34,957 nucleotides of DNA, taken from Bacteroidaceae bacterium (GTDB lineage Bacteria > Bacteroidota > Bacteroidia > Bacteroidales > Bacteroidaceae). A model generated the notes under the pieces. That model was given only the letters and a program-made list of their open reading frames with translations, was not told where the DNA came from and ran no database searches. Of the stretch, positions 1-34,957 are shown one piece after another (the first letter of the stretch is position 1; each line of letters opens with the position of its first letter). The position numbers were made by a program, and so were the translations under genes. The stretch spans positions 1-34,957 of the forward strand of contig JAGCFN010000157.1 of assembly GCA_017650085.1 (NCBI GenBank), given 5' to 3'.

Positions 1-68
1 AACAGAGAAGTTAAGCCCGCCCGCGCCGATGGTACTGCACACCCGTGGGAGAGTAGGTAGCCGCCGTT
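1..68 (+). rRNA. rrf: 5S ribosomal RNA, 3' part (cut by window start)
   Basis: The first bases read GAACAGAGAAGTTAAGCC-type 5S loop sequence, followed by GCGCCGATGGTACTGC and GGGAGAGTAGGTAGCCGCC. This is the conserved 3' half of bacterial 5S rRNA. The 5' half lies outside the window, so the window opens at the end of an rRNA operon transcribed on the plus strand. The exact 3' end is estimated from where the closing helix should finish, to within a few bases. Confidence 0.95.
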
Positions 69-80
69 TTTCAGCGAGAG

Positions 81-112
81 AGCCTTTGGAGTCAACTCCA
101 GAGGCTTTCTTC
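81..112 (+). terminator. rRNA operon terminator hairpin
   Basis: A 12-bp stem (AGCCTTTGGAGT paired with ACTCCAGAGGCT, one G-T pair) closes a 2-base loop and is followed by TTCTTC. It lies directly downstream of the 5S 3' end, as expected for an intrinsic terminator of the rRNA operon. Confidence 0.85.
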
Positions 113-170
113 ATATATATGGCTGTCTGCTCTCCCACGGGGCTTCTTTTGTGTATATGGAATCAGGTTA

Positions 171-258
171 CAATTGCAAACGTGGCATTATACGTTCCCA
201 ATCGTAACACTATACAATTGCAAACGTCACACTATATGTTTGCCAATGTCACACTATA
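171..258 (+). repeat. 22-nt tandem repeat array A (4 units)
   Basis: There are four consecutive 22-nt units at 171-192, 193-214, 215-236 and 237-258. Each contains a version of GCAAACGTCACACTATA; the third unit is the cleanest and the second most degenerate. The array sits between the rRNA terminator and the acyltransferase gene. Units abut directly with no unique spacers, so this is not a CRISPR array. The remaining 259-399 stretch shows only a promoter-like -7 box. Confidence 0.88.
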
Positions 259-367
259 TGTTTGATGTCTTCACTGGGGGTGTTCGCTAACGGCTTATGG
301 CAGGTTTGTTGAGTAAGCCTCGTGTAACTTTTCTGTTGTTGCGTGTGGTTTTTTGATAAATAATTTG

Positions 368-375
368 TAAATTTG
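368..375 (+). promoter_or_regulatory. Candidate -7 promoter box for acyltransferase gene
   Basis: TAAATTTG matches the Bacteroidota -7 consensus TAnnTTTG. No good TTTG box lies at the expected 19-21 nt upstream, so this is a partial promoter call. If used, transcription would start near 382, which rules out the upstream TTG at 373 as the start codon. Confidence 0.45.
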
Positions 376-399
376 CACTTTGAAGTTTCGCATATAACG

Positions 400-2412
400 A
401 TGGAGATGCTTTCAAGAACTAACACTCAAGCACTGAAAGGTGTTGCAATCATTGCGATTGTCGTGTTCCATATATTGTGGAGGTTCGACATTTCTCCGCT
501 CCTCAATTTGTGGGGCGCTCCTTTCGTGACAGTTTTTCTGGTTCTGAGCGGTTACGGATTGGAGGAGTCTTTCCGCCGAAACGGGCTTGATAGCTTTTGG
601 CTGAAGCGATTGACGAAGGTTGTCCTGCCTTTCATCTTCTTCGTTTGTGCCTATAATTATCTGTTCCCGTTCTTTCCTTTGGGGGATAAATTCCCTGCCG
701 AAGAGGCGATGCATAGATGCTTGGATGAGTTGATTTATAGTGGGCCGAAGTTCTGGTTCGTGTTTTTCATCTTGAAGTGCTATGCTGTATACTGGATTGG
801 GACACGCTTCCTGAGTGGCCGATTACGACTTCTTTTCTTCTTCGTCTGTGCTTTTATATGCTTGAATTTGCGGACTTCCTGTGGCCATCTCGAGGCTGAA
901 CAATCATTCAGTTTCCTTACAGGTGTTCTCCTTTCTATGTACAAGGATAGGGTGGAAGCCCTTTCGTACAAAGAGGTTGGAAGATGGACTCTTCTGCTTT
1001 TGTTTGTTGCAGCTGCTTTTTTCTGTCTGAAAGCTATTCCGCAATTGCATGAATTGAAGGGCACAGTCGCGTATAATTATTTGCTATGTCCTTTCCGGCT
1101 TTCTCTCGGACTGGCTTACATTCCTCTGTTTTCAATGCTTCGTCCAGGCAGGAGTGGCTTTGTGAAGTTGGCAGGAAACTACAGTTTCGAGATTTACATT
1201 GCACACATGCCTTTTATAGGTTTGATAACAGACGTCAGGAGTATTGCGACCTTCCTCGCATGCTCTGCCTTGAGCCTTGCTATCCTGTTGATATACAGAC
1301 GTTTCGTTGAAGGCAAACTGACTATTGCGGAGGCGTTATTCATCGTTATCAATGTGCTTTTTGTTGCGAAGTATTCGGCAAGAGTTTCTGAAACGGCAAG
1401 CTTATGTGCCACACTTTTAGCCATAGTCTTTTACTATGTCCTGCTGCGCTTGGTGTTACCTTATATATATATATACAAAAGAGTCGCAATTTGTGTCTGT
1501 TTGATGGGTTTTGTTGGGATGATTGTCTTGCAGTACTGTATTGACCCCTATTCTGTTCAGGTTGACCGATGGTCTGCTTTGCACTTCCCAATACAGAACC
1601 TTCTTGATGGCATCTATCCTTATACTGCAAGCACACATTTGGGTGGAAATGCGTCGCCCTTCCCAATCTGGCAATTGCTTCATATTCCTTTCTATCTTTT
1701 GGGCAATGTGGGACTCTCGTTTTTTGCTGCCGTAACATTGTTTATATGGAGTTGTTGGAAGGTGCAAGGAAGAGATAAGATTCTCATTGTCAGTATGTTG
1801 TTGTGCTCTTCTGTGGCGGTTTGGTACGAAGTGCTTGTCAGAAGTGACCTCATCACTAACATGTTGTTGGTGGCATCAATCTTCAATCTATTTTCTCGAA
1901 ATCTGAGTCAGCAATGGATAGAGAGGCATCAATGGTGGATAGCCTGTTTGGTGGGCTTGCTGGCAAGCACCAGAGTGATTGTACTTATTCCCATTACAAT
2001 ATTATTGCTGCCATATTTCGTCAAGATGAATTGGCGCAATCAATTAGGCGTTTCCTTATTGGCGATAACTGTTTTTGCATTGACATTTGTTCCTTTTGCA
2101 ATATGGGATTGGCAGGAGTTTTACTATTTCCAAAACAATCCTTGGAGACTGCAAACCAGTCAGGGCAACCTGTCTGATTTCCTTCTCTTTGTGCCTCTTG
2201 CCGTCTTCCTGGCAATGACTCACAAAGGGATTGCATTTCGGTACTGCCGAAATTCTGCCTTGATGCTTGTGGCATTTGTGGTTGTCACGTTTGTCCACAA
2301 CATGTATCTCAGCGAAAACTTTGACCTTTTTTCGTCCGCTTACGACATTACCTATTTTTCGACAGCCCTACCTTTTTGCATGCTTGGAATTGTGGAGGAA
2401 GATGATATATGA
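400..2412 (+). CDS. Membrane acyltransferase (family 3) fused to a second polytopic membrane region
   Basis: This encodes about 670 residues and is rich in membrane helices throughout. The first about 310 residues resemble the acyltransferase-3 family of integral membrane O-acyltransferases: an N-terminal helix with 'LKGVAIIAIVVFH' (His in the usual catalytic position), a following 'FLVLSGYGL' segment, and 'YSFEIYIAHMPF' near the end of that domain. The second half (from about residue 320) is another set of helices with a periplasmic-loop motif 'DGIYPYTASTHLGGNASPFP'. This resembles GT-C/GT87-type polyprenol-phosphate glycosyltransferases, but the match is weak and inferred. The start at ATG 400 is preferred over the in-frame TTG at 373 because a -7 box covers the latter; ATG 406 is also possible. 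It stands alone, ahead of the surface polysaccharide genes, and probably modifies or builds a surface glycan. Substrate unknown. Confidence 0.75.
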   Translation: MEMLSRTNTQALKGVAIIAIVVFHILWRFDISPLLNLWGAPFVTVFLVLSGYGLEESFRRNGLDSFWLKRLTKVVLPFIFFVCAYNYLFPFFPLGDKFPAEEAMHRCLDELIYSGPKFWFVFFILKCYAVYWIGTRFLSGRLRLLFFFVCAFICLNLRTSCGHLEAEQSFSFLTGVLLSMYKDRVEALSYKEVGRWTLLLLFVAAAFFCLKAIPQLHELKGTVAYNYLLCPFRLSLGLAYIPLFSMLRPGRSGFVKLAGNYSFEIYIAHMPFIGLITDVRSIATFLACSALSLAILLIYRRFVEGKLTIAEALFIVINVLFVAKYSARVSETASLCATLLAIVFYYVLLRLVLPYIYIYKRVAICVCLMGFVGMIVLQYCIDPYSVQVDRWSALHFPIQNLLDGIYPYTASTHLGGNASPFPIWQLLHIPFYLLGNVGLSFFAAVTLFIWSCWKVQGRDKILIVSMLLCSSVAVWYEVLVRSDLITNMLLVASIFNLFSRNLSQQWIERHQWWIACLVGLLASTRVIVLIPITILLLPYFVKMNWRNQLGVSLLAITVFALTFVPFAIWDWQEFYYFQNNPWRLQTSQGNLSDFLLFVPLAVFLAMTHKGIAFRYCRNSALMLVAFVVVTFVHNMYLSENFDLFSSAYDITYFSTALPFCMLGIVEEDDI

Positions 2413-2462
2413 CAAGAAATGCAGCCAAGTTGAATATTTTGGGCTTGTAGAACAATAAAATT

Positions 2463-2494
2463 TTTGTTAAATCCGTTATATTATCGTACCTTTG
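2463..2494 (+). promoter_or_regulatory. Promoter of the GT2-wzi-lipoprotein-wecA group
   Basis: TTTG (2463-2466) and TACCTTTG (2487-2494) are separated by 20 nt, an excellent fit to the Bacteroidota sigma-factor pattern. Transcription would start near 2501, leaving about a 70-nt leader before the GT2 start at 2573. Confidence 0.8.
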
Positions 2495-2502
2495 TACGAT
2501 AA
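2481..2502. promoter_or_regulatory. Perfect 9-bp inverted repeat over the -7 box
   Basis: TTATCGTAC and GTACGATAA are perfect inverted copies flanking CTTT, and the -7 box lies inside the palindrome. This is the geometry of an operator that would occlude the promoter. As RNA it could only partly form, because the start site falls near its right edge. No regulator gene is adjacent. Confidence 0.6.
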
Positions 2503-2572
2503 TTGATTCTAACAAAGACAAGAAGCCGAGGTGTGTGGGCACCTTAAAGCCCAGACATTTCGCGTTTGAAGA

Positions 2573-3436
2573 ATGATAACTGCATCGATAGTAACATATA
2601 ATAATAACCTGCTTGACTTGGAAGGCATACTGCGAAGTCTGCTTATTTCGCCTGTCCAGAAAGTCTGGATTATAGACCATAGCGATACTTTCACTCGCTT
2701 GGAAGGCGAACTTCAAGAGTATAAACGCAGGGATGACGAATACTTGAAACATGAAGGCAGAGGCTTTCAGCTGGAGTATATAAAGGAGGTAAACAAAGGT
2801 TATGGTTCCGGTCATAACATTGCTTTGCATAAGGCAATGGACGAAGGTAGCCAGTATCATCTTGTTGTCAACCCGGATGTATGGTTTGGAGCAGAAGTGA
2901 TTCCTGCTCTTTGGCGACTGATGGAAGAGGATGAGACTATTGCTCAGGTGATGCCTAAAGTGCTCTTCCTGAACGGTTCAGTACAGCGTCTCGCCAAACT
3001 TCTTCCAACCCCGATGGATCTCTTTAGCAGATTCTTCTTGCCGGCAAAACTGATAAGCAAGCGAAATGACCGTTTCGAGTTGAGACATTCCGGCTATGAC
3101 AAGGAGATGAATGTACCGTTCCTGTCAGGATGTTTTATGTTCTTTAGAGTAAATGCACTGAAGAGCGAGGGCATCTTTGACGAACGTTTCTTCATGTATA
3201 TGGAGGACGTGGATATTACACGCCGCCTTCATGCGAAATACAAGACCCTGTTCTACCCCTCTGTCAGCATATATCACAGGTTCTCTCGCCTGTCTTATCA
3301 TAATTGGCAACTTTCGCTAGCGCACATGATCAGCGTAGTGAAATACTTCAACAAATGGGGCTGGATATACGATAGCGGCAGAAGACGTTTCAACAAACGA
3401 TTGCTCAAAACATTGAAAACGAATAGCGAAGAATGA
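2573..3436 (+). CDS. Glycosyltransferase family 2 (WbbL/rhamnosyltransferase-like)
   Basis: This 287-residue cytosolic GT-A enzyme should move a sugar from a nucleotide donor to a lipid-linked glycan. Visible landmarks are the N-terminal beta strand 'ASIVTYNN', 'NKGYGSGHNIAL' (74-85), the metal-binding DxD equivalent 'NPDV' (100-103), 'FLSGCFMFFR' (183-192), and the acceptor-side acid 'MEDVDITRRL' (210-219). These are all typical of WbbL-like GT2 proteins; the donor sugar cannot be read from sequence. Its stop overlaps the Wzi-like start by 4 nt (ATGA), implying translational coupling. It is the first gene of the group driven by the promoter at 2463-2494. Confidence 0.9.
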   Translation: MITASIVTYNNNLLDLEGILRSLLISPVQKVWIIDHSDTFTRLEGELQEYKRRDDEYLKHEGRGFQLEYIKEVNKGYGSGHNIALHKAMDEGSQYHLVVNPDVWFGAEVIPALWRLMEEDETIAQVMPKVLFLNGSVQRLAKLLPTPMDLFSRFFLPAKLISKRNDRFELRHSGYDKEMNVPFLSGCFMFFRVNALKSEGIFDERFFMYMEDVDITRRLHAKYKTLFYPSVSIYHRFSRLSYHNWQLSLAHMISVVKYFNKWGWIYDSGRRRFNKRLLKTLKTNSEE

Positions 3437-4944
3437 GAAATAGCAATACCATAATTGTCATTTTGTGCCTGATGCTCATGCCTCTCATGGCTTTGGCACA
3501 GACCGAACGACTGGGCGAAGACATACAGTATGGCTTCAGTCTGCGTGGCACAAGCGGTGGAGGAGACAATGCACCATTCTGGTTTACTAATAACAGATAT
3601 GGCCTGGGTCCTGTCGACAACCATAGTGTTCTGGCTCGTGCCTACATCAAACGTGATGCAGAAGCCGATTCGCTCCGTTTTTGGCGCATAGGTTATGGTG
3701 CAGATATGGCTGCAGGCTATGGCAATGAAAGCGAGTTTTGCATTCAACAATTCTATTTGGATGTGCAATGGAAGATGCTTCGCCTTTCTTTTGGACAAAA
3801 GGAGAGATCGTCAGAACTAAAGAACCCAGAACTGACGACAGGTGGCATGACGCTAGGCATAAACGCTCGCCCTTTGCCTCAAGTTAGATTGGAGTTGCCA
3901 GAGTTCTGGACTGTTCCTGGAACTAAAGGGTGGTTTGCCGTCAAAGCGCATCTTGCCTATGGTATATATACAGACAATAGATGGCAAAGGAACTGGAATG
4001 ATGGGACTCCCAATATTTATACAAAGAACAGTCTCTACCATTCGAAAGCCCTGCTCATGAAGATAGGCAACGTCAAGAAGTTCCCGCTGACATTGACGTG
4101 GGGACTTGAGATGGCATGTCAATTTGGGGGTAAAGGATACAATGAAATAAGCTATACTGGACAACGACTGACAGATGGTGTCAAACTGGGAGGCAATATC
4201 TTTAAGGCCTTTGTTCCAAGTGGAGGTGACGTAAATGATGATGCTTTCTCGAATGCAGCAGGCAATCACCTTGGCTCATGGCACGTTCGTTTTGATTGGA
4301 CAGGCAAGAACTGGAGTGTAGGAGCATATATGGATCACTTCTTTGAAGACCATAGCCAGATAGGCATGCAGTATGGCTTCTGGAAGGACATGCTTCTTGG
4401 CATTGAGGTTAATCTTCCTGAGAATCGCTATGTGAGCAATATTGTCTACGAACACAATGGCACAAAGAATCAGAGTGGTCCCCTCTATCATGACGCTACG
4501 CCGGAAAATCCTCAACAGATAAGTGCCAGCGATGCTTATTACAACAATCATATCTATGGTGCTTGGCAACATGGAGGTTTTGTCATGGGTAATCCTCTTA
4601 TCATTTCGCCGATGTACAATGGATATCTTGGCATGGAAGGCATGCTGCATAACTATTTCAATCGCCTGAATGCACATCATATAGGCCTCAAAGGTAATCC
4701 AAGCCCTTGGTTGTCATGGAGAGCCATGTACACTTATGAGAAGAACTTCGGCTCTTATGACAAGCCAGTGATGGATCCTCTAAAAGGACATTTCCTGCTT
4801 CTGGAAGCAACCTACAAACCAAAGAAACTGAAAGGCTGGGGCTTTGCCGCAGCATATGGACATAATCATGGAAGCCTGTTAGGAAAAGCTAACAGTGCTA
4901 TGCTGACTGTGTCTTTTGATGGTTGGATACGCAAATACAATTAA
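3433..4944 (+). CDS. wzi: Capsule assembly Wzi family outer-membrane protein
   Basis: This 503-residue protein has a signal peptide (about 1-23, ending 'LMALAQ'). A long run of alternating aromatic/polar strands follows, with family-typical pieces 'GDNAPFWFTNNRYGL' and 'RLSFGQKE', and it closes on an aromatic strand near the C-terminus. In the Wzi family an 18-strand barrel holds capsule or other surface polysaccharide at the outer membrane; Bacteroidota homologues are common and diverged. It overlaps the GT2 gene by 4 nt and is followed by a small lipoprotein, consistent with an export/attachment role for the glycan made by its neighbours. The gene symbol reflects the family, not proven function. 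Confidence 0.85.
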   Translation: MRNSNTIIVILCLMLMPLMALAQTERLGEDIQYGFSLRGTSGGGDNAPFWFTNNRYGLGPVDNHSVLARAYIKRDAEADSLRFWRIGYGADMAAGYGNESEFCIQQFYLDVQWKMLRLSFGQKERSSELKNPELTTGGMTLGINARPLPQVRLELPEFWTVPGTKGWFAVKAHLAYGIYTDNRWQRNWNDGTPNIYTKNSLYHSKALLMKIGNVKKFPLTLTWGLEMACQFGGKGYNEISYTGQRLTDGVKLGGNIFKAFVPSGGDVNDDAFSNAAGNHLGSWHVRFDWTGKNWSVGAYMDHFFEDHSQIGMQYGFWKDMLLGIEVNLPENRYVSNIVYEHNGTKNQSGPLYHDATPENPQQISASDAYYNNHIYGAWQHGGFVMGNPLIISPMYNGYLGMEGMLHNYFNRLNAHHIGLKGNPSPWLSWRAMYTYEKNFGSYDKPVMDPLKGHFLLLEATYKPKKLKGWGFAAAYGHNHGSLLGKANSAMLTVSFDGWIRKYN

Positions 4945-4952
4945 GAAGGAAC

Positions 4953-5384
4953 GTGAAAAAAAGGATTTACATATTATTTATCTTTGTTGCAGCCGTATTT
5001 TTCATGATAAGCTGCGACAAGTGGGACTGCAACGGGGACCTTGATGGAATGTGGCAGTTGACAGAGTGGAGAGATAAGGACAATAATGTTAAGGCAACAA
5101 AGGAAGATATGATATTCTACAGCTTCCAGTTGCAGATGGCCAGTTTCCGCATGAATGGAGATAAGTTCTTCATCCGTACATCTTTGGAAGCAAGCCCTGA
5201 GAAAATACGCATCTTCAACCCGATTGAATATGGAGGAAATGGGCATGATGTGATTAAGCCCATGTCGATGCTTTCAGTTGTGGGTGTGCCTGAAGATGGA
5301 ATCTTTCTGGTTCAGGTATTGACAGGAAGCAAGATGTGCCTGAAGACGAACAGCGATGATGTCCTTGTCTTCAGAAAGTATTGA
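4953..5384 (+). CDS. Small lipoprotein, lipocalin-like domain
   Basis: This encodes about 143 residues. GTG 4953 is chosen as start because AAGAAGGA lies just upstream (4943-4950) and the product then begins 'VKKRIYILFIFVAAVF', a proper lipoprotein signal ending in 'FMISC' (lipidated Cys about residue 21). The upstream in-frame TTG at 4923 lies inside the Wzi-like gene. The mature part opens with 'GDLDGMWQLTEW', the first strand pattern of lipocalin-like small lipoproteins of Bacteroidota. The function is unknown; its position between wzi and the WecA-like gene suggests a part in surface-glycan handling. Confidence 0.78.
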   Translation: MKKRIYILFIFVAAVFFMISCDKWDCNGDLDGMWQLTEWRDKDNNVKATKEDMIFYSFQLQMASFRMNGDKFFIRTSLEASPEKIRIFNPIEYGGNGHDVIKPMSMLSVVGVPEDGIFLVQVLTGSKMCLKTNSDDVLVFRKY

Positions 5385-5408
5385 ATTCGTTAAGCATAGA
5401 CTTAGTTC

Positions 5409-6488
5409 ATGAGTAACACTATATACCCTCTCGCTGCATCATTCTTTTCGGCAATGCTCATAACGGCTATAGGCTTGCCACTCATCATAAAGGCATGTAG
5501 ATACTTCAAATATTTCGACCTTCCTGATGAGAGAAAGTTGCATAGCAAGCCCGTGCCACGACTTGGCGGACTGATTTTTATGCCAGCAGCTGTAGTGGGG
5601 CTCTTTGTGGCATCATGGGTGAATGTCATGATAGGCAACGAGGAGTTTGTGTTTGGTGTGTCAACGATTGCCATGACCTTTGGCGGGTTGACTATTTATC
5701 TGATTGGTTTTATAGATGACCGATATGGAATGAAGGCTGTTCATAAGTTCATTATTCAGACAATAGCAGCTTTCATTTTGCCTTTATGCAATCTCGTTGT
5801 TACGGACCTCAATGGTATTTTTGGACTGCATCAGATCCCATTTTGGATTGGTTATGTTTTGACGGTGATGGCGATACTTACCATCGTGAATGCCATTAAT
5901 TTGATAGATGGCATTGATGGCTTGTCTTCAGGTCTTTGTATCTTGATACTTTTAGCTTATACTGTTTTGTTAAGCAAGAATCCTGCTATTGCATCGTTGG
6001 ATGCTGCAATAGTTGGTTCCTTGATAGTTTTCTGGTTTTTCAATGTCTTTGGCAATGTCGGAGGAATGAAGATATTCATGGGAGATGCAGGAAGCCTCTT
6101 CTTAGGTTATGTCTGTGCTTATATGAGCATAAAGAGTTTGATGCGTCCTATTGCACCAGACGATTGCGGAGAGAAGCAGATGCTTATTTCCATTACATTG
6201 TTGCTCATCCCTGTCCTTGATGTCATTCGTGTGGCTTTGCAGCGACGTATTACGGGACATGGAATCTTTGAACCAGACAAAACCCACATCCATCACATAT
6301 TGATGAATGCTGGTTTGTCAATGCATGCAGCGTTGGTCTGCATATTGTCTTTGTTCCTGCTGATATGTGGCATTAACTATGCCTTGTGGCAGTGTCACTT
6401 CCCCATGCCGTTCATTGTGCTGATGGATATTGCCATCTATGCTCTTGTCTGCGGAGTGGTAATGCTTGTTGGCAAGTCGGACAATTGA
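5409..6488 (+). CDS. wecA: Undecaprenyl-phosphate sugar-1-phosphate transferase (WecA/TagO/MraY superfamily)
   Basis: This 359-residue polytopic membrane enzyme transfers a HexNAc-1-phosphate from UDP-sugar to undecaprenyl phosphate, the first step of many lipid-linked glycans. Motifs in order are 'DLPDERKLHSKPVPRLGG' (37-54), 'FIDDRYG' with the Mg-binding Asp pair (103-104), 'NAINLIDGIDGLSSG' (161-175), 'MGDAGS' (224-229), and the cytosolic HxHH loop 'HIHH' (293-296). Length and order match WecA/Rfe rather than MraY. It lies 24 nt after the lipoprotein gene and is the last gene of the plus-strand group, converging on capD-like with a 23-nt gap. The sugar (GlcNAc or another HexNAc) is not determined. 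Confidence 0.92.
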   Translation: MSNTIYPLAASFFSAMLITAIGLPLIIKACRYFKYFDLPDERKLHSKPVPRLGGLIFMPAAVVGLFVASWVNVMIGNEEFVFGVSTIAMTFGGLTIYLIGFIDDRYGMKAVHKFIIQTIAAFILPLCNLVVTDLNGIFGLHQIPFWIGYVLTVMAILTIVNAINLIDGIDGLSSGLCILILLAYTVLLSKNPAIASLDAAIVGSLIVFWFFNVFGNVGGMKIFMGDAGSLFLGYVCAYMSIKSLMRPIAPDDCGEKQMLISITLLLIPVLDVIRVALQRRITGHGIFEPDKTHIHHILMNAGLSMHAALVCILSLFLLICGINYALWQCHFPMPFIVLMDIAIYALVCGVVMLVGKSDN

Positions 6489-6511
6489 AAATCCTATTGC
6501 GCGGAGAAAGT

Positions 6512-8437
6512 TTAATCAAGGGCTTCGTACTTTGAATGGCGACTCTTGAATTCGGGCACTATTTCCTTCATAATCTTCACGATAGCCATATCGTCGCCTG
6601 TGTAACTTGCCTCGAGCAAACGTTCCTCGTCCTGACAAGCCTTTTCATAATCATACTCTCGAACTTTGGCAACCATTATCTTTGGGTGAACGGTTGGCAA
6701 AGTATGCTCAGCATCATTAAGAACTTCCTCATAAAGTTTCTCTCCATCGCGCAAACCAGTGTATTGAATCTGGCAGTTCTTAGCGCCACTTAGAGTTATC
6801 ATGCGTTGTGCGAGGTCAGCAATACGAACGGGTTTGCCCATGTCAAACACGAATATTTCTCCACCTTTTCCCATCGTTCCTGCTTCAAGGACAAGCTTAC
6901 ATGCCTCAGGAATAAGCATAAAGTAGCGGATGATGTCTGGGTGTGTGACTGTGACAGGACCGCCTTTCGCTATCTGTTCCTTGAAGATAGGTATGACGCT
7001 GCCATTGCTTCCAAGCACATTGCCGAAGCGTGTTGTGACAAACTGCGTGCAGGGAGAGTCCTCGCCACCTGCCTTTTTCTTTTCCTCGACAAATTTATTG
7101 AGCGCTTGACAGTATATCTCGCAGATACGTTTGGAACAGCCCATCACATTGGTTGGGTTAACAGCTTTGTCTGTTGATATCATGACGAACTTCTTTGTCC
7201 CATACTTGACGGCAAGGTCTGCAATGACGCGTGTTCCGTAGATGTTGTTCTGAACAGCTATTGCAGGATTGTCTTCCATCATGGGCACATGCTTATATGC
7301 AGCAGCATGGAACACGTAATCAGGTCGGAATTGACGGAAGACGTTCTCCATGAAAGCCTGGTTCGTAATGCTTGCAACGATGGTTTCGCAGGAGAGGTTG
7401 GGGAAATCGTTTGCCATCATACGTCGAACATCGTGCATTGGCGTTTCGGCTTGGTCAATAAGAATCAGTTCTTTTGGCTCAAAGCGTGCCACCTGATTGA
7501 CTATTTCATTACCAATGCTGCCTGCAGCACCTGTGATGAGTATGCGGCTTTCGTTCAATTGTCTGCCGATTGCCTGCATATCAACAACTATCTTGTCGCG
7601 AGGAAGAAGGTCTTCGATGTCCACTTCGTGCAATTGATTATATCGAAGTTCGCTCTTTCCGTCCCATTCCTTTGCAGAGGAGGGTAGCATCATGATCTTA
7701 ATGCCTGCAGAAATAAGGGAATTGACAAGTTCTTCTTGTTCACGGAAATGTGCAGTTTGTAGAGGGCTGACCATCAATGTGCTGACATTCTGCTTGCGCA
7801 TTAGTTCAGCGATGTTCTCTTTATCGCCATATACGGGCAGTCCTAACAACCATTTCCCTTGTAGGCTGGTATCAGAACTAATGAAGCCTTTGATGGTATA
7901 ACGGTTAGGAGTTTCGTTGCGTATGCTCTTTGCAAGGCTGATTCCGCCGTCTTGTGCTCCATAGATGAAAATGCGTTTGCTGTAATTGTCAATGCGGAAG
8001 AGGTCGTACACGCTCTTGACGACGACACGAACAGCACACATAAAGGATGTTGCAAACATCAGAAGAAGTATCAACCTGGGATAGTGTTGCAGGAAGATAT
8101 TGTTTTTGACTGGTAGGATCTTGTAGCCAATGTATGCAATTACAGAGCCGAGCAGCATGGCAAGGGCAACTCTGCCCAGATCCACGAAACTGCTGTATCG
8201 GAAGATGCCACTATAGGTGTGGAAGACTCGGAAAGCGATTGTGTAGGGAATAAGAAGTATCAAGAGGTCCCATAGTATGGGCCAGAAATGACTCGTAACC
8301 TCTGCTCCTCCATTGAAGAGGTAGTATGCAAGATAACCACAAAAGATAATGGTGAGGTAATCAATGAGCAAGATGCACCAATAAGGAAGTGCGCTGCGCG
8401 TGAAATACCAATTGAAGAGACGCGAAAAGATAGTCAT
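6512..8437 (-). CDS. capD: CapD/FlaA1/WbpM-type nucleotide-sugar dehydratase (membrane-anchored)
   Basis: This 641-residue protein carries about four membrane helices (20-140), a CoA-binding-like Rossmann domain (about 150-270, 'RIFIYGAQDGG'), and a large SDR domain. Visible SDR motifs are 'ITGAAGSIG' (301-309, NAD(P)-binding) and 'STDKAVNPTNVMGCSK' (421-436), in which Met-Lys replace the usual Tyr-Lys. That replacement is the hallmark of inverting or C6 4,6-dehydratases such as FlaA1/WbpM. It acts on UDP-GlcNAc-type sugars and so could supply the deoxy-HexNAc used by the WecA-like enzyme encoded convergently next door. It has its own promoter at 8461-8492. Confidence 0.92.
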   Translation of the reverse strand: MTIFSRLFNWYFTRSALPYWCILLIDYLTIIFCGYLAYYLFNGGAEVTSHFWPILWDLLILLIPYTIAFRVFHTYSGIFRYSSFVDLGRVALAMLLGSVIAYIGYKILPVKNNIFLQHYPRLILLLMFATSFMCAVRVVVKSVYDLFRIDNYSKRIFIYGAQDGGISLAKSIRNETPNRYTIKGFISSDTSLQGKWLLGLPVYGDKENIAELMRKQNVSTLMVSPLQTAHFREQEELVNSLISAGIKIMMLPSSAKEWDGKSELRYNQLHEVDIEDLLPRDKIVVDMQAIGRQLNESRILITGAAGSIGNEIVNQVARFEPKELILIDQAETPMHDVRRMMANDFPNLSCETIVASITNQAFMENVFRQFRPDYVFHAAAYKHVPMMEDNPAIAVQNNIYGTRVIADLAVKYGTKKFVMISTDKAVNPTNVMGCSKRICEIYCQALNKFVEEKKKAGGEDSPCTQFVTTRFGNVLGSNGSVIPIFKEQIAKGGPVTVTHPDIIRYFMLIPEACKLVLEAGTMGKGGEIFVFDMGKPVRIADLAQRMITLSGAKNCQIQYTGLRDGEKLYEEVLNDAEHTLPTVHPKIMVAKVREYDYEKACQDEERLLEASYTGDDMAIVKIMKEIVPEFKSRHSKYEALD

Positions 8438-8460
8438 GTCTTTTTGTTTATGCAGTTTGG

Positions 8461-8492
8461 CAAAGTTATGCTTTTATTGTCAACTGTGCAAA
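8461..8492 (-). promoter_or_regulatory. Promoter of capD-like gene
   Basis: On the minus strand, TTTG (8489-8492) and TAACTTTG (8461-8468) are separated by 20 nt, matching the Bacteroidota promoter pattern. Transcription would start near 8454, giving a leader under 20 nt before ATG 8437. The rest of the 8438-8575 gap holds nothing else recognised. Confidence 0.78.
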
Positions 8493-8575
8493 TAAAGAGA
8501 TGCAAAAATGTCAAAATCTTCCGCTTTTGCTAACTTGTTCTTACAAAAAGAGATGTTTCGAGGCATTGGAAAGGG

Positions 8576-9880
8576 TCAGAACATGGCTTTCCAAGAGGAT
8601 GCGATGACCCAACGATTTGCCAGGAAACGTGTATTGAAAGTGTGGAGATAATCTATCGAAAAACCGACTGTTTGGTTGTGAGTTTGCAACATATCTATGA
8701 CAATTCCAGCTCCGCCTGCAGGTCTTAGCTGTGGATTGATGTGGAGGAGAGGATCGCCCAACTGCATCCCTTCGGCAACACGACGAAATGTAACGCCTTC
8801 GTTGTAACGGACTCCCCACAATGTTCGCGCGCCAAATCGCATATCTTTCGTAACAGGATAAACCCATCCTGCAGCCAGATCTCCATGATATATATGTATC
8901 TGTTCGCCCCAAGCGGTAATGTTGTCTGATGGGAACTGCAGTTTTGCTTGCGACATCGTATAGCGTCCGATGGCGGAGAGGAAGAGGTTGTCAGTGAGGA
9001 ACCACTCTGCCTCGAAGCCTGCAGTTATGGATGCGCTGCTTCGAAGTTTGATGTCTGTCAAGTCAAGACTCGCGTTTGCCGATTCGGCGAAGTCAGCCAC
9101 ATCGAGCGATCTGCCGTTTGTCTCTGTACCGGATATGAGGCGAAATCCGGATGGGCGATAGTTCCAAGCTTGTAGTTGAGCACGTTCTGATGGGCTGAGA
9201 GACATGGGACGGATGCCTTTTTCGCCAATGATTTTATCTGTCAGGAAGTAGGCAAGATGTGTGCTTACTACGCCGATGCCTGCTCCCATGAAGATGTCGT
9301 TCATCCAATGAGCATTGTGGCCGATGCGAAGCATCTGTGTTCCTGTAGCAGCAGTATAGCCTCCAATGGTTATCCAGGGACTGATATGTCCGTATTCACG
9401 GCTGAGAATGGTTGCTCCCATGAATGCCAGCGATGCGTGCATAGAAGGGAAACTGTTGTTGTTGGAACCGTCTGGCCGTTCTTCCGTCACTGTGCTTTTC
9501 AGCAATTGAGTCAGGCCGACAGTCATGCCGAGAGCCATTCCGTTGGCGGTCAGCATACGTTGTGTATTGCTTCGCGACTTGACGCCACAAGCCTTCATTA
9601 TCCATGTTGCGGCTAACGGAGAGAGTGCTATTCCGTAGTCACTCCAGCGATGGTTCCCTTTCTCGCGATAGGGGCCAGGCAAGTTGTTGAAGCTTCGATG
9701 GGTGAATGTCTGGATGAGACCTCGAACGGGCATCAGCAAACCATCGCGATTGAGACGCATCTCTTCATGAATGAGGCTGTCTTCCGTAAGGAACTGCTGT
9801 ATGTAGTATGCCAGCGAGTCTTGGCTCTTGGTGGTGCTTGCAATGCCGAACAGCAGCAGGGAAAAGAGGAACTTTTTCAT
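8576..9880 (-). CDS. PAP2-family phosphatase with C-terminal barrel-like domain
   Basis: This 434-residue protein has a signal peptide (1-19). The PAP2 domain carries all three phosphatase motifs: K128...'ERP' (134-136), 'FPSMHAS' (144-150, Met replacing the usual Gly in PSGH), and R185...H191...D195 in 'RIGHNAHWMND'. The family removes phosphate from lipids such as undecaprenyl pyrophosphate or lipid A. After about residue 225 the chain becomes strand-rich and ends in Phe, which suggests an outer-membrane beta-barrel tail and hence a periplasmic/outer-membrane phosphatase. It is a paralogue of the gene at 33608, sharing 'EERPDGS' and 'MGAGIG' blocks. No promoter box was seen; array B separates it from prs upstream. 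Confidence 0.85.
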   Translation of the reverse strand: MKKFLFSLLLFGIASTTKSQDSLAYYIQQFLTEDSLIHEEMRLNRDGLLMPVRGLIQTFTHRSFNNLPGPYREKGNHRWSDYGIALSPLAATWIMKACGVKSRSNTQRMLTANGMALGMTVGLTQLLKSTVTEERPDGSNNNSFPSMHASLAFMGATILSREYGHISPWITIGGYTAATGTQMLRIGHNAHWMNDIFMGAGIGVVSTHLAYFLTDKIIGEKGIRPMSLSPSERAQLQAWNYRPSGFRLISGTETNGRSLDVADFAESANASLDLTDIKLRSSASITAGFEAEWFLTDNLFLSAIGRYTMSQAKLQFPSDNITAWGEQIHIYHGDLAAGWVYPVTKDMRFGARTLWGVRYNEGVTFRRVAEGMQLGDPLLHINPQLRPAGGAGIVIDMLQTHNQTVGFSIDYLHTFNTRFLANRWVIASSWKAMF

Positions 9881-9897
9881 GAGGAAATGTCGTGTGT

Positions 9898-9985
9898 GGA
9901 AACATCACGTGTGACGATTGCAAACGTCACACTAGTAAATCGCAAACGTCACACTAGTAAATTGCGAACGTCACACGTGATGTTT
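9898..9985 (+). repeat. 22-nt tandem repeat array B (4 units)
   Basis: Units begin at 9898, 9920, 9942 and 9964, exactly 22 nt apart. The second and third are nearly identical (GCAAACGTCACACTAGTAAA); the first is degenerate and the fourth slightly changed. The array fills most of the gap between the prs stop and the start of the PAP2 gene, both on the minus strand. Confidence 0.9.
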
Positions 9986-10005
9986 TACATCGTGGCACAG
10001 GTCGC

Positions 10006-10944
10006 TTATATGAGGTATTGCTTGGAGATGCTTTCATTGTTCTCCACGCATTGTATTGTCTGTGCCAGCAGGGGGGCGATAGACAGTTGTTTCACCTTGC
10101 TGCACTTGCCTGTGTAGGGGATGCTGTCCGTGAAGAGCATCTCTTCTATTGCGGAGGCTTCGATGCGTTCGTTAGCCGGGCCGCTCATGATGCCGTGACT
10201 GGCGATGGCCCTTACGCTGCGAGCTCCGTTCTGTTTCATCAGGTCGGCTGCTTTCGTGATGGTTCCTGCTGTGTCGACCATATCGTCGATGAGGATGACG
10301 TCGGCATCGAAGACGTCGCCGATGATGTCCATCGTTGCCACTTCGTTTGCTTTCTTTCTGGTCTTGTTGCAGAGGACGAGGGGACAGTTCAGGTATTTGC
10401 TGTAGGTGCTTGCGCGTTTCGAACCACCCACGTCAGGTGTGGCGATGACGAGATTCTCCAGGTTGAGGCTCTGGATGTAAGGCATCAAGACGCTGGAAGC
10501 GAAGAGGTGATCGACAGGCACATTGAAGAAGCCTTGCTCCTGATCGGCATGTAGATCCATCGTGATGAGACGGGTGATTCCTGCCACACTCAGCATGTCC
10601 GCCACGAGTTTGGCTGCGATACTGACGCGAGGCTTGCTTTTCCTGTCCTGACGAGCCCAGCCGAAATAGGGGACGACGGCGTTGATGGTGCGTGCTGAAG
10701 CGCGTTTCGCAGCATCGATCATCAGGAGAAGTTCCATCAGATTGTCAGCATTGGGGAATGTGCTTTGCACCAGAAAGACATCCACACCACGGATGGATTC
10801 CTCGAAGCAGACTTCGAACTCACCATCGGAGAAATGTGTGATTGAGAGATTGCCCAGCTCACAACCCAATTGCTGGCATATTTTCTCTGCCAGATAGCGT
10901 GAATTGGTGCCCGAAAACACCTTGTATGATCTTGTTCCTTCCAT
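10006..10944 (-). CDS. prs: Ribose-phosphate pyrophosphokinase
   Basis: This 312-residue cytosolic enzyme makes PRPP from ribose 5-phosphate and ATP for nucleotide, His and Trp synthesis. Signatures are 'FSDGE' (38-42), 'YFGWARQDRKSKPR' (93-106), 'TMDLHADQEQGFF' (128-140) and the PRPP loop 'VILIDDMVDTAGTI' (216-229). The length is normal and all motifs are intact. It lies 67 nt downstream of the ThiE-like gene with no promoter box between, so the two may share a transcript. PRPP-dependent chemistry links it only loosely to its neighbours. Confidence 0.96.
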   Translation of the reverse strand: MEGTRSYKVFSGTNSRYLAEKICQQLGCELGNLSITHFSDGEFEVCFEESIRGVDVFLVQSTFPNADNLMELLLMIDAAKRASARTINAVVPYFGWARQDRKSKPRVSIAAKLVADMLSVAGITRLITMDLHADQEQGFFNVPVDHLFASSVLMPYIQSLNLENLVIATPDVGGSKRASTYSKYLNCPLVLCNKTRKKANEVATMDIIGDVFDADVILIDDMVDTAGTITKAADLMKQNGARSVRAIASHGIMSGPANERIEASAIEEMLFTDSIPYTGKCSKVKQLSIAPLLAQTIQCVENNESISKQYLI

Positions 10945-11011
10945 TGTTATATTTAAGATTTACCAGTTCCTTTCTGTTGTTTCTCGCCTGGGTGGTGATG
11001 GGCTTGATGTT

Positions 11012-11620
11012 TTATCCTACCGCTTTCCTCAGTTTCCTGAAGTGCGCGATGAGTTCCTTGTAGTCTTGTTGCGAGTGGACATCGAAGTGATTCCACAAGT
11101 CACCTCTGATGGCAACACCGCCAAACCCCCATTCCCTGACCTGCTCGATGTTGTCGAGACACACGCCGCCTTCGGCTATAACGCGTTGGTCTATAATACC
11201 TTGGCGTGCTGCGGAGCGCAACTCGTCTGGGGTGAAGGATGCTTTATTCTCGTTTTCAGAGATGCTGTCGAAGATGTTCCTGAGCAGCACATATTCGCAC
11301 GTCGGCTTTTGCTCCACGACACTTTGCAGGTCGTAGCAGGTTCGAGTGACGGGACCGTTGTAGGAGGCAGGTGCCTGAGGGTGCCTTTTGCTGAGGTGAA
11401 TGCCCATCAGCCCAAACTCGTCACGCAGGTAGAAATGGTCGTGAACAACAATCTTTTTGCGATATTGTTCAGGCATGAGACTCAGCAAACGCTCGCAAAA
11501 GACGGGTTCTGAATTGGGTTTTCGGAGGTGGAGAATGTCGAGCCCTTCCTCGAAAAGCGTAGTCAGAATCTTGTCCTCCTCGACGAAAAACTCAGGGCAG
11601 GTAAGCAGAATAAGTTTCAT
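11012..11620 (-). CDS. ThiE/TenI-like thiamine phosphate synthase superfamily protein
   Basis: This encodes about 202 residues forming a TIM-barrel of the ThiE/TenI superfamily. Visible are the start 'MKLILLTCPEFF', 'DILHLRKPN' (the phosphate/metal strand), 'VVHDHFYLRDEFGLMGIHLSKR' region pieces, 'IAEGGV' and the closing phosphate-binding 'FGGVAIRGDLW'. True ThiE joins HMP-PP to thiazole phosphate, while TenI is a thiazole tautomerase; the short form here fits either, so no symbol is given. ATG 11620 is chosen because a -7 box (11651-11658) covers the upstream in-frame ATG at 11653. It is isolated from other thiamine genes in this window. Confidence 0.8.
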   Translation of the reverse strand: MKLILLTCPEFFVEEDKILTTLFEEGLDILHLRKPNSEPVFCERLLSLMPEQYRKKIVVHDHFYLRDEFGLMGIHLSKRHPQAPASYNGPVTRTCYDLQSVVEQKPTCEYVLLRNIFDSISENENKASFTPDELRSAARQGIIDQRVIAEGGVCLDNIEQVREWGFGGVAIRGDLWNHFDVHSQQDYKELIAHFRKLRKAVG

Positions 11621-11650
11621 TCCGTTTCTCTTGGTCTTTTTTTCTGTGTG

Positions 11651-11658
11651 CAAAGATA
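11651..11658 (-). promoter_or_regulatory. Candidate -7 box for ThiE-like/prs
   Basis: Read on the minus strand the site is TATCTTTG, a strong -7 match. No clear TTTG lies 19-21 nt upstream. It is divergent from, and less than 80 bp from, the GH43 promoter at 11699-11729. Confidence 0.6.
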
Positions 11659-11698
11659 CAAAAAAGAATTAAGAAACATGAATTAATGCACAAGAAAT

Positions 11699-11729
11699 TT
11701 TGCATTTCTCCCATATATTTGTATCTTTG
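11699..11729 (+). promoter_or_regulatory. Promoter of GH43 / GH38 group
   Basis: TTTG (11699-11702), a 19-nt spacer and TATCTTTG (11722-11729) match the Bacteroidota consensus closely. Transcription would start near 11736, about 26 nt before ATG 11762. Confidence 0.8.
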
Positions 11730-11761
11730 CAAGCAGAACAATGTATTTGCTTGAATAAGGT

Positions 11762-14700
11762 ATGAACAAGAAAACACAATTTGCGGCATTGCTTTTTGCC
11801 TTTGTCGCCCTTCAGGTGACAGCCCAAAAGAAGTATTCCAACCCGGTTTACGGCTCAGACTTCCCTGATCCGACAGTCCAACGTGCACCCGATGGCACCT
11901 TCTATTCCTATGCGACAGGATGCAAGTGCCGTTCGAGCAAAGACCTCATAACGTGGACCAACGTCTCTGGCGTCATTTCGCGTCCAACCTGGAACGACAG
12001 TATCCATTCCGATGGGACGAGGGACAACTACAGTCTTTGGGCTGCAGATGTCAACTATGTGGACGGCAAGTACATATGTTACTATGCCTCAGCGCTTTGG
12101 GGCAACGGCTCGCGAACGGGTATTGGTGTGGCAGTAGGTGATTCCCCCACCAAGTTTACCGACAGAGGCAAACTCTTCCGAAGCACGGAAATAGGCGTGA
12201 AGAACAGTATCGACCCTTGTTATGTTGAAGAGTTCGACAAGAAGTATCTCATCTGGGGAAGCTTTAACGACATCTGTTTGGTAGAGCTTACAGACGATGC
12301 ACTCTCTGTGAAGAACTTCTCGCCCATCAACAACCCTCAGCCAAACGGCTCTTGGAGGCGTCACTCTGGCGTAACAAAACTGGGCGGAGGAGCTTTCGAA
12401 GGAGCCATGATCTATAAGCGAGGCAAGTACTATTATCTGTTCTGCAGCGTGGGTTCATGTTGCGAAGGAGAAAACAGTACCTATCGAACAGTAGTAGGTC
12501 GCGCAACAAGCCTGAAAGGTCCTTATACCAACAAGCAAGGCGGAAGTATGGTGGACAACAACTATACCACGATAATCTCCGGCAATGACCGTTGGAAGGG
12601 ACCTGGGCACAATAGTGAAATCATTACCGACGATGAGGGACAAACCTGGCTCCTCTACCATAGTTACGACAGGAACAACAACTTCAATGGTCGCGTCATG
12701 CTTTTGGACAAGATAACTTGGGACAGGAACGGATGGCCCGTCATCAATGATGGTCACCCCAGTAGTGGTGAGATGGATGGTCCCATCTTCTACTCCGGGA
12801 ACGGAGCTAACGTTACATACAAGGTTACGAATGCTGACTTGAGCAAGAGCCAATGGAAGGGTTGGACTGTCAATTCTGCAAGCGAAGATTGCGATATGAC
12901 GAGCGGCAACGGCACGGCTTTCATGCCATTCGGAGTCGTCAAGAACGGCGGCACCTTCGACATCTCACAAACCGTCACCACAAGTGTCTCGGATGGTTTG
13001 TACGAAATGAAGGTGAACGGCTTTGACACAGAGCACAGTGTAGAATATTATGTAGGCAAGGTGGGAATGCCGGTTCTGTGTCCGGCAGATAACGGAGCTA
13101 CAGCTCCAACCGCCAATGCCACTATCTCCAACAACTTCCTCAACGGAAAGTTCGAACAAAGTGTGTATGGACTGATCATTGGAGGTAAGCTGACTTTCGG
13201 CATGCGTACTAAGCAAGCGCTTTCTTCGACAGAGCGTTTTGTCGTGGGCAACGTCAATGTTATCTATCGAGGCAAGGCTGCGGATGCCGATTCGACAGCT
13301 TTGGTTTCTGTTCTCAACAGCTATTATGCTATGGCGGACAGTTTCGCGAATGGTGACAAACCCTATTACGACGGCTACAACAAAACGATAGCTTCATACA
13401 AAGAGGCTGCTGAAGGAAGTGAGGACGCATCGGTTCGTTACAATCAATTGCTGAAGATAAACAAGACGCTCGACAGCATCCAGACGAGTATCGACGTTTA
13501 TGCCGACCTTGTTGTTGCAGTTCAGACGTTGCAGGACAACATCGCTACAGCCGAAGCTGGCGGTTATGCCACTCAAGATGCTAAGGATGCTTTGGCTGAA
13601 GGACAGCAGGTTCTTGCCGACAGAAACCTCAAAGACAGGGACATAAAAGCGCTTGTCACACGTCTGAATAATGCCGGCCACGCTATGATGTACTCCTATC
13701 AGACTGGTGACGGAACGCAAGAGAACCCTTTCGTGATAACCCGTCCGGAACAGCTCGACCACATGCATGATGTTCTCGTCAAGGATACGATGGTTTACTT
13801 CGTGCTTGATGCTGACGTGGATATGCAGGGTTACGACTGGAAGCAGCTCAATAGTGGTGATAACAACTTCCGTTATTGGATTAACTTCGACGGGCAAGGA
13901 CACATTATTTATAATCTCACGCCAAACGGGACGAAGTACTATCCCAGTTTTTTCGGCACTTTGTGTGGCGAGATCCGCAACACTGGTTTTGTCGATGCAA
14001 AGGTTGATGGAACCGCTTCTGGCGCGGCTATTATAGGCGGCACGCTTGGACACAGTACTTTCAAGGATGCCGAGGAAAACCTCTATCCCGTGATAATCGA
14101 GAATTGTTACGTTACTGGAACTGTGACAAGCAAAGGCTATGTTGGCGCTATAGGCGGCACGCTTGGCAATTCTCCTGTGTTTATCAGGAACTGCTATAGT
14201 GCTGCAAGCGTTACTGGAAACGGCTCTTCAGCCAACTATTCCGGCGGTCTTGTGGGAAGAATCCGAACGAACCTGACGATGGAGAACTGCTATGCGGCAG
14301 CTCCTGTCTCGTCACCCACAGCCGGAGGTATAGTTGGAGGAGGCCAGAATTCCACCACTCCTGGCAGTCTCTTCAGTAATGTGATTGCTTGGAATCCCAC
14401 AGTTGATGGTACGACGGCACTTCCTTTCGGTACGACTATCGAACTGGATGTGCTCAATCCCACATACATCTTTGCCGACATGTTGGTCAACGGAGAACCT
14501 GTCGAAGACGGTCTGAGCCACTTGGAACTCTGTGATATCGTGGGAACTTGGGGTGAGCCTTGGTGGAACAACCCGACTGCAGGCAACGGATATCCCATTC
14601 TTCGATGGCAGTACGAGCGTGGCGATTACCGCGAGATATGCGGTTTCGACCCGGACAACATTCCGACAGGAATTACTGCAATTCAGGATTCGAACCGCAA

Positions 14701-14797
14701 TATGATGGGCGAGATCTACAATCTTTCAGGCCAACGTTTGCAGAAGATGCAGCGAGGAATCAACATCGTGAATGGCCGTAAAGTTATAGTTAAATAA
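11762..14797 (+). CDS. Secreted GH43 family glycosidase with GLUG-like repeats and type IX sorting tail
   Basis: This 1011-residue protein has a signal peptide 1-21. The N-terminal five-bladed propeller (about 25-340) has GH43 landmarks: 'GSDFPDPTV' (base Asp about 36), 'NSIDPCYVE' (pKa-tuning Asp), 'GGGAFEGAMIY' (acid Glu about 212) and 'GPGHNSEII'. GH43 enzymes cut alpha-L-arabinofuranosyl or beta-xylosyl links. The middle (about 350-660) includes a carbohydrate-binding-like beta region and a helical linker. Residues about 665-900 carry Gly-rich 'GGLVGRI'-type repeats resembling GLUG motifs. The tail 'IYNLSGQRLQKMQRGINIV...' is a Prevotella-type T9SS C-terminal signal, so the enzyme is probably surface-attached. 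It is first in a plus-strand set with the next two genes. Confidence 0.88.
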   Translation: MNKKTQFAALLFAFVALQVTAQKKYSNPVYGSDFPDPTVQRAPDGTFYSYATGCKCRSSKDLITWTNVSGVISRPTWNDSIHSDGTRDNYSLWAADVNYVDGKYICYYASALWGNGSRTGIGVAVGDSPTKFTDRGKLFRSTEIGVKNSIDPCYVEEFDKKYLIWGSFNDICLVELTDDALSVKNFSPINNPQPNGSWRRHSGVTKLGGGAFEGAMIYKRGKYYYLFCSVGSCCEGENSTYRTVVGRATSLKGPYTNKQGGSMVDNNYTTIISGNDRWKGPGHNSEIITDDEGQTWLLYHSYDRNNNFNGRVMLLDKITWDRNGWPVINDGHPSSGEMDGPIFYSGNGANVTYKVTNADLSKSQWKGWTVNSASEDCDMTSGNGTAFMPFGVVKNGGTFDISQTVTTSVSDGLYEMKVNGFDTEHSVEYYVGKVGMPVLCPADNGATAPTANATISNNFLNGKFEQSVYGLIIGGKLTFGMRTKQALSSTERFVVGNVNVIYRGKAADADSTALVSVLNSYYAMADSFANGDKPYYDGYNKTIASYKEAAEGSEDASVRYNQLLKINKTLDSIQTSIDVYADLVVAVQTLQDNIATAEAGGYATQDAKDALAEGQQVLADRNLKDRDIKALVTRLNNAGHAMMYSYQTGDGTQENPFVITRPEQLDHMHDVLVKDTMVYFVLDADVDMQGYDWKQLNSGDNNFRYWINFDGQGHIIYNLTPNGTKYYPSFFGTLCGEIRNTGFVDAKVDGTASGAAIIGGTLGHSTFKDAEENLYPVIIENCYVTGTVTSKGYVGAIGGTLGNSPVFIRNCYSAASVTGNGSSANYSGGLVGRIRTNLTMENCYAAAPVSSPTAGGIVGGGQNSTTPGSLFSNVIAWNPTVDGTTALPFGTTIELDVLNPTYIFADMLVNGEPVEDGLSHLELCDIVGTWGEPWWNNPTAGNGYPILRWQYERGDYREICGFDPDNIPTGITAIQDSNRNMMGEIYNLSGQRLQKMQRGINIVNGRKVIVK

Positions 14798-14805
14798 GGT
14801 AGTAA

Positions 14806-14871
14806 GAAAACACACCACAGTTAAATTGCAAACGTAACACTATACGATTGCCAACTTGACTGCAAGCATTT
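14806..14871 (+). repeat. 22-nt tandem repeat array C (3 units, degenerate)
   Basis: Units begin at 14806, 14828 and 14850. The middle one (GCAAACGTAACACTATACGA) is clear; the outer two are degenerate but keep the 22-nt phase. The array occupies most of the 81-nt gap between two co-directional genes. Confidence 0.65.
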
Positions 14872-14878
14872 TACAACT

Positions 14879-15691
14879 ATGAATCGTCTGTATTTCATCA
14901 TGCTGCTTTTCTGCGTTTCCTCAGTTTGGGCGCAGCAGCAAAACGTAAGTGGAGTTGTTAAAGGTCCGGATGGCGGCATCGCCAAGGTTTCCGTTCGTGA
15001 GATTGACTCGGAACATCGTATCTTCAACCACACGACGACCGACAGGAATGGACTCTTCTCGTTTCGTGTTCGCGATGCTCAGCATTCGTTGCAATTTTAC
15101 GCACCTGGTTATCGCACTTTCTCCCATAAGATGCTTGGCGCAAAATCCTTCAAAGTCAATATGGAGAAACGTCGTACCTCGCCATTTGTCGCTTCGGCAA
15201 AGGTCATTCTCAAGAGCGAAAAACTCTTTTGCGGACACTATTTTGGCGATGTTGTGAAGCGACAAGCCTGGATAGAGAAGATGTGCGACTCGCTTTATTG
15301 CTTCATCATCCCCATCGAAATGGAGCGACCTGTCGACGAATATCCTGCAGGACGACAACTCATCGTGTTGGACGGGGCTGGGAGGCAAGTGGTTCAATGC
15401 GAGAATGTTGTCGATGTCTATCCCATTGCAGGCGATCCTGAAGAGGTGGATCAGATGCGTCTCGCTCAGTCTTATGTCGGCACAGGTCACATTCCAGGAG
15501 ATAGTGATGACGAAATCAAATACTTTGCTTATCCTCATTTCCAGGTCTCGAAGGCTCAGCTCGAACAGTTCTGCAATCAGCCTGACTTGCTTGCACGTCT
15601 TGCAGTCGATACCTATCGGGCCGACAACTACTGGAACTTCTTCCCGACAGACAAAACAATTGATCTCATTCGCAAGGCTTTAGAGAAATAA
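14879..15691 (+). CDS. Secreted protein with carboxypeptidase-regulatory-like domain, function unknown
   Basis: This 270-residue protein has a signal peptide (1-19, 'SSVWAQ'). Residues about 22-95 resemble the carboxypeptidase-regulatory-like beta-sandwich common in Bacteroidota: 'VSGVVKGPDGGIAKVSVRE', 'TTDRNGLFSFRV', 'YAPGYRTF'. The rest has no recognised domain; it is mixed alpha/beta with a Cys-containing 'IEKMCDSLYCF' stretch and a Tyr-rich C-terminal part. It lies 7 nt before the GH38 gene and so is almost certainly co-transcribed with it. A helper or binding role on the same glycan is a guess from position only. Confidence 0.75.
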   Translation: MNRLYFIMLLFCVSSVWAQQQNVSGVVKGPDGGIAKVSVREIDSEHRIFNHTTTDRNGLFSFRVRDAQHSLQFYAPGYRTFSHKMLGAKSFKVNMEKRRTSPFVASAKVILKSEKLFCGHYFGDVVKRQAWIEKMCDSLYCFIIPIEMERPVDEYPAGRQLIVLDGAGRQVVQCENVVDVYPIAGDPEEVDQMRLAQSYVGTGHIPGDSDDEIKYFAYPHFQVSKAQLEQFCNQPDLLARLAVDTYRADNYWNFFPTDKTIDLIRKALEK

Positions 15692-15698
15692 TCCGTAC

Positions 15699-18600
15699 AT
15701 GAAAATCCGCAAAATCGCAACTTCCGCCCTCCTCCTTTGCTCGGCAATAGTTTGCAAGGCAGAGGAAGAGAAGACATTCTTCCTCATCTCCAATACCCAT
15801 CTTGACACGCAATGGAACTGGGATGTCAAGACCACCATTTCGGAATACGTCAAGAACACGCTCTTTGACAACATGGCGTTGATGGCAAAGTATCCTGACT
15901 TCCAACTCAACTACGAAGGCGCCATCAAGTACATGTGGATGAAGGAATACTATCCAACGGAGTTCGAACAGATGAAAAACTACATTCGGAACGGACAATG
16001 GCACGTTAGCGGAATGTCGATAGACGCAAGCGATGTGATGATGTCGTCTGCCGAAAGCATCCTTCATAGCATGCTCTATGCTAACCGATTCTACAAGAAG
16101 GAGTTTGGCGTGAGAGGCGGTTTCGATGTGATGTTGCCTGATTGTTTCGGCTTTTCCTATGCTTTGCCTTCTCTGATGCGACATGCAGGCCAGAAAGGTT
16201 TCCATAGTGCAAAGCTTGGGTGGGGTTCGTCGGCATACAATTCTCTGCCTCATTTCGGTGTTTGGCAAGGGGTTGACGGGAGCAAAGTCTATGCCGTCTA
16301 CAAACCCGGAGCATACGATGCTCACGAAGATTGGAACAAGGATCTGACGAACGATGCAGACATCCTCAATAAGATAAAAACCAATATTTCCGAGAGCGGC
16401 ATTCCTGTTGCGGTGAAATATGTAGGGCCTCGAAGCGACCACGGCGGTGCTCTTCGGGATGATCCCGATGATGACGGCGAGAACACTCCTTACTGGCTCA
16501 GCTATAACGTTCAGAAAGAAGATGGAGCCGTAAAGGTTCGTCTTGTTTCGCCAGATGAGTTCTTCCAATACATGGAAGATCACGATAATGGTCAATACAA
16601 GGTGTGGAATGGCGAACTGCCCATGAAAACCCATGGTGTAGGAGCTTATACGAGTTGGGGAGCCCTGAAACTTTGGAACCGCAAGAACGAGCTTATGGCC
16701 GATGCAGCAGAGAAGGCCTCTTCGCTTGCTATGTGGCTTAACGCTCGAGAATATCCTTCGCAGCAACTTCAAGATGCTTGGGTGCGAACACTTTGGCAGC
16801 AGCATCACGACGGATTGACTGGTACAAGCATTCTCTCGGCAAATGATTATTCCTACAACGAGTATTATCTTGCCAATCGTGCCTTTGCTCAAGAACTCTC
16901 TACGAGTGCCGGAGCTGTCATCCAGATGATGGACACTCAGACGGAAGGCACACCTATCGTCGTCTACAACCCGCTTTCGCACGAACGTACAGACATTGTG
17001 GAAGGTTCTGTTTATTGCAGTCGCTATCAGAATTTTGTTCGTGTTCTTGATCCAGACGGCAACGAAGTGCTTTCGCAAGTCCTTAAGTATGACTTCTCTA
17101 CGCAACGTCTTCATTTCATTTTTGCAGCCACAGTTCCCTCGCTCGGTTATGCAGTTTACGAGGCAAGGGTAGGGGAGAAGTCCACTTTGACATCCGATCT
17201 CACTTTTGAAAATAGCGGAAGTTCGAAGAGAATGGCAAACGGTCGTTATCGCGTTTCAGTCAATAGTAATGGCGACATCAACAATCTCTACGACATCAAG
17301 AACAGCCGCACTCTCATCAACTCTGCCGTTCGTCAGCAACTTATCTACGATCACGAGGATGCTTGGCCTGCATGGGAAATCAGTTATACTGACGTGTGTC
17401 TCTCACCTTCTTCCTTTGTCTCGAAGAATGTCGAGATAGAATTGGTGGAAGATGGGCCGTTGCGTAAGTCGTTGAGGGTAAAGCGTCAACAAGAAGGCTC
17501 TACCTTCATTCAATACATTCGCATGAATGCCGTCAACGATAGGGTAGAGTGCGTGAACGAAGTTGATTGGCAGACTTACGAGCGAATGCTGAAGGTCAAT
17601 TTCCCCTTCCCTACTGCCCTCAAAAACGACAAGACCACCTACGACATCTCTCTTGGTACAATCAGCCGAGGCATCCGTTCCAGCGACGAATACGAAGTGT
17701 GTGGTCATCAATGGGCCGACCAGAGTAATGCCTCAAACAGTTATGGCGTATCTATCCTCAGCGACTGCAAATACGGCTGGGACAAGCCATCCAATACTTC
17801 GCTGCGTCTGACTTTGCTGAGAACTCCTTCATGCAAGAGCTACAACCATCAGGCAAACATGGACCTCGGTCCCAACAAGTTCACATACGCTTTGCTGCCT
17901 CACGAAGGAGGTTGGAGCAAGCAAACACAGATGCAGGCAGGGCAACTCAATCAACCCCTTATTGCCTTTGTCGCTCCCAAACATCCGGGAATCCTCCTTG
18001 GTCGCCGTGTTGATTTCTTCTCGCTCAGCACGGACAAGGTAGCCATCAAGGTCTTGAAGAAGGCGGAGGACACGGACGAGTTCATTGTTCGCGTCTATGA
18101 ATGGACAGGCGAAGACCAGCAGGACGTGCGCCTCTCCTTCCCCTTACCTATCAGTTCGGCTCGCGAGGTGAACGGCATCGAAGAGGATATTCCTGGTGGT
18201 GAGTGCACGATAGTCGATGGAAAGCTGTCTTTCGACATCAAACGCTATCAGCCAAAGACTTTTGCCATTCGCGTTCCCATGATGGTATCTATTACCTATG
18301 GAGGAGAAGACGAAATCAATCATCCGGGTTACCCGCTTGCCCTTCCTTACAACATCGACCTGATGAGCTACGACAGCGCCAAGGGCAATGCTGCCACGAA
18401 CTATACCTATGCCTATCCTGCCGAACTCATCCCTGACACACTTGTCTGCGACAATATGGACTTCGTGATGGGACCAAGAACCAACAGCGAAAAGAATGTG
18501 CTTCGCCTAAGTACGGCCCAAACCATCTCCCTCCCTTCATGGGTGAACGAGAATAAGTACAAACTCTATCTGCTTCTTGCCAGTCCTACTGAAGCTGGAG

Positions 18601-19547
18601 CAAAGGTGACGGTAACTGCAGGCGACAAAGAGACAATTCTGGATGTGCCTTATTTCACAGGCCGTGCTGCCGAGCCGCCTTCTTGCACAACTTTGACTGA
18701 AAACTACCGCAAAGAGAACATCGTCTTTGCCTCGTCTCATGCTCACAATGTATCGAGCAAGACGAACCAAGTCATGCAGATGCTCTACATATATAAATAT
18801 GGTATAGAGCTTCCTGAAGGAGTTGACCAGATTACAATCAACTCTTCCGACCGCAAGACGTTCCTCTTTGCTGCCACAGTTGCTCCCAATCATTGTGACG
18901 ATGTTGTTCCCTTTGCACCTCTCACTACTGAAATAGAGCCGAATGAAGCGAACAAAAGCGAATGGGAAGAAGGTTGGTCTGACCGTTTGGTGCCTAAGAG
19001 CGTTACTGCTTCGCATCAGATCAACACCAACGAAGCTGCTCGCTATGCCAACGATTTAGACCCGACTACCAAATGGTGTGTTGGAGGTTCGCAGAGTCAG
19101 ACGCCATACCTGCAATACATACTGAAGGATACAGCTGTCGTGAATCGTTGGATGGTGCTTGGTGCGGCTCGAGAGAGTGGCGGTTATGTTGCCAAGTCCT
19201 TCAAACTTCAGTATCAGGCTGAGGATGGAACTTGGGTTGATGCCGACATCGTGGAAGGCAACCAGATGAATAAGGTCATCCGTACTTTGCCGCAACCTAT
19301 CACAACAACTAGAGTCCGCTTGCAGATGATACATGGCGAGCAAGGTGATGGCTATACTACTCGCATTTACGAATTCACCGTCTTTGGTTACCTCAAGAGC
19401 GAAGATCCAGTAGGTCTTGATGCGATCCATCAAGAGGAGAACGAGGAAGGGACAGATGTCTATAACCTTGCAGGCCAGCGTGTTAGCAACACCAATCAGC
19501 AAGGAATTTACGTCAAGAAAGGGAAGACGTTCAGCGTCTCACGTTAA
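15699..19547 (+). CDS. Secreted GH38 alpha-mannosidase with discoidin-like domain and type IX sorting tail
   Basis: This encodes 1282 residues, with a signal peptide about 1-21. GH38 signatures are 'THLDTQWNWD' (33-42; His34 and Asp36 bind zinc), 'DCFGFSYALPSLM' (Asp148, nucleophile) and 'QQHHDGLTGTS' (about 367-377, zinc His). The family removes alpha-linked mannose with retention, classically from N-glycans. After the catalytic and beta-sandwich domains, about 1100-1230 looks like an F5/8-type C (discoidin/CBM32-like) domain ('ARYANDLDPTTKWCVGG'). The end 'VYNLAGQRVSNTNQQGIYV' is a T9SS sorting tail, placing the enzyme at the cell surface. It pairs functionally with the GH92 mannosidase encoded in the opposing operon. 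Confidence 0.93.
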   Translation: MKIRKIATSALLLCSAIVCKAEEEKTFFLISNTHLDTQWNWDVKTTISEYVKNTLFDNMALMAKYPDFQLNYEGAIKYMWMKEYYPTEFEQMKNYIRNGQWHVSGMSIDASDVMMSSAESILHSMLYANRFYKKEFGVRGGFDVMLPDCFGFSYALPSLMRHAGQKGFHSAKLGWGSSAYNSLPHFGVWQGVDGSKVYAVYKPGAYDAHEDWNKDLTNDADILNKIKTNISESGIPVAVKYVGPRSDHGGALRDDPDDDGENTPYWLSYNVQKEDGAVKVRLVSPDEFFQYMEDHDNGQYKVWNGELPMKTHGVGAYTSWGALKLWNRKNELMADAAEKASSLAMWLNAREYPSQQLQDAWVRTLWQQHHDGLTGTSILSANDYSYNEYYLANRAFAQELSTSAGAVIQMMDTQTEGTPIVVYNPLSHERTDIVEGSVYCSRYQNFVRVLDPDGNEVLSQVLKYDFSTQRLHFIFAATVPSLGYAVYEARVGEKSTLTSDLTFENSGSSKRMANGRYRVSVNSNGDINNLYDIKNSRTLINSAVRQQLIYDHEDAWPAWEISYTDVCLSPSSFVSKNVEIELVEDGPLRKSLRVKRQQEGSTFIQYIRMNAVNDRVECVNEVDWQTYERMLKVNFPFPTALKNDKTTYDISLGTISRGIRSSDEYEVCGHQWADQSNASNSYGVSILSDCKYGWDKPSNTSLRLTLLRTPSCKSYNHQANMDLGPNKFTYALLPHEGGWSKQTQMQAGQLNQPLIAFVAPKHPGILLGRRVDFFSLSTDKVAIKVLKKAEDTDEFIVRVYEWTGEDQQDVRLSFPLPISSAREVNGIEEDIPGGECTIVDGKLSFDIKRYQPKTFAIRVPMMVSITYGGEDEINHPGYPLALPYNIDLMSYDSAKGNAATNYTYAYPAELIPDTLVCDNMDFVMGPRTNSEKNVLRLSTAQTISLPSWVNENKYKLYLLLASPTEAGAKVTVTAGDKETILDVPYFTGRAAEPPSCTTLTENYRKENIVFASSHAHNVSSKTNQVMQMLYIYKYGIELPEGVDQITINSSDRKTFLFAATVAPNHCDDVVPFAPLTTEIEPNEANKSEWEEGWSDRLVPKSVTASHQINTNEAARYANDLDPTTKWCVGGSQSQTPYLQYILKDTAVVNRWMVLGAARESGGYVAKSFKLQYQAEDGTWVDADIVEGNQMNKVIRTLPQPITTTRVRLQMIHGEQGDGYTTRIYEFTVFGYLKSEDPVGLDAIHQEENEEGTDVYNLAGQRVSNTNQQGIYVKKGKTFSVSR

Positions 19548-19551
19548 CTTT

Positions 19552-19639
19552 GCAAACATCACGTGTTAAAATGCCCAACATCACGTGTTAAAATGGCAAA
19601 CATCACGTGCCACATTTGCAAACGACACGAGTGTTGCTG
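19552..19639 (+). repeat. 22-nt tandem repeat array D (4 units)
   Basis: Units begin at 19552, 19574, 19596 and 19618. Their core is a distinct variant, GCAAACATCACGTGTTAAAA, containing the palindrome CACGTG. The array fills nearly the whole 93-nt gap between the convergent stop codons of the GH38 gene (19547) and the NagB-like gene (19641). No conventional terminator is visible there. Confidence 0.9.
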
Positions 19640-19640
19640 T

Positions 19641-20366
19641 TTATAGAGAAGAAGCGGCAGCGGCATCGAGCAGTACCTCACAATGTGGATGGCGTTGAAG
19701 GATGGAGGCAGGAATATCGGTGGTGACAGGGCCACGCAGTACTTGGCTCACAATCTTTGCTTTGGCAGTTCCCTTGACAACCAGTATGATACGACGAGTT
19801 TGCATAATGTCCGACAGTCCCAACGTGACACCTCCAAGGGAATGTTCGGCAGACATGCTCATCTCCCTGCGTATGCGAGTTTCCAAAGCATGGTCCATGC
19901 TGCCCGTTCCAACTGTACTCTCAAAAGGAGCTCCTGGCTGATTGAATCCAAGATGCCCGTTCTCGCCTAAGCCTAAGATGAGCAAGTCAATGCCTCCTCT
20001 TTGTTGTAGTTTCTCCATGAAGTGTTGGCAATCAGTTTCCAAGTCGTCGCTCTGTGTGGGTAGCATCAGGAAATGATCTTCATCGGTTCCCAGCCCATCG
20101 ATGATCTCGGACTTGAGCATCGTGTAGCACGCCCCAGAATAAGAGCGAGGGACTCCTGTCACTTCATCCACGCCGAAGAATGTGACACGACTGGCATCAA
20201 AAGGCTGGTCGCGATGAATCTCTACTACCAGCCGATGCATGTTGCCTGTAGTACGGCCCGTTGAAAGTCCTATCACACTTTCCGGCTTTTTCCTGATCTG
20301 CTGAACAATTCTCTCAGCACCAGCAAGGTCAAAAGCCTGTTCGTTTCTTTCTATGTGTATTGTCAT
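19641..20366 (-). CDS. nagB: Glucosamine/galactosamine-6-phosphate isomerase (NagB-like)
   Basis: This encodes about 241 residues. ATG 20366 is chosen over the ORF's upstream start at 20399 because it follows the GH9 stop by 25 nt and begins at the conserved 'MTIHIERNEQAF'. Family landmarks are 'GLSTGRTTG' (33-41, phosphate loop), 'FFGVDEVTGVP' (64-74, Asp of the active site) and 'LGLGENGHLGFNQPG' (131-145). In Escherichia coli NagB the last motif is DGHIAFNEP; here the Glu is Gln, an unusual change, while Asn at the first position is common in other NagB/AgaI proteins. It could act on galactosamine-6-phosphate instead. It is the last gene of the minus-strand glycan operon and would feed released amino sugars into glycolysis. 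Confidence 0.8.
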   Translation of the reverse strand: MTIHIERNEQAFDLAGAERIVQQIRKKPESVIGLSTGRTTGNMHRLVVEIHRDQPFDASRVTFFGVDEVTGVPRSYSGACYTMLKSEIIDGLGTDEDHFLMLPTQSDDLETDCQHFMEKLQQRGGIDLLILGLGENGHLGFNQPGAPFESTVGTGSMDHALETRIRREMSMSAEHSLGGVTLGLSDIMQTRRIILVVKGTAKAKIVSQVLRGPVTTDIPASILQRHPHCEVLLDAAAASSL

Positions 20367-20391
20367 GACTTCTATTTTTGGGAGGGGGAGT

Positions 20392-22797
20392 CTATTCATA
20401 TTCAGCGATGAGCGACAGGAACTTCCCTGCCGAGGTCACCCATACCTCTTTGTAGCAAGCGTTGTTCGTTTGGGGCCAATAAGGCACGTCCTCGTTGCCG
20501 AAAGAGCGTATGCCTACAGGTATTTCGCCCGTTATCTCGCCTGAAGAGAAGCTGTCCAGAGACGGGTAGCGATGTCCTTCACCATAGATGAGTGACTGGC
20601 AGAAAGGATTCTTACCTACAGTCCAGTAGAGTTGTTCCAGTCCTATTTGGCAGAGAGTTTCGTCCTTCAGATAATGTCCGCACATTGCAGCACCTTTTCC
20701 TGTGGAAAGGATGATGGCCTCGTTGCCATTGAAGATGCTGAAACTCATGGGGAAACGGTGCAGGTAGTGCGTCTCGTCAATCTTCTCTCCACAGTGCAAT
20801 TGGCGGTCGAAGAGTTGTTGGGCATTGCTTGGCGAGAAGATGTGCAGGGAATGGAAACCTTCAGAGTCTTCATACTCTTTAGCCTGCCATATTCCTGAGG
20901 ATATCATGCCGTAAGGTTCAGTATAAGGCATTAAGCGTTTCAGATAGTCGGCATATCGGTGGATAGCATCATTCCATTGCGGAGCATCTGGATGCGAAGG
21001 CTGGGACTTGCACAATGCAATAAGTGCTTGAGGAAAGAGTTGGTCGCGCGACTGATGAACGAAATGGACAGGGGCGCGTCGTGTCGTATCGCGATAAAAA
21101 TAGCCCGAAAAGCCCTCTTTTTCTTGGCATTTCAAGACATAGCAAATGCTTGAAGTTGCCAATTCGGCATAAGTTGAATCGCCTGTCAAGAGATAGAGTA
21201 GAGTGGCCGACCAACTTCTGGCAGCTTGGAACAGAGAGGGAGAGGTGTTGTAAGTGTGCTCCATGATGTGTGGGAAATGGTCGTAACCATCACGCTGGAA
21301 CTTCTTCTCTGCAAAATGGAAATCCTCTGTCGCTGCTTTGGCAAGGTTGTCGTGGAGAGAGGAGGAAGGCAGGGCCTTTGCTGCAAAGGCTTCGTAAGCG
21401 GCATAGAGATAATTGTCGAAGGCATTGTCTTGCTTGCGAACGGTATGGATGTCATCATAAGTCCCGGTTTGGGAGTCCGTCCAATGAAGCAGACCCAAAC
21501 TGCTGGCTCGGAATCCGTCGCCAAAGCGGCAGCGCAGTACGAAGCGAAAACCCCATTCTGCTTCCTCGAGCAATCGTTTGGCTAAAAGGGGATGGGAGTC
21601 TTTGTTATGGAGATAAGCCTCGAGCAACGAATAAGCCACATCGGCTGTCTGCAAGGTTTGTTGCGAGAGGTCGCCAGCGTCGTGCCAGCCTCCACCATAA
21701 CAAATCTCCTTACCTGCATGGTCACAGAAAACATCTTGATGGCAGACTCCGTGAATGCCGGGAACCTCGTAGCCGCAACGTTGGCAAAAGATGAAATTGA
21801 GCAACCGCCATTGTGTGTCGAGGAAGGCATCATCCGAGATAAGGAAAGGCTCCGTCACGGTTTCCCCAAGTTTGAGTCGATAATGCCCTGACTTATTGAA
21901 ACTGGAGAAGTCCAGCACTTTGAAGTTTCCCAAAGAGGTACGTTTGGGTTCTGCTTTGCCAGTAAAACATACCTTTCCGCTTTTCTCATCAATTAGCGAG
22001 AAGGTTCCTCCTAAACTGTTGTCCGCAACAGCCGTCTTGCGTCCCTTTGCCAGATATCCTGTAGAAGAATAGGCGATGCATCCTGGTTGGATGTCCCATC
22101 CAATCTCTTTCGGAGTGTTCTCCACTTGCTCTAAACGCAGGTTACGCAGTACGTAGGAGATGCTGTCGCACAATGCTCCGTTCTTCCCCTTCAGGTCTGT
22201 GTATAATGTGAGACTCATTACGGAATCACGCTCCAAACCGCTTATGTCGTATACAACGGTGTTCCACTTGTTGTTGGTCAGGTTGATGAGATGGGCTCCC
22301 AGCATATTGGGGTGAGCATTCTGCAGGACCGCGTTCAGATTCATAACCATAACACCTCGGCAAATGGGCTTTACCTCCATGACTATCCTGGTGAATTTGC
22401 GCAGATCACGCCCGTTCATGTTCAGCGACAAACTGGCCCTGCCGAAGGTGGCATAGTCAGGGTCATTGTTGGGCCCTTTAGCTCTTTCTCCAGTATGGAC
22501 GGGAACAATCAGGCACAACCCGCTGTCTGCGATGCATTCCATCTTCCCAAAGCCTTCGTGCCGCCATCTATAAATGGTGTTGTCGAGAGGAATCGCTTCG
22601 GAATGCAGCACTGGTTGTCTGAGTTGGCTTGTCTCCATCGAACGGCTGTCATCTAATGGCAAAGGGATGTGCAGCATGTTGCTCGAACGGATTTCCTTGT
22701 CCAAACTGCCGCTCAAGGAATGGCGTGGCGAACAACTTGTCAAGTAGAGTTGTACCCCTACAAGGATCAATGCTGAGATGAGAAGAATGCGTTTCAC
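20392..22797 (-). CDS. GH9 family glycosidase lipoprotein
   Basis: This 801-residue protein has a lipoprotein signal ending 'LYLTSC' (Cys22). Order: a beta-rich, carbohydrate-binding-like N-terminal region (about 70-225), an Ig-like domain typical of GH9 enzymes (about 235-320), and an (alpha/alpha)6 barrel. 'GGGWHDAGD' (368-376) carries the two Asp of the GH9 catalytic base site. The C-terminal acid region includes 'NNACYKEVW' near residue 780. Most GH9 proteins are beta-1,4-glucanases, but the family also includes exo-beta-glucosaminidases. Sitting 25 nt upstream of a NagB-like gene, the latter is a real possibility. It lies 43 nt after the GH43 gene in the same operon. Confidence 0.9.
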   Translation of the reverse strand: MKRILLISALILVGVQLYLTSCSPRHSLSGSLDKEIRSSNMLHIPLPLDDSRSMETSQLRQPVLHSEAIPLDNTIYRWRHEGFGKMECIADSGLCLIVPVHTGERAKGPNNDPDYATFGRASLSLNMNGRDLRKFTRIVMEVKPICRGVMVMNLNAVLQNAHPNMLGAHLINLTNNKWNTVVYDISGLERDSVMSLTLYTDLKGKNGALCDSISYVLRNLRLEQVENTPKEIGWDIQPGCIAYSSTGYLAKGRKTAVADNSLGGTFSLIDEKSGKVCFTGKAEPKRTSLGNFKVLDFSSFNKSGHYRLKLGETVTEPFLISDDAFLDTQWRLLNFIFCQRCGYEVPGIHGVCHQDVFCDHAGKEICYGGGWHDAGDLSQQTLQTADVAYSLLEAYLHNKDSHPLLAKRLLEEAEWGFRFVLRCRFGDGFRASSLGLLHWTDSQTGTYDDIHTVRKQDNAFDNYLYAAYEAFAAKALPSSSLHDNLAKAATEDFHFAEKKFQRDGYDHFPHIMEHTYNTSPSLFQAARSWSATLLYLLTGDSTYAELATSSICYVLKCQEKEGFSGYFYRDTTRRAPVHFVHQSRDQLFPQALIALCKSQPSHPDAPQWNDAIHRYADYLKRLMPYTEPYGMISSGIWQAKEYEDSEGFHSLHIFSPSNAQQLFDRQLHCGEKIDETHYLHRFPMSFSIFNGNEAIILSTGKGAAMCGHYLKDETLCQIGLEQLYWTVGKNPFCQSLIYGEGHRYPSLDSFSSGEITGEIPVGIRSFGNEDVPYWPQTNNACYKEVWVTSAGKFLSLIAEYE

Positions 22798-22840
22798 TCG
22801 TGAAAATGATGGTGCGAAAATGCTAAATCAGAAACTTCGT

Positions 22841-24103
22841 TCATTTGTGGAGTTCCATCAAGCGTTGGTACTCGTTTTCTGTGATAGGAATGACGGTGCC
22901 GTGCCGAGGTGTGAAAGCACCCTCGGTAGCGGTGTTCTTGCGGAACTTGAACTGGTAGAGGTCTTGCGAAGAGCAGAACTGATAGTGCCCGTTCACATAG
23001 CAGTCGTACATGAGAATCCAGTCGTCACTGTTGATGAGGCGAAAGACGCCTGCTCCCTCCACGGCTTCCCTGGTTTGCTGCAAAGTACCTGACGGTGCTC
23101 CCCATTGACTGCCTTCCTTTCCGAGGGGAGCAGTGAGGCTGGTGGTTGTGACTTCGCAGATTCCGCCAGCTCCTTCGTTCTTGTAGAAAGCGTGATAGAG
23201 CCCGTCGTTTTCATTGAAGACGATGTTCATGTCGATGGTGGCATCGCCCCGGTCGTAGAAATAGGTGGGTTCACTTTCCAAGTCGGTGAAATCCTTGTTG
23301 GCGTAGGCATAGAATACCTTGTCGTAGGGCACTTTGCCATCGTTTGTCAGGATTGAGAAGTAGATGAGATACTTCTTGGCAACGGGGTCGTAGATGGTTT
23401 CCGGAGCCCATACGCGAGTTACGTTGGCAAGATAGGTGCCGGCATAGCGTGTGGGGAAATGTACGGTACTTGTCTGCCAATTGATGAGGTCTTCGGAGCG
23501 CATGAGAACCATGCCCCGATTGCTGCTCCAACCAAGCGCACAACGCATATCTGTCGCAACCATATAGAAGCGTCCGTCTTCTCCACGAAGGATGTGCGGG
23601 TCGCGCAGTCCTCCCATGACGGTAATGCCTTTTGCGCTGACAACGGGTTTGCCTTCGTTGACTACTGTGTAGTTGTAACCGTCATCGGAAACGGCATAGT
23701 AGATGTTCTCGTCGCTGTTGCTGGGGAAGAAGGTGAAGAGATAGTGCGAATAGGGACTGTCCTTCTTGTGGACAAAGACTTTGAAGGTCTTTTTGGCCGT
23801 CGATTCTCCCTTTGTCAAGGTTGCGGTGAGGGTGACGCGTTTGCGGGTTCTTTTGGGAGTGCCGACCACTTTCCCCTCGTTCGAGAGCAGTTTGGTATTG
23901 CCGGACTGCCAAGTAATGGTGGAGCCGTAAGAGCCTTTGGTGGGGAGTTCGACGCCTTCATAGAGGTTGTTGATGCTGCTTGGCAGCGTCAGCTCGGCAA
24001 GGTCCTTATAGAGGGCATCCTTGTTGCCGTCTTCTGCGAGTAAGGGCATGGCCATGCAGACAATCAGGGCATATCCGAGCACCAGTTGATGTGTGCGTTT
24101 CAT
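22841..24103 (-). CDS. GH43 family glycosidase with N-terminal Ig-like domain
   Basis: This 420-residue protein has a signal peptide 1-23. Residues about 35-112 form a bacterial Ig-like domain ('GSTITWQSGNTKLLSNEGKV'). A five-bladed propeller follows, with GH43 features: 'GGLRDPHIL' (catalytic base Asp168), 'DATIDMNIV' (central Asp) and 'EGAGVFRL' (acid Glu, about residue 352). Likely arabinofuranosidase or xylosidase/galactosidase-type activity on side chains; the specificity cannot be assigned. It lies 12 nt after the flavodoxin-like gene and 43 nt before GH9, within the minus-strand operon. Confidence 0.88.
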   Translation of the reverse strand: MKRTHQLVLGYALIVCMAMPLLAEDGNKDALYKDLAELTLPSSINNLYEGVELPTKGSYGSTITWQSGNTKLLSNEGKVVGTPKRTRKRVTLTATLTKGESTAKKTFKVFVHKKDSPYSHYLFTFFPSNSDENIYYAVSDDGYNYTVVNEGKPVVSAKGITVMGGLRDPHILRGEDGRFYMVATDMRCALGWSSNRGMVLMRSEDLINWQTSTVHFPTRYAGTYLANVTRVWAPETIYDPVAKKYLIYFSILTNDGKVPYDKVFYAYANKDFTDLESEPTYFYDRGDATIDMNIVFNENDGLYHAFYKNEGAGGICEVTTTSLTAPLGKEGSQWGAPSGTLQQTREAVEGAGVFRLINSDDWILMYDCYVNGHYQFCSSQDLYQFKFRKNTATEGAFTPRHGTVIPITENEYQRLMELHK

Positions 24104-24115
24104 GGTCTTGCTGTT

Positions 24116-24916
24116 TTATTCTCTTACAACTTCTGTAAACTCGGGCTTCGCACCTTCTTCTTTGTTGACAGTCACGAAGATGGTCGAGGTGCTCTCTTGT
24201 CCGTCGAAGCCGATGCTTTTTGCCGTGAACTTGTAGTCCGTGCTCTCTTCCGTCTCGCGCTTGCCTACAGTAACAGGTGTACCGAGTGGGAACTGATAGT
24301 TTGAACAAGCTGCATCGAAGACGAGGCTATCCTCTTGAGTCAAAGGAACCTGCTCGCCATAGTCGGGCAAGGGCGCGATGTTCCCCTTCTTGTAGCCGTT
24401 CTCAATGAGGAAGCGGTTGAGTTCTTTCGGAGCAGCCCCGATTCTTGCTTGACGCACACCATAACCCTGGCGGATGTCGGCTTTCGGCAGGGCCTCTTTG
24501 AGGTTTTTCCACGAAGCGCCACCTCCGCTGCCGAAGGTGCAGAAGGGCACAACGGTTTTGCCTGCAAAGTCGTTCTCCTTGACCAGAGTGGCGACGGGCA
24601 TGGCATAAGTGCCGAACCAGATGGGATAGCCGATGAAGATGACGTCGTAGTCAGCCAGGTTAGCCTGAATGGGATTGAGCTCTGGCAGCTCGCCGCTTTC
24701 CATTTCCACTCGACAGCGGTCTATTGTTGCTTGGAAGTCACCGTCGTAGGGATTCACAGCTTCGATGCGTTCTATGTCGGCATCGAGTTGTTTCTGCAGT
24801 TCCTCGGCTACGGCTTGCGTCGTGCCAGTCTGGGAGTAATAGAGCACCAACACCTTTTGCTTGGTGCAACTTGTCAGGATAGAAGCCATCATGGCTAACA
24901 ACATGAACTTTTTCAT
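24116..24916 (-). CDS. Flavodoxin-like lipoprotein with C-terminal extension
   Basis: This encodes about 266 residues. ATG 24916 is chosen because it begins the lipoprotein signal 'MKKFMLLAMMASILTSC' (Cys17); the longer frame overlaps the upstream TSCPD gene. The flavodoxin fold follows: 'VLVLYYSQTGTTQAVAEEL' (FMN phosphate loop), 'DVIFIGYPIWFGTYAMPV' and 'FCTFGSGGGASW'. About 85 residues are appended after the fold, with a strand-rich pattern of unknown role. A lipid-anchored flavodoxin would act outside the cytoplasm, which is unusual. It lies 14 nt after the TSCPD gene and 12 nt before GH43. Its place in a glycosidase operon is unexplained. Confidence 0.82.
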   Translation of the reverse strand: MKKFMLLAMMASILTSCTKQKVLVLYYSQTGTTQAVAEELQKQLDADIERIEAVNPYDGDFQATIDRCRVEMESGELPELNPIQANLADYDVIFIGYPIWFGTYAMPVATLVKENDFAGKTVVPFCTFGSGGGASWKNLKEALPKADIRQGYGVRQARIGAAPKELNRFLIENGYKKGNIAPLPDYGEQVPLTQEDSLVFDAACSNYQFPLGTPVTVGKRETEESTDYKFTAKSIGFDGQESTSTIFVTVNKEEGAKPEFTEVVRE

Positions 24917-24930
24917 TTTCTTGTGTGTTT

Positions 24931-25185
24931 TTATTGTTTCTTGATTTCTTCCAACGCTCTGCAAAGCTGATCGGGGCAGGAAGTCTGTTTTGTGCCACAA
25001 CGGATGCCGTTGATTTTCTGGATGACATCGTCAACCTTTTGTCCTGTAACGAGTCGGCAGATGCCTTGCAGATTGCCGTTGCATCCGCCCACGAAAAACA
25101 CTTGCTGGATGATGTCGTTGTCATCCACTGTCACATCAATCAGTTGTGAGCAAGTTCCTTGAGTTTGATACTGAATGTGTTTCAT
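24931..25185 (-). CDS. TSCPD domain protein, small Cys-rich
   Basis: This 84-residue protein contains the defining 'TSCPD' sequence at 68-72 and six cysteines (12, 35, 43, 63, 70, 75), including 'FVGGCNGNLQGIC' and 'RCGTKQTSCPDQLC'. This is the standalone small family also found as the C-terminal domain of some class II ribonucleotide reductases. A metal- or redox-linked role is likely, but no function is established. It sits 7 nt downstream of GH92 and directly before the flavodoxin-like gene, so the two may be a redox pair. Confidence 0.88.
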   Translation of the reverse strand: MKHIQYQTQGTCSQLIDVTVDDNDIIQQVFFVGGCNGNLQGICRLVTGQKVDDVIQKINGIRCGTKQTSCPDQLCRALEEIKKQ

Positions 25186-25192
25186 TTTCTTT

Positions 25193-27367
25193 TTATTTTA
25201 CGATTTCTTCGTGTGTGATGTAGTTGCGGTCTTTTGGCAGCGATTCGGGGGTGATGGTGAAGCGGCGGCCGTTCTGCAGGTTGAGTGTGATGCGACGGAA
25301 GCGCGGTTCGCCAAGCATGTAGCGGTCGGAAGATGGGCAGACAGGATAGAAGCCCATCGAGGAGAAGATGAACCACGATGACATCTGCCCCGAGTCGTCG
25401 TTGCCAGAGAGGCCGCCAGGTGTGTCGTTGTATTCTGTGTCGAGGATGTAGTTCACCCATTTTACTGTCTTCTCGCGTTTGCCGATGAAGTCGTAGAGGT
25501 AGGCTATCTGATGGCATGGTTCGTTGCCGTGCCAATACCGCTCCTCTGTAAACATCGAGTCGAGTTTTGCCTCGAACGCTTCTTTCCCCAGCATCTGGGC
25601 GAGGCCCTCCACATTGTGGGGCACAAACCAAGTGTAGTGGCAGACGGCCCCTTCTGTGATGAATGCTTTGCGGCGCACCAGGTCGGTATTGCCTTCGAAG
25701 TGCCCGTCAGCATAGCGTCCGTCGCAATAGCCCGTCTTGGGGTTAATGACATTTCGCCAATTCTCGGAGCGGGCCATCAGCACCTTGTAGTCATCATCCT
25801 TGCCCAGTGCCTTAGCCATCTGAGCCACGGCAAAGTCGTCGAAGGCATACTCCAGGGTTCGCGAGGTCTGCTCCTTCTGGTGGAACGCCTCTCTGACCTC
25901 GTCTTCCAGCGGAATGTAGCCGTACTTCAGGTAGGATTGCAGCGCCCTTCTGCCCATCCCGTTCTTGTAGTCCTCTTCCGAGGCTGGTGTCTCGAAAGCG
26001 TTCTTGCGCATCCCCTCGTAAGCCTTTTCCGCATCGAAGCCGCGAATGCCCTTGATGTAGGCGTCGGCGAGTGCTACAGAGCAATGGTCGCCTATCATGG
26101 CTGCAGTGTAGGAGTTCCAGCTGGGGAAGATGGGCAGCCAGCCTCCCTCTTCGTATTTGGTGACGAGGGATTGCATCATGTCGGCCGAGACATCGGGGTA
26201 GAGTAGGGTGTAGAGCGGATGCACGGCTCGGAAGGTGTCCCACATCGTAAAGTCGCAGTAGTATACGGCCCCCCTCCGCCTCCCCCGAGGGGGAGTGTAA
26301 GAAGCCTTCCCTCGGGAAGGTTTGGATGGGGCCCCATTTGCGAAGCGAGGGTAGCTCCCGTCCGCATCACTCATTTCGTGAGGCATGAACGAAGCGCGAT
26401 AGAGCGCTCCGTAGAACTGGTTGATGCGGGCCGTGTCTGTGTCTTCCACATCGATGGCGTGGAGATGCCTGATCCAAGTTCGGATGAGGTTCTGCTTCAT
26501 CTCTTCGAAGCTGACGCCCTTTGCCTCTGCTCTGTAATTGAGTTCTGCACCCTCGCGACCTGTGAAGGATGTTGCTGCCTTGATGATGATGGGCTTGCCT
26601 GCTCTGCCTTCGAAGGTGAGCCAGGCGCAGTTGCCGTCCTGACCGCACTGGATGGGGTTGTCTTCGTAGGTGAGGAGCAGGTGTCCGCTGAAGCCTGCCC
26701 GCTCGCCCCAGCCCTGATAGATGCGATGGACGGGGTTGTAGCCGTAGATGGTCCTGTGCTGCGGCTCCACCTCGATGTGCCCCTCTTTCTCGTCGCTGTT
26801 CGGCTCCACGACAATGTGGATGGGGCCGTCCTGCTCGGGTGTGATGCGGAGGATGACTGCATGGCTGCTTGCCGTCATTTCCGTCGTCAGATGCTCGTCT
26901 GGGAGCCTCACAGCGTAGTAGTGGGGATGCGACACCTCTTCGGTGTGACTGAAGCGTGTGGCGCGTTCCTTTGCCGACTTGCGGAGCTGGCCGGAGAGGG
27001 TGGCAATGGTGAACGAGCCGTAGTCCTGCGTGCAACTGCCCGAAGTCCAATGACTGCCTCTGAAGCCCTGCAGCATCGTGTCAGTATAATAATAGGGAGA
27101 GAGACATTTCGCCTCGCTCTCGCGCGTCTGGGGCGTCCAGAAGTTCTGTCCGTTAGGCGAGAGTACAGCCGGCATGGTCTGTCCGTGTTCCTCCGAGCCT
27201 TTGCCGAAGAGTCCTGCCGTCTTCGTGTTGGCGGGGGCTGTGCCCACCATCGTGTTGAGTGCGCAGAGCTGGCGGAGATGCTCCCGGTCGTGCCGGCTGA
27301 GTCCTTTTGCCATAATGCCGTAATGGCACAGAAACATCAGAATGGCGGGAAGGAGGAGTCTGTTCAT
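25193..27367 (-). CDS. Secreted GH92 alpha-mannosidase with an in-frame repeat insert
   Basis: This encodes about 724 residues. ATG 27367 starts a good signal peptide ('MNRLLLPAILMFLCHYG'); the 89 in-frame codons upstream run through repeat array E and are not coding. GH92 motifs are 'FTMWDTFRAVHPLYTLL' (about 370-386) and 'SGNDDSGQMSSWFIFSSMGF' (about 650-670), which holds the acidic calcium/base residues. GH92 enzymes are calcium-dependent exo-alpha-mannosidases acting on N-glycans or yeast mannan. Residues about 341-368 are low-complexity Pro/Arg/Gly/Ser sequence encoded by palindromic DNA, just before the WDTF motif; family members are expected to lack this. It heads the six-gene minus-strand operon. 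Confidence 0.92.
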   Translation of the reverse strand: MNRLLLPAILMFLCHYGIMAKGLSRHDREHLRQLCALNTMVGTAPANTKTAGLFGKGSEEHGQTMPAVLSPNGQNFWTPQTRESEAKCLSPYYYTDTMLQGFRGSHWTSGSCTQDYGSFTIATLSGQLRKSAKERATRFSHTEEVSHPHYYAVRLPDEHLTTEMTASSHAVILRITPEQDGPIHIVVEPNSDEKEGHIEVEPQHRTIYGYNPVHRIYQGWGERAGFSGHLLLTYEDNPIQCGQDGNCAWLTFEGRAGKPIIIKAATSFTGREGAELNYRAEAKGVSFEEMKQNLIRTWIRHLHAIDVEDTDTARINQFYGALYRASFMPHEMSDADGSYPRFANGAPSKPSRGKASYTPPRGRRRGAVYYCDFTMWDTFRAVHPLYTLLYPDVSADMMQSLVTKYEEGGWLPIFPSWNSYTAAMIGDHCSVALADAYIKGIRGFDAEKAYEGMRKNAFETPASEEDYKNGMGRRALQSYLKYGYIPLEDEVREAFHQKEQTSRTLEYAFDDFAVAQMAKALGKDDDYKVLMARSENWRNVINPKTGYCDGRYADGHFEGNTDLVRRKAFITEGAVCHYTWFVPHNVEGLAQMLGKEAFEAKLDSMFTEERYWHGNEPCHQIAYLYDFIGKREKTVKWVNYILDTEYNDTPGGLSGNDDSGQMSSWFIFSSMGFYPVCPSSDRYMLGEPRFRRITLNLQNGRRFTITPESLPKDRNYITHEEIVK
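26262..26345. repeat. In-frame palindromic element inside the GH92 gene
   Basis: Three palindromes lie in a row: CTCCCCC-GA-GGGGGAG (26280-26295), CCTTCCC-TC-GGGAAGG (26305-26320) and ATGGGGCCCCAT (26326-26337). They are GC-skewed and encode 'SKPSRGKASYTPPRGRRR', unlike the surrounding enzyme. The reading frame is kept. Sequence around the first palindrome resembles the element at 31741-31815. Confidence 0.8.
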
Positions 27368-27390
27368 TGAAAACTTCACTATTCGTGCCA

Positions 27391-27398
27391 CAAATATA
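27391..27398 (-). promoter_or_regulatory. Proximal candidate -7 box of the GH92 operon
   Basis: Read on the minus strand the site is TATATTTG, matching TAnnTTTG. It lies about 24 nt upstream of the GH92 start. No TTTG box is visible at the ideal distance. Confidence 0.5.
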
Positions 27399-27496
27399 TG
27401 AAAAAGGAATGACATAACCAAGAAAGAGCGTGCTGGCTTGTTGCAAAGAGGGGAAAAGCGAATCATTGTGGCGGAAATGGCATTTAGTGGTAAATT

Positions 27497-27584
27497 AGTT
27501 CTCTCGTGTGACGAATGCGATTGTATAGTGTTACGTTGGCCATCGTAAAGTGTTACGTTTCGCATCGTGATTGTGTCATCCGGA
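27497..27584 (-). repeat. 22-nt tandem repeat array E (reverse orientation, 4 units)
   Basis: Units occupy 27497-27518, 27519-27540, 27541-27562 and a degenerate 27563-27584. Read on the minus strand they carry GCCAACGTAACACTATA and GCGAAACGTAACACTTTA-type cores, with the same 22-nt period as arrays A-D. The array lies between two candidate -7 boxes upstream of the GH92 operon. Confidence 0.82.
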
Positions 27585-27593
27585 TTGACACTG

Positions 27594-27625
27594 CAAATAT
27601 ACGACCTTTTTCGCGCACCACCCAA
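27594..27625 (-). promoter_or_regulatory. Distal candidate promoter of the GH92 operon
   Basis: On the minus strand a TTG (27623-27625) precedes TATATTTG (27594-27601) by 21 nt. If used, the transcript would carry the whole of array E in a leader of over 200 nt. The -35-like half is imperfect. Confidence 0.5.
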
Positions 27626-27741
27626 TCTCAGCACTCCAATTCAGCCGATTTTCAGCACGAATTTGACGAATTGATATCTGAGGAACTGAGTCAAATTTAT
27701 CAGCAAAGTTGCAAAAAATGCGTCAATTGAGGTGCATATAT

Positions 27742-27772
27742 TTTGTGGTCTCACAGTTTTTTCGTACCTTTG
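27742..27772 (+). promoter_or_regulatory. Promoter of comF
   Basis: TTTG (27742-27745), a 19-nt spacer and TACCTTTG (27765-27772) match the Bacteroidota promoter pattern well. Transcription would start near 27779, which excludes the upstream in-frame TTG at 27743 as the start codon. Confidence 0.8.
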
Positions 27773-27787
27773 CAGAAGAAAAGGAGG

Positions 27788-28789
27788 ATGGAGTGGGGCG
27801 AGGTCGTGATGCCCTCTACATTATTAATATCTGCGCGCGCGATGGGTTTGCTGAGGGATGTGAGGGAGCTGCTGATGCCACGGGTTTGTCCTGTCTGCGG
27901 GCATCTGATGACGGACTGCGAGGATGTGGTCTGCGCCTTTTGCGCTATCGGGTTGCCGAGGTATATTAACCTTAACCCTAACCCTAACCTTAACGATAAC
28001 GATAACGAAGACGAAAAAGCTGCGATTGAGCGAGAGCAAAGCCAAACCGGTTTGAGCTTTGCCGAACCGAGTGAGCAGCGAGAGCAGATTGAACATGTTC
28101 AAGATTTGCCGAGTCGCGTTCGAGGTCGACAAAGTCAATGTGAGCAGGCTCGACCAAAGGTCAACTCTAACCCTAACCTTAACCCAAACCAAAACCTTAA
28201 CCCTAACGATAACGAAGACCAGAGCGAAAAGTTCTGGGACAATGTTCTGCTGCGGGCTGTGTGGGGCAAGGCTGATGTGCGAAGGGGAACGACGCTGATG
28301 GCCTACAATCACGACTCGCCCTACCACCGACTGGTGGTCGCCATCAAGTTCATGGACAAGCGGGAGTTGGCGGTCAAGCTGGGCAGATGGGCGGCGATGG
28401 AGGCTGGCAGGCAGGGCTTCTGGCAGGGCGTGGATGCCTTGGTGCCCGTCCCCCTGACGCGATGGCGGCGCTTCTGCCGTGGCTACAACCAGGCTGAGAT
28501 GCTGGCTAGGGGAATGGCCGAGGTGACGGGACTGCCAGTGCTGAACCTGCTGAGGCGGACGAGGAATCGCAAGCCACAGTCGCGACTGAATGGCACGGCG
28601 CGCATCAGGAACGCGTAAGGCATCTACGAAGCCTCCATCCCCGACGAATGGCGAGGCAAACGCCTGGTCGTGGTGGACGATGTGATGACGACAGGTGCCA
28701 CGCTGGCCAACTGCGCCCTCGCATTGAAAAATGCCGACAAACATGCAGAAATATGCATCTTCCCGTTGGCTTATGCAGGAAAATTATAG
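27788..28789 (+). pseudogene. comF: ComF family phosphoribosyltransferase, interrupted by an in-frame stop and carrying an insert
   Basis: The N-terminal part has a four-Cys zinc-ribbon ('RVCPVCGHLM...DVVCAFCAIGLPRY') and continues with 'SPYHRLVVAIKFMDKREL', 'VPVPLTRWRRFCRGYNQAE' and 'RNRKPQSRLNGTARIRNA', all ComF features. A TAA at 28616-28618 then stops the frame. The same frame continues without shift through 'GIYEASIPDEWRGKRLVVVD', the PRPP loop 'VVVDDVMTTGATLANC', and ends at TAG 28787. One changed codon therefore separates the zinc/core part from the PRPP motif. Between 'LPRY' and 'SEKFWDN' lies an insert of about 85 residues rich in Asn/Pro/Gln. AAGGAGG abuts ATG 27788; the conserved region begins nearer ATG 27842, so the start is uncertain. 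ComF homologues take part in DNA uptake. Confidence 0.85.
27966..28219 (+). repeat. In-frame hexamer-flanked element inside comF (CCCTAA-like)
   Basis: The left flank (27966-28012) is a run of hexamers of the CTTAAC/CCTAAC/GATAAC type ending GAAGAC. The right flank (28160-28219) is a longer run of related hexamers with the same ending GATAACGAAGAC. Between them lie palindromes: GCAAAGC...GCTTTGC (28036-28062) around CAAACCGGTTTG, and TTGAACATGTTCAA (28089-28102). The period of 6 keeps the reading frame and yields alternating Asn with Leu/Pro/Asp. Confidence 0.85.
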
Positions 28790-28827
28790 CATTTTGCACA
28801 CTTTTCCGAAATCTTTCTGTCAAAAAG

Positions 28828-28858
28828 TTGCAAGATTTGAGTTTTTGGTGTAATTTTG
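28828..28858 (+). promoter_or_regulatory. Promoter of gdhA
   Basis: TTG (28828-28830), a 20-nt spacer and TAATTTTG (28851-28858) fit the Bacteroidota promoter. The start site near 28865 gives a leader of about 285 nt before gdhA. Confidence 0.68.
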
Positions 28859-28919
28859 CGCCCGGATAACGAAAAAACATTTAATTTAACATTATATTAA
28901 TCGGAAGTAAAAAAGGAAG

Positions 28920-29149
28920 TAAAAGTAGGTTCCGCGACTACAATCGCGCCTTGGTGCTAGAGCATCCAAGAAGTTAAGCCAGCAAGCTGGCTGGAGGTAA
29001 AAGCACTGCGTGCTGGACGTTACATTGGGCTGCGAAAAAAGCTATTGTCCACGAAGCGGAGCAAGTTTACTCCCACGAAGCAAAGCGAGTTTACTCCTAT
29101 GAGCAAAGCGAATTTACTCCCATTTTAACTTCCATTTAAAAAAAACTCT
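28920..29149 (+). promoter_or_regulatory. Structured gdhA leader with hairpins and 24-nt tandem repeats
   Basis: Three hairpins can be drawn: CTTGGTGCT with AGCA-T-CCAAG (28950-28970), AGCCAGC-AA-GCTGGCT (28978-28993), and AGCAC-TGC-GTGCT (29002-29014). They are followed by three tandem units at 29050-29073, 29074-29097 and 29098-29120 (24, 24 and 23 nt). Each unit contains GAAGC or GAGCAAAGCG and ends TTTACTCC. There is no open reading frame of note here. A regulatory RNA leader is the likeliest reading, but no known riboswitch was recognised. Confidence 0.55.
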
Positions 29150-30490
29150 ATGGACGCAAAGAAAGTCTTGGAAGATCTGAAAAGACGCTTCCCCAATGAA
29201 CCTGAGTATCATCAGGCAGTAGAAGAGGTGTTGGGCACTATCGAAGAAGAGTACAACAAGCACCCCGAGTTCGAGAAAGTGAACCTGATTGAACGCCTCT
29301 GCATTCCCGATCGTGTATATCAGTTCCGTGTGACCTGGATGGACGACAAGGGTCAGATTCAGACCAACATGGGTTACCGTATTCAGCATAACAACGCCAT
29401 TGGCCCCTACAAGGGCGGTATCCGTTTCCATGCAAGCGTGAACCTTGGCATCCTGAAGTTCCTCGCCTTCGAGCAGACTTTCAAGAATTCACTCACCACT
29501 CTGCCTATGGGTGGTGGCAAGGGCGGTTCCGACTTCAGCCCTCGCGGTAAGAGCAATGCCGAGGTGATGCGTTTCTGCCAGGCTTTCATGCTGGAGCTGA
29601 CGCGCCACATCGGTCCTGACACGGACGTTCCAGCCGGTGACATCGGCGTTGGCGGTCGTGAGGTCGGCTACATGTTCGGCATGTATAAGAAGCTGACTCG
29701 CGAGTACAGTGGTGTGCTGACAGGCAAGGGCCTCGAGTTCGGCGGTTCGCTGATTCGTCCTGAAGCAACAGGTTACGGTACCGTTTACTTCCTCCGCGCT
29801 ATGCTGAAGACAAAGGGCGACACGGTTGAAGGCAAGAAGGTGCTCATCTCAGGTGCCGGCAACGTAGCCCAATATGCAGCAGAAAAGGTTCTGCAGCTCG
29901 GCGGTAAGGTAATGACAATGAGTGACTCGGACGGTTACATCTACGATCCCGACGGTATCGACCGTGAGAAACTCGACTACATCATGGAGCTGAAGCAGGT
30001 TTATCGTGGCCGTATCAAGGAATATGTGGACAAGTATCCGACAGCCAAGTATGTGGGTGATGGTGCAAAGCCCTGGTTCGAGAAGGCCGACATCGCTCTG
30101 CCTTGCGCAACCCAGAACGAGTTGAACGAGGAGCAGGCAAAGGCTCTGGTTGCAAATGGCTGCATTGCCGTTGCCGAAGGTGCCAATATGCCCAGCACTC
30201 CTGGAGCAATCCGCGTCTTCCAAGAAGCTAAGATTCTCTACTCTCCGGGTAAGGCCAGCAATGCTGGTGGCGTAAGCGTATCAGGTCTCGAGATGAGCCA
30301 GAACTCAGAGCGTCTGAGCTGGAGCGCCGAAGAGGTGGATGCCAAGCTGCTCTGGATCATGGAGAACATCCACGAGAACTGCGTGAAGTACGGCACACAG
30401 CCCGACGGCTATGTCAACTATGTGAAGGGCGCCAACGTGGCCGGCTTCATGAAGGTTGCCAAAGCTATGATGGCACAGGGGATAGTGTAA
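29150..30490 (+). CDS. gdhA: NADP-type glutamate dehydrogenase
   Basis: This encodes 446 residues, the normal length for the hexameric bacterial enzyme that forms glutamate from 2-oxoglutarate and ammonia. Motifs are 'GPYKGGIRFH' (85-94), 'PMGGGKGGSDF' (119-129, catalytic Lys124), 'PAGDIGVGGREVGYMFG' and the dinucleotide-binding 'ISGAGNVAQYAAEKV'. It is a central ammonia-assimilation enzyme in Prevotella. It has its own promoter and an unusually long leader carrying hairpins and tandem repeats, which suggests post-transcriptional control, and it is followed by a good intrinsic terminator. Coenzyme preference is by family resemblance only. Confidence 0.96.
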   Translation: MDAKKVLEDLKRRFPNEPEYHQAVEEVLGTIEEEYNKHPEFEKVNLIERLCIPDRVYQFRVTWMDDKGQIQTNMGYRIQHNNAIGPYKGGIRFHASVNLGILKFLAFEQTFKNSLTTLPMGGGKGGSDFSPRGKSNAEVMRFCQAFMLELTRHIGPDTDVPAGDIGVGGREVGYMFGMYKKLTREYSGVLTGKGLEFGGSLIRPEATGYGTVYFLRAMLKTKGDTVEGKKVLISGAGNVAQYAAEKVLQLGGKVMTMSDSDGYIYDPDGIDREKLDYIMELKQVYRGRIKEYVDKYPTAKYVGDGAKPWFEKADIALPCATQNELNEEQAKALVANGCIAVAEGANMPSTPGAIRVFQEAKILYSPGKASNAGGVSVSGLEMSQNSERLSWSAEEVDAKLLWIMENIHENCVKYGTQPDGYVNYVKGANVAGFMKVAKAMMAQGIV

Positions 30491-30561
30491 TAGTTCATAG
30501 TTCATAGTTCATAGTTGACTTACGTCGAGCTAAAGCTTCATAGTTCATAGTTGACTCTTGA
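30491..30561. repeat. Heptamer tandem repeats after gdhA
   Basis: TAGTTCA is repeated three times and followed by TAGTTGA (30491-30518). A second tract at 30534-30561 has AGCTTCA, TAGTTCA, TAGTTGA and CTCTTGA. Both have a period of exactly 7 nt. Confidence 0.85.
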
Positions 30562-30578
30562 CTATCTATAAAATAAGG

Positions 30579-30612
30579 AAAGCCTCCACGATGTGGGGGC
30601 TTTCATTTTTTC
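30579..30612 (+). terminator. gdhA intrinsic terminator
   Basis: An 11-bp stem (AAAGCCTCCAC with GTGGGGGCTTT, one T-G pair), a 3-base loop and a following CATTTTTTCT tract make a typical Rho-independent terminator. Confidence 0.85.
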
Positions 30613-30690
30613 TCCCCTTTGGGCAATTGCCCGTTGGTAGCGGAGCAATTGGGGAGGGCTCTGCCCGACGGAGGGCAAAAGTTAGAGGGG
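30611..30690. repeat. Intergenic palindromic element, related to the in-gene copies
   Basis: This contains TCTCCCCTTTGGG (close to the core of the 31758 copy), the perfect palindrome GGGCAATTGCCC (30621-30632), and further inverted pieces (GCCC/GGGC near 30663-30676). It lies between the gdhA terminator and the SDR stop and codes for nothing evident. Confidence 0.55.
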
Positions 30691-30703
30691 GCTCTTAATT
30701 CAT

Positions 30704-31507
30704 TTAGAGGCCGTGGCGTCCTTTCATCGCTTTGTTGATGAGATTCATTGCAGCGAAGACATTGATGCGGCAGAGTTTATCCATCATCCAACAGTCCTTG
30801 CCAACAATGATTTTCTTTTTGTTGCGCTCTATGCCGCTGACTATGATCTCCGCAGCTTCGCTGGGCAGCGTGAGTTTCATGTTTGTGTTCTTTTCCGTCT
30901 CCTCGTCCTCTTTCAGGCCGGAGTTCTTCTTGATGTCAGTCTTGATGGCTCCAGGGAACACCTCCGACACATGAACATTGGTACCTTTCAGCTCTGACAT
31001 CAAGCCTTCAGTAAGTGCACGGACTGCCGCCTTCGATGCACCATAGAGCGACTGGCCAGGAACAGGCAGGAAGGCTCCCATGCTGCACACATTGACGATG
31101 TGGGCTTCATCGCGCGTACACAAATATGGCAAAAACGCACTCACCATGTTGTATGTGCCATAAAAGTTGATGTTCATCACTCGCTCCACATCCTCGATGG
31201 GCATGTCCTTGATGTGGCAGAACTTCTGGATGATGCCTGCATTGTTGATGATGCCGTCGAGGTGTCCGAAGCGATTGATGATGCAGTCTTTCTTTTCCGC
31301 TATCATGTCCCTGTTGGTGATGTCCACCACTACGGTCTCGACGTTGGAGGCTTGGTCACCGGCCTTTTCCTTCGTTTCTTCCAGACCCTGTTGATTGATA
31401 TCGACAGCTATTACCATCGCCCCTTTCTTGGTGAGGTTGAGAACCAGTTCGCGCCCCATCCCGTTAGCACCTCCAGTAACGAGAAACACTTTACCTTTTA
31501 CTTTCAT
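30704..31507 (-). CDS. Short-chain dehydrogenase/reductase
   Basis: This 267-residue classical SDR has 'VTGGANGMGRE' (cofactor loop, about 10-20), 'GIINNAGI', a catalytic Ser in 'NVCSMGAF', and the catalytic 'YGASK' (Tyr and Lys). 'VDINQQ' after the second strand (Asp) favours NAD over NADP. The C-terminal part ('SGIERNKKKIIVGKDCWMMD') resembles SDRs acting on hydrophobic substrates, but the substrate is unknown. It stands alone between heptamer repeat regions; no promoter box was seen upstream. Confidence 0.9.
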   Translation of the reverse strand: MKVKGKVFLVTGGANGMGRELVLNLTKKGAMVIAVDINQQGLEETKEKAGDQASNVETVVVDITNRDMIAEKKDCIINRFGHLDGIINNAGIIQKFCHIKDMPIEDVERVMNINFYGTYNMVSAFLPYLCTRDEAHIVNVCSMGAFLPVPGQSLYGASKAAVRALTEGLMSELKGTNVHVSEVFPGAIKTDIKKNSGLKEDEETEKNTNMKLTLPSEAAEIIVSGIERNKKKIIVGKDCWMMDKLCRINVFAAMNLINKAMKGRHGL

Positions 31508-31544
31508 GATTATTTCTTGCGATTATAGTTGTGGAAATCAGTTG

Positions 31545-31593
31545 TCTAAACTCTAAACTCTAAACACTAAACTTTTAATTTTTAATTTTTAAT
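31545..31593. repeat. Heptamer tandem repeats between SDR and GH43-like genes
   Basis: Four units of TCTAAAC type (31545-31572; the last is ACTAAAC) pass without a break in phase into three units of TTTTAAT (31573-31593). The second set overlaps the stop codon of the GH43-like gene (31582-31584). Confidence 0.87.
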
Positions 31594-33486
31594 TCTTTTG
31601 TGCACCCAGCCGTCGTCGCCTATTTCGAGACGGAAGAGAACTGCTTTGCGACCTTCTTTGTAGCGGTTCCAGTAGTAGGCGTGGCAGAGGTAATACATCT
31701 CACCTTTTGGTGTGCGGACCATAGTGCCATGACCGCAGCTCTGGAGCCCCCTCCCCGCTCCCCCTTTGGGGGAGTGCTCTTTATTCGACGAGGCGGAGTC
31801 GGAGAGAGGTTCACCTTCCAGGATGGGGTTCCCTTCGTACTTCTCCCACGGTCCCTCGATGTTATGGCTGCGAGCCACGCTGACGGCATAGTCGCTCTTT
31901 GGCGAACAGCAATCGCGGATGCTATAGAGGATGTACCACCAATCGCCTTGACGGAACACACACTGCCCCTCCATGCCTTGCCGCTCATCGTCGCGAAGCA
32001 GCATGAATGGCTCGCCTTCCAGATGCAGTCCATCTGCCGAAAGCTTCTGGCAAAGGAGTTCGATGGGGCGTTTGCTGGGGTCTAATCCGTAAGCCTTCCA
32101 AGTGATATAAAGCTGCTCCTTATCGCGGAAGACAAAGGCGTCGATGGCTTCGTTGGTAGTGCGGACAAGCGGTCCGTAATCGACGAACTTACCTTCCGGT
32201 CCTTTCGCCATCGCAACTCCAATGCAACTGGTTCCGTCACTTTTTTGGCGAGCAGTATAATAGCACAAAGTCCTTCCACAAAGGTCAAAGAGTTCCGGAG
32301 CCCAAAAGCTGCCATTAGTCCATTCGGGCCACTCATCGAAGATGAAACCCATCGGCTCCCAAGTCTGCAAGTCTTTCGAGCGATATCGCTGATAGGCCTG
32401 TGGTTTGTTGCCAGATGTGGCTGCCGCATAATAGGTATCACCAACGCGAATGACTGACGGATCTGGAGCATCGGCATCAATGACGGGATTGAGAATCTTG
32501 TCGGGCATCTTGGGATAAACGACTTGCGGGCCTTTCTTCGTCCACTTCAGAGGCACGCTTGTAAGCAGCCAATGACGGCCATGAGTATTGTTTCCCTGAT
32601 AGAAAAGATGCGTCTGTCCTTGCTTATCCCGATAGACACAGGGATGTCCGCTCTCGCTCTCATTCCAGTCTCCAGGCAAACCATTCCTGAGGAAAGGCTG
32701 GTCGGAGCAGCGTTCCCAATTGATTCCGTCCTTGCTCACCGCCAAACCTATCTGCTGAGGGCAGTTGTTATAGTCAGCCGCATAGAACATATAGAGCTTT
32801 TTCTTGTACTCGATAACCGTTGCTCCCTCGCAACATTTCCCTTCCCAAATGAGTTCGGGCTGCAAGATGGGAGCATCTTTTGCCAAAGTCCAATCGCTCC
32901 TGCGAAAGTCCGTACCAATCGGAGCAGTTGCAACTCCGAGCAATTGTCGCTCGAACTGAGGGTCGCGAGTGGCAAAGTAGAGGAAATACTTGCCCTTGAA
33001 AGCGACGACTTCAGCATCGATGGCCCGACCGCAATTCCACTCTCCTGTAGGTCGGAAAATGGGGTTCGTAAGGTCTCGAACGAAGGTGAGTCCGTCTGTG
33101 CTCCAAGCGTGACAGACTGCATCGGTTCGTCCTCCTCCATAAGTCTGGTAGAAGAGGTGAATGGTGTCATTCCTGACGATTGCTCCAGGAGCACAAAGTC
33201 CCTTTGCCTCATACTCGGCTTGAGGGGTAATCTCGCCTATTCTTTGCCAACTCTTCAAGTCCTGACTCTCAGCAATACCGATGTTCCAGCCTTCCCAAGC
33301 CCGAGTGTTGTGAGGCGGAATGCTATAATACATAAGGTATCGACCGCCGTGAAAGACGATGATTGGGTCTTTTGCGAAAAGCGTTCCTGTTCGCGAATCG
33401 TCGCCATAAACGAACTCGTATGCGTGACAAAGGTTGCTGCTGACAAGCAGAAATGTTATCAGTAGCGGGAAGCATAGGTGTTTCAT
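31582..33486 (-). CDS. Tandem GH43-like (double five-bladed propeller) secreted glycosidase
   Basis: This 634-residue protein has a signal peptide about 1-22 and two propeller units. The first (about 30-330) has 'AKDPIIVFHGGRYLMYYS', 'RAIDAEVVAFKGKYFLYFA' and 'CCEGATVIEY'. The second (about 340-630) has 'DAPDPSVIRVGDTYYA' (base Asp), 'NEAIDAFVF' (central Asp) and 'MEGQCVFRQGDWWYILYS' (acid Glu). Clan GH-F/GH43-like enzymes cut furanosyl or xylosyl links; the exact family of the first half is unclear. Residues about 557-582 (Ser/Lys/Gly-rich, including 'HSPKGGAGRGLQ') are encoded by a palindromic repeat and interrupt the second propeller. Confidence 0.85.
   Translation of the reverse strand: MKHLCFPLLITFLLVSSNLCHAYEFVYGDDSRTGTLFAKDPIIVFHGGRYLMYYSIPPHNTRAWEGWNIGIAESQDLKSWQRIGEITPQAEYEAKGLCAPGAIVRNDTIHLFYQTYGGGRTDAVCHAWSTDGLTFVRDLTNPIFRPTGEWNCGRAIDAEVVAFKGKYFLYFATRDPQFERQLLGVATAPIGTDFRRSDWTLAKDAPILQPELIWEGKCCEGATVIEYKKKLYMFYAADYNNCPQQIGLAVSKDGINWERCSDQPFLRNGLPGDWNESESGHPCVYRDKQGQTHLFYQGNNTHGRHWLLTSVPLKWTKKGPQVVYPKMPDKILNPVIDADAPDPSVIRVGDTYYAAATSGNKPQAYQRYRSKDLQTWEPMGFIFDEWPEWTNGSFWAPELFDLCGRTLCYYTARQKSDGTSCIGVAMAKGPEGKFVDYGPLVRTTNEAIDAFVFRDKEQLYITWKAYGLDPSKRPIELLCQKLSADGLHLEGEPFMLLRDDERQGMEGQCVFRQGDWWYILYSIRDCCSPKSDYAVSVARSHNIEGPWEKYEGNPILEGEPLSDSASSNKEHSPKGGAGRGLQSCGHGTMVRTPKGEMYYLCHAYYWNRYKEGRKAVLFRLEIGDDGWVHKRIKN
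31741..31815. repeat. In-frame palindromic element inside the tandem GH43-like gene
   Basis: CTCCCCC-TTT-GGGGGAG (31758-31774) is flanked by CCCCTCCCCG and a purine/pyrimidine-skewed segment up to about 31810. Its core and left flank match the GH92 element in order (CCTCC, CTCCCCC, short loop, GGGGGAGTG). The reading frame is maintained. Confidence 0.8.
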
Positions 33487-33490
33487 CTCA

Positions 33491-33526
33491 TATTTACCAT
33501 TTAATCATTTACCATTTATCATTTCT
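33491..33526. repeat. Heptamer-like repeats upstream of the tandem GH43-like gene
   Basis: The units CATTTAAT, CATTTAC, CATTTAT and CATTTCT run with a 7-nt period and one inserted base, just upstream of the start codon on the minus strand. Confidence 0.7.
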
Positions 33527-33530
33527 TCTG

Positions 33531-33538
33531 CAAAGATA
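33531..33538 (-). promoter_or_regulatory. Candidate -7 box of the tandem GH43-like gene
   Basis: Read on the minus strand the site is TATCTTTG, a strong match. It is divergent from the box at 33583-33590, with a heptamer repeat between the two. Confidence 0.65.
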
Positions 33539-33549
33539 AGAAAAACATT

Positions 33550-33577
33550 GAAGATTGGAGATTAAAGATTGAAGATT
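33550..33577. repeat. Heptamer tandem repeats between divergent promoters
   Basis: The units GAAGATT, GGAGATT, AAAGATT and GAAGATT abut at an exact 7-nt period. They occupy the position where the -33 elements of both divergent promoters would be expected. Confidence 0.85.
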
Positions 33578-33582
33578 TTTCG

Positions 33583-33590
33583 TATCTTTG
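33583..33590 (+). promoter_or_regulatory. Candidate -7 box of the second PAP2 gene
   Basis: TATCTTTG matches the Bacteroidota -7 consensus and lies 17 nt before ATG 33608. No TTTG is present at the standard distance; the heptamer tract lies there instead. Confidence 0.65.
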
Positions 33591-33607
33591 CACAAAAATC
33601 AAGCATC

Positions 33608-34957
33608 ATGTCAAGATACCGTTCCATCCTATTCCTCTTATTGGCATCGCTTCAAGCCCTTGCCATCGATACGCAAGTTCCCGAACTGCATTGGACATTG
33701 CCCACCACACTCCAAGGCATCCGTCAGGAATGCTTGAACCTGAACATCAAGGAAGAGCCGATACCAGCCTCGGTTATGTGCCAGAACATGTATGGCAAGA
33801 TGTCTTTGCAAGAAGAGGCTGTCGATGTGGGCAAGCCCGAAAGGTATTGGACGGTGAAGCGCGACATGACTCTTGCCAGCGTGCCTTACCTGACGCTTGG
33901 CATCGCCCTGCATGCCGTGAAGCGAGATGTCAGGAAGGTGAACAACGACATCAACGAAGGCTTCCACAACAAGGCCGATGACTACATCCAATACTCGCCA
34001 TTGCTGCTCACTTGGGGCTTGAAGGCGACAGGTTACGAAGGCCGCTCACAATGGGGAAGACTGCTGGCGAGCAACGCCTTCTCGGCCGTCTTTATGGCTG
34101 CTTTGGTCAATGGCATAAAGTATTCCGCAGCAGAAGAGCGTCCCGACGGCTCCACCTCGAACTCCTTCCCGTCAGGTCACACTGCAACAGCTTTCATGGC
34201 TGCCACAATCTTGCATAAAGAGTATGGCTTGACGCGCAGCCTTTGGTATAGTGTGGGCGGCTATGCCGTCGCTACGGGAATCGGCGCTTTTCGCGTGATG
34301 AACAACCGGCATTGGGTGAGCGATGTGATGATGGGGGCAGGCATCGGCATCCTCTCGACTGAGTTGGGTTATGCTCTCTCCGACCTTATCTTCAAGGACA
34401 AGTACACTTTGCGCAGAGAGATGGAAGACCTGAACGATGTGAGCGAGCATCCTTCGTTCTTCTCGCTGCAGGCTGGAGTGGGCATCATGATGGGGGACAA
34501 AGGCATTCCTGAAGAATTGGTGGACGAAGGCGGCCCAAGCAGTCTCAAACACGGCATCAGTTCTGTCATTGCAGCCGAAGCGGCATACTTCCTGAATCCC
34601 TATGTCGGACTGGGTTTGAGGGCGCGCATCAACAGTACGGCAGTCACGCCAAGATGGAACGGCATCGACGATGTCTGGAACTACGGCACATTGCATTACA
34701 ATACCGAAACCAGCCAATACGAGCACCCCAAAACTACCGATGCCTACTATCGGCACAACACAACCACCCACAAAGACCAGCTCTCGAGTTTCGATGTGAT
34801 GGGTGGTGTCTATGGCCAACTTCCCTTGAACAAGAGGATGAGCTTGGGCGCCAAACTGCTCTTCGGCCATCGTCAGTCGGGCGATATCTGGTGGTGGGCT
34901 GACAGGTCGGGCAATGACGACGACAACGAAACGTATTTGGACAACGAGCTCAACAAG
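33608..34957 (+). CDS. PAP2-family phosphatase with barrel-like tail (3' end cut by window)
   Basis: The frame is open for 450 codons to the window end without a stop. A signal peptide (about 1-19, 'ASLQALA') is followed by a PAP2 domain with intact motifs: K171...'ERP' (177-179), 'FPSGH' (187-191), and R229...H235...D239 in 'NRHWVSD'. Unlike the paralogue at 8576 it keeps the canonical Gly in PSGH. After about residue 290 the chain is strand-rich ('FFSLQAGVGI', 'YVGLGLRARI', 'MSLGAKLLFG'), suggesting an outer-membrane barrel as in its paralogue. Substrate unknown; lipid A or polyprenyl phosphates are family precedents. Confidence 0.85.
   Translation, partial: MSRYRSILFLLLASLQALAIDTQVPELHWTLPTTLQGIRQECLNLNIKEEPIPASVMCQNMYGKMSLQEEAVDVGKPERYWTVKRDMTLASVPYLTLGIALHAVKRDVRKVNNDINEGFHNKADDYIQYSPLLLTWGLKATGYEGRSQWGRLLASNAFSAVFMAALVNGIKYSAAEERPDGSTSNSFPSGHTATAFMAATILHKEYGLTRSLWYSVGGYAVATGIGAFRVMNNRHWVSDVMMGAGIGILSTELGYALSDLIFKDKYTLRREMEDLNDVSEHPSFFSLQAGVGIMMGDKGIPEELVDEGGPSSLKHGISSVIAAEAAYFLNPYVGLGLRARINSTAVTPRWNGIDDVWNYGTLHYNTETSQYEHPKTTDAYYRHNTTTHKDQLSSFDVMGGVYGQLPLNKRMSLGAKLLFGHRQSGDIWWWADRSGNDDDNETYLDNELNK

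Follow-up and report, generated by a model that had tools for sequence, protein, structure and literature searches.

Dispersed intergenic arrays of a 22-nucleotide unit with near-constant spacing and changing sequence in a Bacteroidaceae bacterium and its relatives

Direct repeats of about 20–22 bp, corresponding to two helical turns, are known from plasmid iterons and partition-site arrays, where an initiator or partition protein occupies adjacent copies. A layered mode of satellite expansion, with a young homogeneous centre and older diverged edges, is known from eukaryotic centromeres. The arrays described here resemble iterons in unit length and in spanning two helical turns, and centromeric satellites in having a younger centre and older edges; however, iterons are single loci, whereas these arrays, mostly of 2–8 units, are dispersed over many loci of bacterial genomes. 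In the open-access literature, as represented by titles and abstract openings (including PMC5771137, PMC2817692, PMC3733652 and PMC12306157), we found no description of this 22-nt family. Among the papers found, the nearest described element is a MITE of Porphyromonas gingivalis called BrickBuilt, which contains a tandemly repeated 23-nt unit and is present in 19 copies in one strain (Klein et al. 2015, PMC4596501). It has leader and tail segments reaching 285 and 318 nt, its terminal inverted repeats are IS5-like, target duplications accompany some copies, and indels inside the elements amount to as much as 6%. Both BrickBuilt and the present arrays belong to the Bacteroidales, consist of intergenic tandem copies of a short, imperfect unit without spacers, and vary in unit number at a conserved locus (between strains in the case of BrickBuilt). 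Unlike BrickBuilt as portrayed there (PMC4596501), the present family comprises hundreds of arrays, no such ends were found on them, and their spacing is 22 almost without exception. The REP, BIME and REPIN elements associated with RAYT are likewise short intergenic repeats of high copy number, grouped at regular spacing (PMC2817692); yet REPs alternate in orientation, whereas here the 22-bp units are contiguous and in tandem, and their letters are replaced between related species while their positions stay. The arrays thus fall among the dispersed intergenic repeats, from which they are set apart by an unusual constancy of geometry.

The window, a stretch of 34,957 nucleotides, is a whole contig of the 2.64-Mb, 79%-complete genome of an uncultured gut bacterium (hereafter G000), with genes called by a simple longest-ORF method. 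It has five arrays, and at all five places the units lie on a 22-nt grid, exactly so even in the degenerate units, as the initial annotation had maintained. Array A (171–263, plus strand) holds four in-phase units of the CACTATA type, in the family phase at 176–263. Array B (9898–9985, plus strand) has four units with a CACACTAGT core and CACGTG-type edge units, and lies between two minus-strand genes, for a PAP2-domain protein and a ribose-phosphate pyrophosphokinase-like protein; its orthologue in the metagenome-assembled genome RUG12460 is longer by one unit (22 nt). Array C (14806–14871, plus strand) shows one full unit with degenerate in-phase units on either side; its neighbours are a GH43 gene and the plus-strand gene that follows. 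The profile scan missed it, but RUG12460 carries an orthologue with two additional full units, which places C in the family. Array D (19552–19639), to which no strand is assigned, consists of four nearly self-complementary ATCACGTG-type units between the convergent GH38 and glucosamine-isomerase-like genes; the profile scan kept it on the minus strand, and its RUG12460 orthologue is of equal length. Array E (27497–27584, minus strand), with three units and one weak edge unit, lies upstream of a GH92 gene, whose mechanically called GTG start it overlaps. Tandem Repeats Finder gave period 22 for A, B, D and E, which the profile scan recovered too, and the window gave no Rfam match at the gathering threshold. 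The units are contiguous, without CRISPR-like spacers, in keeping with the earlier view that these are not CRISPRs, and the co-directional, convergent and divergent settings that had been reported all occur. The further statement that the arrays fill their gaps almost exactly holds for D and nearly for C; B fills about 70% of its gap, and the coordinates of A and E do not bear the statement out.

The arrays are part of a dispersed, mostly intergenic family of more than 100 copies. The pattern GCAAACGTMACACTATAC, with up to three mismatches, occurs at 268 sites in G000 against 2 for the reversed control, which confirms the expectation of further arrays beyond the window. By profile, 399 kb of this genome (20 stretches plus the window) contain 47 arrays, which scales to about 194 per genome by site count or about 310 by length, hence about 190–310; the corresponding site-scaled and length-scaled figures are 127 and 383 for a second genome, G008, and 263 and 408 for G125, the genome of RUG12460. 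The stretches of all three come from contigs known to hold sites, so that the densities are biased upward (in G000 they contain 65 sites, where the genome mean would give 41), and those of G125 and G000 overlap in content and are not independent. Dinucleotide shuffling of the G000 gaps yielded no array of at least three in-phase units in 50 shuffles, as against 56 strand-wise counts in the 124 real gaps, with a profile trained on the same arrays; the predicted excess of phased copies over shuffled intergenic sequence is therefore present. Array midpoints fall in called gaps in 36 of 47 cases in G000 and 49 of 55 in G008, the rest lying inside mechanically called ORFs of at least 100 aa.

The spacing of the units is close to invariant. 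Across six genomes, adjacent profile hits were separated by exactly 22 nt in 1045 pairs, by 44 in 52 and by 66 in 12, and just 7 adjacent hits within 70 nt were off-phase. Hits were scored wherever they fell, with the strands counted separately, so that near-palindromic arrays count twice, and the profile could have missed some off-phase units. The sites nonetheless keep a constant helical spacing while adjacent units differ at about a third of their positions (7.4 of 22 in G000 and 7.8 in G008), amounting to 2617 substitutions over 343 pairs in these two genomes. As a yardstick, 28 ordinary gaps compared between G000 and G125 show 16 indels whose length is not a multiple of 22 to 453 substitutions, or one per 28, and four ordinary gaps compared with G126 (RGIG10220) show 173 substitutions to 2 off-phase indels. 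At that rate the substitutions among the units should have brought tens of off-phase indels, and the rarity of off-phase spacing in the face of so many substitutions is the main argument that the spacing matters. It also lends indirect support to the earlier idea that two helical turns would set a putative protein on one face of the DNA.

We tentatively favour, with a confidence that falls somewhat short of even, the interpretation that these are helically phased multi-site arrays for a putative DNA-binding protein, which appear to be overwritten from their centre. What commends it is the persistence of a 22-bp grid through heavy sequence change, as helical phasing predicts, whereas a transposon or an RNA element needs no such grid. 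Each 22-bp unit would represent one site for a putative, probably dimeric, protein, whose bound copies would align on one face of the DNA and could touch each other; the spacing would be kept by selection for these protein contacts, the central unit would be the strongest site, and conversion or slippage would overwrite the centre on top of binding. The effect of such binding might be nucleoid organisation, a transcription roadblock or regulation.

In G008, same-index units from different arrays differ by 6.5, 7.0 and 8.0 mismatches (arrays of 4, 5 and 6 units) against 8.0, 8.5 and 9.1 for other-index units, defining an index-specific consensus in which the central unit is the most conserved (3.5–4.2 mismatches). 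This consensus, the self-complementarity of the G008 arrays (see below) and the rarity of fresh duplicates (1 near-identical pair among 193 neighbouring pairs) argue for phased binding. In five of six genomes units are closer within than between arrays (7.69 against 8.88 mismatches per 22 in G000), with G008 the exception (8.66 within against 8.22 between), and similarity drops with separation along the array. Some arrays have also changed as a block between close species. The local homogenisation proposed in the initial annotation is hence upheld by the within-array likeness of those five genomes and by the block changes, but given the G008 averages, its single near-identical pair and its index matching, it is not the whole story.

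Between orthologues of G000, G125 and G126, the mismatches per 22 rise from the flank to the centre as 1.7, 2.4, 4.2, 4.9, 5.6 and 5.9, with 5.0 for the last four units; this comparison draws on 62 edge-anchored pairs, falling to 41 and 4 at the innermost steps, and takes in shifts of register at places of unit gain or loss. When arrays of a single genome are compared, the order reverses, with edge units differing by 8.8–9.2 and central units by 5.1–7.8 mismatches. Orthologous centres being the least alike and paralogous centres the most alike, the centre has apparently been overwritten and the edges represent an older layer. Five anchor positions change less than the others between orthologues (25/445 against 143/1513 in edge units; 18/275 against 121/935 in inner ones), which is no more than suggestive of phased binding, as detection itself favours the anchors.

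The strongest rival is a functionless dispersed satellite, generated by a process of the genus with a fixed 22-nt tandem duplication step and spread and homogenised as one family in one clade by ectopic gene conversion, with no function for the host. This is a serious possibility, if on balance an unlikely one. The opposed gradients of orthologous and paralogous centres are what conversion predicts, and the rapid change of array interiors between 93%-identical species counts against phased binding. Near-identical neighbouring units, at 13 of 168 pairs in G000, 19 of 143 in G125 and 15 of 124 in G126, resemble recent local duplications. Changes in array length are mostly multiples of 22, which counts for phased binding as well as for a satellite: taking each array with 22 nt per side, the orthologue length difference is such a multiple in 12 of 15 cases for G000/G125, 6 of 7 for G000/G126 and 4 of 4 for G125/G126, the figures for array-free gaps being 17 of 32 (G125) and 4 of 4 (G126). 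Furthermore, whole array-bearing gaps with their flanks show 6 off-phase indels to 269 substitutions against G125 and 5 to 330 against G126, no fewer than ordinary gaps, which speaks against the spacing argument; together with the double counting of strands, this weakens the case for phased binding and strengthens that for a satellite. A base-level count inside the arrays gave 29 off-size gaps in 26 orthologous pairs, many of them in sets that add up to 0, 22 or 44, and was set aside as unusable since the interiors cannot be aligned. Conversely, a satellite leaves unexplained the rarity of off-phase spacings among heavily substituted units, as well as the index-specific consensus of G008 and the scarcity of fresh duplicates there.

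The distribution of the arrays across genomes bears on both interpretations. At E 0.01, a 44-nt profile of the family (R1) finds matches in at least 33 of the 139 genomes from the genus, the source genome included, and at least 16 of the 139 are rich in the family, each with at least 23 R1 matches. At least one of 294 other genomes of the order has one weak match; these counts are lower bounds, as a limited number of candidates per genome was scored under stricter filters. Named relatives bearing a double-unit pattern, among 80 of the 93 stretches, are metagenome-assembled genomes: RUG12460, RGIG10220 from yak rumen and RGIG7250 from water buffalo cecum, whose genome (G128) has the same array places as G008. 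The pattern is also found, within the same 80 of 93 stretches, on one contig of Tb.RUG.125. Within the genomes searched, the family is confined to one genus.

The period itself reaches further within the genus. The gaps of 37 genomes outside the 16 rich ones, 1.02 Mb in all, yield 37 windows of period 22 against a median of 2 over lags 12–60, the next lags being 44 (15 windows) and 14 (12 windows). Three of these genomes (G009, G013 and G110) hold 3–5 R1 matches, some of the stretches were centred on hits to a transposase or on chance hits to the pattern, and some windows share one array, leaving 35 arrays after merging, of which 33 entered a test of likeness within species. By contrast, 236 kb from other families gave 1 such window against 10 expected at the genus rate. 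The arrays outside the family have unrelated letters, and those from the same species are no more alike than those from different species (permutation p 0.23). Species-specific dispersed families beyond the R1 clade are thus not upheld overall, despite two suggestive cases (17/22 in G016 and 16/22 in G002) and a weak third (G011, at 15/22 equal to the best match between species). Hence, the 22-nt geometry seems to belong to the genus at large, and the GCAAAC family to part of it. That period 22 recurs with unrelated letters argues for phased binding, but it equally fits a satellite process, as does the near-absence of the period in other families; outside the family, the lack of likeness within species makes duplication in steps of 22 nt a better account than a binding motif.

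A mobile element similar to BIME/REPIN or MITE, mobilised in trans by a transposase, appears improbable. It would agree with the high copy number and mostly intergenic location, with end units that differ from the inner ones and, by eye, look roughly inverted at the two ends, and with the gain or loss of arrays between diverged species. The positions, however, are inherited: at 86–93% mean flank identity an array is found at the corresponding locus in 51 of 52 directed comparisons, and at 69–84% in 15 of 21, reciprocal pairs entering in both directions. Where identity is near 78%, a shared gap can carry arrays with different unit centres, ACACTATA in G000 and ACACGTTA in G008. Six of the seven absences flagged (the seventh being G126/G012) were inspected by eye, and they displayed neither a target-site duplication nor a clean empty site, one of them in fact having an array on both sides; this reading is between species, at a divergence at which short duplications could be lost. 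No clean mobile insertion is seen among these six. An identity with the RAYT/REP system is likewise unsupported, as there is no match to the RAYT-type Y1_Tnp domain in G008 or in G000, where at 79% completeness absence is not certain; such a match does occur in 40 of 101 genomes of the genus, including the family-rich G027, G035 and G094.

Least probable, and in our estimation very unlikely, is an RNA-level element in which hairpins in 3' untranslated regions serve as terminators or transcript stabilisers—it has no need of a fixed 22-nt spacing between hairpins. In co-directional gaps the arrays do start a median of 16–21 nt past the upstream stop codon, and among gaps of at least 80 nt they are found in more of the convergent than of the divergent ones in G000 (12/20 convergent, 20/62 co-directional, 3/27 divergent) and G008 (13/17, 28/57 and 6/21). 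The bias is weaker and not significant in G125 (9/19, 17/38 and 5/16), not significant outside the family (8/53, 18/176 and 5/54), and reversed, though not significantly, in five other family-bearing genomes (1/8, 13/32 and 7/14). A general preference for gene 3' ends is therefore rejected, being significant in G000 and G008 only. Array RNAs fold mildly better than shuffled sequences (mean z of −1.95 for 37 arrays and −2.24 for 50), but gene ends that have an array are not enriched in terminator-like hairpins over those that lack one (12/37 against 32/111 in G000; 11/47 against 25/98 in G008), which leaves a terminator function unsupported, and the arrays do not clearly favour either orientation with respect to genes (13 same and 8 opposite; 15 same and 14 opposite).

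Two of these observations return to the proposal of phased binding. The bias towards gene ends seen in two genomes hints that the arrays may act downstream of genes, but it fails in the others, and its absence outside G000 and G008 counts against phased binding. The same is true of dyad symmetry: self-complementarity beyond that of column-permuted controls is seen in 24 of 49 arrays of G008, and in just 3 of 37 in G000, 2 of 23 in five other family-bearing genomes and 5 of 35 outside the family, so that this test supports G008 only, universal palindromy is rejected, and the want of significance elsewhere is a further point against phased binding. Positions 8 and 15 are strongly coupled within the unit and also between adjacent units. 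As the coupling extends to neighbours, array subtypes account for at least some of it, and it is not read as pairing within the unit.

A broader proposal, which we consider doubtful, is that the arrays belong to a DNA-organising system common to the genus. In such a system the geometry of 22-bp sites, several per intergenic region and in hundreds of regions, would be conserved, while the letters would drift along with a putative fast-evolving DNA-binding protein, giving rise to clade dialects at inherited positions. If it is selection that keeps the spacing, then a couple of hundred loci per genome would report on one putative DNA-binding protein whose specificity shifts between species. If it is not, the genus would harbour an unusual kind of mutation whose step is fixed at 22 nt, together with concerted evolution resembling that of satellites inside a compact bacterial genome. 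In both cases, with their inherited positions, replaced letters and constant geometry, the arrays offer a ready comparative system.

In the metagenome-assembled genome Tb.RUG.125, which is otherwise poor in the family, units of the type found in the window's genome are concentrated chiefly on two contigs, C128 and C252. One scan gave seven sites in this genome, spread over three contigs, and its units of this type possibly reflect contamination of the assembly. Among the relatives, a comparison of the stretches L177 and L096 shows an array flanking a stretch of about 1 kb on one side in RGIG10220 and on the opposite side in RGIG7250.

Another difference lies between the stretch L063:3388-3833 of the window's genome and its orthologue in RUG12460 (L151). 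The latter carries additional tandem copies of part of a tRNA-like sequence, judged by eye, adjoining it and altered in the middle; the window's genome has no such extra partial copies.

Tandem Repeats Finder also reports other short repeats in the window. Hexamers (TTAACC, TAACGA and AACCCT) at 27966-28014 and 28163-28207 overlap or adjoin mechanically called ORFs, and a 24-nt repeat of 3.1 copies at 29049-29122 has a unit different from that of the 22-nt family. Several heptamers (ATAGTTC, TTCATAG, TCTAAAC, TTTTAAT, ATTTACC and ATTGAAG) occur at 30490-30552, 31545-31594 and 33492-33577. Across the intergenic gaps of 37 same-genus genomes outside the 16 family-rich ones, counts of period-repeat windows are elevated at lags 14 and 21 too, which would fit 7-nt repeats being common.
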